From assembly GCA_026400815.1 (NCBI GenBank), contig JAPLOI010000075.1, positions 1-64,000 of the forward strand: a DNA stretch of 64,000 nucleotides. Direction: 5' to 3'. This stretch comes from Alphaproteobacteria bacterium (GTDB taxonomy: Bacteria; Pseudomonadota; Alphaproteobacteria; Acetobacterales; Acetobacteraceae). The notes under the pieces were generated by a model. It made no database searches, had not been told where the DNA came from, and saw nothing but the letters and a program-made list of their open reading frames with translations. Shown here one piece after another: positions 1 to 64,000 of the stretch; the stretch's first letter is position 1, and each line of letters opens with the position of its first letter. Position numbers and translations under genes: made by a program.

Positions 1-422
1 GGGTAGCGCAGCCCACGCCGATCCGCCGCGCGTCGATGTTCCGCTGTCCATGCCATCCCTCACCCCCACGAATCGTCCCAACGGGCAGGGAATCACATCC
101 GATTCAGGCGATTCAACTTCTTTCCGGATGGGCTCTAAGGCTATTTTTGAATCGAAAGCAACGCATGTCTATTTTGGAATTTATCAGTCTGAAAACGAAA
201 AGATAAAAAGATTCAATGGACAGCTGTCAATGTACCAAAAAAAACGGGGGTCGGATAAGTCATACAGTTTCTATGAAAGTGAAAGTGCTATGGTCTGGGG
301 GTGACCCAAAATTAGAGGTTGCGATTTTTTTAATTCAAGATGAGACATTAATCAAGAATTGTTAGATTTTATACATTTGGCGACGTTACTAGAATGTTCA
401 GCCAAGAGTGCCCTTGTGGCCA
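1..422. other. AT-rich left edge without a convincing gene
   Basis: About 400 bases that are clearly poorer in GC than the rest of the window, especially 130-400. They hold runs of T and A near 325-375 and two close GATTC motifs at 100-115 (GATTCAGGCGATTC). The motifs could be a remnant of an insertion-sequence end, but no transposase reading frame is visible, so this is only a suggestion. The only open frame is the short, doubtful one at 50-304. The next credible gene ends at 423 on the minus strand, so a terminator for it could lie here; I see no clear GC-rich hairpin. Confidence 0.5.
50..304 (+). CDS. Doubtful small ORF in AT-rich DNA
   Basis: An 84-codon frame starting at ATG 50, with an internal ATG at 128. 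The product is polar, rich in Ser, Lys and Tyr, with no signal peptide, membrane segment or motif I recognise. Base composition is far from that of neighbouring genes, so this is either recently acquired DNA, a decayed gene fragment or a chance frame. There is no good Shine-Dalgarno sequence before 50. I would not treat it as real without a homologue. Confidence 0.2.
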   Translation: MPSLTPTNRPNGQGITSDSGDSTSFRMGSKAIFESKATHVYFGIYQSENEKIKRFNGQLSMYQKKRGSDKSYSFYESESAMVWG

Positions 423-959
423 TCACCCTGCCGGCGGGCAGTCCTCGGCGGGGGGGAGGAGGCGTTCGAGGTGGCGGAAATCCGGCTGCGGGGGGAGGGT
501 GATGGTGGCCGGGGGGCGGCAGGCGGCGGAGGCGGTGACGGTGACCTGGCGGGCGGTGACATCGTAGGTGAAGCGGTAGCTGGTGCCGGCGGCGGTGAGG
601 GATTCGTTGATCCACTCGACGCGGGTGTAGGCGCCGGACGGGGCGAGGTGGAGGGTGGGGCCGATGTTGCGGGCCTGGGCGAAGTAGCAGCCGGCGATGG
701 TGACGCTCTGGCCGTGCTCGACCATTCTGAGATCAAAATGGGAGTCGAACATGCCGCGGATGCACCAGAGTTCGACGGTGCGGCCCTGGCCATCGCTGTA
801 GGTTTGCAGGCGGGTTTCGCCGATGGCGCCGACGGCGAGGCCGGCGCTGTTGCACTCGGTGCGGGTGCCGGGTGGGGGGGATTGGGCGGAGGCGGGCGTG
901 GGTAGGAGGGGTAGGGTCAGGGCCAGGGCGGTGAGTGCCCGGAGGCTTCTACCCCTCAC
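423..959 (-). CDS. Secreted hypothetical protein
   Basis: About 178 residues starting at GTG 959. The N-terminus is basic, then a hydrophobic stretch rich in Leu and Ala ends in PTPASA, a typical signal peptidase I site, so the protein is probably periplasmic or secreted. The mature part has four Cys residues (near ECNS, LWCI, GCYF and ACRP) that could form disulfides. An ATG at 1007 is also in frame but would add residues encoded by the 964-986 hairpin repeat, so I prefer GTG 959, where the hairpin arm supplies a GAGAGGG Shine-Dalgarno-like sequence. Function unknown. The gene follows the dehydrogenase gene that ends at 1008 on the same strand. Confidence 0.6.
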   Translation of the reverse strand: MRGRSLRALTALALTLPLLPTPASAQSPPPGTRTECNSAGLAVGAIGETRLQTYSDGQGRTVELWCIRGMFDSHFDLRMVEHGQSVTIAGCYFAQARNIGPTLHLAPSGAYTRVEWINESLTAAGTSYRFTYDVTARQVTVTASAACRPPATITLPPQPDFRHLERLLPPAEDCPPAG

Positions 960-963
960 CCAA

Positions 964-986
964 CCCTCTCCCCCAAGGGGAGAGGG
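964..986. repeat. Perfect 10-bp hairpin CCCTCTCCCC/GGGGAGAGGG
   Basis: A perfect 10-bp inverted repeat with a 3-nt loop, followed on the plus strand by CTTTTTG. Similar CTCTCCCC-loop-GGGGAGAG palindromes are common between genes in many proteobacteria. It sits between the end of the 2-hydroxyacid dehydrogenase gene and the secreted-protein gene, both on the minus strand. On that strand it lacks a following T run, so it is not a classical terminator for them. Confidence 0.7.
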
Positions 987-1007
987 CTTTTTGTGGGCGG
1001 TGGGCAC

Positions 1008-2054
1008 TTAGGAGTTGGGGCCGCGCTCCATGGAGATGGGCTGCCAGCGGCGGCGGTCCAGCTTGGGGAGGACGGTGGGGTTCACGCAGGACATGGGCCA
1101 GCGGTTGGTGAGCGCGAGCGCCAGCTCCTGGCCGACGCGGCCGAGGCGGGCGGGGTCGAAGCGCGCGCTGGCCGAGGCGGTGTGGGCGGAGAGGATGACG
1201 TTCTTCATCTGCAGCAGCGGGTTGTCCTGGCGCGGCGGCTCTTGCACCAGCACGTCCAGCCCGGCGCCGGCGATCCAGTTTTCGCTGAGGGCCTTGATGA
1301 GGGCGGCTTCGTCCACCGTGGCGCCGCGGCCGACGTTCAGGAAGAACGCAGTCGGCTTCATCATCTTGAAGTGCTGCTCCTTGAGCATCGCCTGGGCTTC
1401 CGGCGTGGCCGGGGCGTGCATGGATACGAAGTCGCAGGCCATCACCTCTTCCAGCGAGACCGGCAGGACGCCGTGCTCGATCATGACCAGTTCCTCGATG
1501 AACGGGTCGTAGGCCTTCACGATCAGGCCGAAGGGCTTGGCGCGCTTGGCCACCGCGCGGGCGACGTGGCCGAAGGCGACCAGGCCGAGGGTGAGGCCCA
1601 TGAGGCGGGGCATCTTGAGCAGCGGGGTGCGGCCTTCGCGCCAGCGGCCGTCGCGCACCAGTTGGTCCTGGCCGATCACGTCGCGGTGGCAGCCGAGGAG
1701 GAGCATGAGGCAGTGGTCGGCCACTTCCTCGATGAAGGTATCGGGGCAGTTGGTGACGGGGATGCCCATGGCGGTGGCGGCGGCGACATCGACGCTATCG
1801 ACGCCGACCGAGCCCAGGGTGATGGTTTTGCACTTGGTGAGGCTGTCGATGATCTTCTTGGTGATCGGCATGCCCTTGGCGTAGAGCGCGTCGCAATCCT
1901 TGGCGACTTCGATGAAGCCATCTTCGGTCATCGGGCCTTCGACGATCTCGTAGTCGATGCCGGCGAGGTCGAGCGCCTTCTTTTCGTAGTCGTAGGTGAC
2001 TTTCGCCGTGGTGAAGCTTGCCCCGGCGGGGGTGGCGATCTTGAACTTGGCCAT
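1008..2054 (-). CDS. D-isomer-specific 2-hydroxyacid dehydrogenase
   Basis: 348 residues, the usual length for the family, which reduces 2-keto acids or oxidises D-2-hydroxy acids with NAD(P). The cofactor loop is at 157-162 (GLVAFG, so the usual GxGxxG is altered at the second Gly). The catalytic triad is complete: Arg243 in VGRGA, Glu272 in QEPP and His291 in SAHTA. A GAGGGA Shine-Dalgarno lies about 10 nt before ATG 2054. The start is only 24 nt after the end of the enolase-superfamily gene at 2079, so the two are probably one transcript: the dehydratase would make a 2-keto-3-deoxy acid and this enzyme could act on the acid or a downstream product. The true substrate cannot be read from sequence. 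Confidence 0.88.
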   Translation of the reverse strand: MAKFKIATPAGASFTTAKVTYDYEKKALDLAGIDYEIVEGPMTEDGFIEVAKDCDALYAKGMPITKKIIDSLTKCKTITLGSVGVDSVDVAAATAMGIPVTNCPDTFIEEVADHCLMLLLGCHRDVIGQDQLVRDGRWREGRTPLLKMPRLMGLTLGLVAFGHVARAVAKRAKPFGLIVKAYDPFIEELVMIEHGVLPVSLEEVMACDFVSMHAPATPEAQAMLKEQHFKMMKPTAFFLNVGRGATVDEAALIKALSENWIAGAGLDVLVQEPPRQDNPLLQMKNVILSAHTASASARFDPARLGRVGQELALALTNRWPMSCVNPTVLPKLDRRRWQPISMERGPNS

Positions 2055-2078
2055 GCGTGGCGTTCCCTCTCTCGTGAA

Positions 2079-3254
2079 CTAGTTCTTCGGCGGGCGCGCG
2101 CGCACGGCCGCTTCGTTGACGTCGATGCCCCAACCCGGCGCATCCGACAAGACCAGCTCGCCGGCTTCCATGGTGGGGATGGTGGTGAAGAATTCGTCGC
2201 GCCAGGCGACGCTGTCGATATCGATCTCCATGACACGGAAATTCGGCACGATGGCGCAGAGATGGGCCGAGTGCATGGTGCAGAGATGGCCGTAGAAATT
2301 GTGCGGGGCGACGTTCATTTCATAGACGTCGGCCATGGAGGCGATCTTCACGGATTCGCCGAGGCCGTTCCAGACGACGTCGATGATCGGCACGTCCATG
2401 CTGTAGTTCTCGAAGAACGGCTTGAAGTCGCGCCTTCCCAGCAGCGTTTCGCAGGAGGCGATGGGGCAGGGGGCGATGGCCTTGATGGAGGCGAGCGACT
2501 GGGCGTCGTGCTGGTCGATTTCCAGCCAGGTGAGGTCGTAGGGGGCGACGGTGTCGGCGATGCGGCGGAAGCCTTCGGTCTTGAAGTGGAAGTTGGTGTC
2601 GAGATGGATGCCGATATCGGGGCCGGCGCCGGCGCGGACGGCGGCCAGGGTGTCGCGCGTGTAGCGCAGGGCTTCCTGGGACCAGTTGAGTTCCGGCCAG
2701 CCCTTGTTGCGGCCGAAGCCGCCGCCCCAGGAGGAGAGCTTCTCGCCATCCCAGGCCATGATGTTGGTCTTCATGCCCTTGAAGCCGAGCTTGCGGATTT
2801 CCTCGGCGTGCTTGCTGACGTCGTCGTAGGTCTTGAGGGGGGGCACGCCCATCTGGGCCGCGTTGCGGATGCGGTAGGTGGACATGTGCGACCAGTAGGT
2901 TTCGATGCGCGTGCGTACGGGTCCGCCGAACAGGGCGTAGACGGGGATGCCGAGGTCCTTGGCCTTCACATCGAGCAGGGCGTTCTCGATCGCGGCGATG
3001 GCCTGCTGGTTGAGGCCGCCGCGGGATTGGCGGGTGAGGACGTGGAGGTGGGCGACGATCTGCTCGGTGGGGCGGGGGTCTCGGCCCATGATGACTTCGC
3101 ACAGGGCGTCGATGACGTTCTTGAGGCCGGCGCTGCCGAAGCTTTCGTTGAACTCGGACCAGCCGACGATGCCGGTGTCGGTGGTGATCTTCAGGAAGGA
3201 GAACATGCGCCAGCCGGCATCGGCGCGCAGGGTTTCAATGGCCTGGATTTTCAT
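2079..3254 (-). CDS. Enolase-superfamily (mandelate racemase/muconate lactonizing) protein
   Basis: 391 residues. The N-terminal capping domain (about 1-125) precedes a TIM-barrel. The metal ligands are visible as Asp219 (HLDTN), Glu245 (WLEID) and Glu269 (SCETL). Lys159/Lys162 (FKGMK) and His318 (APHNF) are candidate acid-base residues. This layout fits acid-sugar dehydratases of the MR subgroup that dehydrate hexonates or hexarates to 2-keto-3-deoxy acids, but the exact sugar acid is unknown. The start ATG 3254 has a strong GGAGG five nt upstream. It is first in a two-gene minus-strand unit with the 2-hydroxyacid dehydrogenase and is divergent from an SDR gene across a 95-bp promoter gap. 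Confidence 0.88.
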   Translation of the reverse strand: MKIQAIETLRADAGWRMFSFLKITTDTGIVGWSEFNESFGSAGLKNVIDALCEVIMGRDPRPTEQIVAHLHVLTRQSRGGLNQQAIAAIENALLDVKAKDLGIPVYALFGGPVRTRIETYWSHMSTYRIRNAAQMGVPPLKTYDDVSKHAEEIRKLGFKGMKTNIMAWDGEKLSSWGGGFGRNKGWPELNWSQEALRYTRDTLAAVRAGAGPDIGIHLDTNFHFKTEGFRRIADTVAPYDLTWLEIDQHDAQSLASIKAIAPCPIASCETLLGRRDFKPFFENYSMDVPIIDVVWNGLGESVKIASMADVYEMNVAPHNFYGHLCTMHSAHLCAIVPNFRVMEIDIDSVAWRDEFFTTIPTMEAGELVLSDAPGWGIDVNEAAVRARPPKN

Positions 3255-3349
3255 GTTTCCTCCTCGACGAGCGCTCGCTGCCCGATGCCGGATACTCCAA
3301 CACGTTCCGGCCAGGGCGACAACACGCGGGTGGGGAAGGGAACAGAGAC

Positions 3350-4105
3350 ATGGGCAAGCTGACAGGCAAGGTGGCGTGGGTGACTGGCGCCGGGAGCGGG
3401 ATCGGCGAGGGGGCGGCGGTGGCGCTGGCCGAGGAAGGGGCCACCGTGATCCTGACCGGGCGGCGGGTGGATAAGCTGGAGGCGGTTTCGTCCCGGATCG
3501 GGCAGCACGCGCATGTGCAGGCGGGCGACATGACGGTGGTGGAGGACATCAACCGCATCGTGGCGTGGATCGCCGAGAAGTTCGGGCACCTGGACATCTT
3601 CGTGGCCAATGCCGGGGCGAACGTGCCGAAGCGGAACTGGCAGGAGCTGCAGCCGGATGGGGCGGATTTGGTGATCGCCGCCAACCTGAACAGCGCGTTC
3701 TATGGCGCGATCGCGGTGCTGCCGATGATGCGGGCGCAGAAGGATGGGGTGATCATCTTCACCGCCTCCATGGCCGGGCGGTTCATCGGTGGGCTTTCGG
3801 GGGCGGCCTATACGGCGGCGAAGCATGGCGTGGTGGCGATGAGCCATTCGATCAACATGCAGGAATGCGTGAACGGTATCCGCTCCACCGCGCTGCTGCC
3901 GGGTGAGGTGGCGACCGAGATCCTGGACAAGCGGCCGGTGCCGGTTTCGGCCGAGGATCGGGCGAAGATGGCGCAGTCGTCCGACGTGGTTGACCTGGTG
4001 CGGTATATCGCGTGCCTGCCGGCGCATGTGTGCATCAACGAGGTGATGATCACGCCTACGTGGAACCGTGGGTATGTGAATGCGCTGAAGATGCCTCGGC
4101 TCTAG
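3350..4105 (+). CDS. Short-chain dehydrogenase/reductase
   Basis: 251 residues with all classical SDR features: the Rossmann motif TGAGSGIGEG at 12-21, NAG at 87-89, and the catalytic Ser140, Tyr154 and Lys158 (YTAAK). It oxidises or reduces a hydroxyl/keto group with NAD(P). Being divergent from the dehydratase/dehydrogenase pair, it may act in the same sugar-acid pathway (inference). A GGGAAGGGA purine stretch before ATG 3350 serves as ribosome binding site. The stop codon TAG at 4103-4105 is followed immediately by a composite hairpin repeat. Confidence 0.85.
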   Translation: MGKLTGKVAWVTGAGSGIGEGAAVALAEEGATVILTGRRVDKLEAVSSRIGQHAHVQAGDMTVVEDINRIVAWIAEKFGHLDIFVANAGANVPKRNWQELQPDGADLVIAANLNSAFYGAIAVLPMMRAQKDGVIIFTASMAGRFIGGLSGAAYTAAKHGVVAMSHSINMQECVNGIRSTALLPGEVATEILDKRPVPVSAEDRAKMAQSSDVVDLVRYIACLPAHVCINEVMITPTWNRGYVNALKMPRL

Positions 4106-4227
4106 AAGCAAGCGGTTTTTTTTTGAAAAAAAGAACCAAAAGGCTTTTGTCCGCTTGCGCCCGGGGGCTATCCCGGGCGCAAGTGGATGAAGTCTTTTTT
4201 GTTTCTTTTTTCTTCAGAAAAAAGAAG
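4106..4227 (+). repeat. Composite hairpin repeat, copy 1
   Basis: First of eight related intergenic elements. Left A/T hairpin (arms GGTT...GAACC with a T9/A7 core), a central 15-bp stem CCGCTTGCGCCCGGG with one G-T wobble and a 6-nt loop, then a right hairpin (TTTCTTTTTTCTTCAGAAAAAAGAAG type). It starts right after the SDR stop codon and lies upstream of the DadA-like gene on the same strand. Its GC-rich stem is the longest perfect one of the family in the window. Confidence 0.9.
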
Positions 4228-4250
4228 AATCCTTTCTTGAGGAGTCTCCC

Positions 4251-5363
4251 ATGAAGGTCGTGGTCGTAGGTGCCGGCGTGTTCGGGGCGAGCGTGGCGTA
4301 TCATCTGGCGCGGGAGGGCGCGGAGGTGGTGGTGTTCGACCGCGACGATGCCGGGCGGGCGACCTCGGCGGGGGCGGGGATTGTGTGCCCGTGGCTGTCG
4401 GCGCGGGAGGATGAGGGGTGGCTGCCGTTGGCCTATGGGGCGGGGCGGTATTATCCGGAGTTGGTGCAGGATCTGGCGGCAGAGGGGGAGACGGATCTGG
4501 GCTATCGGCGGGTGGGGCTGCTGGTGGTGCCGGATGAGGCGAAGCAGCTGGATGCGGTGGAACAGCGCCTGGCGGTGCGGCGGCAGGTGGCGCCGGAGAT
4601 GGGGGTGGTGAAGCGGGTTTCGCCGCAGGAGGCAGTGGGGATGTTTCCGGCGCTGCGGCCGGGGCAGCCGGCGACGCATATCGAGAACGCGGCAAGGGTA
4701 AACGGGCGGCTGATGGCGGCGGGGCTGCTGCGGGCGGCGCAGAAGCGCGGCGCGGTGGTGCGGGCGGGCTCGCCGGAGATCGTGGCCGAGGGCGGGGCCG
4801 CGAAGGGCGTGCGGCTGGGGGGCGAGGTGGTTGGGGCGGATGCGGTGGTGGTGACGGCGGGGGCCTGGGCGCCGGCGCTGCTGTCGCCGCTGGGGGTTTC
4901 GCTGCGGGTGGAGCCGCAGAAGGGGCAGATCGTGCATCTGCGGATGAATGGGGTGGATACCTCGCACTGGCCGGTGCTGCAGCCGATGAACAGCTTCTAC
5001 CTGCTGACTTTCGATGACTCGCGGGTGGTGATCGGGGCGACGCGGGAGTATGGCTCGGGCTTTGATTACCGGGTGACGGCGGCCGGGCAGAAGACGGTGC
5101 TGGACGTGGCGCTGGCGGTGGCGCCGGGGCTGGCGGATGGGGAACTGATCGAGACGCGGATCGGGTTTCGGCCGATGGCGGCGGATGAGTTGCCGATGAT
5201 CGGGGCGGTTTCGGGGGTGCCGGGGTTGTTCGTGGGGAATGGGTTGGGGCCGAGCGGGCTGACGCTGGGGCCGTTTGCCGGGCGGTTGTTGGCGGATGCG
5301 GTGTTGGGGCGGACGGGGGAGATTGGGTTGGGGGCGTATGATCCGTTGCGATACCTCTTGTAA
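4251..5363 (+). CDS. FAD-dependent oxidoreductase, DadA/sarcosine-oxidase family
   Basis: 370 residues. The N-terminal FAD motif GAGVFG occupies 7-12 and is followed by the acidic end of the second strand (VVVFD). A substrate-binding beta-sheet domain lies in the middle, and the C-terminal signature GFRPM...DELPMIG...GNGLGPSGLTLGP closes the FAD fold. The family oxidises secondary or primary amines of amino acids (D-amino acids, sarcosine, glycine) to keto or imino acids. The start ATG 4251 has GAGGAG 8 nt upstream, right after copy 1 of the hairpin repeat. It is probably transcribed alone or with read-through from the SDR gene. The substrate is not predictable. Confidence 0.85.
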   Translation: MKVVVVGAGVFGASVAYHLAREGAEVVVFDRDDAGRATSAGAGIVCPWLSAREDEGWLPLAYGAGRYYPELVQDLAAEGETDLGYRRVGLLVVPDEAKQLDAVEQRLAVRRQVAPEMGVVKRVSPQEAVGMFPALRPGQPATHIENAARVNGRLMAAGLLRAAQKRGAVVRAGSPEIVAEGGAAKGVRLGGEVVGADAVVVTAGAWAPALLSPLGVSLRVEPQKGQIVHLRMNGVDTSHWPVLQPMNSFYLLTFDDSRVVIGATREYGSGFDYRVTAAGQKTVLDVALAVAPGLADGELIETRIGFRPMAADELPMIGAVSGVPGLFVGNGLGPSGLTLGPFAGRLLADAVLGRTGEIGLGAYDPLRYLL

Positions 5364-5375
5364 AATTATAATTTT
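5362..5375. repeat. 14-bp perfect A/T palindrome
   Basis: AAAATTATAATTTT, self-complementary, just after the stop of the DadA-like gene and in the AT-rich lead-in to the low-GC gene at 5434. It may be part of a promoter or simply reflect the foreign composition of this segment. Confidence 0.6.
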
Positions 5376-5433
5376 ATTGTAATGAAAACACCGAGTTTGC
5401 TTACCCTCGCTTCCACGCTTGGACCAATTTCCC

Positions 5434-6258
5434 ATGGCGAAGAAACCATTTTTCATTTTCGGAGACCGTCCGTCGGCTGTGACTCGCACACAGTTTCGGC
5501 GAATGCGGAGGGAAGAAAAGCACACGTTTATGCTGGAATGGTTTAGGGCCAACTACGAGGACCCAGCGGAACGTACTCCGTATGAATCTCGCGAGGGAGG
5601 GTACCAATGGATATGGGGAGGGCCCTATGATGCAGAGGAAGAAATCCGTGGTCAGTTCGAAGGATTAGTACCAGAGAAGATAATCCTTGAAATTGTGGCA
5701 GAAGTCGAGAGTGATGGGCTTTTAGAGTGGGCTCCGACCCCACGTGCTGGAGACTATGACGAGAACGAGGCTGAGGATGAAGATGAGGACGATACCGATC
5801 CACTAGACTTAATTGGTGACGAACCAGGACTATTCTTCAATTCGTCACAGGAGCGATTAGCGCGTCGCGAAGCTTTAGAAGCGATCCGTAACTTTCAGAA
5901 AGTCCTTGACGCTAGACCGGCTGGACTTGGCCACAATAACCCCCCTGCGGAACTGTTAGATTCACCGCCCAAGGAAATCACTGCAGCGGTTGAGGAACTT
6001 GGCGCCGAGTTAGAGGCGCAACAGCCCAGAATACCAGTTGCTAAAAAATTGATCCGTGGGATTGGTTCAATTTTCGGTAAAAGTGCAAAATGGATTGGCC
6101 GTAAGGTAGATGTAGTAGTTGATGAGGCACTTAAGAATATTGCGCGACTTGCGGTATTTTCTCCCATTCTTTCCATGGAGCCCAATATTCAATTGAGCAT
6201 CATCAAAATTTATCAAACAGCCATGAAGTGGATTGATTTGGCCACAAGCTACTTCTGA
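5434..6258 (+). CDS. Low-GC hypothetical protein with GHNNPP motif, probably acquired
   Basis: 274 residues from ATG 5434; an in-frame TTG at 5419 is less likely. Base composition is near 45-50 percent GC against much higher values on both sides, the clearest sign of transfer in the window. Three parts are visible. About 1-100 is an acidic/aromatic domain with TPYESREGGY and WGGPYDAEEE, which I recall from uncharacterised accessory proteins. About 105-135 is a very acidic linker (EDEDEDDTD). Then comes GLGHNNPP near 170, a motif seen in many alphaproteobacterial hypothetical proteins. The C-terminal 70 residues are basic then hydrophobic (KKLIRG, LAVFSPIL) and may bind membrane. Function unknown; a single-gene defence or toxin role is possible but unproven. 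Confidence 0.75.
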   Translation: MAKKPFFIFGDRPSAVTRTQFRRMRREEKHTFMLEWFRANYEDPAERTPYESREGGYQWIWGGPYDAEEEIRGQFEGLVPEKIILEIVAEVESDGLLEWAPTPRAGDYDENEAEDEDEDDTDPLDLIGDEPGLFFNSSQERLARREALEAIRNFQKVLDARPAGLGHNNPPAELLDSPPKEITAAVEELGAELEAQQPRIPVAKKLIRGIGSIFGKSAKWIGRKVDVVVDEALKNIARLAVFSPILSMEPNIQLSIIKIYQTAMKWIDLATSYF

Positions 6259-6275
6259 AAAAAAGCCTCTCCTTA

Positions 6276-6316
6276 AAAACAAAAATGCCGCTCCCCCAGA
6301 AATGAAGGGAGCGGCA
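6276..6316 (-). terminator. Rho-independent terminator of the ThDP-enzyme gene
   Basis: A perfect 10-bp stem (6286-6295 TGCCGCTCCC with 6307-6316) with an 11-nt loop. Read on the minus strand it is followed by ATTTTTGTTTTT, the T tract of an intrinsic terminator, 12 nt beyond the stop of the gene ending at 6329. On the plus strand no T run follows, so it does not serve the low-GC gene. Confidence 0.85.
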
Positions 6317-6328
6317 CAATTGTAAAAC

Positions 6329-7963
6329 TCAGGTCCCCGGGCGGGAGACTTCGGTTTCCTTGCAGGTGATGAATTCCAGCAGGACGGGCACGCCTTCCTT
6401 GGTCTTCTGGATGCCGCGCTTGATGGCCGGGATGATGTCTTCCGGCTTTTCCACGCGTTCGCCGTAGCCGCCGAAGGCGCGGGCCATTGCGGCGTAGTCG
6501 CCGGAGATGTCGGTGCTGCGGTACTTCTCGGTGCTGACCTGCATGATGTGCAGTTCGATCGCCATGCAGAAGTTGTTCAGCAGGATGGACATGATGGGGA
6601 TGCGCTCGCGCACCGCGGTTTCGAAGTCCATGCCGGTGAAGCCGATGGCGGCGTCGCCCCAGACGTTGATGCAGAGCTTGTCCGGCTTGGCCAGCTTGGC
6701 GCCCATGGCCAGGCCGAGGCCGTAGCCGAGCTGCGTGGTCTTGCCCCAGCCGATGTAGGACAGCGGGGTGACGGACTTCCAGAACGGCGAGAGCTGGTCG
6801 CGCGGGCTGCCGGCGTCGTGGGTGATGATGGTGTTTTCCACGTCCACCGTGTTCTGCAGGTCCCACAGCACGCGGTAGGGCGAGAGCGGGATTTCGCTGC
6901 TGGTGAGCTTCGGCATCCACTTCTCCATCCAGCCCTTGTGGCTGGCCGCGATCTCGGCGGTGACGGCCGAGGCATCGCGGTTGGAGGTGACGGTCTTGCC
7001 GAGTTCGGCGAGCAGCGCATCGAGCGTGAGGCCGGCATCGCCGACCAGGCCGATGTCGATCTTCACGTCTTTGTTGAGGTGGTACGGATCAAGCGTGGCG
7101 TGGATGATCTTCTTGCCCGAGGGGATCTTCACGCCGAAGCTGGTTTCGGTGAAGGAGCAGCCGATGCCGATGATCACGTCGGACTTCGCCAGGAATTCCG
7201 GCACCGCGCGCGGCATGGCCACGCCGGCCGAGCCGAGCGAGAGCGGGTGGGTTTCCGGGAAGGTGGACTTGCCGCCGAGCGAGGTGACGACGGGCAGGGC
7301 CATCAGTTCGGCCAGCTTCTTGATCTGCGGCCAGGCCTGGGCGTAGTGCACGCCCTGGCCGACATAGAGCACCGGGCGCTTGGCGCCGGCGAGCATGGCG
7401 GCTGCGGTCTTCACGTGGTCCGGATCGGGCCCGTAGCGGGTGGAGATGACCGGGGTGTAGTCCAGCGGCTCCGAGACTTCCTCGTTCCACATGTCGGCCG
7501 GGATTTCGACGACCACCGGGCCGCCGCGGCCGTTGCGCAGCTTGGTGAAGGCGCGGCGGAAGATGTTGCAGACCTCAGCAGCGCTGTTGATCGGCTCGCT
7601 GCCCTTCACGTAGGGCTTCATCGCGCTGGTGGAATTGAAGTTCGGGTCGATATGCGCGAGGCGACGGGCGTAGCCCATCGGCAGGATCAGCACCGGCACC
7701 GACTCGCCGTAGCACTGGGCGACGCCGCCCATGGCGTTCTCGGCACCCGGGCCATGCTGCATGCAGAAGGCGCCGATGGTCTTGCCGGAGGTGACGCGGC
7801 TGATGGCGTCGGCCATGTGCACGCCGATACGCTCCTGGCGGCACATCACCGGGCGGATGTCGGCCTTGGCAGCGTATTCGATGAGGTGGTTGACGGGGTA
7901 GCCGCAGAGGATTTCGATCCCCTCGCGCTTGAGGATTTCCGCGATCGCGTCGCCGAGTTTCAT
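6329..7963 (-). CDS. Thiamine-diphosphate-dependent enzyme, acetolactate-synthase-like
   Basis: 544 residues with the three ThDP-family domains: an N-terminal PYR domain with catalytic Glu44 (CRQERIG), a central Rossmann-like domain, and a C-terminal PP domain with the Mg/ThDP motif starting at WGDAAIG and closing at LLNNF. The GDG of most family members is GDA here. The family decarboxylates 2-keto acids and may carboligate them; relatives include acetolactate synthase, sulfoacetaldehyde acetyltransferase and oxalyl-CoA decarboxylase, and I cannot choose among them. No small regulatory subunit gene lies nearby, which argues against a housekeeping acetolactate synthase. A GGGAGAG sequence precedes ATG 7963. 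Confidence 0.85.
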   Translation of the reverse strand: MKLGDAIAEILKREGIEILCGYPVNHLIEYAAKADIRPVMCRQERIGVHMADAISRVTSGKTIGAFCMQHGPGAENAMGGVAQCYGESVPVLILPMGYARRLAHIDPNFNSTSAMKPYVKGSEPINSAAEVCNIFRRAFTKLRNGRGGPVVVEIPADMWNEEVSEPLDYTPVISTRYGPDPDHVKTAAAMLAGAKRPVLYVGQGVHYAQAWPQIKKLAELMALPVVTSLGGKSTFPETHPLSLGSAGVAMPRAVPEFLAKSDVIIGIGCSFTETSFGVKIPSGKKIIHATLDPYHLNKDVKIDIGLVGDAGLTLDALLAELGKTVTSNRDASAVTAEIAASHKGWMEKWMPKLTSSEIPLSPYRVLWDLQNTVDVENTIITHDAGSPRDQLSPFWKSVTPLSYIGWGKTTQLGYGLGLAMGAKLAKPDKLCINVWGDAAIGFTGMDFETAVRERIPIMSILLNNFCMAIELHIMQVSTEKYRSTDISGDYAAMARAFGGYGERVEKPEDIIPAIKRGIQKTKEGVPVLLEFITCKETEVSRPGT

Positions 7964-8044
7964 TTGGGTCTCTCTCCCTTAGGACGATATGGGAGCCTAG
8001 GCCGGTGGGGGCGGGCTGGCAACGGTGGGGGCGGGGTTCAAGGG

Positions 8045-8173
8045 AAGGAAGCGTCTTCTTTTTTCTGAAGAAAGAAGAAGCAAAAAAGACTTCATTTGTT
8101 GGGGCTCGCTCCAGGGCGAGCAGCATAGGTATAAAAGTTTTTTGGTTCTTTTTTTCAAAAAAGAACCGCTTGC
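8045..8173 (-). repeat. Composite hairpin repeat, copy 2
   Basis: Minus-strand orientation. Both A/T hairpins are present (TTCTTTTTTCTGAAGAAAGAAG and GGTTCTTTTTTTCAAAAAAGAACC), but the central stem has been reduced to GCTCGC/GCGAGC. Its left-hairpin end touches the stop codon of the ABC ATPase gene (TTA at 8174-8176), which reads TAAGCAAGCGG on the coding strand. Confidence 0.88.
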
Positions 8174-9238
8174 TTAGCCGGAGACGACAGCCAATCCCGC
8201 GGGATCGAAAGACACCCGCACGGCCTGCCCGGCGGCCAGGGGCTGGGCGATATCCGGGGCAACGGCGAACAGCTCCACGTCGTGGCCTTCGAGCATGACA
8301 CCGTATTCCATGTGGCTGCCGAGATAGGCGGCGTGGGCGATGCGGGCGGGGATGCCCTCGGCGCCGAAGCGCAGGGCGTGCGGGCGGATGGCCAGCAGGG
8401 CGGCGCCGGGGGCCACGCCGCGATGGGGCAGGCGCAGGGTGAGGGGGCCGATTGTGGCTTCGCCGGTGGTGGCATCGGCGTGGCGCAGGGCGACGGGGAC
8501 CAGGTTGGCGTTGCCGATGAAGTCGGCCACGAAGCGGCTGGCGGGGGCTTCGTAGAGCTCGCGGGGCGTGCCGTCTTGCGCGATGCGGGCGTGGCTCATG
8601 ACGATGATGCGGTCAGAGACGGCCAGGGCTTCTTCCTGGTCGTGGGTGACGTAGGCGACGGTGAGGCGGAGATCCTGCTGCAGGGCGCGGATTTCGTCGC
8701 GCACGCGGCGGCGGAGCTTGGCATCCAGGTTGGAGAGGGGTTCGTCGAAAAGGAGGACCTTGGGTTCCAGCACGATGGCGCGGGCGACGGCGACGCGCTG
8801 CTGCTGGCCGCCGGAGAGCTCGCTGGGCAGGCGGCGTTCGTAGCCGGTGAGGCCGACGAGGCGCAGCTTGTCCGCGGCGCGGGCCTCGGCATCGGCCTTG
8901 TTGAGTCCGGAGGCGCGCAGGCCGTAGCAGGTGTTTTCCATCACCGTCATGTGCGGAAACAGCGCGTAGGACTGGAACACCATGGAGACGTCGCGGTCGG
9001 CGGCGGAGAGGTGCGTCACGTCCTGGCCGTCGATCAGGATGCGGCCTGCGGTTGCGTGTTCCAGGCCGGCGATGAGGCGCAGCGTGGTTGTCTTGCCGCA
9101 GCCGGAGGGGCCGAGGAGGGTGACCAGCGTGGCGGGCGCGATGTCGAAGCTGACGGCGTCGACCGCGGCGACCTGGCCGAAGCGCTTGGTGACGGTCTGG
9201 AAGGTGACGGCAGGTACGGAAGCGGGGGGCTGGGTCAT
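8174..9238 (-). CDS. ABC importer ATPase, PotA/FbpC type
   Basis: 354 residues. The nucleotide-binding domain has Walker A GPSGCGKTT at 43-51, signature LSGGQQQR, Walker B VLLFDEP and the H-loop THD. The C-terminal 110 residues form a TOBE-like domain, as in importers for iron, polyamines, sugar phosphates and 2-aminoethylphosphonate. It powers the permease whose gene overlaps it by 4 nt (ATGA at 9235-9238). The set SBP, fused permease, ATPase is complete on the minus strand from 12451 to 8174. The substrate is discussed under the binding protein. Confidence 0.92.
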   Translation of the reverse strand: MTQPPASVPAVTFQTVTKRFGQVAAVDAVSFDIAPATLVTLLGPSGCGKTTTLRLIAGLEHATAGRILIDGQDVTHLSAADRDVSMVFQSYALFPHMTVMENTCYGLRASGLNKADAEARAADKLRLVGLTGYERRLPSELSGGQQQRVAVARAIVLEPKVLLFDEPLSNLDAKLRRRVRDEIRALQQDLRLTVAYVTHDQEEALAVSDRIIVMSHARIAQDGTPRELYEAPASRFVADFIGNANLVPVALRHADATTGEATIGPLTLRLPHRGVAPGAALLAIRPHALRFGAEGIPARIAHAAYLGSHMEYGVMLEGHDVELFAVAPDIAQPLAAGQAVRVSFDPAGLAVVSG

Positions 9239-11403
9239 GAGGCGGCGAGTCCCACGGGGGCGGTTTCGGCCGTATTGGCAGAGCGGCGACCGATGCGCTG
9301 TTCGCCGACCAGGAGGCGGATGAGGACGAGGGCGCCGACCATGACGGCGATGAGCACGGCGGAGTAGGCGAGCGCCACGCCGTATTCGCTCATCTCCGCG
9401 CGGCCGACGATGTAGACGGTGGCGAGCTGGTATTCGGCGGTGGTGAGGAAGATGACGGCCGAGACCGAGGTGACGGCGCGGACGAAGCTGTAGACCATGG
9501 CGGCGATGATCGCCGGGCGCAGGATGGGCAGGATCACCAGGCGGAAGGTACGCCAGGAGCGGGCGCCGAGGGTGAGGGATGCTTCATCGAGGCTTTTGTC
9601 GATCTGGCTCAGGCTGGCGATCCCTGCCCGGATGCCGACGGGCATGTTGCGGAACATGAAGGCGAGCACGAGGATCATGCCGGTGCCGGTGAGCTCCACC
9701 GGGGGGGTGTTGAAGGCGAGGATGTAGCTGACGCCGATGACGGTGCCGGGGATGGCGAAGCTCATCATGGTGAGGAATTCGAAGGCGCCGCGGCCGCGGA
9801 ATTCCTGCCGGGCGAGCAGCCAGGCGGTGATGAGGCCGAGGGCGGCGGTGAGCGGCATGGACAGCGCCGAGAGCCACATGGTGGTGATGAAGCTGTTCCA
9901 GGCGCTGCCGGAGAGGAACCAGCCGGAGACGCCGTGGTCGATGCCGAAAGCGATGAGGAAGTGCTTCCAGGTGGGGGTGTGGTCGCGCCCGATCGTCTCC
10001 ACGAAGCCGCCGCCGAGGACGATGGCGTAGACGACGACCGTCAGCAGCAGCCAGGGCAGCACGGTGGCGTAGCAGGCGGCGCGCAGGCCGAGCGGGAGCG
10101 GCGGGGGCACGCCGGAATCGCCCTTGCCGGTGACGGTGGTGTAGCGGGCGCGGCCGACCCACAGGCGCTGGGCGGTGAAGGCGGCCATGGTGAAGCCGAG
10201 CAGGATCATGCCCAGCACGGCGGCGCGGCCTTGGTCTTGCGCGGCGCCGACCACGGCGAAGAAGATATCCGTGGAGAGCACGTTGAAGCTGCCGCCCAGC
10301 ATCAGCGGGTTGCCGAAATCGGCCATGCTTTCGATGAAGCCGATCAGGAAGGCATTGGCCACGCCCGGGCGGATCAGCGGCCAGGTGACGGTGCGGAAGG
10401 TGCGCCAGCGGCCGGCGCGCAGCGTGCCGGCGGCTTCCTCCAGGCTGGGGGCCACGGATTGCAGCACGCCCACCAGAACCAGGAAGGCGATCGGGGTGAA
10501 GGCCAGCAACTGGGCGAGGGTGACGCCGGGCCAGCCGTAGAGCCAGCGGCTGCGGGGGATGTCGAAGGTCTGGTAGAGGAAGGTGGTCACGAAGCCGGTG
10601 CGGCCGAACATGATGATCAGCGCCAGCCCGATGACGAAGGGCGGGGTGATGATCGGCAGCAGCGAGAGCAGGCGGATCGGGCCCTTCAGGGGCAGGCCGG
10701 TGCGCAGCGCCACCAGGGCGAAGGCCAGGCCCAGCAGGGTGGAGAGCAGGCCCACCACCACGGCCAGGGCCAGCGTGTTCCAGGCCGCGCCGCAACTGCC
10801 CGCGCCGGTGAGGCATTCCAGGCCCCAGATCGAGCGATCGGTGAACTTGGCCCAGAACTCGGCCGGGGCGAAATTGCCGTTGTTGTCGCGCACGGCGGAG
10901 ATGAGCACCGTCATCACGGGCGAGAACACGAAGATCAGGATGGCGCCGAGGATGAGCAGGATGGCGCCGAGCACGAAGGCGTCGCCACGGCACCAGCCCT
11001 GGCGGGCGAGGCCGATGGCGGCGAGCTGGGTGGCGGCGAGCGCGTAGAGCAGGGCGCCCCAGCCGAGCGCGGGCTGGGTGGGCTTGCCGCCGAAGATCAC
11101 GCCCAGCCACTGCCAGGTCCAGCCGCGGTGGTTGATGGCGAAGCCTTCCAGGCACAGCCAGGCCAACGCGACAGCGGCGGTGGCGACCAGCAGGCGCGGG
11201 CGGTCGTGCCGCACGGCGAACTGGGCGAAGGCGGGTAGCACCAGAAGCGGCAGGAGCCACAGGCGGTCGCCAGCGAGGAACACCAGCGGCAGCGCCTCGC
11301 CCGCGAACAGTGCCACCACCGGGTCCTCGTGGCCGAACCACGGCAGGGCCAGCACCGCAAGGGCGAAGGCAGCGGACCAGCCGCGGGCGGCGATGGGCAT
11401 CAT
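9235..11403 (-). CDS. Fused double permease of a Fbp/Afu-type ABC importer
   Basis: 722 residues in one chain containing both permease halves. Each half carries the cytoplasmic EAA loop that docks the ATPase: EEAAGTLRAGRW...RPG in the first and DEASLTLGARSW...RPA in the second. Ahead of them are about 150 residues with some four extra hydrophobic segments (LPLVFLAG, LLVLPAFA, etc.). Two-in-one permeases are usual for the iron/sugar-phosphate (FbpB/AfuB) family. The start is ATG 11403, with a second in-frame ATG three nt later, 22 nt after the binding-protein gene and overlapping the ATPase gene by 4 nt. Confidence 0.9.
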   Translation of the reverse strand: MMPIAARGWSAAFALAVLALPWFGHEDPVVALFAGEALPLVFLAGDRLWLLPLLVLPAFAQFAVRHDRPRLLVATAAVALAWLCLEGFAINHRGWTWQWLGVIFGGKPTQPALGWGALLYALAATQLAAIGLARQGWCRGDAFVLGAILLILGAILIFVFSPVMTVLISAVRDNNGNFAPAEFWAKFTDRSIWGLECLTGAGSCGAAWNTLALAVVVGLLSTLLGLAFALVALRTGLPLKGPIRLLSLLPIITPPFVIGLALIIMFGRTGFVTTFLYQTFDIPRSRWLYGWPGVTLAQLLAFTPIAFLVLVGVLQSVAPSLEEAAGTLRAGRWRTFRTVTWPLIRPGVANAFLIGFIESMADFGNPLMLGGSFNVLSTDIFFAVVGAAQDQGRAAVLGMILLGFTMAAFTAQRLWVGRARYTTVTGKGDSGVPPPLPLGLRAACYATVLPWLLLTVVVYAIVLGGGFVETIGRDHTPTWKHFLIAFGIDHGVSGWFLSGSAWNSFITTMWLSALSMPLTAALGLITAWLLARQEFRGRGAFEFLTMMSFAIPGTVIGVSYILAFNTPPVELTGTGMILVLAFMFRNMPVGIRAGIASLSQIDKSLDEASLTLGARSWRTFRLVILPILRPAIIAAMVYSFVRAVTSVSAVIFLTTAEYQLATVYIVGRAEMSEYGVALAYSAVLIAVMVGALVLIRLLVGEQRIGRRSANTAETAPVGLAAS

Positions 11404-11425
11404 CGGGCGGCTGGGCGTGGGTGGT

Positions 11426-12451
11426 TCAGCGTGCGGCGCCCTTCACCTCGTTGGTCCAGCGGGCGAGAAGGCGGCGGCGCTCGGCGGAGGAGCCGTATTT
11501 GGCGAAGTCGTAGTTGATCAGCTTGATCGCGCTGAGATCCGGCGCCTCCTTCGGCACCGCCACGTCGCTGTTGGACGGCACCTGGAAGGAGCCGAATTCC
11601 GGCATGATCTTCTGGGCCGAGGCGCCGAGTGCCCAATCGTAGAACTTGCGGGCATCGGCGGCGTTGCGGCCGCCCTTGATGAGGCTCATCGAGCCGACCT
11701 CGTAGCCGGTGCCTTCGCACGGGGAGACGGTGACGAGCGGGCGCTTGCCGGTGAGGGCCACCATGACGACGTCGTGCTGGAAGGCCACGCCCACCAGCGT
11801 TTCGCCCTTGCCGGCGGCCTGGGCCGGGGCGGCGCCGGACTTGGTGTAGTCGTTGATGTTGCGGTGCAGCTTCTTGAGATAGTCGAAGGCCTGTTCCTCG
11901 CCCCAGAGCTGCACCAGGGTGGCGAGCATGGTGTAGGCGGTGCCGGAGGAGTTCGGGTCCGCCATCTGGACCTCGCCCTTGTATTCCGGCTTCAGCAGGT
12001 CGGCCCAGCAGGCGGGGGCGGCGAGCTTCTTGCGGCCCAGTTCCTCGGAGTTATAGCCGTAGCCGAGGGCGCCCATATACACGCCGACGGTCTGGAACTT
12101 CGCCAGCTCGGCCTGGCGCACCGCCCAGTCGCGCATCTTGGGCAGCATCGGGGATTTGTATTCGGCCAGCAGGCCTTCCTCGGCGGCCTGGAGGTGCGGG
12201 TCGCCGGTGCCGCCCCACCATACGTCGGCGCGCGGGTTGTCCTTCTCGGCGCGGATGCGGGCATACGTTTCGCCGGAGGACTGGCGGGTCATGTCTGCCT
12301 TGATCCCCGTCTCCTTGGTGAAGAGGGTGATCAGGCCGCGGCACATCTTTTCGTCGGCGCTGCAATATACGACGACATCGGCGCGGGCGGGCATGGCGGC
12401 GCTGGCGAGCAGTGCTGCGGCCGCGACGAGCATGGTCCTGGCGGAGCGCAT
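11426..12451 (-). CDS. Extracellular solute-binding protein, AfuA/FbpA-like
   Basis: 341 residues from ATG 12451. The N-terminal signal peptide ends at AMPARA-DVVVY, so it is periplasmic. The mature protein opens with VVVYCSADE and contains ADVWWGGTGDP, features of the family-1 binding proteins for ferric iron, sugar phosphates, inositol phosphate or aminoethylphosphonate. The Tyr pairs typical of iron binding are not evident. It heads the ABC operon and lies 92 bp downstream of iolD on the same strand, so a role in taking up inositol or a phosphorylated polyol is a reasonable inference. Confidence 0.85.
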   Translation of the reverse strand: MRSARTMLVAAAALLASAAMPARADVVVYCSADEKMCRGLITLFTKETGIKADMTRQSSGETYARIRAEKDNPRADVWWGGTGDPHLQAAEEGLLAEYKSPMLPKMRDWAVRQAELAKFQTVGVYMGALGYGYNSEELGRKKLAAPACWADLLKPEYKGEVQMADPNSSGTAYTMLATLVQLWGEEQAFDYLKKLHRNINDYTKSGAAPAQAAGKGETLVGVAFQHDVVMVALTGKRPLVTVSPCEGTGYEVGSMSLIKGGRNAADARKFYDWALGASAQKIMPEFGSFQVPSNSDVAVPKEAPDLSAIKLINYDFAKYGSSAERRRLLARWTNEVKGAAR

Positions 12452-12543
12452 GGATGGTTCTCCCTGGCGAGGCGTTTCTTTGCGATGGGCAATAGTGGCT
12501 GGCGGGGTGGGCTGCAACAGCACCGTCATTGTGTTGTCATGAT

Positions 12544-14391
12544 TTAGTCGCCCAGGCGTTGGGCGGCGCGGGCGGCATCCGAGGCGGCGCGGGCGGCGCG
12601 GACCTCGGCGCGGGCGGAGACCTCCGGCACGCCGACATCCCACCAGTGGCCGCCCTCCGCGGTGCTGCCGGCGGGGTCGGTCTTCAGCACGATCACGGTG
12701 GTGCGGTCTGCCGCGCGGGCGGTGGCGATCGCGGCTTCCAGCGCGGTGGTGCCGGTGACGGTGAGGGCGACGGCGCCGAGGCCGGCGGCCTGGGCGGCGA
12801 AATCGAAGGCGGGCAGGGTTTCGTGCCGGGCGGTGGCGAGCAGGTTGTTGAAGCTGGCGCCGCCACTGCCGCGCTGCAGGCGGTCGATGCAGCCGAAGCC
12901 GCCATTGTCCAGCAGCACCACGATGAGCTTGGTGCCGAGCATCACGGAGGTGGCGAGTTCCGAGTTCATCATCAGCCAGGAGCCGTCGCCGAGGAGGACC
13001 ACCACTTCGCGGTCGGGCATGGCCATCTTCACGCCGACGGCGCCGGCGATTTCGTAGCCCATGCAGGAATAGCCGTATTCCAGGTGGTAGGTGCCGGGGC
13101 CGGTGGCGTTCCAGAGCTTGTGCAACTCGCCCGGTAGGCCGCCGGCGGCGGCGACCACGACCGCGGACTCCGGCACGGCGCGGCGGACGGCGCCGAGCAC
13201 CTGGGCATCCGTCGGTAGGGCGGCATTGTTCGGGCCGGTGGCGCGGGCGGCGGCTTGCTGCCACGGCGTGAGGCCGGCCTGGCAGCGGGCGAGCCATTCG
13301 GCCGGGGCGCGGTGGGTGGCGAGTGCGGTGGAGAGCGCCTGCAGGCCGAGATCGGCATCGGCCACCAGCGGGGCGGACAAGCGCTTGCCGGCATCGAAGG
13401 CCTGCACGTTCAGCGCGATCACGCGGCGGTTGGGGTTGCGGTAGAGCGCCCAGCTGCCGGTGGCGAAATCCCCCAGGCGGGTGCCGACGGCCAGGATCAG
13501 GTCGGCCTGCTCGGCGGCTTCGTTGGCGGCCGACGTACCGGAGACGCCGATGGCGCCGAGGTTCATGGCGTGGTCGTGCGGCAGGGCGCTTTTGCCGGCC
13601 TGGGTTTCCGTGACCGGGATGCCGTGATCCTCGGCGAAGCGGGCGAGGGTTTCGGTGGCGTCGGCATAGTGCACGCCGCCGCCGGCGATGATCAGCGGGG
13701 CCTTCGCGGCGCGCAGGAGGGCCACGGCATCGGCGAGTTCGGCGGCATCCGGCGGCGGGCGGCGGATGCGCCAAATGCGCGGGGCGAAGAAGCTCTCGGG
13801 GTAGTCGAAGGCTTCTGCTTGCGTGTCCTGGCACAAGGCCAGCGTGACGGGGCCACATTGCGCGGGGTCGGTAAGCACCGCCATCGCGCGGGGCAGGGCG
13901 GTGAGGATCTGCTCCGGGCGGGCGATGCGGTCGAAGAAGCGGGAGACGGGGCGGAAGCAATCATTGGCGGAGACCGTCGCGTCCTCGAAATCCTCCACCT
14001 GTTGCAGAACGGGATCGGGCCGGCGGCCTGCGAAAACGTCGCCGGGGAGGAACAGCACGGGCAGGCGGTTGACGTGGGCGACGGCGGCGGCGGTGACCAT
14101 GTTGGTGGCGCCGGGGCCGATGGAGGAGGTGACGGCCATCATGCGGCGGCGGCGCATCGCCTTGGCGTAGGCGATGGCGGCCAGCGCCATGCCCTGTTCG
14201 TTGTGGCCCCTGTAGGTGGGCAGCGCGTCGCCGATGCCGTGCAGCGCCTCGCCCATGGCGGCGACGTTGCCGTGGCCGAAGATGGCCCAGGCGCCGGCGA
14301 AGATCGGCACCTCCATCCCATCAACGACGGTGCGCTGGGCGGCCAGGAAACGCACCAGCGCCTGGGCGCAGGTGAGGCGGATGGTGTTCAT
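12544..14391 (-). CDS. iolD: 3D-(3,5/4)-trihydroxycyclohexane-1,2-dione hydrolase
   Basis: 615 residues from ATG 14391, which has a strong AGGAGGT five nt upstream. IolD is a ThDP enzyme that hydrolyses the ring of the diketo intermediate of myo-inositol breakdown to 5-deoxy-glucuronate. Visible features are RGHNEQGMA (activating Glu, PYR domain), a central domain, and the ThDP/Mg motif LLGDGSWLMMNSE...DNGGFG. The GAWAIFGHGN region near residue 35 and the long C-terminus are typical of IolD rather than acetolactate synthase. It is divergent from iolG. iolE, iolB, iolC and iolA are not in this window. Confidence 0.92.
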   Translation of the reverse strand: MNTIRLTCAQALVRFLAAQRTVVDGMEVPIFAGAWAIFGHGNVAAMGEALHGIGDALPTYRGHNEQGMALAAIAYAKAMRRRRMMAVTSSIGPGATNMVTAAAVAHVNRLPVLFLPGDVFAGRRPDPVLQQVEDFEDATVSANDCFRPVSRFFDRIARPEQILTALPRAMAVLTDPAQCGPVTLALCQDTQAEAFDYPESFFAPRIWRIRRPPPDAAELADAVALLRAAKAPLIIAGGGVHYADATETLARFAEDHGIPVTETQAGKSALPHDHAMNLGAIGVSGTSAANEAAEQADLILAVGTRLGDFATGSWALYRNPNRRVIALNVQAFDAGKRLSAPLVADADLGLQALSTALATHRAPAEWLARCQAGLTPWQQAAARATGPNNAALPTDAQVLGAVRRAVPESAVVVAAAGGLPGELHKLWNATGPGTYHLEYGYSCMGYEIAGAVGVKMAMPDREVVVLLGDGSWLMMNSELATSVMLGTKLIVVLLDNGGFGCIDRLQRGSGGASFNNLLATARHETLPAFDFAAQAAGLGAVALTVTGTTALEAAIATARAADRTTVIVLKTDPAGSTAEGGHWWDVGVPEVSARAEVRAARAASDAARAAQRLGD

Positions 14392-14466
14392 GGCGACCTC
14401 CTCAGCTTTGGGCGCCATTGTCCATCCGGCGGCGACGCGAGACAATCGGGGGGACGGAGGACCTGC
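14392..14466. promoter_or_regulatory. iolD-iolG divergent promoter region
   Basis: A 75-bp gap between two divergent inositol genes. It contains an inverted pair ATTGTC (14417-14422) and GACAAT (14441-14446) with 18 nt between them, a possible operator for a shared regulator. No regulator gene is adjacent. I could not assign -10/-35 boxes with confidence. Confidence 0.3.
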
Positions 14467-15453
14467 ATGATCGACATTGCCGTGATCGGCGCCGGGCGCA
14501 TCGGCCGCATCCATGCGCGCAACGTCGCAGCCCATGCGGGCGCGCGGCTGGTGGGGATCGCCGATCCCGATGCCGCCGCCGTGGCCGAGTTGGCGGAGGC
14601 CACGGGCAGCCGCGTGCTGTCCTTGGACGAGGCGTTCGCGGCACAGGCGGTGCTGATCGCCTCGCCCACGCCGACCCATGCCGGGTTCATCGAGCGGGCC
14701 GCCGCGGCGGGCGTGGCAGTGTTCTGCGAGAAGCCGGTGGATTTGGATGCGGCGCGGGCGCGGGCCTGCATCGAAGCGGCGGAGCGGGCGGGTATTGCGC
14801 TGATGATCGGTTTCAACCGGCGCTTCGATCCGCATTTCGCCGCGCTGAAGGCGGCGTTGGCGGCGGGCGAAATCGGCGCGCTGGAGGTGCTGGCGATCAC
14901 CAGCCGCGATCCCTCGCCGCCGCCGCCGAGCTATGTGGCGGCCTCTGGCGGGTTGTTCCGCGACATGGCGATCCATGACCTCGATATGGCGCGCTTCCTG
15001 CTGGGGGAGGAGATCGTGGAGGTGTTCGCTGCCGGGACCTGCCTGGTGGACCCCGGCATTGGCGCGGCGGGCGATATCGACACGGCGCTGATCACGCTGC
15101 GCACCGCCAGCGGCAAGCTGTGCAGCATCAGCAATTCGCGCCGCGCCACCTATGGCTACGACCAGCGGATCGAGGCGCATGGGGCCACGGGGCTGCTGCG
15201 GGCGGGCAATGTGCCGGTGACGACGCTGGAGCGCGCGGGGGCCGGCGGGTTCACCACCGCGGTGGCGCAGCCCTTCTTCCTGGAACGCTATGCCGAGGCC
15301 TATCGGGTGGAGCTGGATGCCTTCGTGACCACTGTTGCGGCTGGGCGGTCCCCCGCGCCAAGCGGGCAGGACGGGCTGGCGGCGCTGCTGCTGGCCGATG
15401 CCGCCGAGGCTTCCTTGCGCAGTGGGCGCGCCGTGCGCCCCGAGACGGTGTGA
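14467..15453 (+). CDS. iolG: Inositol 2-dehydrogenase family oxidoreductase
   Basis: 328 residues from ATG 14467, which follows GGAGGACC. The NAD(P) Rossmann motif is GAGRIGRIH at 8-16, the conserved EKP has Lys89, and the catalytic pair is Asp166/His170 (RDMAIHDLD). This is the pattern of Gfo/Idh/MocA enzymes that oxidise myo- or scyllo-inositol to the 2-keto form, the step before IolE and IolD. The family alone would allow other polyols; the divergent iolD makes the inositol assignment likely. It is followed 5 nt later by a methyltransferase gene. Confidence 0.85.
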   Translation: MIDIAVIGAGRIGRIHARNVAAHAGARLVGIADPDAAAVAELAEATGSRVLSLDEAFAAQAVLIASPTPTHAGFIERAAAAGVAVFCEKPVDLDAARARACIEAAERAGIALMIGFNRRFDPHFAALKAALAAGEIGALEVLAITSRDPSPPPPSYVAASGGLFRDMAIHDLDMARFLLGEEIVEVFAAGTCLVDPGIGAAGDIDTALITLRTASGKLCSISNSRRATYGYDQRIEAHGATGLLRAGNVPVTTLERAGAGGFTTAVAQPFFLERYAEAYRVELDAFVTTVAAGRSPAPSGQDGLAALLLADAAEASLRSGRAVRPETV

Positions 15454-15458
15454 GCGCC

Positions 15459-16544
15459 ATGCAGATCGATACCGAAACCCTGCTGCCCCTGCCGCCGGAG
15501 GGGGTGGAGCTGCACAGCCCCGATGTGCCCCGGCATGTGTTCACCACCGGGTTCTCCGCCCCGGACGCCAATGGCCGCTGGACCGACGGCCCGCGGTCAC
15601 GCCTGGTGTTCCGCCTGCCGCATCGGCCGGAGGGCGGGGTGGAACTGCGGCTGGAATCGCTCGGCTTTGTCGTGCATGGCGCCATTTTCGAGCAGCAGGC
15701 AGAGATACTGGCAGGCGGGCGCCAGGTCGGGCGCTGGAACGTGATGAGCTCGGCGTTGGTGCCGCGCCTGGTGGTGGTGCCGCGCGAGGCGATGGAGCCG
15801 GATGGCACGGTGGTTCTGGAGTTCCGCATCCCCACCTGCATGCAGCCGGCCCTGGTGCGGCAGGGGGACGACCGCCGGTTCCTGGGGCTGATGCTGCGTC
15901 GCCTTTCCTGGGAGGCACGCCCGGCGCAGCGCCCGCACGACCTCTCCGGCGAAGTGGCGCGGCCGGTGGGGCGGGAATCGCGCAAGAGCTTCGCCGACAA
16001 GATCGCGTCCGGCTTCTGGTCCCGCTTCGTGACGGGCCCGGCGGTGCTGGATGTTGGCTTCCAGGGCGCTTCGGCCGCGGGCAGCGTGGTGCCGATCCTG
16101 CCCGGGGCGATCGGGGTGGATATCGACTATCCCGGCTATGACGGGCGCACCCTGCCGTTTGCCGATGGCAGCCAGGATGCGGTGTATTCCAGCCACTGCC
16201 TGGAGCACATCCCGGACAACATCAAGGCGATCCAGGAATGGCATCGCGTGGTGAAGGTGGGTGGGCACATCATCACCGTGGTGCCGAGCGCGGCGCTGTA
16301 TGAGCGCAAGCGGCGCGTGCCGTCCTATTGGAATGGCGACCACCGGCGCACCTATTCGCCCTCTTCCCTGCTGGCGGAGTTCGAGGCGGCGTTGGCGCCC
16401 AACTCCTATCGCGTGCGGCATTTGGCGGAGAACGACGCCAACTACCAATACGGGCTGCCGCCGAACATGCACCCGGAAGGCTGCCATGAGATCGAGCTGG
16501 TGGTGGAGAAGATCGCGCCGCCGTTGTGGCGGTTGGGGGAGTGA
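15459..16544 (+). CDS. SAM-dependent methyltransferase with N-terminal beta-rich domain
   Basis: 361 residues. The first 170 or so are rich in beta-type, proline-containing segments and resemble no catalytic domain I know. From about residue 185 there is a class I methyltransferase fold: SAM-binding loop VLDVGFQGAS, the acidic strand end IGVDID, and SSHCLEHIPD as motif IV. Such architecture is seen in cell-envelope or polysaccharide methyltransferases, so that is a possible role. It lies 5 nt after iolG and is probably co-transcribed, although no link to inositol is obvious. The stop codon TGA is directly followed by a hairpin repeat. Confidence 0.75.
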   Translation: MQIDTETLLPLPPEGVELHSPDVPRHVFTTGFSAPDANGRWTDGPRSRLVFRLPHRPEGGVELRLESLGFVVHGAIFEQQAEILAGGRQVGRWNVMSSALVPRLVVVPREAMEPDGTVVLEFRIPTCMQPALVRQGDDRRFLGLMLRRLSWEARPAQRPHDLSGEVARPVGRESRKSFADKIASGFWSRFVTGPAVLDVGFQGASAAGSVVPILPGAIGVDIDYPGYDGRTLPFADGSQDAVYSSHCLEHIPDNIKAIQEWHRVVKVGGHIITVVPSAALYERKRRVPSYWNGDHRRTYSPSSLLAEFEAALAPNSYRVRHLAENDANYQYGLPPNMHPEGCHEIELVVEKIAPPLWRLGE

Positions 16545-16661
16545 GGAAGCAAGCGGTTCTTTTTTGAAAAAAAGAACCAAAAAACTTTTCTGGTTTGGCC
16601 GTGGCTAGCCCGGGTGCAATTCGGAAAAGTCTTTTTGCTTCTTTTTCTTCAGAAAAAGAAG
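16545..16661 (+). repeat. Composite hairpin repeat, copy 3
   Basis: Between convergent genes. Left hairpin GGTTCTTTTTTGAAAAAAAG and right hairpin CTTCTTTTTCTTCAGAAAAAG are intact; the central part is degenerate, keeping a CTTTTC/GAAAAG pairing. It starts directly after the methyltransferase stop and ends 4 nt before the stop codon of the enoyl-CoA hydratase gene. Confidence 0.88.
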
Positions 16662-16665
16662 ATTC

Positions 16666-17451
16666 TTACTTGCCTTTGAAGACCGGCCGCCGCTTCTCCA
16701 GGAACGCCCTGGTCCCCTCCGCATGGTCCTCGCTGGTGGAGCACTGCGCGATAATCGCCTCGGCCGCCGCGAGGTCCCGGCGGGATTCGTCGCGGGCGAG
16801 TTCGGCCAGGGCGAGCTTGGCGCCTTTCTGCGTGAGCGGCGCGCCGGCGGCGATGCTTGCGATGTAGTCGGCGGCGAAGGCGTCGATCGCATCGTCGGCC
16901 AGCAGGTGGTTCACCATGCCCAGGCGCAGGGCTTCCTCCGCGCTGTATTGGCGGGCGGTGAACATGATTTCCTTGGCGGTGGAGAGGCCGACGAGTTCCA
17001 CCAGGCGGCGCAGGCCTTCCACGGGGTAGCCGATGGACAGCTTGGCGGCGGGGATGCCGAAGCGGGCGCGGTCGTTGGCCAGGCGCAGGTCGCAGCTGAT
17101 GGCCAGCGCCATGCCGCCGCCGAGGCACCAGCCGCGGATGATGGCGACGGTGGGCTTGGAGACGGCGTGGACGGTGGCGCAGGCGGTGGAGAAGGCGCCG
17201 CCGCCGCGGGTGACGGGGCCTTCGGCGGATTCGAAGCGCGAGATGTCGGCCCCCGAGGCGAAGGCCTTGCGGCCGCTGCCTTCGATGGTGATCAGGCGGG
17301 TTTCGGGATCGGCATCGAAGGCCAGGGCGGCGTCGGTGATGGCCTGCCACATCGGGTTGGAGATGGCGTTGTGGCGGTCTGGGTTGTCGATGGTGATGGT
17401 GCCGACGGCACCCTTGCGTTCCGCGATGATCCTGCCGCCGCCGGTGGCCAT
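16666..17451 (-). CDS. Enoyl-CoA hydratase/isomerase family protein
   Basis: 261 residues. Crotonase-fold motifs are present: the first oxyanion-hole segment ASGADIS and the second RGWCLGGGMALAISCD. A Glu follows in GYPVEG. The usual reaction is hydration of 2-enoyl-CoA, but the superfamily is broad. I chose ATG 17451 because AAGGAG lies 9 nt before it; ATG 17472 overlaps the end of the dppF-like gene. Being the last gene of the peptide-transporter operon, and facing an acyl-CoA dehydrogenase gene at its other end, it may belong to one catabolic route for an imported compound (inference). Confidence 0.85.
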   Translation of the reverse strand: MATGGGRIIAERKGAVGTITIDNPDRHNAISNPMWQAITDAALAFDADPETRLITIEGSGRKAFASGADISRFESAEGPVTRGGGAFSTACATVHAVSKPTVAIIRGWCLGGGMALAISCDLRLANDRARFGIPAAKLSIGYPVEGLRRLVELVGLSTAKEIMFTARQYSAEEALRLGMVNHLLADDAIDAFAADYIASIAAGAPLTQKGAKLALAELARDESRRDLAAAEAIIAQCSTSEDHAEGTRAFLEKRRPVFKGK

Positions 17452-17464
17452 GGTCGTCTCTCCT

Positions 17465-18439
17465 TCAGGCATCCAGCAGGTGGCAGGCGGCGAGGTGGCC
17501 GGGGGCCCCTTCGCGCAGCACCGGGGCTTCCTGCTTGCAGCGCGGCATAACGTGCGGGCAGCGCGTGTGAAAGGCGCAGCCGGGGGGCGGGCGCACGGGG
17601 CTCGGCACGTCGCCTTGGAGCAGGGTTTTCTTGCGCTTGAGGCGCGGGTTCGGCACCGGCACGGCGGCCAGCAGCGCCTGGGTGTACGGGTGCTGCGGGC
17701 GCAGGAACAGGTCTTGCTTGGTGGCGTGTTCCACGATGCGGCCGAGATACATCACCGCCACGCGGTGGCTGATGTGCTCCACCACGGCGAGGTCGTGGGC
17801 GATGAACAGGTAGGAGAGGCGGTGCTCGCGCTGCAAATCCATCAGCAGGTTGATCACCTGGGCCTGGATCGAAACGTCGAGCGCGGAGACGGGTTCGTCC
17901 GCCACGATCAGGCGGGGGTTGAGCGACAGGGCGCGGGCGATGGAAACGCGCTGGCGCTGGCCGCCACTGAACTGGTGCGGGAAGTTGTTCATCTGCGCCG
18001 CGCGCAGGCCGACCTGCGCGAAGATCTCGGCGGTGCGCGCATCGGCCTCGGCACCGCTGGCGACGCCGTGGACGAGGAGCGGTTCGCGCACGATGGCGCC
18101 CGCCGTCATGCGCGGGTTGAGCGAGCTGAACGGGTCCTGGAAGACCATCTGCATCTGGCGGCGGAAGGGGCGCATCTCCGCCTTGGAGAGCTGCGTCACG
18201 TCCGTGCCGCCGAGGCGGATGGTGCCGGCGGTGGGCTCCACCAGGCGCATCACGGTGCGGGCCACGGTGGATTTGCCGCAGCCGGATTCGCCGACGAGGC
18301 CGAGGGTCTCGCCCTCGTTGATGCTGAAGCTCACGCCATCCACGGCGTGCACCTGGCCCACGGTACGGCGCAACAGGCCCTTCTTGATGGGGAAGTGCTT
18401 CTTGAGGTCCTGAACCTCGATCACGGGCGCGGTGGTCAT
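17465..18439 (-). CDS. Dipeptide/oligopeptide ABC transporter ATPase (DppF/OppF type)
   Basis: 324 residues from ATG 18439. Walker [10 protein letters not shown], signature FSGGQRQR, Walker B LIVADEP and the H-loop AHD are all visible. The C-terminal oligopeptide/dipeptide transporter domain has the Cys-containing segment [14 protein letters not shown]. It partners with the DppD-type ATPase, whose gene overlaps by 4 nt. The DppF-specific [11 protein letters not shown] motif is present. Confidence 0.92.
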
Positions 18440-19443
18440 TCGGTGCCTCCGTAGAGGCGGGCGCTGTGCCAGCAGGCGGCCCAATGCCCCGGCTGGTGCT
18501 CACGATACTCCGGATAGGTGGCGCGGCAGGTCTCGTCGGCATGGGCGCAGCGCGGGGCGAAGGCGCAGCCGGTGGGCAGGGCAGAGAGGGCAGGGACCAT
18601 GCCGGGGATTTCCTGCAGCCGCTCCACCGCCGGGCCGCCGCCGAGCACGGCGAGCTTGGGCACGGAGGCCATCAGCCCGTGGGTGTAGGGGTGCAGCGGC
18701 CGGTCGAACAGCTCCTCCACCGTGGCTTCCTCGATCTTGCGGCCGGCATACATCACCACCACGCGATGCGCGGTTTCGGCCACCACGCCGAGGTCGTGGG
18801 TGATCAGGATGACGGCGGTGCCGCGATCTTCCTGCAGCTTTACGATCAGGTCGAGGATCTGGGCCTGGATCGTGACGTCCAGCGCCGTGGTGGGCTCGTC
18901 GGCGATCAGCACCTTGGGGTTGCAGGCCAGCGCCATCGCAATCATGGCGCGCTGACGCATGCCGCCGGAAAGCTGGTGCGGGTATTCCTTCGCGCGCTGG
19001 GCGGGTTCGGGGATGCGCACCTGGGTGAGCATCTCCACGGCGCGGGCATGGGCTTCGCTGGCCGTTACGTCCTGGTGCAGGCGGATCGCCTCGGCGATCT
19101 GGTCGCCGATGGTCAGCACCGGGTTCAGGCTGGTCATCGGTTCCTGGAAGATCATCGCGATCTCGTTGCCGCGGACCTGGCGCATCTCCTCCTCGCTGAT
19201 CGCCAGCAGGTCGCGGCCTTCCAGCTTCACGCTGCCGGCATCGATGCGGCCGGGTGGGGTGGGGACGAGGCGCATGAGGGAGAGCGCGGTGATGGACTTG
19301 CCGCAGCCGGATTCACCAACGATGGCCAGTACCTCGCCGCGCGCCACTTCGAACGACACGTCGCTGACGGCCCGCACCAGGCCCTGGCGGGTGAAGAACA
19401 GGGTGCGCAGGCCTTCTACCTGCAGGATCGGTGCGTCGGTCAT
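18436..19443 (-). CDS. Dipeptide/oligopeptide ABC transporter ATPase (DppD/OppD type)
   Basis: 335 residues from ATG 19443. Walker A GESGCGKS, signature LSGGMRQR, Walker B VLIADEP and THD are present, with the OppD-type [10 protein letters not shown] motif. The C-terminus carries the Cys cluster [14 protein letters not shown]. It overlaps the downstream dppF-like and upstream dppC-like genes by 4 nt each (ATGA), so the operon is translationally coupled. Confidence 0.92.
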
Positions 19444-20348
19444 CCACGCTGCCTCGGGTCGAGCAGGTCGCGCAGCGCGTCGCCCAGCAGGTTGGTGCCG
19501 AACACGGCAAGGCTGATGGCCAGGCCCGGGAAGATCACCAGCCAGGGCGCGCGGCGCATGTATTCGGCGGCGGATTCGCTCAGCATCCGGCCCCAGGAGG
19601 GATGCGGCTCCGGCACGCCGAGGCCGAGGAAGGAGAGCGAGGCTTCGGTCAGGATCGTGCTGCCCAGCTGCGCCGTGGCCAGCACGATCAGCGGTGCGAT
19701 GGTGTTGGGCAGGATGTGGCGGATCGCCAGGCGCCATTCGCTCATGCCCGTGGCCTGCGCCGCCTCCACGAAGGCCAGCTCGCGCAGCGCCAGTGTGTTG
19801 GAGCGGATCACGCGCGCGACAGAGGGCACCAGCGGGATGGCGATGGCGATGATCGTGTTTTGCAGCGACGGCCCCATGGCCGCGGAGAACACCAGCGCGA
19901 GCACCAGCAGCGGCAGCGCCTGCATGATGTCCATCAGCCGCTGCACGATCAGGTCGAACCAGCCGCCCAGATAGCCGCTGGCCAGCCCGATGGCGACCCC
20001 GAACAGGCAGCCGAGGAAGGTGGAGCCGATGCCCACGGCCAGCGAGATGCGCGCGCCATACACGATGCGGGCATAGACATCCCGCCCCATGAAATCCGCC
20101 CCCATGATGTAGGTGGCACCCGGCCCCGCGAGCGAAACGCGCGGGTTGGTCGCCAGCGGGCTTTGCGTGGTGATCGCATCGGCGAAGATCGCCGCCAGCA
20201 CGAACACCGCCATGATCAGTGCGCCGATCGCGCCCAGCGGATACTGGCGCACCAGGAACCACGCCTGGCTCCACGCCCCGGTGGCGCTGGCGCCGGCGCG
20301 GTTCAGTTCCGCCTGGTAGGTGCCGCCTGCCATCGCCCTATCCGCCAT
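19440..20348 (-). CDS. Dipeptide/oligopeptide ABC transporter permease (DppC type)
   Basis: About 302 residues from ATG 20348; ATG 20333 is an equally possible start and avoids overlap with the preceding gene. A long cytoplasmic N-terminus leads to the first membrane helix near residue 40 and about six helices overall. The permease loop EAAQATGMSEWRLAIRHILPN is the ATPase docking site. DppC-type features such as GADFMGRD follow the first helix. Confidence 0.9.
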   Translation of the reverse strand: MADRAMAGGTYQAELNRAGASATGAWSQAWFLVRQYPLGAIGALIMAVFVLAAIFADAITTQSPLATNPRVSLAGPGATYIMGADFMGRDVYARIVYGARISLAVGIGSTFLGCLFGVAIGLASGYLGGWFDLIVQRLMDIMQALPLLVLALVFSAAMGPSLQNTIIAIAIPLVPSVARVIRSNTLALRELAFVEAAQATGMSEWRLAIRHILPNTIAPLIVLATAQLGSTILTEASLSFLGLGVPEPHPSWGRMLSESAAEYMRRAPWLVIFPGLAISLAVFGTNLLGDALRDLLDPRQRG

Positions 20349-21285
20349 ACTTGATGCGCGGGTCGAGCACGGCATAGAGCATGTCGACCACGAAATTGAC
20401 GACGACGACCACCACGGCAATCAGCATCACCAGGTTCTGCACGATCGGGTAGTCGCGCGCGCGGATCGCCTCCACCAGGAAGCGCGCCACGCCGGGGATG
20501 TTGAACACCGTCTCCGTCACGATCAAGCCGCCGATCAGGAACGCGGCCTCGATGCCGATCACCGTCACCACCGGCAGCAGCGCGTTGCGCAGCGCGTGGC
20601 GGTAGTTCACCGATTGCCGCGTGGCACCCTTGGCACGGGCCGTGCGGATGTAGTCCTGCCGCAGCACCTCCAGCATGGAAGAGCGCGTGAGCCGCATCAC
20701 CAGTGCCGAGGACCGGAACCCGACGGCCGCGGCCGGCACGCTGAACAGGGCGAGCTGCGCCCAGAACCCCGTGATGCGGTCGCTATAGATCGGCAGCGTG
20801 TCGAACCAGGACACGAAGGCCATCAGCACCAAAAGCCCAAGCCAGAACGAGGGCAGGGACAGGCCCGAAAGGCTCAGCACCCGCAGCGCGTAATCCGTGA
20901 GGGTGTTCTGCCGCACCGCGCTGATCACGCCCAACGGCACGCCGATCAGCACGGAGAACACCAGCGCCAGCACGGCCAGCTTGGCGGTGATCGGGATGCG
21001 CGGCGCGATCTCCTCCAGCGCCGGCTTCTCCGACACGTAGGAATAGCCGAGATCGCCGCGCAGGATCCCGGAGATCCACGCCACATATTGCTGCGGCAAG
21101 GACAGGTCGAGCCCCAGCTCGCGCGCGATGCGCTGCTTCTCCGCCGGATCCACCATGCCGGCGGAATCGAACAGGATGTCCACGATGTTGCCCGGCACGA
21201 TGCGTAGCAGGGTGAAGATGATCACCGAGATGCCGAACAACGTCAGCAGCATCAGGCCAAAGCGGCGGACGAGATAGGCGCCCAA
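20338..21285 (-). CDS. Dipeptide/oligopeptide ABC transporter permease (DppB type)
   Basis: 315 residues. The family opening LVRRFGLMLLTLFGIS is present at the extreme N-terminus, so the start must be the TTG codon at 21285, which has GGAG 8 nt upstream; no ATG lies in a suitable place. About six membrane helices and the docking loop RTARAKGATRQSVNYRHALRN are visible. It is the second gene of the importer operon after the binding protein and is separated from it by hairpin repeat copy 4. Confidence 0.9.
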   Translation of the reverse strand: MGAYLVRRFGLMLLTLFGISVIIFTLLRIVPGNIVDILFDSAGMVDPAEKQRIARELGLDLSLPQQYVAWISGILRGDLGYSYVSEKPALEEIAPRIPITAKLAVLALVFSVLIGVPLGVISAVRQNTLTDYALRVLSLSGLSLPSFWLGLLVLMAFVSWFDTLPIYSDRITGFWAQLALFSVPAAAVGFRSSALVMRLTRSSMLEVLRQDYIRTARAKGATRQSVNYRHALRNALLPVVTVIGIEAAFLIGGLIVTETVFNIPGVARFLVEAIRARDYPIVQNLVMLIAVVVVVVNFVVDMLYAVLDPRIKYGG

Positions 21286-21298
21286 GCGTCACTCCTCA

Positions 21299-21398
21299 AA
21301 GCAAGCGGTTCTCTTTTGAAAAAAAGAACCAAAAAACTTTTATCCGTTTGCACCCCGGCCTGGGGCGCAAACGGATACGGTCTCGACCAGCAAAAAAA
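21299..21398 (+). repeat. Composite hairpin repeat, copy 4 (truncated)
   Basis: Only the left hairpin (GGTTCTCTTTTGAAAAAAAGAACC) and the central stem are intact. The central stem ATCCGTTTGC pairs perfectly with GCAAACGGAT, and an inner CCCC/GGGG extends it. The right A/T hairpin is missing and replaced by unrelated sequence. It lies inside the peptide-transporter operon, between the binding-protein stop codon and the DppB start, where it may lower expression of the downstream genes. Confidence 0.85.
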
Positions 21399-23015
21399 CT
21401 AGCGGTTCAACCAGACATCCTCGAACCGATAGCGGTTGTAGGAGGCGTTGTTGGCCATGCGGAAGCCCACCACCTCCGGGTGCCAGCACGTGCCGGAGTG
21501 GTTGTGCAGGATGATCGGCCGCGCCACGTCTTCCTGCAGCTGGCGGTCGATCTCCCACACCATGCGCTTGCGCTTCTCCAGGTCCGTCTCCATCGACTGC
21601 GCCTCGAACATCTTCTCCAGCTCCGGGTTGCAGTAGCCCGTCACGTTGCGTTCGCTTTTGCAGGAGTAGTTCTCGAAGAAGCTCTGGTCGGGGTCGTCCA
21701 CCGAGTTGCCGGTGAGGTTCAGGCCCACGGCATAGTCCTTGCGCGCCACCTTGCCGAACCACACGCCGGTTTCCACGATCTCCAGTTCGCCGTCGATATA
21801 GATCTCCTTCAGATGGTCGATCAGGATCACGGCGGGGTCGCGATAGGCGGCGATGTTGCGGGTGGAGATCTTCACCGCCAGGCGCTTGCCGGGGCCGTAG
21901 CCGTGCTTCTCCATCAGCTTGCGCGCTTCCGCCCGGTTGGCGGCGATGTCTGGCCCGTAGCCGGCGATGCTTTCCAGCATCTCCTTCGGCATGCCCCATA
22001 CGCCCTGTGGCTGCGGCAGCATGGTGCCGCCGACGGAGGCTTCGCCCTCGGCGATGATGGTGTTGAACGCCTTGCGGTCCAGCGAGAGCGCCATGGCGCG
22101 GCGCAGATCCGCGTTGTCGAAGGGCGGCTTGTCGCGGTTCACGATCAGGTTGGTGGAAACGTTCACCGGCCCCATGTGGCAGATCGCCTTCGGCGCCTGG
22201 GTACGAAGGTCGCGCAGCACCTGCTGTGTCACTTCGGTGGGGAAGGTGAGGTCCAGCTTGCCGGAGATGAAGGCCAGCATCGCGGTGGAGCGGTTGGTGA
22301 TGATCGGCATCTCCACGCCATCCAGATACGGGCGGCCCGGCTTCCAGTATTCCGTGTTGCGGGTCAGGCGGATCATCTCGTTCTGCTTGAACTCGGCCAG
22401 CTTGAACGGCCCGGTGCCGATCGGCCGCGTGCGCATGCCGGCGGCATTCACGTGGCACGGGTACATCGGCGTGTAGCCGGAGGCGAGCAGGTTCAGCAGC
22501 GAGGGCTGCGGCCGGCCCAGCTTCAGCGTCACCTCATGGTCGCCGTTCGGCACCACATCCAGCACGTTGTCGTACAGCGAGCGGCGCGGGTTGGTGCGCA
22601 GCTTGTCCTCTTTCTTGCCCTGCACGAGATCGAAGGTGCACTTCACGTCTGCCGCGGTGAACGGCTTGCCGTCATGCCACTTCACGCCCGGCTGCAGGGT
22701 GAAGGTGAGCGATTTGCCGCCATCGCCCCAGGCCCACTTTGTGGCCAGCTCCGGGATGATGGTGTCGAAGGAATCGAGCTCCTTCGCATGATCGTACATC
22801 ACCAGGTTGTTGTAGAGGCCCATGAAGGGCGCGTTCACCGAGAAGGTGGCGCCCTCATGGATAGAGGCGCTGGGCGGGTTGTCGCGCTGGTACATGCGCA
22901 GGATGCCCCCGCGCTTCGGCTCCTGCGCCATGGCGGGCGCAAGGGCGGCGGTGCCCACCAGGACACCGGCGAGAGCGAAGGCAGACGCAAACAGGGCGGC
23001 GGTTCGTCGCAGCAC
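21399..23015 (-). CDS. Peptide-type ABC transporter substrate-binding protein (family 5)
   Basis: 538 residues from GTG 23015, preceded by GGAGG 8 nt upstream. The signal peptide ends at LAPAMA-QEPKRGG, so the protein is periplasmic. It matches family-5 binding proteins in length and in motifs such as KSLTFTLQPGVKWHDGKPFTAADV. The family carries peptides, nickel, glutathione, opines and other compounds, so the true ligand is open. It heads the five-gene importer operon. The gap of 189 bp to the divergent acyl-CoA dehydrogenase gene probably holds both promoters. Confidence 0.9.
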   Translation of the reverse strand: MLRRTAALFASAFALAGVLVGTAALAPAMAQEPKRGGILRMYQRDNPPSASIHEGATFSVNAPFMGLYNNLVMYDHAKELDSFDTIIPELATKWAWGDGGKSLTFTLQPGVKWHDGKPFTAADVKCTFDLVQGKKEDKLRTNPRRSLYDNVLDVVPNGDHEVTLKLGRPQPSLLNLLASGYTPMYPCHVNAAGMRTRPIGTGPFKLAEFKQNEMIRLTRNTEYWKPGRPYLDGVEMPIITNRSTAMLAFISGKLDLTFPTEVTQQVLRDLRTQAPKAICHMGPVNVSTNLIVNRDKPPFDNADLRRAMALSLDRKAFNTIIAEGEASVGGTMLPQPQGVWGMPKEMLESIAGYGPDIAANRAEARKLMEKHGYGPGKRLAVKISTRNIAAYRDPAVILIDHLKEIYIDGELEIVETGVWFGKVARKDYAVGLNLTGNSVDDPDQSFFENYSCKSERNVTGYCNPELEKMFEAQSMETDLEKRKRMVWEIDRQLQEDVARPIILHNHSGTCWHPEVVGFRMANNASYNRYRFEDVWLNR

Positions 23016-23204
23016 GTGGTGATCCTCCCATGGGCAGATGGCATCTGTGGCGCTACCAGCGGCGGCGCCTGAACGATGCTCTTTCGCTGCGATTACCATG
23101 AATGCCACGGCAAGCAAACGTATCCGGTCAATCCATGCCACGTCGTATCGGTTGCCGTGGCGGGCCCGGCGGTGCGACCATGCCCATCCCGGAGGATGCC
23201 GCAC

Positions 23205-24293
23205 ATGACCGACCTCGCCGCTTTCGCGCGCGCCCACATCGCCCCGCGCGACCTTCTCGCCAGCCCCACCCTGCCGCCGGACCTGTGGGCCGAAATGGCC
23301 GCGGCCGGGCTGTTCCGCATCGGCCTGCCCGCGGAACACGGCGGAGACGGCGGCAGCTATGCCGACATCGCCGAGGCCGAGCGGGTGCTGGTGCAGGAAG
23401 GCGGCTCCACCGGGCTCGCCGGCATCTGGGCCAGCCACCAGATGGTGCCGCGCTGGTTCATCGTCGGCTTCGGTACGCCGGCGCAGCAGGCCCACTGGTT
23501 GCCCCGCTTCACCAGCGGCGCGCTCACCGGCGGCGTGGCGATCTCGGAGCCCAAGGTGGGCGCCCACCCCAAGCTGCTCAGCACCACGGCCACGCGGGAT
23601 GGCGATTCCTGGGTGCTGGACGGCGAGAAATCCTACGTCACCAACGGCGACCGCGCCGGGCTTTACATGGTGCTGGCGATCACCGCGATGCAGGGCGAGC
23701 GCAAGCGCTACTCCTTCTTCATGGTGCTGCGCGACACCCCGGGGCTGGAAGTGGTGGAGGCTGAAACACCCCCCTCCATGTGGCCCGTCGGTCATGTCGC
23801 CCTGCGCCTCAAGGGCTGTCGCGTGCCTGCCGAGGCCCTGCTCGGCCCGCAGGACGGCGCCTATGACGCCATCGCGCTGCCCTTCCGGGACGCGGAAGAC
23901 GCCATCGGCACCTCCAGCCAGGCCGGCAACCTGCCGGGGATCGTGCGCCTGCTGGCCGCCGAACTGCCCAATCCCGCCCCCGAGGAGGCCGTGGCCGAGC
24001 TCGGCGCGCTCGCCGGCCTCGCCGCCCTGGTCGCCCCCGCCGCCGCCGCGCTGGCCCGTGCCGTGGATGCGCGCGCCTGGGACGGGCCTGAGGCGCAGGC
24101 CCTGCTGATCGGCCTGCGCCAGCACGCCGCCCACTTTCATGCCCGCGCCTCCGCGTTTCGCGATGCCCATGCGGCGCGCCGTGGTGCGAAGCTGGATGCG
24201 CGGCTGCATAGCATTCAGACCTCTCTCTCGGTCGCGCGTGGGCCGCGGGCGATACGGATGGCGCGGCTGGGGGCGCAAATGATGCCGAAGTAA
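23205..24293 (+). CDS. Acyl-CoA dehydrogenase family protein
   Basis: 362 residues from ATG 23205 with GGAGG 9 nt upstream. The N-terminal helical part (FRIGLPAEHGGDGG), the FAD/substrate middle domain (GGVAISEPKVG, then LDGEKSYVTNGDRAG) and a C-terminal helical domain are visible. The protein is a little shorter than typical 380-residue members, and the C-terminal domain looks reduced and Ala-rich, so the catalytic Glu cannot be placed by eye. Expected reaction: alpha,beta-dehydrogenation of an acyl-CoA. It may work with the enoyl-CoA hydratase of the neighbouring operon. Confidence 0.8.
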   Translation: MTDLAAFARAHIAPRDLLASPTLPPDLWAEMAAAGLFRIGLPAEHGGDGGSYADIAEAERVLVQEGGSTGLAGIWASHQMVPRWFIVGFGTPAQQAHWLPRFTSGALTGGVAISEPKVGAHPKLLSTTATRDGDSWVLDGEKSYVTNGDRAGLYMVLAITAMQGERKRYSFFMVLRDTPGLEVVEAETPPSMWPVGHVALRLKGCRVPAEALLGPQDGAYDAIALPFRDAEDAIGTSSQAGNLPGIVRLLAAELPNPAPEEAVAELGALAGLAALVAPAAAALARAVDARAWDGPEAQALLIGLRQHAAHFHARASAFRDAHAARRGAKLDARLHSIQTSLSVARGPRAIRMARLGAQMMPK

Positions 24294-24430
24294 GAAAGCG
24301 CGTTCTTTTTTGAAAAAAAGAACCAAAAAACTTTTGTTCGTTTGCGCGGCGGTTCAACTCCTGGATGGGGCGCAAGCGAAGGAAGTCTTTTTTGCTTCTT
24401 TTTTCTTCAGAAAAAAGAAGGCGCTTCCTT
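24294..24430 (+). repeat. Composite hairpin repeat, copy 5
   Basis: Complete copy. Left hairpin GTTCTTTTTTGAAAAAAAGAAC, central stem TTCGTTTGCGC paired with GCGCAAGCGAA around a 20-nt loop, right hairpin CTTCTTTTTTCTTCAGAAAAAAGAAG, and outer ends AAAGCGC/GCGCTT. It starts directly after the TAA stop of the acyl-CoA dehydrogenase gene and lies upstream of glnS. Confidence 0.92.
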
Positions 24431-24479
24431 CCCTCCCTGGCCTGCTCTAGACAGGGCCGGCATACGGCGAAGGGCTGCA

Positions 24480-26213
24480 ATGGTGTCTGATACGGCGACG
24501 GATACGCCAGAAGGCGGGCGCGACTTCATCCGCGACATCATCGCGGAGGATCGCGCGCAAGGCCGTGTGCAAACCGTCGTCACCCGTTTCCCGCCGGAGC
24601 CGAACGGCTACCTGCATATCGGCCACGCCAAGTCGATTTGCCTCAATTTCGGCGTGGCGGAAGAGTTCGGCGGAAGCTGCCACCTGCGCTTCGACGATAC
24701 CAACCCCACCAAGGAAGAGCAGGAGTTCATCGACGCCATCGCCAAGGATGTGCGCTGGCTCGGCTTCGACTGGGGCGAGAACCTGTTCCATGCCTCGGAT
24801 TATTTCGAGCAGCTCTACGCCTGGGCCGAGCACCTGATCCAGCACGGCCACGCCTATGTGGACGACCAGTCGCCCGACGAGATGCGCGCCGCCCGCGGCA
24901 CCCTCACGGAGCCCGGTCGCAACTCCCCCTGGCGTGACCGCGGCGTGGATGAAAATCTCGACCTGTTCCGCCGCATGCGCGCGGGCGAATTCCCGAACGG
25001 CGCGCGCGTGCTGCGGGCGAAAATCGACATGGCCTCGGGCAACATGAACCTGCGCGACCCCGCGCTGTATCGCATCCTGCACGCCACCCATCCGCGCACC
25101 GGCGATGCCTGGTGCATCTACCCCACCTACGATTTCGCCCACGGCCAGTCCGACGCGATCGAGGGCATCACCCACTCGCTCTGCACGCTAGAGTTCGAGG
25201 ACCACAAGCCGCTGTATGATTGGCTGCTGGACAAGCTGCCGATCGCCGCCCTCGGCAAGCCCGGCCGGCCGCGCCAGTATGAATTCGCCCGGCTGAACAT
25301 CGCCGGCCTCGTGCTCTCCAAGCGCGTGCTCACACGCCTCGTCTCCGGCGGCCATGTGCGCGGCTGGGACGATCCGCGCATGCCCACCCTGGCCGGGCTG
25401 CGGCGCCGCGGCGTGCCGGCCGGTGCGCTGCGCGAGTTCGTCAAGCGCGTGGGCATGGCGCGGGCCAATTCCGTGGTCGATCCCGCGCTGTTCGACTTCA
25501 CCGTGCGCGAGGGGCTGAACCGCACCGCCCCGCGCCGCATGGCCGTACTGCGGCCGCTGCGCGTGATCATCGAGAACTACCCCGAGGGCCAGACCGAAAC
25601 GCTGGAGGCGATCAACCACCCGGACGACGCCGCCCAGGGCATCCGCCCCATCACCTTCAGCCGCGAGCTGTGGGTGGAGCGGGAGGATTTCATGGAAGAG
25701 CCGCCGAAGAAGTTCTTCCGCCTCTCCCCGGGGCGCGAGGTGCGGCTGCGCTACGGCTATTTCATCACCTGCCGCGAGGTGGTGAAGGACGATGCGGGCG
25801 AGGTGATTGCCCTGCGCTGCACCTACGATCCCGCCACCAAGGGCGGCAACGCGCCCGATGGCCGCAAGGTGCAGGCCACGCTGCATTGGCTCAGCGCCGC
25901 CGATGCGGTGGCCGCCGAGGTGCGCGTCTACAACCCGCTTTTCGCCCGCCCCGACCCCGGTGCGGACGGCGACGTGTTCGCCGACCTCAACCCGGAATCG
26001 CTGGAGGTGCTGGCCGGCGCCATGGTGGAACCCGCCCTGGCCACGCTGGCGGAAGGCGAAGTGGTGCAGTTCGAGCGCCAGGGCTATTTCTGCCCGGACC
26101 CCGACAGCACCCCCGGCGCCCTGGTGTTCAACCGCACCGTGGGCCTGCGCGACACCTGGGCCAAGGAAAGCGGCCGCAACGCCCCCCCGGCTGTAGGACG
26201 CGTGCGCGGCTGA
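24480..26213 (+). CDS. glnS: Glutamine--tRNA ligase
   Basis: 577 residues from ATG 24480. Class I synthetase signatures are clear: [15 protein letters not shown] with HIGH at 46-49 and VLSKR as the KMSKS equivalent. The C-terminal beta-barrel anticodon-binding domain follows (for example YFITC...CTYDP). It charges tRNA-Gln with glutamine. Presence of GlnRS in an alphaproteobacterium is less usual than the indirect amidotransferase route but is found in several lineages. An upstream in-frame start at 24342 lies inside the hairpin repeat and is rejected. Confidence 0.93.
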
Positions 26214-26337
26214 CGCGAAGGGTCTTGCAGGCCGGGCCCGGGATGTCTTGAGCGGGTGTGAATATAACGCTGATTTTCAGCCTGCCCCATCCAACCCCGG
26301 CACCGTGCCGTGCCGGACAACCGCATCGAGGTCTTCC

Positions 26338-27471
26338 GTGCTGCCCCGGTCCTTCCGCTTGGCATTTGCGCTGAGCCTGCTGGCTGCCCCTGCCGTTGCC
26401 GGCCCCTACACCATGGTCCTGATTGGCCCCACCACCGGGCTCAACACCTTCAGCAACGCCTTCGGCGTGAACAATGCTGGCCAGGTTGTCGGTACCGACA
26501 ACAACCTCTCCGCCACCCTCGGCTACGTCTGGCAGAACGGCGTGGCCACCCCCACGCTGCCGCCCTCCTCTTTCAACAACAACAGCTTCGCCCGCGCGAT
26601 CAACGCCAGCGGCCAGGTCGCCGGCTACGGCCGCGTCGCCTTCGGTATCGATCACGCCTTCCGCCAGACCGGCAACACCATCCAGGATCTCGGCGACCTG
26701 CCGCTCGGTGGTGATGTCAGCCGCGGCTGGGGCATCAACGCCAATGGCTGGGTGGTCGGTGAATCCGGCACGCGCGAGAACAACCTCAACGTGACGCACG
26801 GCTTCATCTGGAACGGCACCACCATGCTCGATTCCGGCGACCTCGCCGGCGGCGCCAATGCCAGCACGCTCAACGCCATCAACGACAACAACGTCGCCGT
26901 CGGCTGGGGCACGGTGAACGGCAGCAACCGCCGCGCCATGAAGTGGGAGAACGGCACGCTCACCGATCTCGGCGAAATCCCCGGCGGCAATGATTTGAGC
27001 CAGGCGCAGGCGATCAACAATGCCGGCGTGATCGTGGGCGAGAGCGCCATCCTCGGCCCGGCCAATATCAGCGTGGTGCGCGCCGTGCGCTGGGACGGCA
27101 ACGGGATGACCGAGCTTGGCGAATTGCCCGGCGGCTCCGATTTCAGCACCGCCTTCGGCATCAACCAGGCCGGCGACATTGTCGGCCGCTCGCGCAACGG
27201 CGCCGGCGACCGCGCCGTGCTCTGGCGCGACGATGTGCTCTACGACATCAACGACCTGGTGCCCGATCGCGGCACCTTCACCTTCCGCATCGCCTACGAC
27301 ATCAACGACCTCGGCTGGATCGTCGGCGACGGCTACGATTCCGCGACGGACCGCACCCGCGCCTTCGTCCTCATCCCCGAACTCGCCACCACCGCCACCC
27401 CGGAGCCTGCCTCCGGCCTGCTGGTGCTGGCGGGGCTCGCAACCCTGGCTATCCGCCGCCGGCCGGCCTGA
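26338..27471 (+). CDS. HAF-repeat extracellular protein with PEP-CTERM tail
   Basis: 377 residues from GTG 26338 (GAGG 6 nt upstream). A signal peptide ends at LLAAPAVA-GPYT. The body consists of repeated 45-60-residue units of the HAF type, each with a form of AxxW...G.....LG.LPGG and NNAGxVVG (for example TDLGEIPGG, TELGELPGG). The C-terminus is TPEPASG, a hydrophobic stretch and a final RRRPA, the tripartite PEP-CTERM sorting signal for exosortase. The protein is thus expected on the surface or in the exopolysaccharide matrix. No exosortase gene is in this window. Its 3' end overlaps the convergent PPOX-like gene by 23 bp. Confidence 0.85.
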   Translation: MLPRSFRLAFALSLLAAPAVAGPYTMVLIGPTTGLNTFSNAFGVNNAGQVVGTDNNLSATLGYVWQNGVATPTLPPSSFNNNSFARAINASGQVAGYGRVAFGIDHAFRQTGNTIQDLGDLPLGGDVSRGWGINANGWVVGESGTRENNLNVTHGFIWNGTTMLDSGDLAGGANASTLNAINDNNVAVGWGTVNGSNRRAMKWENGTLTDLGEIPGGNDLSQAQAINNAGVIVGESAILGPANISVVRAVRWDGNGMTELGELPGGSDFSTAFGINQAGDIVGRSRNGAGDRAVLWRDDVLYDINDLVPDRGTFTFRIAYDINDLGWIVGDGYDSATDRTRAFVLIPELATTATPEPASGLLVLAGLATLAIRRRPA

Positions 27472-27841
27472 GCGCGATCACCGCCCGCGCGGCACCCGGC
27501 CGCAGCCGGGCGAGCAGCCCCAGCATCTGCTTCCACGGCCAGTAGCGCCGGTCCAGCAGCGCCATCCCGCGCACGGCCGCGTCGCCGGAGAGGATCTCCG
27601 CCCGCGCCGCCAGCCAGGGGCCGCTGACATTGCCGCGCATGTCGCATGCCGCGACCCGGCAGCCCGGCGTGCGGCGCAGGCGCTTCACCTTGTAGGCCTC
27701 GGCCTGGCTGTAGATGTAGAAGGTGCCGTCCGCATCCGGCGCAAACCATAGCGGCGTGCGCACCGCGGTGCCGTCGCGCTTGAAGGATTCGAGATTGAGA
27801 TAGCGCGCCGAAGCCAGCGCCTGCCAGTCAGCCCCGCTCAT
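27449..27841 (-). CDS. PPOX-class (pyridoxamine-phosphate-oxidase-like) protein
   Basis: 130 residues from ATG 27841. The sequence opens with ARYLNLESFKRDGTAVRTPLWF and continues with DGTFYIYS, the conserved core of the split-barrel flavin- or F420-binding family that also includes small nitroreductase-like proteins. Cofactor and substrate are unknown. The start codon overlaps the stop codon of the MFS gene (ATGA), so the two are translationally coupled; the 3' end overlaps the convergent HAF gene. Confidence 0.75.
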   Translation of the reverse strand: MSGADWQALASARYLNLESFKRDGTAVRTPLWFAPDADGTFYIYSQAEAYKVKRLRRTPGCRVAACDMRGNVSGPWLAARAEILSGDAAVRGMALLDRRYWPWKQMLGLLARLRPGAARAVIALRPAGGG

Positions 27842-29061
27842 CACGCCACGTTCTTCGGCACGGAAACGGCCACCCAGGCCAGGCCCATCAGCAGCAGCAC
27901 CGTGGTCAGCACGAACACCCATTCGAGCCCGATGAAGGCCGCCACCGTGCCGCCGGTGATCGGGCCCATGGAGTTGCCGAGGAAATAGGCCGAGGAGGAC
28001 ATGCCATAGGTGAAGCCGCGCTCCTCCGGCGGGGCCAGCCGGCCGATCAGCGCGTTGGTGATCGGCACAATGCTGCCCACGAACAGGCCAAGCCCAAATC
28101 GCTCGCCCAGGAAAAGAAGGTAGCTGTGCGTGAAGGCCTGGGGCGCCGTCATCAGCGCCGCGCCGGCCAGGGCCAGCATGATCACCAGCTTCTCCCCGAA
28201 CCGGTCGGAGGCGCGGCTGAGCAGCGGCACGGCGATCACGCCGGCCAGGCCGGTGATGGAGAAGGCCAGTCCCGACAACGTGGCAAGATCCGGCCGGTCA
28301 CCCAGAATATCCTGCACATACAGTGCCACCACCGGTTGCACCGCCTGGGTGGCGAACTGGGTCAGCAGCAGCACCAGCACCAGGGCCGCCATGGCGCCGT
28401 TGCCGACCATCTTGCGCATGGAGGCCAGGATCGAACGGCGCTCCTGCCCCTGCTTCGGCGGGGAGAAGTTCTCCGGCACCAGCCACCAGGCCAGCACGAA
28501 CGCCGACATGGACATGGCTGCGGCCACGAAGAAGGTCATGCGATAGCTGCCGGTCAAATCCGCCAGCGCGCCGCCGACCACCGGGCCGATCAGCGAGCCG
28601 ACCAGCTGCGCCGTGCTCATGATCCCCAGAGAGGAGGCAAGCTTGCGCGGCGGCACCTGGCTGGCGATCAATACCACCGAGGCCGCGGAAAACCCGGCGA
28701 ACGCACCCATCAGCAGCCGCGCCGCCAACAGATGCCACACGTTCAGCGCCAGCCCCATCAGCGCCGTGCAGATCGAAATCGCGAACGCCGAGCGCAGCAC
28801 CATCAGCTTGCGCCCCATCCGGTCCGACATCCGGCCCCAGATCGGCGAGGTGAATGCCGCCACCAGCGATGTTACGGAGCCCAGCAGGCCGGACCACAAA
28901 TACAGGTGGAAATCCGTCTCGATCCCAAGCTCTGGCAGATACAGCGGCATCACCGGGCTGAGGAAGGTGAAGGACAGGCTCATGATCACCTGAACCGCCA
29001 CCATCGCCCACAACGTCACCCGCCATGCCGGTGACCCGTCTTCCCCCGCTTCGTCCGCCAT
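27841..29061 (-). CDS. Major facilitator superfamily efflux-type transporter
   Basis: 406 residues from ATG 29061. About twelve membrane segments are visible. The MFS loop 2-3 signature appears as SPIWGRMSDRMGRK and again in the second half as SRASDRFGEK. Motif C of drug/proton antiporters is suggested by GSLIGPVVGGAL. The family is usually drug or metabolite export. It is coupled by a 4-nt overlap to the PPOX-like gene. An upstream in-frame start near 29145 exists but has no good ribosome binding site. Confidence 0.85.
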   Translation of the reverse strand: MADEAGEDGSPAWRVTLWAMVAVQVIMSLSFTFLSPVMPLYLPELGIETDFHLYLWSGLLGSVTSLVAAFTSPIWGRMSDRMGRKLMVLRSAFAISICTALMGLALNVWHLLAARLLMGAFAGFSAASVVLIASQVPPRKLASSLGIMSTAQLVGSLIGPVVGGALADLTGSYRMTFFVAAAMSMSAFVLAWWLVPENFSPPKQGQERRSILASMRKMVGNGAMAALVLVLLLTQFATQAVQPVVALYVQDILGDRPDLATLSGLAFSITGLAGVIAVPLLSRASDRFGEKLVIMLALAGAALMTAPQAFTHSYLLFLGERFGLGLFVGSIVPITNALIGRLAPPEERGFTYGMSSSAYFLGNSMGPITGGTVAAFIGLEWVFVLTTVLLLMGLAWVAVSVPKNVA

Positions 29062-29124
29062 GCGTTCTGCTGCCACCTGAAGGCCCGCAGGATCGGATGG
29101 GTGGGGGAGGAAGGCAAGGCCAGA

Positions 29125-29182
29125 GGCTCCGCCGCTTGACCCCACTGGGATATCAGGTCCCTGGCGGGTCCAGGGCGGAGCC
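29125..29182. repeat. Imperfect 18-bp inverted repeat between MFS and GST genes
   Basis: GGCTCCGCCGCTTGACCC (29125-29142) pairs with GGGTCCAGGGCGGAGCC (29166-29182), with about three mismatches and a loop of 23 nt containing GATATC. It lies just upstream of the MFS gene and after the GST gene start region is excluded, in the 147-bp gap. It resembles a REP-like or MITE-like palindrome; only one copy is seen here. Confidence 0.6.
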
Positions 29183-29208
29183 CCGGACTTGCTGTCTTCT
29201 CCCGTCCA

Positions 29209-29838
29209 TCAGGTCATGGTGATCATCACGTGGCGGCGGTACGCGGGGCGTTGGGTGAGGCGGTCGTACCAGGCGCGCAGGTGGGGGAGTTCGGGCAGGT
29301 CGTCGCGGCGGAAGGGCAGGTTGAGCCAGCGGTAGCAGACGGCGCCCGCGGGGATATCGCCCATGGAGAACTGGTCGCCGGCCACGTAGGGGCGGGTGGC
29401 GAGGTGGGCATCGAGCCGGGCCCAGATGGCGGAGGTGGCGGGGCGGGCGGCGTCGATGGCGGCGGTGTCGCGTTTTTCGGCGGGGGTACGGATCAGGCCC
29501 CAGAACAGCGTGGTCATGCCGGACATCACGGTGGTGGCTTGCCAGTCCATCCAGCGATCGGCCTCGCCGCGCGCCTTGGGGTCGGTGGACCACAGTGTGC
29601 CGGCGGCGTAGGTGGCGCAGAGGTAGCGGACGATGGCGTTGCTTTCCCACAGCGTATAGCCGTCGTGATCGATGGTGGGGACCACGCCGTTGGGGTTCAT
29701 GGCGCGGTACCAGGGCTGGTCGTTGCCGCCGAAGGCGCCGCCCACATCGGTGCGCTCGTAGGGCACGCCGCATTCATCGGCGGCCCAGAGCGCCTTCTGC
29801 ACGTTGATCGAATTGGCGCGGCCGTGGATCTTCAGCAT
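29209..29838 (-). CDS. Glutathione S-transferase family protein
   Basis: 209 residues from ATG 29838. The N-terminal thioredoxin-like domain (MLKIHGRANSINVQKALW) has Ser rather than Tyr/Cys near the active site, and the cis-Pro segment NGVVPTID and WESNAIVRYL (the glutathione gamma-glutamyl binding ES motif) are clear. The C-terminal helical domain carries the N-capping region FSMGDIPAG. Function is probably detoxification or redox maintenance. Nothing nearby points to a specific substrate. Confidence 0.85.
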   Translation of the reverse strand: MLKIHGRANSINVQKALWAADECGVPYERTDVGGAFGGNDQPWYRAMNPNGVVPTIDHDGYTLWESNAIVRYLCATYAAGTLWSTDPKARGEADRWMDWQATTVMSGMTTLFWGLIRTPAEKRDTAAIDAARPATSAIWARLDAHLATRPYVAGDQFSMGDIPAGAVCYRWLNLPFRRDDLPELPHLRAWYDRLTQRPAYRRHVMITMT

Positions 29839-29910
29839 GGCGGTTCCCCAGGTTTGGGCGCCAGTTTGATCCTCGGCCGCGCCCCCCTGCAAGCTCAGGT
29901 CGTCGGCAAG

Positions 29911-30684
29911 CTACCCGTGCTTGACGCGCAGCTGGGCCAAGCGATCGCCGAGATTGGCGGTGGGGGAGGGCTTGCCGGAAACGGCGGCCATGGCGGCGGC
30001 GATGTTGGGGTCGTCCTGTTCCGGCTTGGTCTGGCGCAGCAGGCTGGCCTTGGCGTTGGCGGCTTCGGCCTGGGCGAGGTTGCGCGCGGCGTTGTCCTGC
30101 ATGGCCTTGAGTGCCACCGAGAGCCCGCTGGTGGCGCCGGAGAGGCCGGCGGCCTGGCGGGCGCCCTCGGCGCGCTGCTCGGCCAGCTGCTTCTGCTGTT
30201 CGGCGCGGGACATGTCGCGCTGGGCGCGCTCCAGGTCGGAGCGGGCGCCGCGCAGCTTCTGGCCGGCCTGCTGGTAGGTTTCCTCCAGCGAGCGCAGGAA
30301 GGTTTCCGCGTCGATCACGTCCTGCTTCTCGCGGTCCACGTCCGGCGCCATGGTTTCGAGCATGTTCACCAGCGTGGCGAGGCTGTGTTCCAGGGCCGCG
30401 CGGTTGCCGGGATCGGTGTCGCTGGCCAGGCGGGCGTTGAGCTGCTCGGCCGCGGCCATGCGCTGCTGGGACAGGGCCTGGATGGCCTCGGCCTCCTTAC
30501 GCTCCTTGTCATAGGCGATGCGGGCCTGGGCGACCTGCAGGCCGAGGGAGTCCAGATGCTCCTCCATGCTGCGCAGCTCCGCCTCGGTGGCGGATTTCGG
30601 GTCCCAGCGCACGATCGCCTCGATGGCGGAATTGACGGCGTTGTCGGTCTTCACGCCGACCAGGTTGCGGATGAACGAGAACAT
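29911..30684 (-). CDS. PspA/IM30 family protein (YjfJ-like)
   Basis: 257 residues from ATG 30684, almost all helical coiled coil (MEEHLDSLGLQVAQARIAYDKE, LERAQRDMSRAEQQKQ). The N-terminus MFSFIRNLVGVKTD is the short amphipathic helix expected of membrane-binding PspA/Vipp1/IM30 proteins. It probably coats and protects the inner membrane. It is the third gene of a unit with DUF350 and DUF2491 genes, as in the E. coli yjf locus, so YjfJ is the closest named match. No PspF, PspB or PspC gene is nearby. Confidence 0.82.
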   Translation of the reverse strand: MFSFIRNLVGVKTDNAVNSAIEAIVRWDPKSATEAELRSMEEHLDSLGLQVAQARIAYDKERKEAEAIQALSQQRMAAAEQLNARLASDTDPGNRAALEHSLATLVNMLETMAPDVDREKQDVIDAETFLRSLEETYQQAGQKLRGARSDLERAQRDMSRAEQQKQLAEQRAEGARQAAGLSGATSGLSVALKAMQDNAARNLAQAEAANAKASLLRQTKPEQDDPNIAAAMAAVSGKPSPTANLGDRLAQLRVKHG

Positions 30685-30713
30685 GGGGATGGCTCCTGTG
30701 TGGCGATGGAGGA

Positions 30714-31127
30714 TCAGCCGGACATCGCGCCGGCATTGAGCAGGGCGACGGCGAGCTGGATGCCGGTGAGGACGCAGGCGGCGGCGCAGTTGCCCTGCTC
30801 GATCATGGTGCGCAACCCGGGCACCAGCAGGGCGGCGAGGCGGAAGGTGGCGAGCTGGATCACAAGCGAGACGGTGCCCCAGATCAGGATATCGAGCGTG
30901 ACATGGCTGGAGGCCAGCGTGGCCGCGAGCGGGATGGCCAGCGCCACCAGCGTGCCGGCCAGCACGATGCCGGCGGCGGTGTTGCCGGCGGCGATCAGCT
31001 CGCGTTCGTGGAACGGGGTGAGCGCCATGTAGATCGCCGCACCGATGCCGAGCAGGGCGAGGGTGGTGGCGAATTGCAGCACCAGCACCGGCAGGCCGGA
31101 GCCGAGGACGTCGAGGATGCCGCTCAT
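30714..31127 (-). CDS. DUF350 inner-membrane protein (YjfL-like)
   Basis: 137 residues with four hydrophobic segments and polar turns such as TPFHERELIAAGN between the second and third. That segment is the most conserved part of DUF350/UPF0719 proteins. Its start codon overlaps the end of the DUF2491 gene (ATGA), and the PspA-like gene follows after 29 nt. Function unknown; the association with PspA-like and DUF2491 proteins suggests a membrane-stress complex. Confidence 0.8.
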   Translation of the reverse strand: MSGILDVLGSGLPVLVLQFATTLALLGIGAAIYMALTPFHERELIAAGNTAAGIVLAGTLVALAIPLAATLASSHVTLDILIWGTVSLVIQLATFRLAALLVPGLRTMIEQGNCAAACVLTGIQLAVALLNAGAMSG

Positions 31128-32731
31128 GAAAGCTCCAGCGTGGCGGGGTTGATGTCGATGCCCGCGCGCAGTTCCACCCAGGCCTGGCCTTGGCGCTGCA
31201 CGGCGGTGACGAGGATGTATTCGGTGGCGGGCGCGGGGGCGGCAAGGCCGGTGGGGGCGCCGTAGAGCATGGCTTGCTGCTGCACCTGCTCGCTGCCCTC
31301 GGCGGTGGTGATCTCCTCCGTGATGGGAACGGGGGAGACCTTGGAGGTGCCAGGAGACCAGACGCGCTGGTAGAGCTTGCCGTCCTTGGCCTGGAATTCC
31401 GGCCAGCCGATCAGGCCATCCTGCGGGTTCAACCAGACCTCCCATTCGCCGGCATCGGCGGGGGTGACCTCATCGAACAGGGAAAAGTAGCGGCATTCGT
31501 CGGGCTGGCCGCTTCCGTCGAGGTGGAGCTGGAACATGCCCTTGCGGTCATCCAGGTGCAGGCGGACGAAGCTGCCCATGTCTGGGCGGCCGACGGCTGC
31601 GACGGACATGCGGCCTTCGGCGGAGGCTGCGGGCGGCGTAACGCGGGTGGCGCCGGCGGCAAGGATGAAGGGGGAGAGGTCGGCGGTGAGGACCATGCCG
31701 ACGCGAAAGCTGCGCTTGATGGCCGCTTCGGTGACCAGCCTGTTCACGTCCGGGTTCCTTTGCTTGCTGTCCCGGAGGTGGGTGCGCGTGGCACGCCAGG
31801 CGAGCCACCCAGCGCCGCCGATCAGGAGGAGGCTGAAGGTGATGCCGAACAGGCCCATGCCGCCGCCTTCCGTGCTGGGCGTGCGCTGCTTGCCGGTATC
31901 GGCGGTGGCGATCTCCGGCGGGATGCCGGGCGGGACTTCGACCCAGCCGCTATCCGGCGCCGCACCCGGGGGGGCGAGCTGGTCCAGTTCGGCGAGCTTG
32001 CGGCGGAGGTCGGCGTTGTCTTGCGCCATGGCATCGGCCTGCTGGCGCCATTGCTGCACGCCGGGGTCGGTGCGGTGGCTGCGGAACCAGTCGGTGGTCC
32101 CTGGCCGGGTGAGGTTGTCCAGCATGAACCAGAGGAACAGCCCGTTCCAGATGCCGAAGCTGCGCGGGGCGGCGGCGGCGTAGGCGGGCGGGGCCCAACC
32201 CTGCTGGCCGAACCAGCCGCCGGCAGCGGGTGGGGGGGCGGAGCTGGGGGTGCGGCTGCCACTGCCGCCGCCGCTCCACCAGCTGCGGTTGCTGCCACCG
32301 CTGTAGACCGGGGCGGGGGTGGGCTGCGGGGCCGGGCGTTGGGCTTCCTGGCGGCGTTGCTCGGTGGCCTGCTGCTGGCGGAGCGAGTCCGCCGCGCGTT
32401 GGCGGGAGATGGCCTGGTCCCCGGCGGAGGGGGGCGCGCGGAAAGACGGGGTGCCGGAGGGGGCGGAGGGGCGGGCGTAGCCGCCGCTGGTGGAGGGGGT
32501 GCGGGGGGCGGAGTAGGAGGGGGCGGAGAAGGACGGGGTGCGGGTGGAGGGGCGGGAATAGCCGCCGCTGGAGCGGCTGCCGCCGGCGCGGGCCCAGGCA
32601 TCGGTGGCGGCGCCGGCCACGACGAGGCCGGCGGCAGTGGGGGGAAGCCAGGGGGTGGCTGCCTGCCATACCGGGGTGGCCGCCAGGGCGGCGGCGGTCA
32701 GCGCGGCGAGGAGGCGCTTGCGGAGCGTCAT
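31124..32731 (-). CDS. DUF2491 family protein (YjfK-like) with Ser/Pro-rich region
   Basis: 535 residues. A signal-like N-terminus is followed by a low-complexity stretch rich in Ser, Pro and Gly (about 50-170), with repeats such as SRPSTRTPSFSAPSYSAPR. There is a hydrophobic segment near 215 and a clear membrane helix near 300 (GLFGITFSLLLIGGAGWLAW). The C-terminal 200 residues form the DUF2491 domain (LHLDGSGQPDECRYFSLFDEV, GLIGWPEFQ). E. coli YjfK lacks such a long low-complexity part. It is first in the three-gene unit. Confidence 0.75.
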   Translation of the reverse strand: MTLRKRLLAALTAAALAATPVWQAATPWLPPTAAGLVVAGAATDAWARAGGSRSSGGYSRPSTRTPSFSAPSYSAPRTPSTSGGYARPSAPSGTPSFRAPPSAGDQAISRQRAADSLRQQQATEQRRQEAQRPAPQPTPAPVYSGGSNRSWWSGGGSGSRTPSSAPPPAAGGWFGQQGWAPPAYAAAAPRSFGIWNGLFLWFMLDNLTRPGTTDWFRSHRTDPGVQQWRQQADAMAQDNADLRRKLAELDQLAPPGAAPDSGWVEVPPGIPPEIATADTGKQRTPSTEGGGMGLFGITFSLLLIGGAGWLAWRATRTHLRDSKQRNPDVNRLVTEAAIKRSFRVGMVLTADLSPFILAAGATRVTPPAASAEGRMSVAAVGRPDMGSFVRLHLDDRKGMFQLHLDGSGQPDECRYFSLFDEVTPADAGEWEVWLNPQDGLIGWPEFQAKDGKLYQRVWSPGTSKVSPVPITEEITTAEGSEQVQQQAMLYGAPTGLAAPAPATEYILVTAVQRQGQAWVELRAGIDINPATLELS

Positions 32732-32821
32732 CGTGGTTCCATGGCTACGGCCCTGCGCAACGCCTGGGCAGGTCCTTCGCTCCCGCCTGAGGTGGGGATG
32801 GGCTGGCCTTGGTTCCAGGGG

Positions 32822-33985
32822 TCAGTCCAGGCCATAGGTGCCGCGTTCCAGGGCGGCGAACGAGGCCAGGGCCTTGGGGTCGGCGAAGGGCATGCTCTGG
32901 GTGAGGATGAGCCCGGCGATCTCAGCCGTGGGGTCGATCCAGAAATAGGTGTTCACCAGGCCGGCCCAGGCGAGGCTGCCGGCGCTGCGGCCGTTGGGGC
33001 CCGCCTGCGTGTTGATGAGGAAGCCGAGGCCCCATTTCTGTTCCATGCCGGGGAACATGTCGCAATCGTAGCTGCTGGATGGCATGGCGCTGACCATGGG
33101 GACGACGCGGTTTTCGCCGATGTGGTTGCGGGCCATGTCCGCGACGGTTTCGGGGGCGAGGATGCGGGCGCCGTTCAGCGTGCCGCCGCGGAGGAGCATG
33201 CGGAGGAAGCTTGTGTAGTCCCCGGCGGTGCTGACGAGGCCGCCGCCGCCGGCGAGGAAGCCGGGGCCGTTGCCGGCGGGGCGTTGGCCGGCGCCGAGGG
33301 AGCCATCGGGCTGGCGCTGGTGGACGGCGACGAGGCGGGGGCGCTGGGCGTCGGACAGGGTGAAGGTGGTGTCGGCCATGCCGAGCGGGCCGGTGACGTG
33401 GGTGGCGAGGTATTCGTCGATCGCCATGCCGCTCGCCGCGGCAACGGCGTGGCCGACGACATCCGTGGAGATGCTGTAGTTCCAGCGGCTTCCGGGGTCG
33501 AACAGCAGTGGGAAGCGGGCGAGTTCGTCCACGCTGGTGGGGCGGCCGGGGAGGCCGAGGGCTTCGGTGGCGCGCTTGAGGTCGGCGTTCCAGACATCGT
33601 AGCCGAAGCCCGAGGTGTGGGTGAGGAGGTGGCGCAGGGTGATGGGGCGGGCGGCGGGGCGCAGGATGGGCATGGGGCCCTGGAAGCCATCGAGCACCAT
33701 GGGCGCGGCGAGGTGGGGCAGGACGGTGGCGATGGGGGCATCGAGGCTGAGCTTGCCGCGTTCGACCAGCTGCATGGCGGCGACCGAGGTGATCGCCTTG
33801 GTCATGGAGGCGAGGCGGAAGATGGAATCGGGGCGGAGCCTGGCGCCGGTGGAGAGGTCTGATGTGCCGAAGCAGCCCTGATAGAGGGTTTCGGAGGCGG
33901 TGGTGACCATGGCGACGGCGCCGGCGATCTCCTGCGTTTCGGTGGCGCGTTGGAGTGCTGCATCGATGGCGGCGGCGTTGACCAT
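32822..33985 (-). CDS. Serine hydrolase of the beta-lactamase class C/esterase family
   Basis: 387 residues. The nucleophile motif is S60-M-T-K63 in FRLASMTKA, and the second motif Tyr is in WNYSIS near residue 170. No N-terminal signal peptide is visible, so it is probably cytoplasmic, unlike true AmpC enzymes, and more like EstB esterases or D-aminoacylases. The KTG motif is not obvious; a WAG (LAWAGLVNTYF) near 345 is at the expected place, as in EstB-like proteins. It is transcribed alone; the region upstream (33986-34054) is AT-richer. Confidence 0.82.
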   Translation of the reverse strand: MVNAAAIDAALQRATETQEIAGAVAMVTTASETLYQGCFGTSDLSTGARLRPDSIFRLASMTKAITSVAAMQLVERGKLSLDAPIATVLPHLAAPMVLDGFQGPMPILRPAARPITLRHLLTHTSGFGYDVWNADLKRATEALGLPGRPTSVDELARFPLLFDPGSRWNYSISTDVVGHAVAAASGMAIDEYLATHVTGPLGMADTTFTLSDAQRPRLVAVHQRQPDGSLGAGQRPAGNGPGFLAGGGGLVSTAGDYTSFLRMLLRGGTLNGARILAPETVADMARNHIGENRVVPMVSAMPSSSYDCDMFPGMEQKWGLGFLINTQAGPNGRSAGSLAWAGLVNTYFWIDPTAEIAGLILTQSMPFADPKALASFAALERGTYGLD

Positions 33986-34054
33986 GGTTTCCTCCGGCGT
34001 GACCGGGGCAGGGTGGCGCGGTTGGGGCGGGTTGGCGAGGGGGAGGGATTTTAA

Positions 34055-34519
34055 TTACGGTAACGGAATAAAATAGGCATGGGTGGGCGGCCCGGGCGGG
34101 CGGATGGAAAAAGCGATCCGGGCGGGTTCGGGCGGTGGAGGACGAGCGGGAGGTGTGGGGAGGTGCGGCCGCGGCGGGCGATGGGCCGGGCGCATGCCGA
34201 GCCCCGGCAGGCCGCGGCAGGCCCAGCCGATCAGGGCGGCGGCACGGCGGGCGCGGCGCAGGGCGCCGTGGGGGGTGCGGCGGTACCAGCGCGGGAGATG
34301 GGGCGCGTGGGCGGCCTGGTGGGGGTGCGCGGTGATGTGGGCACCGGTGGGGATGGCGCGGATCTGGCGTTCCAGCCGGCGCAGGAGGCGGACCACGATG
34401 GCGAGCAGCAATGCCTGCAGCACCGCGCCCAGCGAGCGGCGCGCAAGCGCGGCCGAACCCTGCGCGGCGATGCGCAGGGCGGCGAACTCGTCGGCCAGGT
34501 GGGAGGGGTGCGGGTCCAT
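34055..34519 (-). CDS. Hypothetical protein, doubtful
   Basis: 154 residues from ATG 34519. The first 60 residues look plausible: acidic helix, then ALLLAIVVRLLRRLERQI, a possible membrane-proximal helix. The rest is rich in Pro, His and Arg, as happens in chance frames of GC-rich DNA. No Shine-Dalgarno sequence stands out (the start is preceded by a run of C). It may be a real small protein with a different end, or spurious. Confidence 0.4.
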   Translation of the reverse strand: MDPHPSHLADEFAALRIAAQGSAALARRSLGAVLQALLLAIVVRLLRRLERQIRAIPTGAHITAHPHQAAHAPHLPRWYRRTPHGALRRARRAAALIGWACRGLPGLGMRPAHRPPRPHLPTPPARPPPPEPARIAFSIRPPGPPTHAYFIPLP

Positions 34520-34686
34520 GGGGGGAGATATAACTAACATATCGTCGGTGGACAAGGGAATTTTTCCCGTACGTACTCGCGGCGTTCCGCACGTAAAGGT
34601 TGATGCGAATGTTTCGGCAGGGTAGCGTTGGGGATTACATTTGATCGGCCCGGAGGCCAGTTTCGCCCGGGTCCACGGAGGATTGC
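34520..34686. promoter_or_regulatory. Upstream region of the propeller gene, with small palindromes
   Basis: AT-richer stretch before the sugar-dehydrogenase-like gene. It contains the inverted repeat GGGAA-TTT-TTCCC (34556-34568), followed closely by CGTACGTAC. GGAGG at 34677-34681 region precedes ATG 34687. Either palindrome could be an operator; no specific regulator is suggested. Confidence 0.3.
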
Positions 34687-36153
34687 ATGCTGCCCTGGAA
34701 GGCTATTCTGGCCGCCTTGCCGGTTTCCGCCCTGCTGATGGGGGCGCCGCGCCCCGCCGTGGCGCAGCCGGTGGTGCCGGCGGTTCCGGTGGCGGACCCG
34801 ATGCCGGCGATCGGGCCTTCGGGGATCAGTGTGCGGCTGGTGCCGTTCGCGACGGTGCCGCAGGGCCAGCCGCAGTTGATCCAGCCGGTGGGTGATGGCA
34901 GCGGGCGGCTGGCGGTGCATGAAACCGGCGGGAAGCTGTTCCTGACCACGACCGGTGGGACGCTGACGGCGCCCTACCTGGATATCACCAGCGTGGGCTA
35001 TGGCGGGCTGATGGGGGTGGCATTCGCCCCGGATTTCGCCAGTTCGGGCAAGTTCTACACCGGTTCCTATTCCCAGCCGGGCACCGGGATCGCGCCCCTG
35101 CCGAGTTCCGGCGGCACGGTGTTCGACATGGTGGTGCGGGAGTGGACCGCGACCGACCCGAGTGCGGCGGCCTTCTCCGGCACCTCCCGCGAGGTGTTGC
35201 GGGTGGCGCAGCCGAGCAACGGGCATGCGATCGGCATGGTGGCGTTCAACCCGAATGCGACGGTGGGCAATGCCGATTACGGCAAGCTCTACATCTCCAT
35301 GGGCGATGCCGGGGATAATCGCAGCTACCTGCTGAACGGGCAGGACCTCTCCAACCCCTATGGCAAGGTTCTGCGCATCGACCCGACGCCGGGGGTGGGG
35401 ACCAGCTTCACCGTACCGGCGGACAACCCCTTCGTGGGGCAGCAGGGGGTGGAGCAGACGATCTGGGCCTATGGGCTGCGCAACCCGCAATACCTTTCCT
35501 GGCTACGGGATTCGCTGCCCGGGGGCGGTGCGGGGACGATGTTGATCAACGACATCGGCGAGGGCGCGATCGAGGAAGTGAACACCGGGGTGGCCGGCGG
35601 CAACTATGGCTGGTCGATCCGCGAGGGGACTTTCGCGACCTGGCGGGAGGCATCGCTGGGTGTGGGCTATGACGACAGCGTGTTCGCGCTGGGCGGCGCG
35701 CCAGAGGCGGGGCTGCTGTTTCCGGTGGCGCAGTACGACCATGGCGAGGGGCGGGCGATCGGCGCCGGGCTGATCTACCAGGGCACGGCGATACCGGGGC
35801 TGGTGGGCAAGCTGGTGGCGACCGACATCGTGAACGGGCGGCTGTTCGTAGCCGATGCCGGCGGGCTGGTTTCCGACAACGATCCCGATGGGGTCTTGGG
35901 GTTCGCGGAGCTGGACACGGTGGTGGACGGCATCCACCAGCCGCTGCTGGCGGCGCTGGGCACCGAGCGCGCCGACGCGCGGCTGGGGACGGATGGCCAG
36001 GGCAATTTGTATGTGGTGACCAAGGCGCACGGCGAGATCTTCCGCGTGGAGGCCTTCGTGCAGGCGGTGCCGGGGCCCGGCGCGCTGGTTGTGTTCGCGG
36101 TGGCGCTGCTGGGGCTGGCCGGGGCGCGGCGGTGGGCGTTGCCGGCCGGTTGA
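34687..36153 (+). CDS. Glucose/sorbosone-dehydrogenase-like propeller protein with PEP-CTERM-like tail
   Basis: 488 residues. A signal peptide ends near PRPAVAQP. The body matches the soluble PQQ sugar dehydrogenase (GSDH/HHIP) beta-propeller: GLMGVAFAPDF, GKVLRIDPTPG, IWAYGLRNP and GGNYGWSIREG. The C-terminus has VPGPGALVVF, a hydrophobic helix and ARRW, close to a PEP-CTERM/exosortase signal although with VPGPG instead of PEP. It would be exported and anchored at the surface. Whether PQQ is bound or sugar oxidised is unknown. GGAGG lies five nt before ATG 34687. Confidence 0.82.
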   Translation: MLPWKAILAALPVSALLMGAPRPAVAQPVVPAVPVADPMPAIGPSGISVRLVPFATVPQGQPQLIQPVGDGSGRLAVHETGGKLFLTTTGGTLTAPYLDITSVGYGGLMGVAFAPDFASSGKFYTGSYSQPGTGIAPLPSSGGTVFDMVVREWTATDPSAAAFSGTSREVLRVAQPSNGHAIGMVAFNPNATVGNADYGKLYISMGDAGDNRSYLLNGQDLSNPYGKVLRIDPTPGVGTSFTVPADNPFVGQQGVEQTIWAYGLRNPQYLSWLRDSLPGGGAGTMLINDIGEGAIEEVNTGVAGGNYGWSIREGTFATWREASLGVGYDDSVFALGGAPEAGLLFPVAQYDHGEGRAIGAGLIYQGTAIPGLVGKLVATDIVNGRLFVADAGGLVSDNDPDGVLGFAELDTVVDGIHQPLLAALGTERADARLGTDGQGNLYVVTKAHGEIFRVEAFVQAVPGPGALVVFAVALLGLAGARRWALPAG

Positions 36154-36177
36154 GCGGCGCCCCTCCTGGGAGGGGGA

Positions 36178-36822
36178 TCAGGCGGCGCGGAGGAGGCGGG
36201 CGGCGGCGGCGCTGGCGCCGAGGCAGAGGGCCAGCACGAGGGCAGTCCAGGCCAGGATCATGACGCTGGCGGAGACGCCATGCAGCACGCTGAGCGCCAC
36301 CGAGGCGAGGCCGGCGGCGGCGAGGCCGGCGGATAGCAGCGGCAGGCCCGGGCGCAGCGGGGCGGCGCGGCGCAGCAGGACGGCCATGGCCAGGGTGAGC
36401 GGGGTGCCGGTGAGGGCCACCGTGGCGAAGCAGTTGGCGAGTTCCGCGGCTTCGATGCCGCCGGGTTGGAGCGGGGCCCAACTGCCCAGGCAGCCGAGGC
36501 CGATGGCGGCGAGCCAGGCGGCGGCGGTGGCCAGCGGCAGGGCGATCCAGGCGCGCGGGCGGTCAGGGGCTGCGAGCATCAGGGCCGCCAGCGCGCCGGC
36601 GATGCCGGTGGCGAGCCCGCCGGCGATGGCAGCGATAAAGGTGGGATCGGCGAGGCGTTCGGCGAGGTCGCCGCGCGGGCCGCGGGCCACAGCGAGGGCG
36701 GCCAGCAGCAGGGCGGCGAAGGCAAGGTAGGACAGCACGCGGCGCGACGGCGGGGGCAGGCGGCGCACGGGGGTTGCGCGGTCGGCGAGGGCGGCGATGA
36801 GGGCCTCGGTGTCGCGGGTCAT
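36178..36822 (-). CDS. nrsF: NrsF-type anti-sigma factor (DUF1109)
   Basis: 214 residues, about six hydrophobic segments, and no large soluble domain: the form of DUF1109/NrsF membrane anti-sigma factors that hold SigF-type ECF sigma factors. The N-terminal cytoplasmic stretch (TEALIAALADRATPVRRLPPP) is the expected sigma-binding part. Three Cys residues (GLGCLG, ANCFA, LALCLG) lie in or near membrane segments; Cys residues are thought to act in stress sensing by the Caulobacter protein. The start overlaps the sigF stop (ATGA at 36819-36822). Confidence 0.82.
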   Translation of the reverse strand: MTRDTEALIAALADRATPVRRLPPPSRRVLSYLAFAALLLAALAVARGPRGDLAERLADPTFIAAIAGGLATGIAGALAALMLAAPDRPRAWIALPLATAAAWLAAIGLGCLGSWAPLQPGGIEAAELANCFATVALTGTPLTLAMAVLLRRAAPLRPGLPLLSAGLAAAGLASVALSVLHGVSASVMILAWTALVLALCLGASAAAARLLRAA

Positions 36823-37409
36823 GATGCGGGGTCCAGCAGGGAGCGCAGGCGGCGCAGGGCGCGGTGGCAGGCGACCTTGAGCGCGGTGGTGGAGAGGCCG
36901 GTGCGGGCGGAGGCTTCGTTCAGGGTGAGTTCCTCCAGCTTGAGCAGGCGGACGGCCTGCTGTTCCGCCGGAGTCAGGTGGGTGACGGCGTGGTGCAGGC
37001 GGGCGTGGTCGGTGCTCTCATCATGGTTCGTGGCGGGGGCGGAAAAGGTTTCATGCTCCGGGGCGAGCGGGGTTTCGCGCTTTGCGTGACGATAGCCCTG
37101 GCGTTGCCGGTCGGCGATGCGGGCCTGGGCGATGGCGGCGAGCCAGGGGGCGAAGGGGCGGGCGGGGTCGTAGGCGTGGCGCATGCGGTGCAGCGTGAGG
37201 AGGATGTCCTGCACCGCGTCTTCCGCCTCTGCCGCGTTGGGCAGGGCGCGGCGGGCGCGGGCGCGCAGGCGGGGCGCGATGGCAGCGAGCAGGGTGGCGT
37301 AGGCCCGGCGGTCGCCTTCCTGGGCGCGGGCCATGAGGGCGGACCAGGCTTCGGGGCCCGTGGGATCATCAGGCGGATCATCCGGCGTGGGGGCGTTGGT
37401 GGGCGGCAT
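36819..37409 (-). CDS. sigF: ECF RNA polymerase sigma factor, SigF-like
   Basis: 196 residues. Region 2 (YATLLAAIAPRLRARARRAL, then AEDAVQDILLTLHR) and region 4 (LTPAEQQAVRLLKLEELTLNEASARTGLS, ending in KVACHRALRRL) are clear. Coupling to an NrsF/DUF1109 gene places it in the SigF group that in Caulobacter answers to oxidative or heavy-metal stress. An exact SigF-type promoter (GTAACC-N16-CGAA) lies in the divergent region and points to the thioredoxin gene, not to sigF itself. Confidence 0.85.
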   Translation of the reverse strand: MPPTNAPTPDDPPDDPTGPEAWSALMARAQEGDRRAYATLLAAIAPRLRARARRALPNAAEAEDAVQDILLTLHRMRHAYDPARPFAPWLAAIAQARIADRQRQGYRHAKRETPLAPEHETFSAPATNHDESTDHARLHHAVTHLTPAEQQAVRLLKLEELTLNEASARTGLSTTALKVACHRALRRLRSLLDPAS

Positions 37410-37444
37410 CTTGGTTCCCGTGCGGTGCCGCGTGCGGACGGCAT

Positions 37445-37470
37445 GTAACCCAGGACACCGCCGGAGCGAA
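37445..37470 (+). promoter_or_regulatory. SigF-type promoter GTAACC-N16-CGAA
   Basis: GTAACC at 37445-37450 and CGAA at 37467-37470 with exactly 16 nt between. This is the consensus reported for Caulobacter SigF (established knowledge). It is 50 nt before ATG 37520 of the thioredoxin gene and on its strand, so the thioredoxin-CcdA unit is the likely target of the sigma factor encoded opposite. I found no matching site on the minus strand for sigF. Confidence 0.75.
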
Positions 37471-37519
37471 CATCGTTACAGCGCGGCGTGGTGCCGGCGC
37501 GGACGATGGGGAGAAGACC

Positions 37520-37912
37520 ATGATGCAACGGCGATTCCTGGTCGCGGCGGCCCTGGTGGGCACGGCGGCCATGGCCGGCGCGGCGCGCGCGGCGGGCGAC
37601 AAGTTCGATGCGGCGGCGTTTGCCGCGGCGCAGGCGGCGGGCAAGCCGATCCTGGTTTCGGTGCATGCCGACTGGTGCCCGGTGTGCACGAAGCAGAAGC
37701 CGATCCTGTCCAGGCTGGGGTCCGACCCGGCGATGAAGGGGCTGGTGATGTTCGTGGTGGACTTCGATGCCCAGAAGGAGGTTGCGCAGCGTTTCGGGGC
37801 GCAGAAGCAGAGCACGCTGATCGTGTTCCGTGGCGGGGCGGAGCGTGACCGCTCCGTGGGTGTGACCGACGAGACGGCGCTGAAGGCGCTGCTCGCCAAG
37901 GCGATGGCCTGA
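37520..37912 (+). CDS. Periplasmic thioredoxin-like protein
   Basis: 130 residues. A signal peptide ends at GAARA-AGDKF; the active site is WCPVC with Cys53 and Cys56; the cis-Pro region is QSTLIVF, where Thr-Leu replaces the usual Thr-Pro, so the cis-proline seems to be missing. It is probably a periplasmic disulfide reductase that takes electrons from the membrane protein encoded 5 nt downstream. Expression is likely by SigF from the promoter at 37445. Confidence 0.82.
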   Translation: MMQRRFLVAAALVGTAAMAGAARAAGDKFDAAAFAAAQAAGKPILVSVHADWCPVCTKQKPILSRLGSDPAMKGLVMFVVDFDAQKEVAQRFGAQKQSTLIVFRGGAERDRSVGVTDETALKALLAKAMA

Positions 37913-37917
37913 CGGCG

Positions 37918-38499
37918 ATGGAAACGGGTGTCGGCAGCCTGGGGCTGTTCGTGGCGACGATCGGCTTCTCGGTGGGGCTGGACGCGGATGTGTTCCGCGC
38001 GGGCTCGGCTGTGCTGCTGGCCGGGCTGGGCCTGGTGCTGCTGAGCGGGCGGCTTCAGGCGCGCCTCGCGATGGCGGCTTCGGGCGTGGGCGATGCGGGC
38101 AACCGGTTGCTGGACCGGCTGGCGCCGGGCGGGCTGTGGGGCCAGGCGGTGATCGGGCTGGTGCTGGGGGCGATCTGGTCCCCGTGCGTGGGGCCGACGC
38201 TGGGGGCGGCTTCCGTGCTGGCGGCGCAGGGGCAGGATTTGGGCGCGGTGGCGTCGGTGATGGCGGCGTTCGGGCTGGGGGCGGGGCTGCCGCTGGCGCT
38301 GGTGGCGAGCTTGTCGCGCGAGGCGCTGAAGCGCTGGCGCGGGCGGATGCTGGGGGCGGGGCAGGCGGGGAAGAGCGTGCTGGGCGTGGGCGCGATGGCG
38401 GTGGCCGGGCTGATCCTGACCGGGTGGGACAAGGCGCTGGAGGCGGCGCTGGTTCGGGCCTCACCGGAATGGCTGACGGATTTGACCACCCGATTCTAG
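37918..38499 (+). CDS. CcdA/DsbD-like membrane protein lacking the N-terminal Cys motif
   Basis: 193 residues, shorter than the roughly 240 of CcdA. Full CcdA proteins have two Cys, one in a first-helix motif of SPCxLP type and one in the fourth-helix motif. Here only the second is present, Cys90 in IWSPCVGPTLGAA. The sequence starts inside what is normally the second helix (LFVATIGFSVGLD). So the N-terminal 55-60 residues are absent, and I see no frame upstream that supplies them, because the thioredoxin gene ends normally 5 nt before. Electron transfer by the standard two-Cys mechanism should be impaired unless another protein helps. Confidence 0.75.
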   Translation: METGVGSLGLFVATIGFSVGLDADVFRAGSAVLLAGLGLVLLSGRLQARLAMAASGVGDAGNRLLDRLAPGGLWGQAVIGLVLGAIWSPCVGPTLGAASVLAAQGQDLGAVASVMAAFGLGAGLPLALVASLSREALKRWRGRMLGAGQAGKSVLGVGAMAVAGLILTGWDKALEAALVRASPEWLTDLTTRF

Positions 38500-38626
38500 G
38501 AAGAATCTTCTTTTTCTGAGTAAAAAGAAGCAAAAAGACTTTTATTCGTTTGCGCGCGGCGCGGCCGGGTTCAAAGTTACAAAAGTTTTTTGGTTCTTTT
38601 TTTTCAAAAAAGAACATTATTCCTTC
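38500..38626 (-). repeat. Composite hairpin repeat, copy 6
   Basis: Between convergent genes and flush with both stop codons (38499 and 38627). The right-type hairpin CTTCTTTTTCTGAGTAAAAAGAAG comes first and GTTCTTTTTTTTCAAAAAAGAAC last. The central stem is partly degenerate, with TATTCGTTTGCGC kept on one side only, and a GC-rich core. Confidence 0.88.
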
Positions 38627-41600
38627 CTACAGTACAAACCACCACGACCGCACCGGCCCGGCCAGCGCCAGGGTGATGGTGAGGTCCGCCGCCGGGTCGG
38701 CGTTGACGTTGCCTTGGACCAGCAGCATGCCGCCGCCGAGATCCTGCCAGCGGAGTTCGCCGGGGGTGCTGCTGAAGGCGTTGGTACCGATGACGGTGAA
38801 GGCCTGGTTGCCCGAGGTGCCGGCGATGGCGTCGATGGCCGAGAGGTCCAGGCGTTCGCCGTCGGCGGGGTTGAAATCGGTGAAGGTGGCGCTGTTGGCG
38901 GGGCCGACGGCGCTGGGGAGGAAGCGGAACTGGTCTCGCCCGGCGCCGGCGGTGATGGTGTCTTGCCCCTGGCCAATGAGGAAAAGGTCGGGGCCGGCGG
39001 TGCCGGAGAGGCTGTCGTTGCCGGTGGTGCCGATGATGGTGTCGTCGTCGGTGACGATGCCGCGGGCGGTGGCGACTGCGATGTCGGCGCCGGAGCCGTT
39101 GAAGAGGGTGACGTTGAAGTTCTCGTTCAGCTCGGCGCGGCGGTCTGCGGCGATGTTGACGGTGATGGTTTGGGTGGTGACGCCGTTGGCGAAGGTAAGC
39201 TCGCCCGAGGGCAGCACGCCGCCGGCGAAATCGTCGGCTGAGATGGGCAGTGTGCCGGCCAGGGTGCCGGGGGTTACGTTCCAGCTGACGGCGGCAATGG
39301 TGTTGAGGAAGCCGGTGCGGGTGACGGTGAAGGCCATCGGCGTGGTGCCGGCGTTGCCCTCGGCGGCGAAGACGGCATTGGGCCCGATGGTGAAGCGGGC
39401 GTCGTCGTTCATGATGACGCCGGTGGCAACGCTGTTGCCGAGATGGGCGCCGCCGGTGGGGTTGGAGAGCGTGACCTGGAAGCGCTCGTTGAATTCCACG
39501 ATGCGGTCGGGGGCGACCGGGACGATGATTTCCTTGCGCACCTCGCCTTCGGCCCAGGTGACGGTGCCGGAGGGCAGGACGCCGCCGACGAAATCGGCGC
39601 CGTTGGCGGGCAGGGTGCCGGGACCTTCGAGGCCCCGGACCGACCAGGCAACGGTCTGGCCCGCGGGCGTCGCGCTATTGCGGGTGAGGATGTAGATGTA
39701 GGGGGAGACGATGCTGTTCGCCTCGTAGCCGACGTTGTTCCAGTTGGAGAGGGTGATCTCGGAATCGTCGGCCAGGATGGTGCCGAAGGCGGTGTCGTTG
39801 GTGATGGTGGCGCCGGCGGAGGGGACCTGGAGCACGACCTTGAACCAGTCATCCGGCTCGTACTCGATGTCGCCCTTGGTCTGGACGGTGATGGTGCGGG
39901 TGGTGTCGTTCGGGCCGAAGGTGAGGCTGCCGGAAGGCAGGGTGCCGCCGACGAAATCCGACGCCTCGGCGCCGTAGGGCTGGACGAGCCAATCGACGGT
40001 GGCGGTGGGGCCGGTGCCGCGGCGGGTGGCGGTGAAGGTGAAGGTTTGGGTGCCGCTGTGGCCTTCCGTGCGGGTGATGGTTTCCGCGACGAGGGCGAGG
40101 TTGACGTCGTCGTTCAGGACGGCGGCGCTGGCGAAGGCGGTGCCGATGGTGGCGCCGAGCGAGGCATCGGAGAGGGTGACGCCGAAGCGTTCGTTCAACT
40201 CGCCGATGCCGTCTGCGGCGATGTTGACGGTGACGGTGGCCTTGGTCTGGCCCGGGGCGAAGCTGACGCGGCCGAAGGGCAGGACGCCGCCGGCGAAGTC
40301 GCTGGCGTCTGAGGGGATGGTGCCGACATCGACGGCGCCAGCGGCGGACCATTCGGCGCTGATGGCGGTGGAGGTGACGCCGGAGCGGGTGACGGTGAAT
40401 TTGAACGGGGTGCTGCCGCCGGGGCTGCCGGCGGTGGTGCCCTCCGTGCGGGTGACGCCGGCGCCGGAGATGGTGAGGATGGCCAGGCCATCGGTGTCGT
40501 CGTTGACGATGGTGGCCAGGGCGTTGGCCTGGCTGATGGTGGTGCCGGCGGTGGGGCTGTTCAGCGTGACGGCGAAGCGTTCGTTCTGTTCGCCCTTGGT
40601 GTCGGCCGCGACGGCGACGGTGACGGTGGCCTTGGTTTGGCCGGCGGCGAAGCTGACGGTGCCGGAGGGGAGCACGGCGCCCACGAAATCGGCCGCATCC
40701 GCCGGGGCGGTGCCGATGCCGATGGCGCCGGTGGCCGACCAGCCCACCGTGAAGGGCGTGGCGGTGGCGCCGGTGCGGGTGATGGTGAAGTTGTAGGCGG
40801 TGCTGCCGCTGTTTCCCTCGGCCGCGGTGGCGGTGGCGGCGGCGATGGAGAGGCTGGGCTGGTCGCCGGGGGCGGCTTGGGCGAAGGCGAGGCGGCCGAT
40901 GGTGCCGCCGTAGAGGTTGGCATAGTAGAGCGCGCCGTCCTGCCCCTGGACCATGTAGATCGGGCCGTAATCGCCGGGCCAGTCGGTGAGGTAGGTGATG
41001 TCGGTGCGGTTGGTGGTGCTGACGGCGAAGAGGTCGCCGCCGACGAAGTTGCTGAACACGAAGCTGCCGCCAAGGCCGGCGGGGATGTTCGGGCTGTCGT
41101 TCACCACGCCGCTGGCGATGATGGCCTGCACCTGGTAGCCCGGCGCCACAGTGCTGTGGGAGAAGGCGCGATAGGCCGGGGTGACGACGGTGGTGCCGTT
41201 GGCGACCGCGGCATAGAAATCGGTGGCGCTGGCGAAATCGCGGTATTGCGGGGTTTGGAACAGGGTGCCGTTGTCTGCACCCTCATAGAATGGCCAGCCG
41301 AAATTGGCGCCGGGGCCGGCCATGTTGATCTCTTCGTAGGCGAACCAGCCGACATCGGCGACGAAGAGGTTGCCTTCGGCATCGAACGCGCCGGAGAAGG
41401 GGTTGCGCAGGCCGTATTGCCAGATCTTGGCGCGGTTGGCGTCGAGATCCTCGGCCTGGGTGGCGAAGGGGTTGTCGGCGAGGCCGCGGCCGGTGATGGG
41501 GTCTATGCGCAGGACCTTGCCGGAGAGGCTGTCCAGCGACTGGACATCGGGCGTGCGGGGGTCTGGGTAGTCGTAGGAGGTGCCGTCGCCGGTGAAGGCG

Positions 41601-42586
41601 TAGAGCATGCCATCCGGGCCGAAGAGCAGGCGGCCGCCGGCGTGGGAGCGGTTGTCGACCTTGAGGTAGTCCTGCTTGAAGCCGTTGATGACGTGGTCGT
41701 TGGTCTCGGTGATGCGGTCTGACGCGATGGCGGTGGAATTGGCGATTTCCGTGTAGTCCAGCGCGCCCTGGCCGCTGATGTCGGCCAGCGACTGGCCGGT
41801 GGCGCCGACGAGGACGACCTCGCTGCCCGGGACGATGGTGCGGTAGCCGGTGGCGGCATCCGCCGTGTAGCGGACGATGTGGGCGTAGCGGTTGCCGGCG
41901 CCATCGGCCCCGGCGGCGCCGGAGGTGGCGGCCGTGTCCGCGGGATCGACGACGAAGAAGGCGTAGACATAGGGCGTGTTGGCGAAATCGGGGTGGAGTA
42001 CGACATCGAGCAGGCCGCGGTCGCCGGCATTGTTCACCTGCTGGCGCAGGTCGAGGAAGGTGGAGATCTGGCCGGTTTCGAGGTCTGAGACGCGGATCAT
42101 GCCGTCCTTCTCGGCGATGTACAGGGTTTGTGCATCGAGCGGGGAGAAGGCGAAGCGGACGGGGCGGGTGAGATCGGTGACCAGCGTAGTGAGCGTGGTG
42201 TCGTAGGGGGAGACGAGGGGGGGCTCGGCCGGCGGGGGCGGGGCGCGGGTTTCGTCGTCCAGGATGGTGATGCGGTTGGTGCGGGGGGCGGAGAGTTCGG
42301 CGCCGGTGGTGCCGATGAGGGTGAAGGTGAACAGCTCACTGGCTTCGCCCAGCGTGTCGTTGCGGATCTGGATGGGGACGAGGATGGAGCTGGCGCCATT
42401 GGGCATGACGATGGTGCCGTTGGTGCCGATGTAGTCCAGCCCGGGCGTGGCCGTGTCGGCGAAGATGCCGTACTCGATGGTGACGGCGCCGGCGATGGAG
42501 CCGGAGCGGACGATTTCTATGTTGATCGTGGTGTTGGATTCACCGACCGAGGTTTCGGTTTTGCGCAGGAAGATGCTGCCAGCCAT
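38627..42586 (-). CDS. Large secreted Calx-beta / sugar-dehydrogenase propeller / RTX protein
   Basis: 1319 residues from ATG 42586 (AAGGAA upstream). Order: a first Calx-beta domain (1-110); a glucose/sorbosone-dehydrogenase-like propeller (about 125-575; GLLDVVLHPDF, GKVLRIDPITG, IWQYGLRNP, GANFGWPFYEG); five further Calx-beta units of about 120 residues, each with FVGG-LPSG and ending in NDD or DDD; and a C-terminal RTX-like Ca-binding part (TGNDSLSGTAGPDLF, GQGQDTITAGAGRDQF) with the serralysin-type C-terminus. No N-terminal signal peptide is visible. This fits type I secretion through TolC. A TolC-type gene occurs at 62506 but no HlyB/HlyD genes are in the window. Confidence 0.88.
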   Translation of the reverse strand: MAGSIFLRKTETSVGESNTTINIEIVRSGSIAGAVTIEYGIFADTATPGLDYIGTNGTIVMPNGASSILVPIQIRNDTLGEASELFTFTLIGTTGAELSAPRTNRITILDDETRAPPPPAEPPLVSPYDTTLTTLVTDLTRPVRFAFSPLDAQTLYIAEKDGMIRVSDLETGQISTFLDLRQQVNNAGDRGLLDVVLHPDFANTPYVYAFFVVDPADTAATSGAAGADGAGNRYAHIVRYTADAATGYRTIVPGSEVVLVGATGQSLADISGQGALDYTEIANSTAIASDRITETNDHVINGFKQDYLKVDNRSHAGGRLLFGPDGMLYAFTGDGTSYDYPDPRTPDVQSLDSLSGKVLRIDPITGRGLADNPFATQAEDLDANRAKIWQYGLRNPFSGAFDAEGNLFVADVGWFAYEEINMAGPGANFGWPFYEGADNGTLFQTPQYRDFASATDFYAAVANGTTVVTPAYRAFSHSTVAPGYQVQAIIASGVVNDSPNIPAGLGGSFVFSNFVGGDLFAVSTTNRTDITYLTDWPGDYGPIYMVQGQDGALYYANLYGGTIGRLAFAQAAPGDQPSLSIAAATATAAEGNSGSTAYNFTITRTGATATPFTVGWSATGAIGIGTAPADAADFVGAVLPSGTVSFAAGQTKATVTVAVAADTKGEQNERFAVTLNSPTAGTTISQANALATIVNDDTDGLAILTISGAGVTRTEGTTAGSPGGSTPFKFTVTRSGVTSTAISAEWSAAGAVDVGTIPSDASDFAGGVLPFGRVSFAPGQTKATVTVNIAADGIGELNERFGVTLSDASLGATIGTAFASAAVLNDDVNLALVAETITRTEGHSGTQTFTFTATRRGTGPTATVDWLVQPYGAEASDFVGGTLPSGSLTFGPNDTTRTITVQTKGDIEYEPDDWFKVVLQVPSAGATITNDTAFGTILADDSEITLSNWNNVGYEANSIVSPYIYILTRNSATPAGQTVAWSVRGLEGPGTLPANGADFVGGVLPSGTVTWAEGEVRKEIIVPVAPDRIVEFNERFQVTLSNPTGGAHLGNSVATGVIMNDDARFTIGPNAVFAAEGNAGTTPMAFTVTRTGFLNTIAAVSWNVTPGTLAGTLPISADDFAGGVLPSGELTFANGVTTQTITVNIAADRRAELNENFNVTLFNGSGADIAVATARGIVTDDDTIIGTTGNDSLSGTAGPDLFLIGQGQDTITAGAGRDQFRFLPSAVGPANSATFTDFNPADGERLDLSAIDAIAGTSGNQAFTVIGTNAFSSTPGELRWQDLGGGMLLVQGNVNADPAADLTITLALAGPVRSWWFVL

Positions 42587-42706
42587 CGGTTCGTTTCCTT
42601 GCCAGGGCACGGACCGTGCCGCCGCGGATTTATCGCACGGCGTGCAGCCGTGGGCACCCGGTGCGGGCGCCCAACGGCCGCATATTCTCAAGATGTGATC
42701 GAGAGA

Positions 42707-44488
42707 TTACCGGCCGATGGCGTAGCCCTGCATGCCGCGGGGATTGGCGCCGGCGAACATCTGGCCATCCGGCTCCAGCCGGGCGCCCGAGAGGCGGCCT
42801 TCGCTCCAGGGCTCGCCCAGGCTGGCGTCGTGGCCGCGGGCGATGAGGGCGTCGCGCACCGAGGTGTCGAAGCGGCCTTCGAGGACGAGCTTGTTGGGGC
42901 GGGCGACGCGGGGCCAGAAGCTGCTGGTGAAGTGCTCCGAGTGGAAGCTGGGGGCGTCGATCGCCTGCTGGATGGTGAGGTTGTGGTGGACCATGCGCAG
43001 GAACATGACCAGCTGCCACTGGTCCTGCTGGTCGCCGCCCGGGGTGCCGAAGCTGAGCCAGGCCTTTCCGTCGCGCAGCGCCATGCTGGGGGAGAGGGTG
43101 GTGCGGGGGCGCTTGCGCGGGGCAAGGGTGTTGGGGTGGCCGGGTTCCAGCCAGAACATCTGGCCGCGGGTGGAGAGCGGGAAGCCGAGCTCGGGGATGA
43201 CCGGGGAGGATTGCAGCCAGCCACCCGAGGGGGTGGCGCTGACCATGTTGCCCCAGCGGTCGATGATGTCCACGTGGCAGGTATCCCCGCCCATGGCGCC
43301 GAGGCGGGCGACGGTGGGCTCGCCGACGCCAGGGGCGCGGGTGAGGAGTTCAATCCGCTGCACGGCGGCGGCGAGATCGACCTGGGGCGTGAAGCCGGGG
43401 ATAGTGCCGGGGCGGAGTTCGGTGCTGGCGCGGTCGGTGATGAGCTTGCGGCGTTCATCGTTGTAGGCGTCGCTGAGCAGGTGATCGAGCGGGACCTGCA
43501 CCTGCTCGGGGTCGCCGTAATAGGCCTCGCGGTCGGCGAAGGCGAGCTTCATGGCCTCGGTGAGGGTGTGGACGAATTCGGGGCCGTTCGGGTCCATGGC
43601 GGCGATGTCGTAGCCCTTCAGCAGGGCGAGGGATTGCAGCAGGGCGGGGCCCTGGCTCCAGACGCCGACCTTCAGCAGGGTGTGGCCGTGGTAGTCGTAG
43701 GACACGGGGTCTTCGACGGAGGCGGCCCAGCGGGCCATGTCATCGCTGGTGAGCAGGCCGCGGTGGCGGCGGCCGGAGGAATCCAGGATATCCTGCGTGC
43801 CGTAGAAGCGGCCGATGGCTTCGGCGACCCAGCCGCGGTACCAGGCGTTGCGGATGCTGTCGATGCGCGCTTCGCGGGAGGCGCCGCTGGCTTCGCGGAC
43901 CAGGCGCTGCCAGGTGGCGGCCAGGGCGGGGCGGCGGAACAGGGCGCCGGGGGCGGGGACGTTGCCGCCGGGGAGCCAGACCTCGGCGGAGGTCTTCCAT
44001 TCCTGCTCGAACATCGGGCGCATGGATTCGATGGCGGCGGGAATGCGCGGGACGAGGTGGACGCCGTTCAAGGCGTAGCCGATGGCGTATTCGATGATGT
44101 CGGCGAATTCCATCGTACCCCAATCGCGCAGCATCAGCATCCAGGCATCGAAGCTGCCGGGAACGACGGCGGGGAGGAGGCCGGTGCCGGGGACGAGATC
44201 CAGGCCCAGCTCGGCGAACTTCGCGGGGGTGGCGGCATCGGGGGCGCCGCCCTGGCCGCAGATGACGTGCTGACGGTTGGCCTTCGCATCATGGATGATG
44301 ATGGGGGCGTCGCCGCCCGGGCCGTTCAGGTGGGGTTCGGCGACCTGCAGGGTGAAGCCGGCGGCGGCGGCGGCATCGAAGGCGTTGCCGCCACGCTCCA
44401 GCACGGCCATGGCAACGGCGCTGGCGAGCCAGTGGGTGGTGCCGACGACGCCGAAGGTGCCGGCGATTTCTGGGCGGGTGGTGAACAT
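42707..44488 (-). CDS. Gamma-glutamyltransferase family protein
   Basis: 593 residues from ATG 44488. The N-terminal large-subunit part has the typical NAFDAAAAAGFTLQV...NGPGGD, and the small subunit starts with the catalytic Thr403 in GGDTCHVDI. Glycine-rich PSGGW and the C-terminal GGDQQDQW are present. The protein is processed autocatalytically in this family. No signal peptide is visible, so it is probably cytoplasmic, like the acylase-like (cephalosporin acylase-type) subgroup rather than E. coli GGT. Substrate unknown. Confidence 0.85.
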   Translation of the reverse strand: MFTTRPEIAGTFGVVGTTHWLASAVAMAVLERGGNAFDAAAAAGFTLQVAEPHLNGPGGDAPIIIHDAKANRQHVICGQGGAPDAATPAKFAELGLDLVPGTGLLPAVVPGSFDAWMLMLRDWGTMEFADIIEYAIGYALNGVHLVPRIPAAIESMRPMFEQEWKTSAEVWLPGGNVPAPGALFRRPALAATWQRLVREASGASREARIDSIRNAWYRGWVAEAIGRFYGTQDILDSSGRRHRGLLTSDDMARWAASVEDPVSYDYHGHTLLKVGVWSQGPALLQSLALLKGYDIAAMDPNGPEFVHTLTEAMKLAFADREAYYGDPEQVQVPLDHLLSDAYNDERRKLITDRASTELRPGTIPGFTPQVDLAAAVQRIELLTRAPGVGEPTVARLGAMGGDTCHVDIIDRWGNMVSATPSGGWLQSSPVIPELGFPLSTRGQMFWLEPGHPNTLAPRKRPRTTLSPSMALRDGKAWLSFGTPGGDQQDQWQLVMFLRMVHHNLTIQQAIDAPSFHSEHFTSSFWPRVARPNKLVLEGRFDTSVRDALIARGHDASLGEPWSEGRLSGARLEPDGQMFAGANPRGMQGYAIGR

Positions 44489-44601
44489 GGCGGGCTTCCC
44501 GTGCGTGAGTCGGACGAGAGGGTAGCGCGGCGGGGCGGTGGGGCCAAATCGGGCCGTTGCCGGCATGAGGCGATGGCGGCACACTCGCGGCACGCAATCA
44601 A

Positions 44602-44943
44602 ATGGGGAAACGTGCCGTGGCCGCTTTTTATGAACTGCGCCAGTACAAGATTCAGCCGGGCATGATGGCCGAGTGGCTGGAGTGCATGGAGAAGGAGATC
44701 ATTCCGTTCCAGGTGGGCAAGGGAATGGTGATCACCGGGTCTTTCCGTGGCGAGACCGACGAGAGCGTTTACGTGTGGATCCGGCGCTTCGAGAGCGAGG
44801 AGCAGCGCGTGCAGCTCTATAAGGACGTGTACGAGAGCGATTTCTGGAAGAACACGATCGCGCCGCGGATTCCGACGCTGATCGACCGGGCGGGCACTGT
44901 GGTGCAGCGGATTGTGCCGACCTCGCGTTCCGTCGCGCAGTAA
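44602..44943 (+). CDS. NIPSNAP family protein
   Basis: 113 residues from ATG 44602; GTG 44617 is an alternative start closer to the domain. The dimeric alpha/beta barrel NIPSNAP core is visible: FYELRQYKIQPG at the beginning and VYVWIRRFES in the middle. Function of such proteins in bacteria is unknown. The gene ends 6 nt before phnN on the same strand, so the two are probably co-transcribed. The gene is divergent from gamma-glutamyltransferase across 113 bp. Confidence 0.8.
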   Translation: MGKRAVAAFYELRQYKIQPGMMAEWLECMEKEIIPFQVGKGMVITGSFRGETDESVYVWIRRFESEEQRVQLYKDVYESDFWKNTIAPRIPTLIDRAGTVVQRIVPTSRSVAQ

Positions 44944-44949
44944 GCCTGC

Positions 44950-45495
44950 ATGTTTGTGGTCGTCGTTGGGCCTTCTGGGGCGGGCAAGGATACGTTGATG
45001 GCCCGTGCCCGGGCGTTGCTTGGCGACGACCCGCGCTTTCGGTTCGTGCGGCGCGAGATCACGCGGCCGGCGGAGGCGGGGGGCGAGGATCATGACCCGG
45101 TGACGCCGGAGGCGTTCGCGGCGCGGCGGGATGCGGGGGCCTATGCGCTGTCTTGGGAGGCGCATGGGCTGGGGTATGGGATTCCGGCCGATGTGGCCGG
45201 GGATGTGGCGGCCGGGCGGGTGGTGATCGCGAATATCTCGCGGGCCAAGATCGCAGAGGCTGCCGTGAAGTTTCCCACCTTGGCGCTGGAGATCACGGCG
45301 CCGGCCGACGTGCTGGCGGCGCGGCTGGCGGCGCGGGGGCGGGAGACGGCGGAGGATATCGCCCGGCGGCTGGCGCGCGAGGTCGGGCTGCCGGAGGGGG
45401 TGCGGGTGGCGCGGGTGATGAATGACCGGTCCGCTGAAGAAGGGGCGGAGGCGGTGGTGCGGGTGTTGAAGGAAGCAAGCGGTTCTTTTTTGTAA
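44950..45495 (+). CDS. phnN: Ribose 1,5-bisphosphate phosphokinase
   Basis: 181 residues. The P-loop is GPSGAGKDT at 7-15, and the guanylate-kinase-like fold follows (FVRREITRPAEAGGEDH, TPEAFAARRDAGAYALSWEAHGLGYGIP). PhnN converts ribose 1,5-bisphosphate to PRPP, the salvage step after C-P lyase. The natural end should be near VVRVLK; the last residues EASGSFL and the TAA stop are encoded by hairpin repeat copy 7. The gene is convergent with the main phn operon. Confidence 0.9.
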   Translation: MFVVVVGPSGAGKDTLMARARALLGDDPRFRFVRREITRPAEAGGEDHDPVTPEAFAARRDAGAYALSWEAHGLGYGIPADVAGDVAAGRVVIANISRAKIAEAAVKFPTLALEITAPADVLAARLAARGRETAEDIARRLAREVGLPEGVRVARVMNDRSAEEGAEAVVRVLKEASGSFL

Positions 45496-45596
45496 AAAAG
45501 AACCAAAAAATTTTTATTCGTTTGCTGGTCGTCTGGCACGGGCGCAAGCGAATGAAGTCTTTTTTGCTTCTTTTTTATTCAGAAAAAAGAAGACGC
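45471..45596 (+). repeat. Composite hairpin repeat, copy 7 (contains phnN stop)
   Basis: Left hairpin is a near-perfect palindrome here (GGTTCTTTTTTGTAAAAAAGAACC): the second loop base is T where other copies have A, which creates the TAA stop of phnN. Central stem ATTCGTTTGC pairs with GCAAGCGAAT. The right hairpin has one base change (TTTTATTCAG for TTTTCTTCAG). It ends flush with the stop of the convergent DUF1045 gene. Confidence 0.9.
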
Positions 45597-46271
45597 TTAC
45601 CCTTTGAGCGGCACCCGTTGCGCGATGGTGAAGGGGGCGCCAGGCGCGGCCTGGGTGAAGAGCGCAATATCGGTGACGCGGCGCGGTTGTTCCAGGATTG
45701 GATCGAAGAAATCCGTCGCGGCCGGCAGGTAGAGGTCCTTCTCGGGCGCGGTGAGGCGGCGCGTGAGGGTCATGTGGAAAAAGAATTCGCCGAAGACGTA
45801 GGTGTAGCCCCAGCGTTGCAGCAGGGCTTCCTGCGCGGGGGGGAGGTGACCGTTCTTGCGGCGCTTGGCCAGTTCGGCCTCGGAGAGCGGCGCGCGCAGA
45901 TGGTCGACGCCGGCGACGCAGAGGTCGGCCAGGGCTTGCAGCGCGTGGCTTTGCTGGGTTTCGCGGAGGGCCAGGAAGCCGTGCAGGTCTTGCACCGCCA
46001 GTGGAGGCAGGTCGAACGGGCGGATTCCGGCGGCGACGTGCTCGACGGCTTCGACAAAGCTGTTCCAGTGCACGCCTTCGGCGAGGCGGAACGGGGCCTT
46101 GAGCGTGGCGTGGAAGCCGTAGCCGCGCGCATCCTCGGTGATGGCGGCGATGTTGGGCAGGTCTGGCTGGCGCTTCGGCGCGTTGGTTTCGGCATCGCGG
46201 CCGAGCCAGGTGGAGGCGGCGGCGTGGAGCGGGTCTTCGATCGGCGGGGCGTAGTAAAGCGCGACGCGCAT
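45597..46271 (-). CDS. DUF1045 / 2H-type phosphoesterase of phosphonate operons
   Basis: 224 residues from ATG 46271. Two HxT motifs, His54 (YGFHATLKAP) and His166 (FFFHMTLTRR), are the catalytic pair of the 2H phosphoesterase superfamily. DUF1045 genes are found almost only in C-P lyase operons and may act on a cyclic phosphate such as ribose 1,2-cyclic phosphate made by PhnPP-like steps; phnP is not in this window, so it may replace it (inference). It is the last gene of the operon; a linker with a 10-codon mini-ORF precedes it. Confidence 0.82.
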   Translation of the reverse strand: MRVALYYAPPIEDPLHAAASTWLGRDAETNAPKRQPDLPNIAAITEDARGYGFHATLKAPFRLAEGVHWNSFVEAVEHVAAGIRPFDLPPLAVQDLHGFLALRETQQSHALQALADLCVAGVDHLRAPLSEAELAKRRKNGHLPPAQEALLQRWGYTYVFGEFFFHMTLTRRLTAPEKDLYLPAATDFFDPILEQPRRVTDIALFTQAAPGAPFTIAQRVPLKG

Positions 46272-46275
46272 CTTC

Positions 46276-46306
46276 AGTTCGCCTCGCGCTTCGCTGCCGG
46301 CGTCAT
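46276..46306 (-). repeat. Phn linker repeat, copy 1 (with mini-ORF)
   Basis: On the minus strand: GGCATGACGCCGGCAGCGAAG then CGCGAGGCG. The same sequence with one extra C is found between phnK and phnL (48125-48153). Here the ATG overlapping the phnM stop opens a 10-codon frame that ends in TGA two nt before the ATG of the DUF1045 gene (TGAAGATG). GAGGCG in it probably serves as Shine-Dalgarno. Confidence 0.8.
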
Positions 46307-47442
46307 GCCACGCGCTCCCCGCCGCGCCAGACCTGCATCACGATGGGCTGGCCTTCGTGGACGTGGACGCGGACGAGGTCGGCGCGCAGGCCTGGTTCGA
46401 TGCGGCCGCGATCTGGCAGGCGGGACATGCGGGCGGGTTTGTCGGTGATGTAGCCGACGGCCTGCGCCAGGGAGATTCCGGTTTGTTCCACGCAGAGCCA
46501 GGCGGATTCGACGAGGGCGGCGGGGACGTAGTCGCTGGCGAAGGCGTCGACGCGGTCGGCGCGCACCAGGTCGGCGGCGGCGATGTTGCCGGAGTGGCTT
46601 CCGCCGCGGACGATGTTGGGGGCGCCGGCGATGATCTCCATGCCGCCGGCGCGGGCGGCGTTGGCGGCGACCATGCTGACGGGGAATTCGCTGATGCGGA
46701 TGCCGTCGGCGATGTTCTCGGCGATTTCTTCCTCGGTGCGGTCGTCGTGGCTGGCCAGCTCGATGTTGAGATGGGCGACGCGGGTGAGGAGGGCGCGGCG
46801 GTTGGGATCGCGGGTGCGGGCGCGCTGTTCCAGCAGGTGAGTGATGCGGGCCTGGATTTCCTCATCCCGCAGGCCGGCGCGGCGGCGCATGGCCCAGTAG
46901 CGGTCCATGTTGGCATATTGGCCGACGCCGGGGGAGTGATCCATCAGCGAGACCATGCGCACCAGCGGATGGTCGGCGACGGGATCGACGAGTTCCATCA
47001 TCTCGACTGCGGGAAGTTCGCAGCGCAGGTGGAGGTAGTGGTCGCTCTTGAGGATGCCGGTGGGAACGAGGGCGTCCAGGTCCACGACGGCGTCGCGGAA
47101 GGTCTTCACGCGTTCCTTGTCGAAGCCGAGGTCGCCGAGGCAGAGCGCATCGAGCACGGTGGTGACGCCGGCGGCGGCGCATTGCGCATCGTGCGCGATC
47201 ATGGCCGAGCGCGAGGGCCAGCGGGCGCCGGCGCGGGGTTCGACCTGGCGTTCCAGGTTGTCGGTATGGACATCGACCACGCCGGGCATCACGTGGTCGC
47301 CGCCGAGATCGATGGCGGAGGCGGCGTGGCTGCGGCCGGGCTGGATTTCGGCGATGCGATCGCCGCGGATGACAAGGGTGCCAGACACGACCTCTGTCGG
47401 CAGGATGAGGTGCGCGTTGGTGAGGATGGTCTCGGTGGTCAT
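46303..47442 (-). CDS. phnM: RPnTP hydrolase (alpha-D-ribose 1-methylphosphonate 5-triphosphate diphosphatase)
   Basis: 379 residues. Amidohydrolase-type metal site begins with VDVHTDNLE (His59, HTDN 59-62), with later conserved HDD (SHDDRTEEE) and FPVS segments. PhnM removes pyrophosphate from the triphosphate made by PhnGHIL. The start overlaps the phnL stop by 4 nt. A second phnM-like gene lies at 52814, after phnF; this copy has the classical HTDN motif and is in the right operon position. Confidence 0.92.
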
Positions 47443-48119
47443 GCGGCGTCCTGCAGAGGGGCGACGTGGAGGAGGCGGTCGGCGACGCGGTTGCGGACTT
47501 CGGCATCGTGGAAGATGCCGACGATGGCAACCCCCCGGGCTTTCGCTTCCGTGATCATGGCGATGACGATGTCGGCGTTGGCGGCATCGAGGCTGGCGGT
47601 GGGTTCATCGAGCAGCAAGATCGGGTGGCCGCCGATGAAGCCGCGGGCGAGGTTCACGCGCTGCTGTTCGCCGCCGGAGAAGGTGGCGGGCGGGAGAGCG
47701 TGCAGGCGGGTGGGGATGTTGAGGCGGTGCAGCAGGGCGGCGGCCTTCTCCTGGCTGCGGTCGGGCGCCGCCTCGGCGACGATGTCCAGTGCCGGGACGC
47801 GCGGGACAACGCGGAGGAACTGGCTGACATAGCCGAGGGTTTTGGCGCGGACCTGCACCACGGTGCGGGGCGGGGCGCTGGCGATGTCAACCATTTCGCC
47901 TTCGTGGCGAATGAGGATGCGGCCGGCATCGGCGCGGTAGTTGGCGTAGAGGCTGCGCAGCAGGGTGGACTTGCCGGCGCCGGACGGGCCCGACAGTGCC
48001 ACGCATTCGCCGGCATGGACGGTGAGGTTGACGCCGTGCAGGACGGGCAGAGAGAGGCCGCCGCGGAGGTGGAGGGTGAACTGCTTTTCCAGGCTGTCCA
48101 CTTGCAACATGGGGACCAT
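47439..48119 (-). CDS. phnL: C-P lyase operon ABC-type ATPase
   Basis: 226 residues from ATG 48119; an in-frame ATG at 48152 overlaps the phnK end, and ATG 48110 is also possible. GAGG lies 9 nt before 48119. Walker [10 protein letters not shown], signature FSGGEQQR, Walker B ILLLDEP and H-loop are present. PhnL associates with the core and is needed for transfer of the phosphonate to ribose of ATP. It follows the linker repeat. Confidence 0.92.
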
Positions 48120-48124
48120 TTCTG

Positions 48125-48153
48125 CGCCTCGCGCTTCGCTGCCGGCGGTCATG
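48125..48153 (-). repeat. Phn linker repeat, copy 2
   Basis: On the minus strand GGCATGACCGCCGGCAGCGA then AGCGCGAGGCG, identical to the sequence between phnM and DUF1045 except for one extra C. Because of that base, the ATG frame here continues into phnL instead of stopping, so it adds 11 possible N-terminal residues. The repeat supplies the GAGG Shine-Dalgarno of phnL. Confidence 0.8.
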
Positions 48154-48925
48154 CCTGGAGTACCGAGGAAACGAGGAGTTGCGTGTAGGCGTGCTGCGGG
48201 TCGTCCAGCACCTGGTCGGTGAGGCCGGTTTCCACCACCTCACCGCGCTGCATCACCATGATGCGGTGGGCGAGCAGGCGGGCGACGGCGAGGTCGTGGG
48301 TGACGAGCACAACGGCAATGTTGAGGCGGGCAACCAGGGAGCGGATGAGGTCGAGCAGGCGGGCCTGGACGGAGACATCGAGGCCGCCGGTCGGCTCGTC
48401 CATGAACACCAGGCGCGGGTGGGTCACCAGGGTGCGGGCGATCTGCAGGCGTTGCAGCATGCCGCCGGAGAAGGTGCGGGGCATGTCGTCCACGCGGGCG
48501 GGGTCGATTTCCACCTGGGCGAGCCAGTCGATCGCGGCTTCGCGGATGTTGCCGTAGTGGCGGTTGCCGGCGGCCATCAGGCGCTCGCCCACGTTGCCGC
48601 CGGCGGAGACGGACATGCGGAGGTTGTCGCGCGGGTTCTGGTGGACGAAGCCCCAGTCGGAACGGTGCAAAGCGCGGAGCGCGGGGGCGGGCATGGCGTG
48701 GACGTCGTGCAGGCGCGACTGGGGATCGCGATACCAGGTGACGCCGCTGTCGGCGCGTATGCGGCCGGAGAGGACGTTGAGCAGGGTGGTCTTGCCGGAG
48801 CCGGATTCGCCGACGACGGCCAGAACTTCGCCGGGCCAGAGATCGGCATCGACGTTGACCAGGGCTGGGACTTTTCCGAAGTGGAGGGAAAGGCCGCGCG
48901 CCGAAAGAAGAGTTTCCTCGGTCAT
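48149..48925 (-). CDS. phnK: C-P lyase complex ATPase subunit
   Basis: 258 residues from ATG 48925, overlapping the phnJ stop by 4 nt. Walker [10 protein letters not shown], signature FSGGMLQR, Walker [16 protein letters not shown] and H-loop THD. PhnK binds PhnJ in the C-P lyase core complex and forms a dimer with ATP. The insertion around [14 protein letters not shown] after Walker A is typical of PhnK. Confidence 0.93.
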
Positions 48926-49794
48926 TCCGCTGCCTCCCTGGCAATGGGTTCGCCGGTGCCGGTGTGGCCCTCGGCCTGGCGGGTTTCGCAATGGTCGGTG
49001 TCGGAGCAGACGAACATGCGGCCGCCCTGATCGTCGGTGACGACTTCGTCGAGGTAGCTGTCATCGGCACCGCAGAGGGCGCAGCACTGCGGGGCGCGGG
49101 TGGTGCGGAAGGGGTGGTCGTCGAAATCCAGGCTGCGCACGTCGGTGTAGGGAGGGATGGCGTAGATGCGCTTTTCGCGGCCGGCGCCGAAGAGCTGGAG
49201 GGCGGGCATCATGTGCATCTTGGGGTTGTCGAAGGCGGGAATGGGCGAGGGCGCCATCAGGTAGCGGTGGTTCACCATCACCGGGTAGTCGTAGCTGATC
49301 GCGACGTGGCCGAAGCGGGTGATGTCTTCGTAGAGGCGCACATGCATGGAGCCGTATTCGGCGAGCGCGTGCATGCGGCGGGTTTCGGCGCGGCTGGGTT
49401 CGAGCTTGGAGAGCGGTTCGGGCTGGGGCACCTGATAGACGATGATCTGGTCCTCCCGCAGCGCCTTTTCCGGGATGCGGTGGCGGGTTTGGATGATGGT
49501 GGCTTCGTTCGTGTCCGTGGTGGTCGCCACGCCGGCGGTGCGGGCGAAGAAGCGGCGGATGGAGACGGCGTTGGTGGTGTCGTCCGCGCCCTGGTCGATG
49601 ACCTTCAGCGTGTCGGCCGCGCCGAGGACGCTGGCGGTGACCTGGATGCCGCCGGTGCCCCAGCCATAGGGCAACGGCATTTCGCGCGAGCCGAAGGGCA
49701 CCTGGTGGCCGGGGATGGCGACGGCCTTGAGCAGGGCGCGGCGGATCATGCGCTTGGTCTGCTCGTCGAGGTAGGCGAAGTTGTAGCCGTTCAT
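48922..49794 (-). CDS. phnJ: C-P lyase catalytic subunit (radical SAM)
   Basis: 290 residues. The four Cys at 238, 241, 263 and 269 have the spacing C-x2-C-x21-C-x5-C, identical to the E. coli enzyme, where the first three hold the 4Fe-4S cluster and the fourth makes the thiyl radical. The whole N-terminal region (MNGYNFAYLDEQTKRMIRRA) is standard. It cleaves the carbon-phosphorus bond of 5-phospho-ribosyl phosphonate. Start overlaps the phnI stop (ATGA). Confidence 0.96.
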   Translation of the reverse strand: MNGYNFAYLDEQTKRMIRRALLKAVAIPGHQVPFGSREMPLPYGWGTGGIQVTASVLGAADTLKVIDQGADDTTNAVSIRRFFARTAGVATTTDTNEATIIQTRHRIPEKALREDQIIVYQVPQPEPLSKLEPSRAETRRMHALAEYGSMHVRLYEDITRFGHVAISYDYPVMVNHRYLMAPSPIPAFDNPKMHMMPALQLFGAGREKRIYAIPPYTDVRSLDFDDHPFRTTRAPQCCALCGADDSYLDEVVTDDQGGRMFVCSDTDHCETRQAEGHTGTGEPIAREAAE

Positions 49795-50894
49795 TCGGCG
49801 GCTTCCTTCATGGCGGCGCTATTGGCCTCGGCCTCGCGGCGCATGCGGCGGATTGTCTCAAGCTCGCTCTGGAAATCGACGTAGTGCGGCAGCTTCAGAT
49901 GCTCCACGAAGCCGGTGCCCTCGATATTGTCGCTGTGGTACAGCACGAATTCCACGTTCTGGGCCGGGGCGTTCGGCTCCTCGGCGAATTCGTCGTGGCG
50001 CATGGCGCGGTCCACCAGGGCCATGCCCATGGCCTTGCGCTCGGCGTGGCCGAAGACGAGGCCGTAGCCGCGGGTGAACTGCGGTGGCTTGGTTTTGCTG
50101 CCCTTGAACTGGTTGACCATCTGGCATTCGGTGAGGGTGACGTCGCCGATGTCGATGGCGAAACCCAGCTCCGGCGGCACGATCTCGACGGACACCTCGC
50201 CCACGCGGATCTCGCCGACGAAAGGGTGGTTGCCGCCGTAGCCGCGCTGGGTGGAATAGCCCATGGCGAGCAGGAAGCCCTCGTCGCCGCGGGCCAGGGC
50301 CTGCAGCCGCACATCGCGGCTGGCGGGGAAGGCGAGCGGCTCGCGGGTGAGGTCGCCGGGTTCCTGCGCGGGGTTCGGCTCGCCGTCCCCTTCGATGAGG
50401 TCTTCGCCGCGCAGGATGTCGGAGACGCGCGGCATGGTGGGCTCGGTGGCCTCGGCCAGGGGGGCGGGGGCGGGTGGCTTGCCCTCGGCGGCCAGCATGA
50501 AATCGAGCAGGCGGTGGGTGTAGTCGTAGGTGGGGCCGAGCACCTGGCCGCCGGGCAGATCCTTATACACGGCGGAGATGCGGCGGCGGATCTGCATGGC
50601 GGCGGTGTCGGCCGGGGTGGCGTAGCCGAAGCGGGGCAGGGTGGTGCGGTAGGCGCGCAGCAGGAAGGCGGCCTCGATGATGTCGCCCTGGGCCTGCTTC
50701 ACGGCGAGGGCCGCGAGATGCGGATCGTAGAGCGAGCCTTCGGCCATGACGCGATCGACCGAGCGGCCGAGCTGTTCCTGGATCTGGGCGAGGGAGAGTT
50801 CGGGCACGGCGGGGTCGCCGCGGCGGTCTTCGGCGAGCCAGGCGTGGGCGTTGTCGATGGCGCGCTCGCCGCCTTTGACGGCTACGTAGGCCAT
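49791..50894 (-). CDS. phnI: C-P lyase core subunit (nucleosidase)
   Basis: 367 residues, standard length. The first residues MAYVAVKGGERAIDNAHAWL are the family signature, and FAIDIGDVTLTECQMVNQFKGSK is another conserved stretch. PhnI is the nucleosidase part which, with PhnG, H and L, joins phosphonate to ribose triphosphate. It starts 3 nt after phnH and overlaps phnJ by 4 nt. Confidence 0.96.
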   Translation of the reverse strand: MAYVAVKGGERAIDNAHAWLAEDRRGDPAVPELSLAQIQEQLGRSVDRVMAEGSLYDPHLAALAVKQAQGDIIEAAFLLRAYRTTLPRFGYATPADTAAMQIRRRISAVYKDLPGGQVLGPTYDYTHRLLDFMLAAEGKPPAPAPLAEATEPTMPRVSDILRGEDLIEGDGEPNPAQEPGDLTREPLAFPASRDVRLQALARGDEGFLLAMGYSTQRGYGGNHPFVGEIRVGEVSVEIVPPELGFAIDIGDVTLTECQMVNQFKGSKTKPPQFTRGYGLVFGHAERKAMGMALVDRAMRHDEFAEEPNAPAQNVEFVLYHSDNIEGTGFVEHLKLPHYVDFQSELETIRRMRREAEANSAAMKEAAE

Positions 50895-50897
50895 GGC

Positions 50898-51473
50898 TCA
50901 GGCCTCCCTGACGGAGATGCTGCGCGGCAGGGCGGCAAGGGTGGTGCCGGCGCAGAGAATGAGATCGACGCCGCGCGGGAACAGGGCGTGGTTGGCGGCC
51001 CAGCGTGCGGCGAAATCGGGCGGCAGGCCTTCGGCGCGGAAAATGGTGGGGGATTTGAGGCCGGGGCCGGAGAGGGTGAAGGCGGGGCCGGTGCCCAGCG
51101 CGGCGACTTGCAGCACGAGGGTGGTGGAGGATTCCGGGGCTTCATCCGTGCCCGTGTTCAGCGTGGCGAGATCCGGCAGGGCGCGAGCCACGGCGAAAGC
51201 GGCGGTGGCAGCGGATTCGGCTGGCGCGGTGCTGCAGTGGAAGACGAGCCAGGCGGTGGCTTCCGCGCAGTCTGGCGCGATGTGCAGCGGCGTGTCGTGG
51301 TCCACCAGGGTGAGCAGCACGGCGGCGGTGGAAGGCGCGAGCGTGGCGGGGGGCGTGAGGGCGGCGCCTGCCTGGTGCAGCGTGCCGGGACGGGCGAGCG
51401 CATCCAGCACAGCGCGGAAGGTGGACTGGGCCTGGGCGACCGGGTCGGCGAAGCCGGGGAGATCGATATTCAT
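50898..51473 (-). CDS. phnH: C-P lyase core subunit
   Basis: 191 residues, with conserved GFADPVAQAQSTFRAVLDALARPG at the beginning (only part quoted in continuous form: GFADPVAQAQSTFR) and PRGVDLILCAGTTLAALPR at the end. It belongs to the core complex PhnGHIJ. Start overlaps the phnG stop by 4 nt, and phnI follows after 3 nt. Confidence 0.93.
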   Translation of the reverse strand: MNIDLPGFADPVAQAQSTFRAVLDALARPGTLHQAGAALTPPATLAPSTAAVLLTLVDHDTPLHIAPDCAEATAWLVFHCSTAPAESAATAAFAVARALPDLATLNTGTDEAPESSTTLVLQVAALGTGPAFTLSGPGLKSPTIFRAEGLPPDFAARWAANHALFPRGVDLILCAGTTLAALPRSISVREA

Positions 51474-51931
51474 GAGGTCCGCATCGTGGCCATGGTGAAG
51501 AATTGCACGCGGGTGGCCGCGGCCTTGGCGGCGGCTTCGTCGCGCGCTTCCTGTTGGGCGGCGGCGAGCGGGGCGATGACGGCGGCTTCCAGCGCGGCGT
51601 GGTGGGCGGGGTCTTGCAAGGCGGCATCCAGCTCCGCGGCGAGGCGGGCCTGGCGCTGGTCTCGGCCTTGCACGTAGGCGTGGCCGACGAAGCCCTGTGC
51701 GTTGCGCACGGTGCAGCGGGTGACGGACATCTCGCCGAGGTTGAAGGGCGAACCGCCGCCGCCGGCGCGGCCGCGCATCATCACCAGGCCCGATTCGGGG
51801 CCGCGCAGGACGGTGCTGGGGGGCAGGGCGGGGGCGCCTTCAAGCTGGGCGGCGATGGTATCCGCGCTGGCGCGGGCGAGGACGGACATCCAGCGCTGTC
51901 GGGCAGCGGTCTCGGGCGCGGGGGTTGGCAT
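51470..51931 (-). CDS. phnG: C-P lyase core subunit
   Basis: 153 residues. Conserved stretches are RQRWMSVLARA near the start, FNLGEMSVTRC in the middle and GHAYVQGRD. It is the first gene of the operon (phnG-H-I-J-K-L-M-DUF1045) and faces phnF across about 110 bp holding the promoter and candidate operator. Confidence 0.93.
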   Translation of the reverse strand: MPTPAPETAARQRWMSVLARASADTIAAQLEGAPALPPSTVLRGPESGLVMMRGRAGGGGSPFNLGEMSVTRCTVRNAQGFVGHAYVQGRDQRQARLAAELDAALQDPAHHAALEAAVIAPLAAAQQEARDEAAAKAAATRVQFFTMATMRTS

Positions 51932-51956
51932 GCGGTGGTTTCCGGTGAAGCGGATA

Positions 51957-51999
51957 TCTAGACAACTAGACAGCTACCGGGCGGGACCTGTATCGTCAA
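51957..51999 (-). promoter_or_regulatory. phnG promoter with overlapping candidate PhnF operator
   Basis: On the minus strand a -35-like TTGACG (51994-51999) and -10-like TAGCTG (51971-51976) are 17 nt apart. Directly downstream lies the inverted repeat TCTAG-ACAA-CTAGA (51957-51970), which is extended by direct repeats CTAGACA. The position next to the -10 and by the gene of a GntR/HutC-family regulator makes it a plausible PhnF operator. The -10 match is weak. Confidence 0.5.
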
Positions 52000-52042
52000 G
52001 CCATGAGTGCACGATCGGGCGCGGCGCGTGGATGAAGTTCCG

Positions 52043-52783
52043 ATGACGATGGAGGCTGGCGCGCGGGCGCTGGGCGTGCGCGGCGTGGCGCTGTGGCGGC
52101 GCATCGTGGAAGCGGTGGAGCAGGAGATCGCGGCGGGCGCGCTGGCGCCGGGGGCGAAGCTGGCGACCGAGGCACAGATGGCGGTGCGGTTCGGGGTGAA
52201 CCGGCACACGGTGCGCCGGGCGCTGGAGGAATTGTCGCGCAACGGGCTGGTGCGGGTGGAGCAGGGGCGCGGCAGCTTCGTGGCGGAGGACGTGCTGGAC
52301 TACACGATCGGGCCGCGCACCCGCTTCTCGGAATGGATCCGGCGGCACAACAAGGAACCTTCGGGCCGCACGCTGGATCTGCGCGAGGTGCCGGCCGACC
52401 AGGCGGTGGCGGCCGGGCTGGGCATCCGCACGGGTGCCAAGGTGGTGCGGCTTGAGCGGCTGGGCCTGGCCGATGGGCGCCCGGTGAGCATCGGCGTGCA
52501 TCATTTCCCGGCGGCGCGGTTTCCGAAACTGCTGGCGGTGCTGCGCGACGGGGCCGGCATTTCCGAAGCGCTGGCGCAGGCCGGCGTGGAGGATTATCGG
52601 CGCCAGGTGACGCGGGTTTCGGCGCGTATGCCAACGGAAGCGGAGGCGGCGCTGCTGGGCATGCCGCGCAACCGGCCGCTGCTGATGACGGAGAACATCA
52701 ACGTGGATGCGGCGGGCGCGGTGGTGGAGTTCGGCCTCTCGCGCTATCCGACTCCGCGCGTGCAGCTCGTCTTCGAGCCCTGA
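52043..52783 (+). CDS. phnF: GntR/HutC-family regulator of phosphonate use
   Basis: 246 residues from ATG 52043; GTG 52007 and ATG 52049 are alternatives. The N-terminal winged helix has LATEAQMAVRFGVNRHTVRRAL, the GntR recognition helix (quoted parts: TEAQMAVRFGVNRHT), and the C-terminal UTRA domain has GRPVSIGVHHFPAARF. PhnF represses phn genes when no phosphonate is present. Divergent from phnG, and followed by a second phnM-like gene 30 nt later in the same direction. Confidence 0.88.
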   Translation: MTMEAGARALGVRGVALWRRIVEAVEQEIAAGALAPGAKLATEAQMAVRFGVNRHTVRRALEELSRNGLVRVEQGRGSFVAEDVLDYTIGPRTRFSEWIRRHNKEPSGRTLDLREVPADQAVAAGLGIRTGAKVVRLERLGLADGRPVSIGVHHFPAARFPKLLAVLRDGAGISEALAQAGVEDYRRQVTRVSARMPTEAEAALLGMPRNRPLLMTENINVDAAGAVVEFGLSRYPTPRVQLVFEP

Positions 52784-52813
52784 GCGGCCGGGACATAACA
52801 AGGGAACGGGACG

Positions 52814-53956
52814 ATGCGGGCATTGCGGATCACCGGCGGCAACGTGCTGGCCGAGGGTGGGTTGACCGAGGGCGAGGTGACGCTGCGCGACGGCGTGATC
52901 GATGACGGGGCGCCGGACGGTGCCCAGGTGCTGGATGCCCGCGGGCTGATGGTGCTGCCGGGAATCGTGGACATGCATGGCGATGCCTTCGAGCGGCAGT
53001 TCCAGCCGCGGCCGGGCGTGGGCTTTCCGACCGATCTCGCGCTGGAAGAGACGGAGCGGCAGTTGCTGGCCTGCGGCGTGACCACCGCGTTCCATGGCGT
53101 GACGCTGTCCTGGGAGCCCGGCCTGCGCAGCGCTGATGCATGGCGGGCAATGCTGGATGGGCTCGCAGCCCGTGCCTGGACCTGCGACATGCGCGTGCAT
53201 CTGCGTTGGGAGGCCTACAACCTCGATGCGCTGGACATGGCGATTGCGGATATCGCCGCCGGGCGGGTGCATATGCTGGCGTTCAACGACCACACGCCCT
53301 CCATCCTGAAGAAGCTGGGCGACGCCACAACGGGGGCGAAATACAGCGACCGGGCCGGGATGGAGCTGGAAGCGTTCCGGACTCTGGCCGCAAAGGTGGG
53401 CGCGCGGGCAGGCGATGTGCCGGCGGCGCAGGCGCGCATTGCCGCGGCGGCGCGGGCGGCGGGCATCCCGATGGCGAGCCACGACGACGACACGATTGGC
53501 ACGCGCGACGGGTTCCGGGCCGAGGGGGCGCGGATCTGCGAGTTCCCGGTGGCGGAGGAGGTCGGCGTGGCGGCCCGGGCGGCGGGGGATTTCGTGGCGA
53601 TGGGCTCGCCCAACGTGGTGCGCGGCAAGTCTCATCTCGGCTGGGCCTCGGCGGCGACACTGGCGGAGGCGGGCATCTGCAACGTGCTGTGCAGCGACTA
53701 CTACTACCCCTGCCTGTTGCGGGCGCCGTTCGTGCTGGCGGGGCGGGGCGTGCTCAGCCTGGCGCAGGCCTGGGCGCTGGTTTCGGCCAATGCGGCGGCG
53801 GCGGGCGGGCTTGCGGATCGCGGCGTGATTGCGCCGGGGAAGCGTGGCGACCTGGTGCTGGTGGATGCGTCGGGGCCGGCGCCCCGGTTGGTTGGAACGA
53901 TCGTGGGTGGGGTGCCGGCGCATCTGACGGCCGAGGGGTGGGGCCGGATTCAGTAA
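52814..53956 (+). CDS. Second PhnM-like amidohydrolase
   Basis: 380 residues. It matches PhnM in length and plan but has VDMHGDAFE (HGDA 55-58) in place of HTDN, RQFQPRPGV, and later SHDDDT and FPVAEEVG. The protein is clearly a paralogue of the PhnM at 46303. It could hydrolyse the same 5-triphosphate, work on a variant made from another phosphonate, or have a different cyclic or triphosphate substrate. It shares a direction with phnF and probably its transcript, so PhnF may control it. It ends against hairpin repeat copy 8. Confidence 0.85.
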   Translation: MRALRITGGNVLAEGGLTEGEVTLRDGVIDDGAPDGAQVLDARGLMVLPGIVDMHGDAFERQFQPRPGVGFPTDLALEETERQLLACGVTTAFHGVTLSWEPGLRSADAWRAMLDGLAARAWTCDMRVHLRWEAYNLDALDMAIADIAAGRVHMLAFNDHTPSILKKLGDATTGAKYSDRAGMELEAFRTLAAKVGARAGDVPAAQARIAAAARAAGIPMASHDDDTIGTRDGFRAEGARICEFPVAEEVGVAARAAGDFVAMGSPNVVRGKSHLGWASAATLAEAGICNVLCSDYYYPCLLRAPFVLAGRGVLSLAQAWALVSANAAAAGGLADRGVIAPGKRGDLVLVDASGPAPRLVGTIVGGVPAHLTAEGWGRIQ

Positions 53957-54083
53957 GCAAGGCTTCTTCTTTTTCTGAAGAAAAAAAAGCAAAAAGACTT
54001 TTGTTCGTTTGCTGGCATCTGGCGCGCGTGCAAGCGAACAAAAGTTTTTTGGTTCTTTTTTTCAAAAAAGAACATGCTTCCTT
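53957..54083 (-). repeat. Composite hairpin repeat, copy 8
   Basis: Minus-strand orientation. The central stem is long here: CTTTTGTTCG pairs with CGAACAAAAG and TTGC with GCAA inside it, with one C-A mismatch. Right-type hairpin CTTCTTTTTCTGAAGAAAAAAAAG and left-type hairpin GTTCTTTTTTTCAAAAAAGAAC are both present. It starts directly after the TAA stop of the second phnM gene. Confidence 0.92.
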
Positions 54084-54137
54084 GCTTGCCTGCGAGGGGA
54101 GTTCCCAGGTGTGCGTTTCGCCCCCTAAACTGTCTGG

Positions 54138-55187
54138 ATGACCGACCTTCATCCGATCTTCGCCACCATGACCGTTCCGGCCGACGACGTCTCCGACGAG
54201 GAGGCGGTGGCGGTGGCGCGGGCGCATTGGGGCATCGCGGGGCGCGCCAAGCTGCTGACCGGCGAGCGCGACCGCAACTTCCATCTGGTGGCGGAGGACG
54301 GGCGGGAGTTCGTGCTGAAGTTCGCCAACCCGGCCGAGCCGCCGGGGGTGACGGATCTGCAGATCAAGGCGTTGCAGCACGTGGCGCGCACGGATCCGGC
54401 GTTCAACGTACCGCGCATGGTCCCGCTGCCGGATGGCGCGATCGAGGCGGTGGTGCAGCGGGTGCCGCAGCCGGCGCGGGTGCGGTTGCTTTCGTGGGTG
54501 CATGGCACGCCGTTGCGCCATGCCCCGCGCACGGCGGCGCAGCGCGAGAGTTGCGGGCGGGCGCTGGCGCGGCTGGGGCTGGCGCTCCAGGGGTTTGCGC
54601 ATCCGGACAGCCAATACGAGCTGATCTGGGACCTGACGCATGCGCTGCGGCTGCGCGAGATCCTGCACAACCTGGAGGATGCGGCGGCGGAGCGGGCGAT
54701 CGGCGGGCTGCTGGACGATTACGAGCGCGAGGTGGCGCCGGTGCTGCCGGGGCTGCGGCACCAGGTGCTCTACAACGACATGAACCACGGCAACACGCTG
54801 GTGGACCCGGCGCACCCCGATGAGGTGGCGGGGATCATCGATTTCGGCGACCTGGTGCACACGGCGCTGGTGATCGACGTGGCGGTGGGGGCGATCACGG
54901 CGGTGGGCGAGGACATGCCGATGGCCGAGGCGCTGGCGCGATTCGTGGGCGGGTTCCATGCGGTGCGGCCGCTGCTGGCCGAGGAGGTGGCGCTGCTGCC
55001 GATCCTGACGGCGGTGCGCGCGGCGATCGGCACGGTGCTGCAGGCCTGGCACCGCAAGACGCATGTGGACAACCCGCACTACGCGAAGATGACCCCGGAG
55101 GAGCTGCAGCGGCGGCTGGACCGGATCGCGGCGCTGCGCGCGCCGGCGGTGGGGGCTGCGGTGCGGGCGGCCTGTGGGTTTGGCTGA
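54138..55187 (+). CDS. Aminoglycoside phosphotransferase-fold kinase
   Basis: 349 residues. The kinase fold is recognisable: NFHLVAEDGREFVLKF (ATP-site Lys), then LYNDMNHGNTL as the catalytic loop (normally HGDxHxxN; the first His is Asn here but the Asp and Asn are kept), and IIDFGD as the Mg-binding Asp. It resembles hydroxylysine or choline-type kinases and homoserine kinase ThrB-like proteins. Substrate unknown. Its stop codon overlaps the start of the globin-like gene (TGATG), so the products are probably made together. Confidence 0.78.
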   Translation: MTDLHPIFATMTVPADDVSDEEAVAVARAHWGIAGRAKLLTGERDRNFHLVAEDGREFVLKFANPAEPPGVTDLQIKALQHVARTDPAFNVPRMVPLPDGAIEAVVQRVPQPARVRLLSWVHGTPLRHAPRTAAQRESCGRALARLGLALQGFAHPDSQYELIWDLTHALRLREILHNLEDAAAERAIGGLLDDYEREVAPVLPGLRHQVLYNDMNHGNTLVDPAHPDEVAGIIDFGDLVHTALVIDVAVGAITAVGEDMPMAEALARFVGGFHAVRPLLAEEVALLPILTAVRAAIGTVLQAWHRKTHVDNPHYAKMTPEELQRRLDRIAALRAPAVGAAVRAACGFG

Positions 55188-55582
55188 TGGATGATGCGGC
55201 ACTGATCGAGCACAGCCTGGCGCTGGTCGCCGAGCGCGTGGGCGATCCGGCGCCGCTGGTCTATGCGCGGTTGTTCGCGGCGTTCCCGGAGCTGGAAGCG
55301 CTGTTCGTGCGCGATGTGAGCGGGATGATCCGCGGCAACATGCTGACGACGACGCTGGAGTGCCTGGTGGATTTCGCCGGGCAGGGGCCCTACGCCACGT
55401 ATTTCGTGGGCAGCGAGCGGGTGAACCATGGCGGGCTAGGCGTGCCGGCCGAGATGTTCGACCGGTTCTATGCCACGGTGATCGAGACCTTCCGTGACGC
55501 GCTTGGCGATGCCTGGACCGATCAGATCGATGGTGCCTGGGCCCGCGCCGCTGCGGGGCTTGTGGCCGCTGCGCACGGCTAG
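55187..55582 (+). CDS. Globin-like heme protein
   Basis: 131 residues. The fold is suggested by GDPAPLVYARLFAAFPELEALF at the N-terminus (quoted in part: LVYARLFAAFPELEALF) and by the proximal-His region SERVNHGGLGVP with His81, the usual H-x4-GV pattern, followed by FDRFYATVIETF and a final Trp-containing helix. Length fits a small single-domain globin. A role in binding oxygen or NO is possible. Translationally coupled to the kinase gene, an unusual pair. Confidence 0.65.
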   Translation: MDDAALIEHSLALVAERVGDPAPLVYARLFAAFPELEALFVRDVSGMIRGNMLTTTLECLVDFAGQGPYATYFVGSERVNHGGLGVPAEMFDRFYATVIETFRDALGDAWTDQIDGAWARAAAGLVAAAHG

Positions 55583-55601
55583 AAAAAGTTGCCCCACAGG
55601 A

Positions 55602-55676
55602 TGGCTCGGGCGGTAGGATTCGAACCTACGACCGATCGGTTAACAGCCGATTGCTCTACCGCTGAGCTACACCCGA
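55602..55676 (-). tRNA. tRNA-Asn (GTT)
   Basis: 75 nt including an encoded CCA. Acceptor arm TCGGGTG pairs with CGCCCGA; the D-arm (AGCTC...GAGC), anticodon arm with CTGTTAA (anticodon GTT) and T arm GTAGGTTCGAATCCTAC are complete. Confidence 0.97.
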
Positions 55677-55697
55677 ACATCCAGTGCGGAGGCCGAC

Positions 55698-55726
55698 TAT
55701 CTAGATTCCGTGGCCGGTGCGGTCAA
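55698..55726 (-). promoter_or_regulatory. tRNA-Asn promoter
   Basis: TTGACC (55721-55726) and TAGATA (55698-55703) on the minus strand, 17 nt apart, with the tRNA starting 22 nt further. A good sigma70-type match. Confidence 0.75.
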
Positions 55727-55778
55727 CCCAGGTTGTGGCAAGAATGTCGGTTTCGCTCGCGCAGGGCTGCCTCGCGCA

Positions 55779-55807
55779 TTGGTGGTGCGCGATGGCTGCG
55801 CTATAGA
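55779..55807 (+). promoter_or_regulatory. tRNA-Leu promoter
   Basis: TTGGTG (55779-55784) and TATAGA (55802-55807), 17 nt apart, with tRNA-Leu beginning 10 nt after the -10 element. Confidence 0.75.
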
Positions 55808-55816
55808 GGGGTCGGA

Positions 55817-55900
55817 GCGAGAGTGGCGGAACGGTAGACGCAGTCGACTCAAAATCGACCGACGCAAGTCATGGGGGTTCGAATCCCCCCTCTCGCACCA
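55817..55900 (+). tRNA. tRNA-Leu (CAA)
   Basis: 84 nt including encoded CCA. Acceptor GCGAGAG pairs with CTCTCGC; the anticodon stem GTCGA/TCGAC holds the loop CTCAAAA (anticodon CAA); the long variable arm marks a type II tRNA; T arm GGGGGTTCGAATCCCCC. Confidence 0.97.
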
Positions 55901-55937
55901 GTTCCCGCGATGCCGGTTGGGACGAGGGTGTGGCCGA

Positions 55938-58283
55938 ATGATCTTCCGGAGCAACCTCTTCGCCCGGCTGTTGGTCCTGGTGGTGGCGGCCACCATGCCC
56001 GCGCTGCTCGTGCTGGTGTACCTGCAGCAGGACCTGCGCAACGACCGGATGGAGCGGATTCCGGGCGAGGCGCTGCAGCAGGCCGAGCTGATCAATTCTG
56101 ATATGCGCAGCGTGATGGAGGGCGCGCGCCAGCTGGGGGCGGCGATGGCGCGCTATGCCACGGTGCGCGGGCTGGATGCGCGCTGCGTGGGCCATATGCA
56201 CGAGGTGCAGGGCGACCTGCCCTCCTATGCCGTGGTGTCGGTGCGAGATGGCGAAGGCCGGCTGGTGTGCAGTTCGAACCCCGCGGCGGCGAGTGCCGCG
56301 ATGGAGCAGCACTGCACGCGCCCCGGCCATGCGCAAGATCCGTGGGCGGTGCGGACCGGGCTGTTCACGCCCGCCACCGCCGCTCGCGGCCCCGTGCTGC
56401 CGCTGTGCATCGCCTTTCCCGCCAGCGAGGGCCGCATCGGCTACCTGGTGCTGGAGCTGAGCCTGGATTGGCTGGCCGGGCACATCGCCGAGCTGCCGCT
56501 ACCGACGCGCAGCACCGTGGGCATTGCCGACCGGGAAGGCACGGTGCTGGTGCGTGTGCCCGACCAGGGGATGGCAGGGCGCAAGCTGCCGGATGTGGTG
56601 CTGCCGGTGGTGGGCAGTGCGCAGCGTGGCAACGTCTGGGCCACGGGGATGGATGGGCGGGAGCGGATCGTGGGCTATGTGCCGGCGGGCATCCCGGTGC
56701 AGGGCGTGTTCGTCAGCATCGGGCTCTACGCCCCCGACATCCTGGCCGATATCGACGATGCCGCCTGGCAGGGGCTGTTGCTGATGCTGCTGGGCGCGGC
56801 GTTGTCGCTGCTGCTGGCCACCTTCGCGGGCGAGCGCTTCGTGCGCCGGCCCACGGCGGCGCTGCTGGATGCGGCGGGGCGCTGGTCGGAAGGCAACCTG
56901 CATGCGCGGGCGCGGCTGCAGGAGGCGCCGGGCTCCGAGTTCGGGCGGCTGGCGGCGGCGTTCAACGCGATGGCCGAGGCGCTGGGCCGTCGGCGCGCGG
57001 AGCTGGAGGAGCTGAACGCCACGCTGGAGGCCCGCGTGCAGGAGCGCACGCGCGACCTGGAGGAAAGCCGCAACCGGCTGGAGCACGAGATCGCCGAGCG
57101 CGAGCGCACCGAGGTGAAGCTGCACCAGGCCCAGAAGCTGCAGGCGGTGGGGCAACTGGCCGGCGGCATCGCGCACGACTTCAACAACCTGCTGACCGCC
57201 GTGGTGGGCGCGCTGGACCTGATCCATCGCCGGCTGCCGCCGGAGCAGGCGCAGCTGCGGCCGCTGGTGGAGAACGCGCTGGAGGCGGCCCAGCGCGGCG
57301 GGCGGCTGACAGCGCAGCTGCTCGCCTTCTCCCGCCGCCAGCGCCTGCTGCCGGCGCCGACCGACCTCAACGTGCCGGTGCTGGCGCTCACGGGCCTGCT
57401 GGCCAGCACGCTGGGGCGCAACATCCGCATCGAGACCGATCTTTCGCCGGAGCTGTGGCCGGCCATGGTGGACCCGACGCAGCTGGAGGCGGTGGTGCTG
57501 AACCTCGCCATCAATGCTCGCGACGCGATGCCGGAGGGGGGGGTGCTGACCATTCGCACCCGCAACCTGTCGCTGCACGACGGGCATGACGGCTATCCCA
57601 ACGCGGCGCCCGGGGACTACGTGGCGCTGGAAGTGACCGATACCGGCAGCGGGATCGACCCCGTGGTGCTGGAGCGGGTGTTCGAGCCGTTCTTCACCAC
57701 CAAGCCGGCCGGGGAGGGGGCGGGGCTGGGCCTCTCCCAGGTGCATGGGCTCGCGGTGCAGTCGGGCGGGGATGTTCGCATCTCCAGCCGGTCGGGCTTC
57801 GGGGCCTGCGTGGAGGTGCTGCTGCCGCGCGCGCCCGTTGGTATGCCGATGGCCGGGGCGGAGGCGGGGCCGCAGGCGCAGGCACGGCTGCGGCGGCTGC
57901 GCGTGCTGGTGGTGGATGATGACCGGGCGGTGCGCGAGATGGCGGCCGAGATGCTGATGGAACGCGGCCACAACGTTGTAACCGCGGCGGACGGCACGCA
58001 GGCGCTGGCGATCCTCGATGGTCCTGTCGCGCACGAGCAGCCCTTCGACCTGATGCTGGTGGACTATGTCATGCCCGGCATGAATGGCGTTTCGCTGATC
58101 CAGGCGGCCCAGGTGCTGCAGCCTGGCCTGCGGGCGCTGCTGGTGACCGGCAATGCGGAATCGCAGACCGCGGAGCTGATCGATTCCGGCCAGGTGATGC
58201 GCAAGCCGTTCACCATCGCGCAGCTGGAGGAGCGCATGGCGCGCCTGCTGGAGGATGGCAGGGCCCTCGCCACTGCGTCCTGA
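55938..58283 (+). CDS. Hybrid sensor histidine kinase/response regulator
   Basis: 781 residues from ATG 55938 with GAGGGTG upstream. A first membrane helix (LLVLVVAATMPALLVLV) leads to a periplasmic sensing domain of about 260 residues with Cys pairs, then a second helix (LLLMLLGAALSLLLATF), HAMP, a coiled coil, the HisKA domain with His413 in GGIAHDFNN, and the ATPase domain (NLAINARDAM, DTGSGI, GLGLS). A receiver domain at the end carries Asp709 (LMLVDYVMPG). It has no separate regulator with an output domain nearby, so its target is unknown. The 37-nt gap to tRNA-Leu leaves little room for its own promoter. Confidence 0.88.
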   Translation: MIFRSNLFARLLVLVVAATMPALLVLVYLQQDLRNDRMERIPGEALQQAELINSDMRSVMEGARQLGAAMARYATVRGLDARCVGHMHEVQGDLPSYAVVSVRDGEGRLVCSSNPAAASAAMEQHCTRPGHAQDPWAVRTGLFTPATAARGPVLPLCIAFPASEGRIGYLVLELSLDWLAGHIAELPLPTRSTVGIADREGTVLVRVPDQGMAGRKLPDVVLPVVGSAQRGNVWATGMDGRERIVGYVPAGIPVQGVFVSIGLYAPDILADIDDAAWQGLLLMLLGAALSLLLATFAGERFVRRPTAALLDAAGRWSEGNLHARARLQEAPGSEFGRLAAAFNAMAEALGRRRAELEELNATLEARVQERTRDLEESRNRLEHEIAERERTEVKLHQAQKLQAVGQLAGGIAHDFNNLLTAVVGALDLIHRRLPPEQAQLRPLVENALEAAQRGGRLTAQLLAFSRRQRLLPAPTDLNVPVLALTGLLASTLGRNIRIETDLSPELWPAMVDPTQLEAVVLNLAINARDAMPEGGVLTIRTRNLSLHDGHDGYPNAAPGDYVALEVTDTGSGIDPVVLERVFEPFFTTKPAGEGAGLGLSQVHGLAVQSGGDVRISSRSGFGACVEVLLPRAPVGMPMAGAEAGPQAQARLRRLRVLVVDDDRAVREMAAEMLMERGHNVVTAADGTQALAILDGPVAHEQPFDLMLVDYVMPGMNGVSLIQAAQVLQPGLRALLVTGNAESQTAELIDSGQVMRKPFTIAQLEERMARLLEDGRALATAS

Positions 58284-58342
58284 CCGGGTCGACAGCCCCG
58301 GCCGTGGCGGCCATGGTGCCGGCGCAGGGCGGGGGACGGCTT

Positions 58343-59893
58343 ATGGCGGGTGATGCGGCAGGCGCGGTGGCGCCGGTGGTGGAGACCCAGGCCGGGCAGG
58401 TGCGCGGTGCGGTGGTGGATGGCGTGCTGGCCTTCAAGGGCGTGCCCTATGCCGCCCCCACCGCCGGCGCGGCGCGCTTCCTGCCACCTTCGCCGCCAGT
58501 GGCCTGGGCCGGGGTGCGCGATGCCACCGCGTATTCGGGCCATGCGCCGCAGATGGGGCTGCGGCCTGCCTCTCGCCCTGAGCTCGCCGATCTCTATGGC
58601 GTGGGTGATACCTCCGCGCCGACGGAAGACTGCCTCTCGGTGAATGTCTGGACCCCCGCCGCTGATGGCGCGAAGCGGCCGGTGATGGTGTGGCTGCATG
58701 GCGGGGCCTTCAGCTACGGCACCGGCAATGGCGAGCGCAGCCGCGGCAGCCGGCTGGCACGGCGCGGCGATGTGGTGGTGGTGTGCGTGAACCACCGGCT
58801 GAACATCCTGGGGTTCCTCGATCTGTCGGCGCAGGGCGACGCCTGGCGGCATTCGGGCAATGCCGGGATGCTGGACATCGTGGCGGCGCTGGAATGGGTG
58901 CGGGACAACATCGCGGCCTTCGGCGGCGACCCCGGCTGCGTGACGGTGTTCGGCGAATCCGGTGGCGGCGGGAAAGTGTGCACGCTGATGGGCATGCCGG
59001 CGGCGCAGGGGCTGTTCCATCGCGCCGTGGTGCAGAGCGGTGCCGTGGTGCTGCATCGCACGCAGGAACGCGCGGCGCGGCTGACCGATGCGGTGCTGCA
59101 GGAACTGGGCACCGATGCCGCCGGGCTGGCCGCGGTGCCGCTGGAGCGGTTGATGGCCGCGGTGGCGCCGGCGCAGCGTGCGCTCGGGCCCTCGGCGCGG
59201 CCGCTGCTGGACCGCTACCCGTTCGGGCCTGTGGTGGATGGCGAGGTTCTGCCGCGGCAGGTGTTCGCGCCCGATGCGTCGGCGCTGTCGGCGCATATCC
59301 CGCTGCTGATCGGGGACATGAAGGACGAATCGGCCAGCTTCGTCGCCACCGACGACGCGATGTGGTTCCGCACGCTGGACGAGGCGGAGCTGCGGCGCCG
59401 GGTGGCGGCGCTGGCCGGCGGCGATGCAGATCGGGTGATCGCGGCCTATCGCGCCGCCAACCCCGGCATGAACCCGGCGGAGCTGCTGATCGCGATCAAG
59501 ACCGATGCCGAGTTCCGCCTCCGCTCCCTGCTGGTGGCCGAACGCCAGGCGGCGCTGCGGGCGGCGCCGGTGTTCATGTATTCGTTCGAGTGGGAGACGC
59601 CGGTGCATGAGGGGCGGCTGAAATCGCCGCATGCGCTGGACGTGCCCTTCGTGTTCGACACGCTGGATTTGACGCGCGCGCATGGCGACCGGGCGGAGGC
59701 CTTCGCGCTGTCGGCGCTGATGGCGGAAACCTGGATCGCCTTTGCCCGCACCGGGCGGCCGGCGCATCCGAACCTGCCGGACTGGCCGGCCTTCGACACG
59801 GCGCGGCGGGCAACGATGGTGCTGGATGCCGAATGCCGGCTGGTGCACGACCCGCGGCCGCATGGGCGAATCTGGGCCGACATCGCGGGCTGA
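58343..59893 (+). CDS. Type B carboxylesterase
   Basis: 516 residues from ATG 58343 (ATG 58313 is also in frame). The oxyanion and N-terminal signature VWLHGGAFSYG and the nucleophile elbow FGESGGGGKV (normally GESAG) are clear. EDCLSVNVWTP is the second family signature. A catalytic His is expected near residue 400 (SPHALDVPFVFD). Cytoplasmic; there is no signal peptide. It cleaves carboxyl esters; substrate unknown. Confidence 0.88.
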   Translation: MAGDAAGAVAPVVETQAGQVRGAVVDGVLAFKGVPYAAPTAGAARFLPPSPPVAWAGVRDATAYSGHAPQMGLRPASRPELADLYGVGDTSAPTEDCLSVNVWTPAADGAKRPVMVWLHGGAFSYGTGNGERSRGSRLARRGDVVVVCVNHRLNILGFLDLSAQGDAWRHSGNAGMLDIVAALEWVRDNIAAFGGDPGCVTVFGESGGGGKVCTLMGMPAAQGLFHRAVVQSGAVVLHRTQERAARLTDAVLQELGTDAAGLAAVPLERLMAAVAPAQRALGPSARPLLDRYPFGPVVDGEVLPRQVFAPDASALSAHIPLLIGDMKDESASFVATDDAMWFRTLDEAELRRRVAALAGGDADRVIAAYRAANPGMNPAELLIAIKTDAEFRLRSLLVAERQAALRAAPVFMYSFEWETPVHEGRLKSPHALDVPFVFDTLDLTRAHGDRAEAFALSALMAETWIAFARTGRPAHPNLPDWPAFDTARRATMVLDAECRLVHDPRPHGRIWADIAG

Positions 59894-59930
59894 TGGTCTG
59901 GGCGCCGTTGCCCCTGTAGGGTGCGGCATC

Positions 59931-61418
59931 GTGAGTTCTGGAGCTGCCATCGTGCCGACGATCCTGCGTATGTCGCTCGATGCCATCCTGGGCCTGGCGG
60001 ATTTCCTCGATGACGTGCCCCGGGATGCCGAAACGGTCCGGATTCCCGAATTCCCGACCGCCGAGGACCTGCTCGCCGTCACGGACGATGCCGAGCGGGA
60101 TTGGCGAACGGAGCAGCTTCTGAGCCGGCTTGCCGCCCGCGCGGCGCTGCGTGACCGCATGGGCATCGCTGTGGTCCGGCTGGAGGGCGCGGCGTATCGC
60201 CAATGGTTGGCTGGGCGGGTGAACGCGCCGGCGTTGCAGACCGAGTATCTGCAAAGCCGGACGGACATGCTGTCCGGCGCGGCCGCGCTGCGGGCGTTGG
60301 GGTTGCCGCTTGAGGTGGCGAAGCCGCTGGGCAAGCTCCGGCCAGCCGTCGGGAGCAGCCTCGCGGCCCGGCTGGCCCGCTGGGTGATGCGGGAGGAGTC
60401 CTCGCCGGAGGAGCTGGAAAGCCTGGCCGCGGAACTGCTGCAGAAGCGCCAGGATGGAGCCATCAGGATTCTGCAGGATATGCTGGAGCCCGAGGATTTC
60501 GGCTTCATCGCGCATGCGATCGACGAGATGGCGGCACAGGCTGAGCTGGCGACTCCGGACGGGCCCCGGCCCGGGTTTGTGTTCCTCATTCCCGCGGTGC
60601 GGGCGGGGGAGGGTGCGCCGCCGCCCGTTCCCGCTTCGCTGGCAGCCCGTCTGGCGGGGCTGAAGCTGGGTGGCGCGTTCGGCCATATCGGGTTCGCGCC
60701 CTTCCTGATCGAGACCGACGCCATTCTGGCCCTGACGCCCAGCCAGCTGAGGCAGGTCGCGACCGCCTTGGCCGCAGGGCAGCTGCCGCCGGTGCAGCCC
60801 GCCGGCGGCGCGGCGACGGAGGTTGCGCTGCTCGGCATCGCGGCAGGCGCCGGGGAGGATGGCGACCTCGACAGCGAGGAGAGCGAAGAGGCCTTCAGCG
60901 CGGGATTGCAGGCATGGGGCGACGCCATCCAGCAGGAACTGGGCCTTGTTGCCGAGGAGCCGGTGTTCCTCTCCCGCGCCCGGGACATCCTGCGGCGCGT
61001 GGAACTGGCCATCCCGGATGAAGGGATGGACGGCGGGGGCGACCTGGAAGCCGACGCGGCGGCGGTCGCTGCCCTGGCGCAATACGTGGCGCAGGCCGGC
61101 CAGGGCCTTGCCGCCGTGGTTTTCGAGGATGGTTCGTCTGAAACCTATCGGATCGCCGATGGGCTGGTTGCCGGCAACGACGCCGCTGCGCTCGATCATG
61201 GTCTGGCGGAGGCGTTGTCGACCGTCGGGACCCTGCTGGTCTTCGGGCGCCGGGAGGCCGGGGGATTCGGTCTGACCGGCTACGAGCTGGTGCGAAATGT
61301 CATCCGCCCGCTGTCTGCGGCCGAGGTGCGGGGCATGGCAGCGGCATTTGCCGAGGCGCTGGGTGGCGCGCCGGTAGAGTCCGCCGAGGCGCCGATGCTG
61401 GAATACGATCCCGGCTGA
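59931..61418 (+). CDS. Uncharacterised 495-residue protein
   Basis: The reading frame runs with normal codon use from GTG 59931, or ATG 59970. Rich in Ala, Leu and Glu, mostly helical, without signal peptide, membrane segment or recognised motif. A Trp-poor N-terminal half (LSRLAARAALRDRMG) and a hydrophobic middle stretch FGHIGFAPFLIETDAILALTP are visible. A short acidic run (EDGDLDSEESEE) near 310 may be a linker between two domains. I do not recognise the family. It lies alone between an esterase gene and tRNA-Cys. Confidence 0.7.
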   Translation: MSSGAAIVPTILRMSLDAILGLADFLDDVPRDAETVRIPEFPTAEDLLAVTDDAERDWRTEQLLSRLAARAALRDRMGIAVVRLEGAAYRQWLAGRVNAPALQTEYLQSRTDMLSGAAALRALGLPLEVAKPLGKLRPAVGSSLAARLARWVMREESSPEELESLAAELLQKRQDGAIRILQDMLEPEDFGFIAHAIDEMAAQAELATPDGPRPGFVFLIPAVRAGEGAPPPVPASLAARLAGLKLGGAFGHIGFAPFLIETDAILALTPSQLRQVATALAAGQLPPVQPAGGAATEVALLGIAAGAGEDGDLDSEESEEAFSAGLQAWGDAIQQELGLVAEEPVFLSRARDILRRVELAIPDEGMDGGGDLEADAAAVAALAQYVAQAGQGLAAVVFEDGSSETYRIADGLVAGNDAAALDHGLAEALSTVGTLLVFGRREAGGFGLTGYELVRNVIRPLSAAEVRGMAAAFAEALGGAPVESAEAPMLEYDPG

Positions 61419-61480
61419 GTGATCGCCGCCCGGGCCGGCGGCATATTCAAGGAGCCTAAGCCACTGACCGGATGGGACGC

Positions 61481-61554
61481 TGGAGGTCCGGGCGGGAATC
61501 GAACCCACATTCGCGGATTTGCAGTCCGCTGCATCACCACTCTGCCACCGGACC
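61481..61554 (-). tRNA. tRNA-Cys (GCA)
   Basis: 74 nt including encoded CCA. Acceptor GGTCCGG pairs with CCGGACC; anticodon loop CTGCAAA with anticodon GCA; T arm GTGGGTTCGATTCCCGC. D arm GCAGAGTGGTGATGC. Confidence 0.97.
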
Positions 61555-61575
61555 TCACCGGGGTGTGCGCGCTGG

Positions 61576-61604
61576 TTATTGGCCTCGCCGGGCCGCCGGG
61601 TCAA
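61576..61604 (-). promoter_or_regulatory. tRNA-Cys promoter
   Basis: On the minus strand TTGACC (61599-61604) and CAATAA (61576-61581), 17 nt apart, 21 nt before the tRNA. The -35 is identical to that of tRNA-Asn. Confidence 0.65.
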
Positions 61605-61694
61605 GGGGCGGAAGGGGCGCTGGGCGGGCCGCTTTGCGTGTGAACCGCGGCGCACCTATAACGTGTGCTCCCGCAGACCAGCCCGGATGCCCCC

Positions 61695-62366
61695 ATGCCG
61701 CATGCCACGATGGATTTCGCCGCCGCCCGCGCCCTGATGGTGGACGGCCAGGTGCGGCCGAACAAGGTGAACGACCCGCGCATCATCGCGGCCATGCGGT
61801 CCTTGCCGCGCGAGCGCTTCGTGCCGGCGGCGCAGGCCTCGCTGGCCTATTCCGACGAGGACGTGAAGCTGGGCGGCGGGCGGGTGCTGCTGGAGCCGAT
61901 GGTGATCGGGCGGCTGGTGCAGATCGCCGCGGTGCGCGAGGGCGAGCGGGTGCTGGTGGTGGCCTCCGGCCCCGGCTACGGCGCGGCGCTGCTGGCGGCC
62001 TGCGGGGCCGACGTGACGGCGGTGGAACAGGACCCGGCCTTGCTGGCCATGGCGCGCGCGGTGCTGCCGCAGGTAGCGCCGGGCGTGAAGCTGATGGAAG
62101 GCGCGGTGGCCGAGGGCTGGAAGGCCGGCGCGCCGTATGACGTGATCCTGGTGGAGGGCGCGGTGCCGGAGATCCCGGAGGCATTGGCCGGGCAGTTGCG
62201 CGGCGATGGGAGCCGCCTACTGGCGGTGCTGAAGCCGGCCGGCCGCATGGGCCAGGCGGTGCTGTGCACCCGTGCAGGCGGCGGGCGGATGAACCCCGCG
62301 CCGGTGTTCGATTGCGCCACCCCCGTGCTGCCGATGCTGCAGCGCGAGCCCGGCTTCGTGTTCTGA
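61695..62366 (+). CDS. Protein-L-isoaspartate O-methyltransferase-like protein
   Basis: 223 residues from ATG 61695. It begins MDFAAARALMVDGQVRPNKV, the form seen in alphaproteobacterial Pcm-like proteins, and has SLPRERFVP and a SAM loop VLVVASGPGYGAALLA. The first Gly of the usual E-x-G-x-G is Ala-Ser here. It may methylate isoaspartyl residues or be a related small methyltransferase. It lies 139 bp before the tolC-like gene on the same strand, as in related genomes where pcm and tolC are neighbours. Confidence 0.82.
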   Translation: MPHATMDFAAARALMVDGQVRPNKVNDPRIIAAMRSLPRERFVPAAQASLAYSDEDVKLGGGRVLLEPMVIGRLVQIAAVREGERVLVVASGPGYGAALLAACGADVTAVEQDPALLAMARAVLPQVAPGVKLMEGAVAEGWKAGAPYDVILVEGAVPEIPEALAGQLRGDGSRLLAVLKPAGRMGQAVLCTRAGGGRMNPAPVFDCATPVLPMLQREPGFVF

Positions 62367-62505
62367 TTTGCGTCTGGGCCGCGGCAAGTCCGCTGCCCCA
62401 GGCCTTGCCCGTGGCGCGGCGGCGCGTCCTGTGGCAGATGGTGCAGTGCAGGATACCGCGGGCCCGCTTGCCCGGTCGGTGCCGGATGTCAGGAAGGGCT
62501 GCGGC

Positions 62506-63972
62506 ATGAGAGAGGCTGGAACGAATCCTCGGCGGTGGAGCCTTCGCGCGGTGCTCGCGCAGGGGGCAAGCTCGGTCGTCGCTGCGGCGATCGGCATGGT
62601 GCTGGCCGTCCCCGCGCAGGCGCAGCAGCTGCGCACCATGAACGACGCGCTGGCGCTGACCTATGCCACCAACCCCGCTTTGCTGGCCGCGCGCGCCCAG
62701 CTGCGCGTGGTGGACGAGAACGTGCCGCAGGCCCTGGCTGGCTGGCGCCCCACCGTCACGTTTACGGCCAATGCCGGCTACATCGACGGCACCACGCAGC
62801 AGTATATCCGCCCGACAGCGATCACGCGCGGCCGCACGGTGGAGAGCCAATCCCTGCGCGGCACCAACGTGCAGTCCTTGACCGTGACGCAGCCGCTGTT
62901 CCGCGGCGGCACCACATCCGCCACCGTGAATTTCCGCGAAAACCAGGTGCTGGCGCAGCGCGCCACGCTAATCGGCGCGGAGCAGACCGCCTTCACCAAC
63001 GCCGTACAGGCCTATGTGAACGTGATCCAGTCCCAGCAGGTGCTGGCGCTGTCGATCAACAACGAGCAGGTGCTGTCCCGCCAGTTGCAGGCCACGCAGG
63101 AACGGTTCCGCGTGGGTGAGATCACCCGCACCGACGTGGCGCAGGCCGAGGCCGCGCTGGCCGGCGCCACCGCCAACCGCCAGACCGCCGAGGGCGACCT
63201 GCAGGTGGCGCGCTCCGCCTTCCTGCAGGTGATCGGCGAGCCCGCGCCCGACCGGCTGCAGGAGCCGCAGCCGCTGCGCTTGCCGGCCCGCACGCTGGAT
63301 GAGGCGCGCGGCCTGGCCGGCAGCAACAACCCGAGCGTGGTATCGGCCATGTTCAGCGACGCGGCGGCGCGTGACAATTTCGACGTGCAGTACGCCCGGC
63401 TGATGCCCAACCTGAACCTTCAGGGCAGCGTTGCGCGCAACGAAGACGTGCAGACCAAGGACATCACCACCAAGGTGGGCCAGATCCTGGTGGTGCTGAG
63501 CGTGCCGTTGTATCAGGGCGGCGGCGAATATTCCGCGATCCGCCAGGCGCGCCAGGACCAGCAGCGCACCCGCCTGCAGGTGGATGACGCGCGGCGCCAG
63601 GCGATCCAGCAGGTGACAGAGGCGTGGAACCGCTACGTGGCCGCGCGCGCCACCATCGAGAGCACGCGCCAGCAGATCCGCTCCAACGAGATCGCGCTGG
63701 AAGGCGTGCAGCGCGAGGCCATCGTGGGCAGCCGCACGACGCTCGACGTGCTGAATGCCGAGCAGACGCTGCTTACCTCCCGCGTGACGCTGGTGCGCAA
63801 CCTGGGCAGCTTGATCAATGCTTCCTATGGCGTGGCATCGGCGGGCGGGCGGCTGACGGCACGGGATCTTAACCTCAATGTGCCGTTGTACGACGAGACC
63901 GCCTACTACAAGGCGGTGCGCAACCGACTGATCGGCACCGGCGACCAGGCCACCAACCAGCCCGGCCGCTGA
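62506..63972 (+). CDS. tolC: TolC-family outer-membrane efflux/secretion protein
   Basis: 488 residues from ATG 62506 with AGGAAGGG upstream. Signal peptide ends at VPAQA-QQLRT. The two TolC repeats are visible, each with an extended region and coiled coil (ALALTYATNPALLAARAQLR; DAAARDNFDVQYARLMPNLN), and the conserved VLNAEQTLL and VGSRTTLDVL near the end. It serves type I secretion or RND/MFP efflux. In this genome it could export the RTX protein at 38627, but no HlyB/HlyD pair is in the window. The gene is complete; its end is 28 bp from the window edge. Confidence 0.9.
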   Translation: MREAGTNPRRWSLRAVLAQGASSVVAAAIGMVLAVPAQAQQLRTMNDALALTYATNPALLAARAQLRVVDENVPQALAGWRPTVTFTANAGYIDGTTQQYIRPTAITRGRTVESQSLRGTNVQSLTVTQPLFRGGTTSATVNFRENQVLAQRATLIGAEQTAFTNAVQAYVNVIQSQQVLALSINNEQVLSRQLQATQERFRVGEITRTDVAQAEAALAGATANRQTAEGDLQVARSAFLQVIGEPAPDRLQEPQPLRLPARTLDEARGLAGSNNPSVVSAMFSDAAARDNFDVQYARLMPNLNLQGSVARNEDVQTKDITTKVGQILVVLSVPLYQGGGEYSAIRQARQDQQRTRLQVDDARRQAIQQVTEAWNRYVAARATIESTRQQIRSNEIALEGVQREAIVGSRTTLDVLNAEQTLLTSRVTLVRNLGSLINASYGVASAGGRLTARDLNLNVPLYDETAYYKAVRNRLIGTGDQATNQPGR

Positions 63973-64000
63973 ACGCCCGCCACGCGGGACGCGGCGAGGC

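What the first reader, a model, noticed from the sequence alone, without database searches (positions are those of the whole stretch)
4106..54083. Eight copies of a composite three-hairpin repeat at gene ends
Each unit joins a left A/T hairpin (GGTTC-T6/A6-GAACC), a central GC-rich stem and a right A/T hairpin (CTTC-T6/A6-GAAG). Their order is fixed and they occur in both orientations. The central stem varies but stays paired: CCGCTTGC/GCAAGTGG in copy 1, ATCCGTTTGC/GCAAACGGAT in copy 4, TTCGTTTGCGC/GCGCAAGCGAA in copy 5, ATTCGTTTGC/GCAAGCGAAT in copy 7. Such covariation suggests the fold is selected. Outer ends (GGAAGC / GCTTCC) look like terminal inverted repeats, as in a MITE or REP element. 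Function could be transcription end, mRNA protection or non-autonomous mobility.
Basis: seen in the sequence. Interest (0 to 1): 0.85.

Follow-up and report, generated by a model that had tools for sequence, protein, structure and literature searches.

The report
Gene-end element carrying stop codons
In uncultured relatives of acetic acid bacteria, about two hundred copies of a small folded DNA element sit tightly against the ends of genes and appear to supply both the gene's stop codon and a two-way transcription stop signal; how the copies spread is not known.

Summary
The eight copies are real (seven complete). The genome holds about 227 (229+225 pattern hits, reversed control 0). All 8 other genus genomes tested carry the motif, as do scattered genera of the family. 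Two A/T hairpin arms are conserved (median pairwise identity 0.92 and 0.94). The GC core is almost unrelated between copies (0.54; shuffled 0.50), yet in the own genome it folds better than chimeras of other copies' cores. Elements sit at gene 3' ends: 33 of 147 convergent, 61 of 744 tandem and 2 of 149 divergent gaps. The stop codon lies in the element's outer (AAGN)n tract: 63 of 109 abutting genes end in TAA, against 83 of 928 others. In 38 ortholog groups with both states, TAA is commoner with the element in 20 and rarer in 2. Terminator-like hairpins occur at 77 of 109 element-bearing ends and 47 of 400 sampled others. Best reading: a dispersed bidirectional intrinsic terminator that brings its own stop codon. 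The means of spread is unknown, and no RNA data were available. Closest known: SPRITE and REP/BIME. New variant of a known kind.

The parts
4105..4236 (+). copy 1, complete; starts at the TAG stop of the upstream + gene, ends about 20 nt before the ATG of the next + gene (tandem gap)
   Evidence: orthologous copies in G001, G004, G002
8043..8176 (-). copy 2, complete but with weak central stem; abuts the TAA stop of the - gene 8174-9238 (tandem gap)
16543..16675 (+). copy 3, complete; fills a convergent gap from stop to stop (TGA at one end, TAA at the other)
21298..21405 (+). copy 4, left arm and central stem only (right hairpin decayed); between a - gene at 21399-22958 and the permease-like - gene 20338-21252; G004 has a complete element here
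24290..24430 (+). copy 5, complete; starts in the TAA stop of the + gene ending at 24293
38497..38633 (-). copy 6, complete; fills a convergent gap, TAG stop at each end
45470..45601 (+). copy 7, complete; convergent gap, TAA stop in the right outer tract; absent from G002
53950..54083 (-). copy 8, complete; TAA stop in the outer tract of the right-arm end (tandem gap)
45481..45504 (+). example of the left A/T hairpin (copy 7)
45505..45566 (+). example of the central stem: A-tract, variable GC core, T-tract (copy 7)
45567..45592 (+). example of the right A/T hairpin (copy 7)

Best explanation
The unit is a dispersed gene-end element that acts as a bidirectional intrinsic transcription terminator and carries its own stop codon. 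Anatomy, read inward from either end: an (AAGN)n tract that contains or follows the stop codon of the gene running into it, an A/T hairpin, an A-tract, a GC-rich core stem, then on the far side a T-tract, a second A/T hairpin and the mirrored tract. From either strand RNA polymerase meets a GC-rich stem followed by T-runs. Shown here: copy number, arm conservation, core exchange with pairing kept (own genome), 3'-end placement, avoidance of divergent gaps, TAA enrichment with ortholog comparison, species-level presence/absence. Inferred: that termination really happens, that the stop codon is delivered by insertion rather than evolving afterwards, and that copies move by an unidentified route.
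For: About 227 elements in 5.1 Mb. 3' ends only: own full elements 45 tandem, 26 convergent, 2 divergent, against 234/65/113 gaps of 90 nt or more; of all own gaps 33/147 convergent, 61/744 tandem, 2/149 divergent. Stop codon 3-17 nt from the hairpin base in 57 of 63 half-elements with a gene end nearby (recounted). TAA 63/109 against 83/928 in own, 13/35 against 35/270 in G003, 24/48 against 16/289 in G008, 15/32 against 36/286 in G093 of another genus. 38 ortholog groups: TAA commoner with the element in 20, rarer in 2, equal in 16. A clean site: own L003 ends ..CTC GCC TGA; G002 reads ..CTC TAA + element, with a TGA on the far side; the gene call supports the own stop, and matches of G001, G004 and G007 span the site at equal or nearly equal length. 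Terminator-like hairpin plus U-tail 77/109 against 47/400; 51 of 76 full elements in both directions. Core MFE -19.84 against -13.61 for chimeras (SD of 20 set means 0.59) in own.
Against: In 25 of 45 own tandem cases the next start codon lies within 33 nt of a point about 7 nt beyond the far hairpin: too close for a promoter of its own, so a full terminator would silence the next gene. The simple terminator scan found 12 sites against 12.0 in shuffles for window 3000-22900. The fixed-register pairing test showed no excess, and the chimera effect is weak in G003 (-20.77 against -18.83, SD 1.86) and G008 (-18.34 against -16.79, SD 0.95). Stop identity also changes after insertion (copy 3: TGA own and G001, TAG G007, TAA G004), and 16 of 38 ortholog groups show no difference in TAA. 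G012 shows no TAA excess (2/6). At own L218 16319 the stop is TAG followed by retained host spacer. No transcript data. My gene calls come from a home-made codon-score caller.
Confidence: 0.6

Rival explanations
1. REP/BIME-like intercistronic element: the folds mainly protect the upstream message from 3' exonucleases and tune expression between genes of one transcript, with termination partial or absent.
For: 25 of 45 own tandem cases leave no room for a promoter before the next gene; copy 4 lies between a - gene and a permease-like gene, a place where REP elements are known to act (recalled); hairpins lie a few nt after the stop codon.
Against: T-tracts follow the GC stem in both directions in 51 of 76 full elements. 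Convergent gaps carry the element 2.7 times as often as tandem gaps, which fits two 3' ends per gap; this rival would share that, so the point is weak.
Confidence: 0.22
2. Selfish dispersed element without host function. It survives at gene 3' ends because insertions in genes and promoters are lost, and tiny gaps make it look tailored to stop codons. Apparent covariation comes from template switching between inverted arms.
For: Gaps without the element are tiny (own convergent median 29 nt, lower quartile 3; tandem median 25), so a snug fit is expected. Presence differs within genera (g66 79 against 1 hits, g80 62 against 0, g73 10 against 428). Copies decay by internal deletion. Template switching could mimic compensatory change (recalled mechanism).
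Against: Arms are conserved in place at orthologous sites while the core turns over (copy 1 in own, G001, G002), which recent copying alone does not give. Same arms in another genus (G093). Stop codons differ from element-free orthologs.
Confidence: 0.13
3. The arms are DNA-uptake-like signal words that the cell has also taken into terminators, as in Neisseria and Pasteurellaceae.
For: Hundreds of copies of a conserved word, often as inverted pairs at gene ends, as passages of PMC1852404 report for uptake signals.
Against: Words here are about 35 nt arms of two distinct types rather than 9-11 nt, and in the sampled loci they occur at gene ends rather than scattered; I ran no count of lone arms inside genes.
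Confidence: 0.03

Closest known systems
[quoted passage not shown]
   Same: Short interspersed repeat resembling an intrinsic terminator, overrepresented between convergent genes, close to gene 3' ends, no transposase found, target duplication not established.
   Different: SPRITE has 30 copies, one 18-bp duplex with a U-rich tail and AAAA/TTTT ends. Here about 227 copies, two A/T hairpins around an exchangeable core, terminator-like in both directions, stop codon embedded, filled and empty sites readable.
REP/BIME elements and their RAYT (Y1) transposases (recalled)
   Same: Palindromic, extragenic, near gene 3' ends, hundreds of copies, paired inverted units.
   Different: Y1 transposase found in only 3 of 9 genus genomes including own; variable core; (AAGN)n ends rather than the short fixed motif of REPs (recalled).
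Uptake signal sequences that form terminators (PMC1852404, passages seen)
   Same: A repeated word present as an inverted pair forms the terminator.
   Different: Longer, two distinct arms around a variable core, stop codon in the flank.
MIRU of mycobacteria (PMC12548453, one passage seen)
   Same: Appears mobile and inserts at a codon boundary between genes, so that translation signals are preserved.
   Different: MIRU is described as inserting at start codons and carrying an ORF; here the element lies at stop codons and has terminator-like folds.
MITEs in general (PMC10969869, passages seen)
   Same: Small, non-coding, foldable, dispersed.
   Different: No fixed terminal inverted repeat, no visible target duplication, no parent transposon identified.

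Membership tests
Intrinsic (Rho-independent) terminator | GC-rich hairpin directly followed by a U-rich tail | tested here: met
   77 of 109 element-bearing gene ends against 47 of 400 sampled element-free ends; 51 of 76 full elements in both directions. Met in most, not all. The generic scan showed no excess over shuffles in window 3000-22900.
Intrinsic (Rho-independent) terminator | transcripts end there | not testable with these tools
   no RNA data
MITE | fixed terminal inverted repeats | tested here: not met
   outer ends are a variable (AAGN)n / (NCTT)n tract
MITE | target-site duplication | tested here: inconclusive
   none visible at the readable filled/empty sites, but these are few and partly diverged
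MITE | parent transposon with matching ends | tested here: inconclusive
   six wide inward-facing arm pairs in 1.22 Mb own + 0.78 Mb G003/G008; six ORFs from three of them gave no transposase family in Pfam; the rest of the genomes was not searched
REP mobilised by RAYT | Y1 transposase in genomes with many copies | tested here: not met
   PF01797 found in G000, G001, G007 only; none in G002-G006 and G008, which carry 385-640 hits; these are draft genomes, 68-98% complete
SPRITE | terminator-like repeat enriched in convergent gaps and near 3' ends | tested here: met
SPRITE | sequence relationship to SPRITE | not tested
   no SPRITE sequence was fetched
Rfam families | match at gathering score | tested here: not met
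   only three tRNAs in the window; copy 7 below threshold best to Plastid-psbA-2 3' UTR, 28.8 against 55.8 bits
DNA uptake sequence | preferential uptake | not testable with these tools
   needs transformation assays

The most novel reading that the evidence does not exclude
A mobile 'gene-end cassette': an element that inserts at the last codons of genes through an unidentified route without target duplication, delivers a new stop codon and a two-way terminator in one step, keeps two recognition arms nearly fixed across genera while its core is freely exchanged, and has thereby rewritten the 3' ends of a few per cent of genes in whole lineages of Acetobacteraceae.
Probability: 0.3. Interest if true: 0.8.

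Novelty: new variant of a known kind. Interest (0 to 1): 0.58.

Why it matters
If right, it shows that gene punctuation (stop codon plus terminator) can be delivered as one spreading module, so that stop-codon usage and terminator content of a genome depend partly on a dispersed element. It makes testable how terminators arise in genomes whose tail-to-tail genes otherwise have almost no space between them (own element-free convergent gaps: median 29 nt), and it offers compact two-way terminators with an exchangeable core.

Tried and rejected
Rejected or weakened: (a) RAYT/Y1 mobilisation. (b) A parent transposon with the same ends: six wide arm pairs, no transposase among six ORFs from three of them. 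(c) Insertion exactly between T and GA of TGA: CTT-GA on the far side of tandem copies is only modestly enriched, 11 of 70 against 20 of 349 (p 0.009); kept as a hint. (d) Fixed-register core pairing: no excess; replaced by the chimera test. (e) The generic terminator scan showed no excess. (f) Rfam: nothing at gathering score. (g) Plasmids: two Pseudoroseomonas cervicalis records at 75-77% identity. (h) Papers: no description of this element found in ten searches of the held library; most subscription papers are not held.

Limits: own regions L001-L020 were chosen because they held hits; G012, G028 and G093 regions too. 51 sequences in A2 were drawn at random from elements with 20-50 nt cores: own 26 of 64, G003 8 of 19, G008 8 of 28, G002 4 of 8, G012 all 3, G028 all 2. 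L and R labels are unreliable because the two fuzzy patterns match each other. Some L-only and R-only rows are the same element read on both strands. Two figures in my notebook are wrong and corrected here: 57 of 63 (not 59) for the stop distance, and 353-640 (not 349-640) hits in the genus.
Full report
Observation. The eight units exist as described, except that copy 4 lacks its right hairpin and the outer ends are not fixed repeats. Each folds better than its shuffles (z -3.3 to -7.7 for the eight copies read arm-first). Several copies, folded alone, prefer one long hairpin to three separate ones.

Copy number and distribution. The arm pattern with up to 2 mismatches gives 229 forward and 225 reverse hits in the 5.11-Mb own genome and none for the reversed control. 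A complete element gives one hit per arm, so I estimate about 227 elements. All 8 other genus genomes have 353-640 hits. In a draw of 140 family genomes 47 match; 18 genomes in 14 genera have more than 50 hits, with differences inside genera (g66 79 against 1, g80 62 against 0, g73 10 against 428, g86 186 against 15). Outside the family, counts in the 24 same-class genomes were of the order of their controls. By contig number and length, G001, G003, G004, G007 and G008 correspond to the MAG records CANHKG01, CAMBRC01, CAMDAM01, JAIXTK01 and CAMDGX01, titled Rhodospirillales, 'Asaia bogorensis' or Acetobacteraceae; one title names a pond.

Anatomy. Arms: left GTTCTTTTTTGAAAAAAAGAACCAAAAAACTTTT, right AAAAGTCTTTTTGCTTCTTTTTCTTCAGAAAAAGAAG. 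Among 76 own full elements the median pairwise identity is 0.917 and 0.943, ungapped; in G003 and G008 the left arm reads 0.75 and 0.86 by the same ungapped measure. The core runs from 7 to 103 nt with pairwise identity 0.54 against 0.50 for shuffled cores. At orthologous sites arms stay while the core turns over with its stem kept, for example copy 1 in own, G001 and G002.

Pairing. In own, 74 cores fold at -19.84 kcal/mol on average against -13.61 for chimeras of halves from different elements (SD of 20 set means 0.59) and -11.41 for shuffled cores. In G003 (29) the values are -20.77 against -18.83 (SD 1.86), and in G008 (37) -18.34 against -16.79 (SD 0.95), so the effect is weak there. A test at fixed register showed no excess (own 5.31 against 5.34 pairs of 14); allowing an offset gave 6.64 against 5.79 in own. 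In the 51-sequence alignment (50 distinct) 96.6% of arm and proximal-stem cells pair (shuffled 94.4 +- 0.2) and 29 cells change on both sides (6.5 +- 2.1; 0 of 500), 18 of them at one pair; the innermost proximal pair fails in 24 of 50. Other genera show further compensated hairpin changes, such as CTTC/GAAG to CTCC/GGAG. Template switching between inverted arms could mimic part of this (recalled).

Place. In the window plus L001-L020, 53 rows with two neighbours give 36 tandem, 17 convergent, 0 divergent, against 75/26/35 gaps of at least 100 nt. With 1.22 Mb of own sequence: 45/26/2 full elements against 234/65/113 gaps of at least 90 nt; G003 20/7/0 and G008 14/17/1. Of all own gaps, 33 of 147 convergent, 61 of 744 tandem and 2 of 149 divergent carry an element; convergent against divergent p 2.6e-9. 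Orientation relative to the upstream gene is near even in own (25 against 20) and leans to the left arm in G003 (13 against 7) and G008 (10 against 4). Element-free own gaps are tiny (convergent median 29, tandem 25), so a snug fit is partly what any insertion would give.

Stop codon. Of 63 half-elements with a gene end nearby, 57 have the stop codon ending 3-17 nt from the hairpin base, three have it inside the hairpin, three lie further off (recounted). Abutting genes end in TAA in 63 of 109 (own), 13 of 35 (G003), 24 of 48 (G008), against 83 of 928, 35 of 270 and 16 of 289 elsewhere, and in 15 of 32 against 36 of 286 in G093 of another genus; G028 gave 4 of 12 against 6 of 60, G012 2 of 6 against 7 of 51. 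The last codon is AAG in 15 of 109 against 17 of 928 in own. Among 56 discordant ortholog pairs (not independent; some 'without' members hold decayed elements) TAA is present in 25 with and 5 without. Grouped into 38 ortholog sets: 20 up, 2 down, 16 equal, p 1.2e-4; AAG last codon 9 up, 1 down.

Filled and empty sites. Of 44 elements in 169 relative loci, 31 could be placed in own, 28 filled, 3 rows empty (2 sites). At own L003 17932-17934 the gene ends CTC GCC TGA; G002 reads CTC TAA, the element, then CTTGAGGAG before the next ATG, so a new stop lies before the element and a TGA after it. Matches of G001, G004 and G007 span this place at equal or nearly equal length; I did not read their letters there. 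At own L218 16319-16460 the reverse holds: own filled, G004 empty, and here the stop is TAG followed by retained spacer. Spans of G001 and G002 suggest that they hold the element. No target duplication is visible. Copies also decay: G001 has fused a right with a left hairpin at L218 15041. After insertion the stop can still change: copy 3 reads TGA, TAG or TAA in four species. In G003 and G006 the enoyl-CoA hydratase gene that bears copy 3 in own carries an element in the opposite orientation beside another neighbour.

Function. A hairpin of -10 kcal/mol or better followed by a U-rich tail was found at 77 of 109 element-bearing ends and 47 of 400 sampled element-free ends; 53 of 76 full elements qualify from left to right, 69 from right to left, 51 both. 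The generic scan gave 12 sites against 12.0 in shuffles. In own tandem cases 25 of 45 leave no more than 33 nt (from about 7 nt beyond the hairpin) to the next start, so termination there must be partial or the role is REP-like.

Movement. The Y1 family is present in 3 of 9 genus genomes including own. Six wide arm pairs were seen; six ORFs inside three of them carry no transposase domain. The route of spread is open.

Known kinds. Passages of PMC3049150 describe SPRITE, the nearest relative in kind; PMC1852404, PMC12548453, PMC10969869 and PMC2267715 were also seen as passages. Ten library searches found no description of this element (listed under Tried and rejected). I file it as a new variant of a known kind: a dispersed terminator-like repeat, with a stop codon in its ends and an exchangeable core as the new features.

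Noticed in passing
window 44489-44601 (L123-L137 relatives): This divergent gap is 113 nt in own and G001 but 635 nt in G007 and G004, with an insertion flanked by inverted CACGGAGG-type repeats: another apparently mobile family.
   Followed up: no
window 5364-6328: 965 nt of AT-rich sequence with an ORF at 5419-6258(+), where G001 and G002 have only 55 nt holding an ordinary hairpin.
   Followed up: no
window 38627-42691: Large minus-strand ORF (1354 aa) whose DNA holds direct repeats spaced about 340-390 nt.
   Followed up: no
L192 14928-14957 and several loci: GC palindromes of the type CCGCTTCGCGACCCGCCCTACG beside or inside elements, possibly a second palindromic family.
   Followed up: no
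L312-L352 (viral contigs): The exact left arm word occurs in 41 stretches of IMG/VR contigs; whether phage or host flank was not examined.
   Followed up: no
L224 10390-11316: RES-domain protein next to a protein with an Xre/MbcA/ParS antitoxin domain, a likely toxin-antitoxin pair.
   Followed up: no
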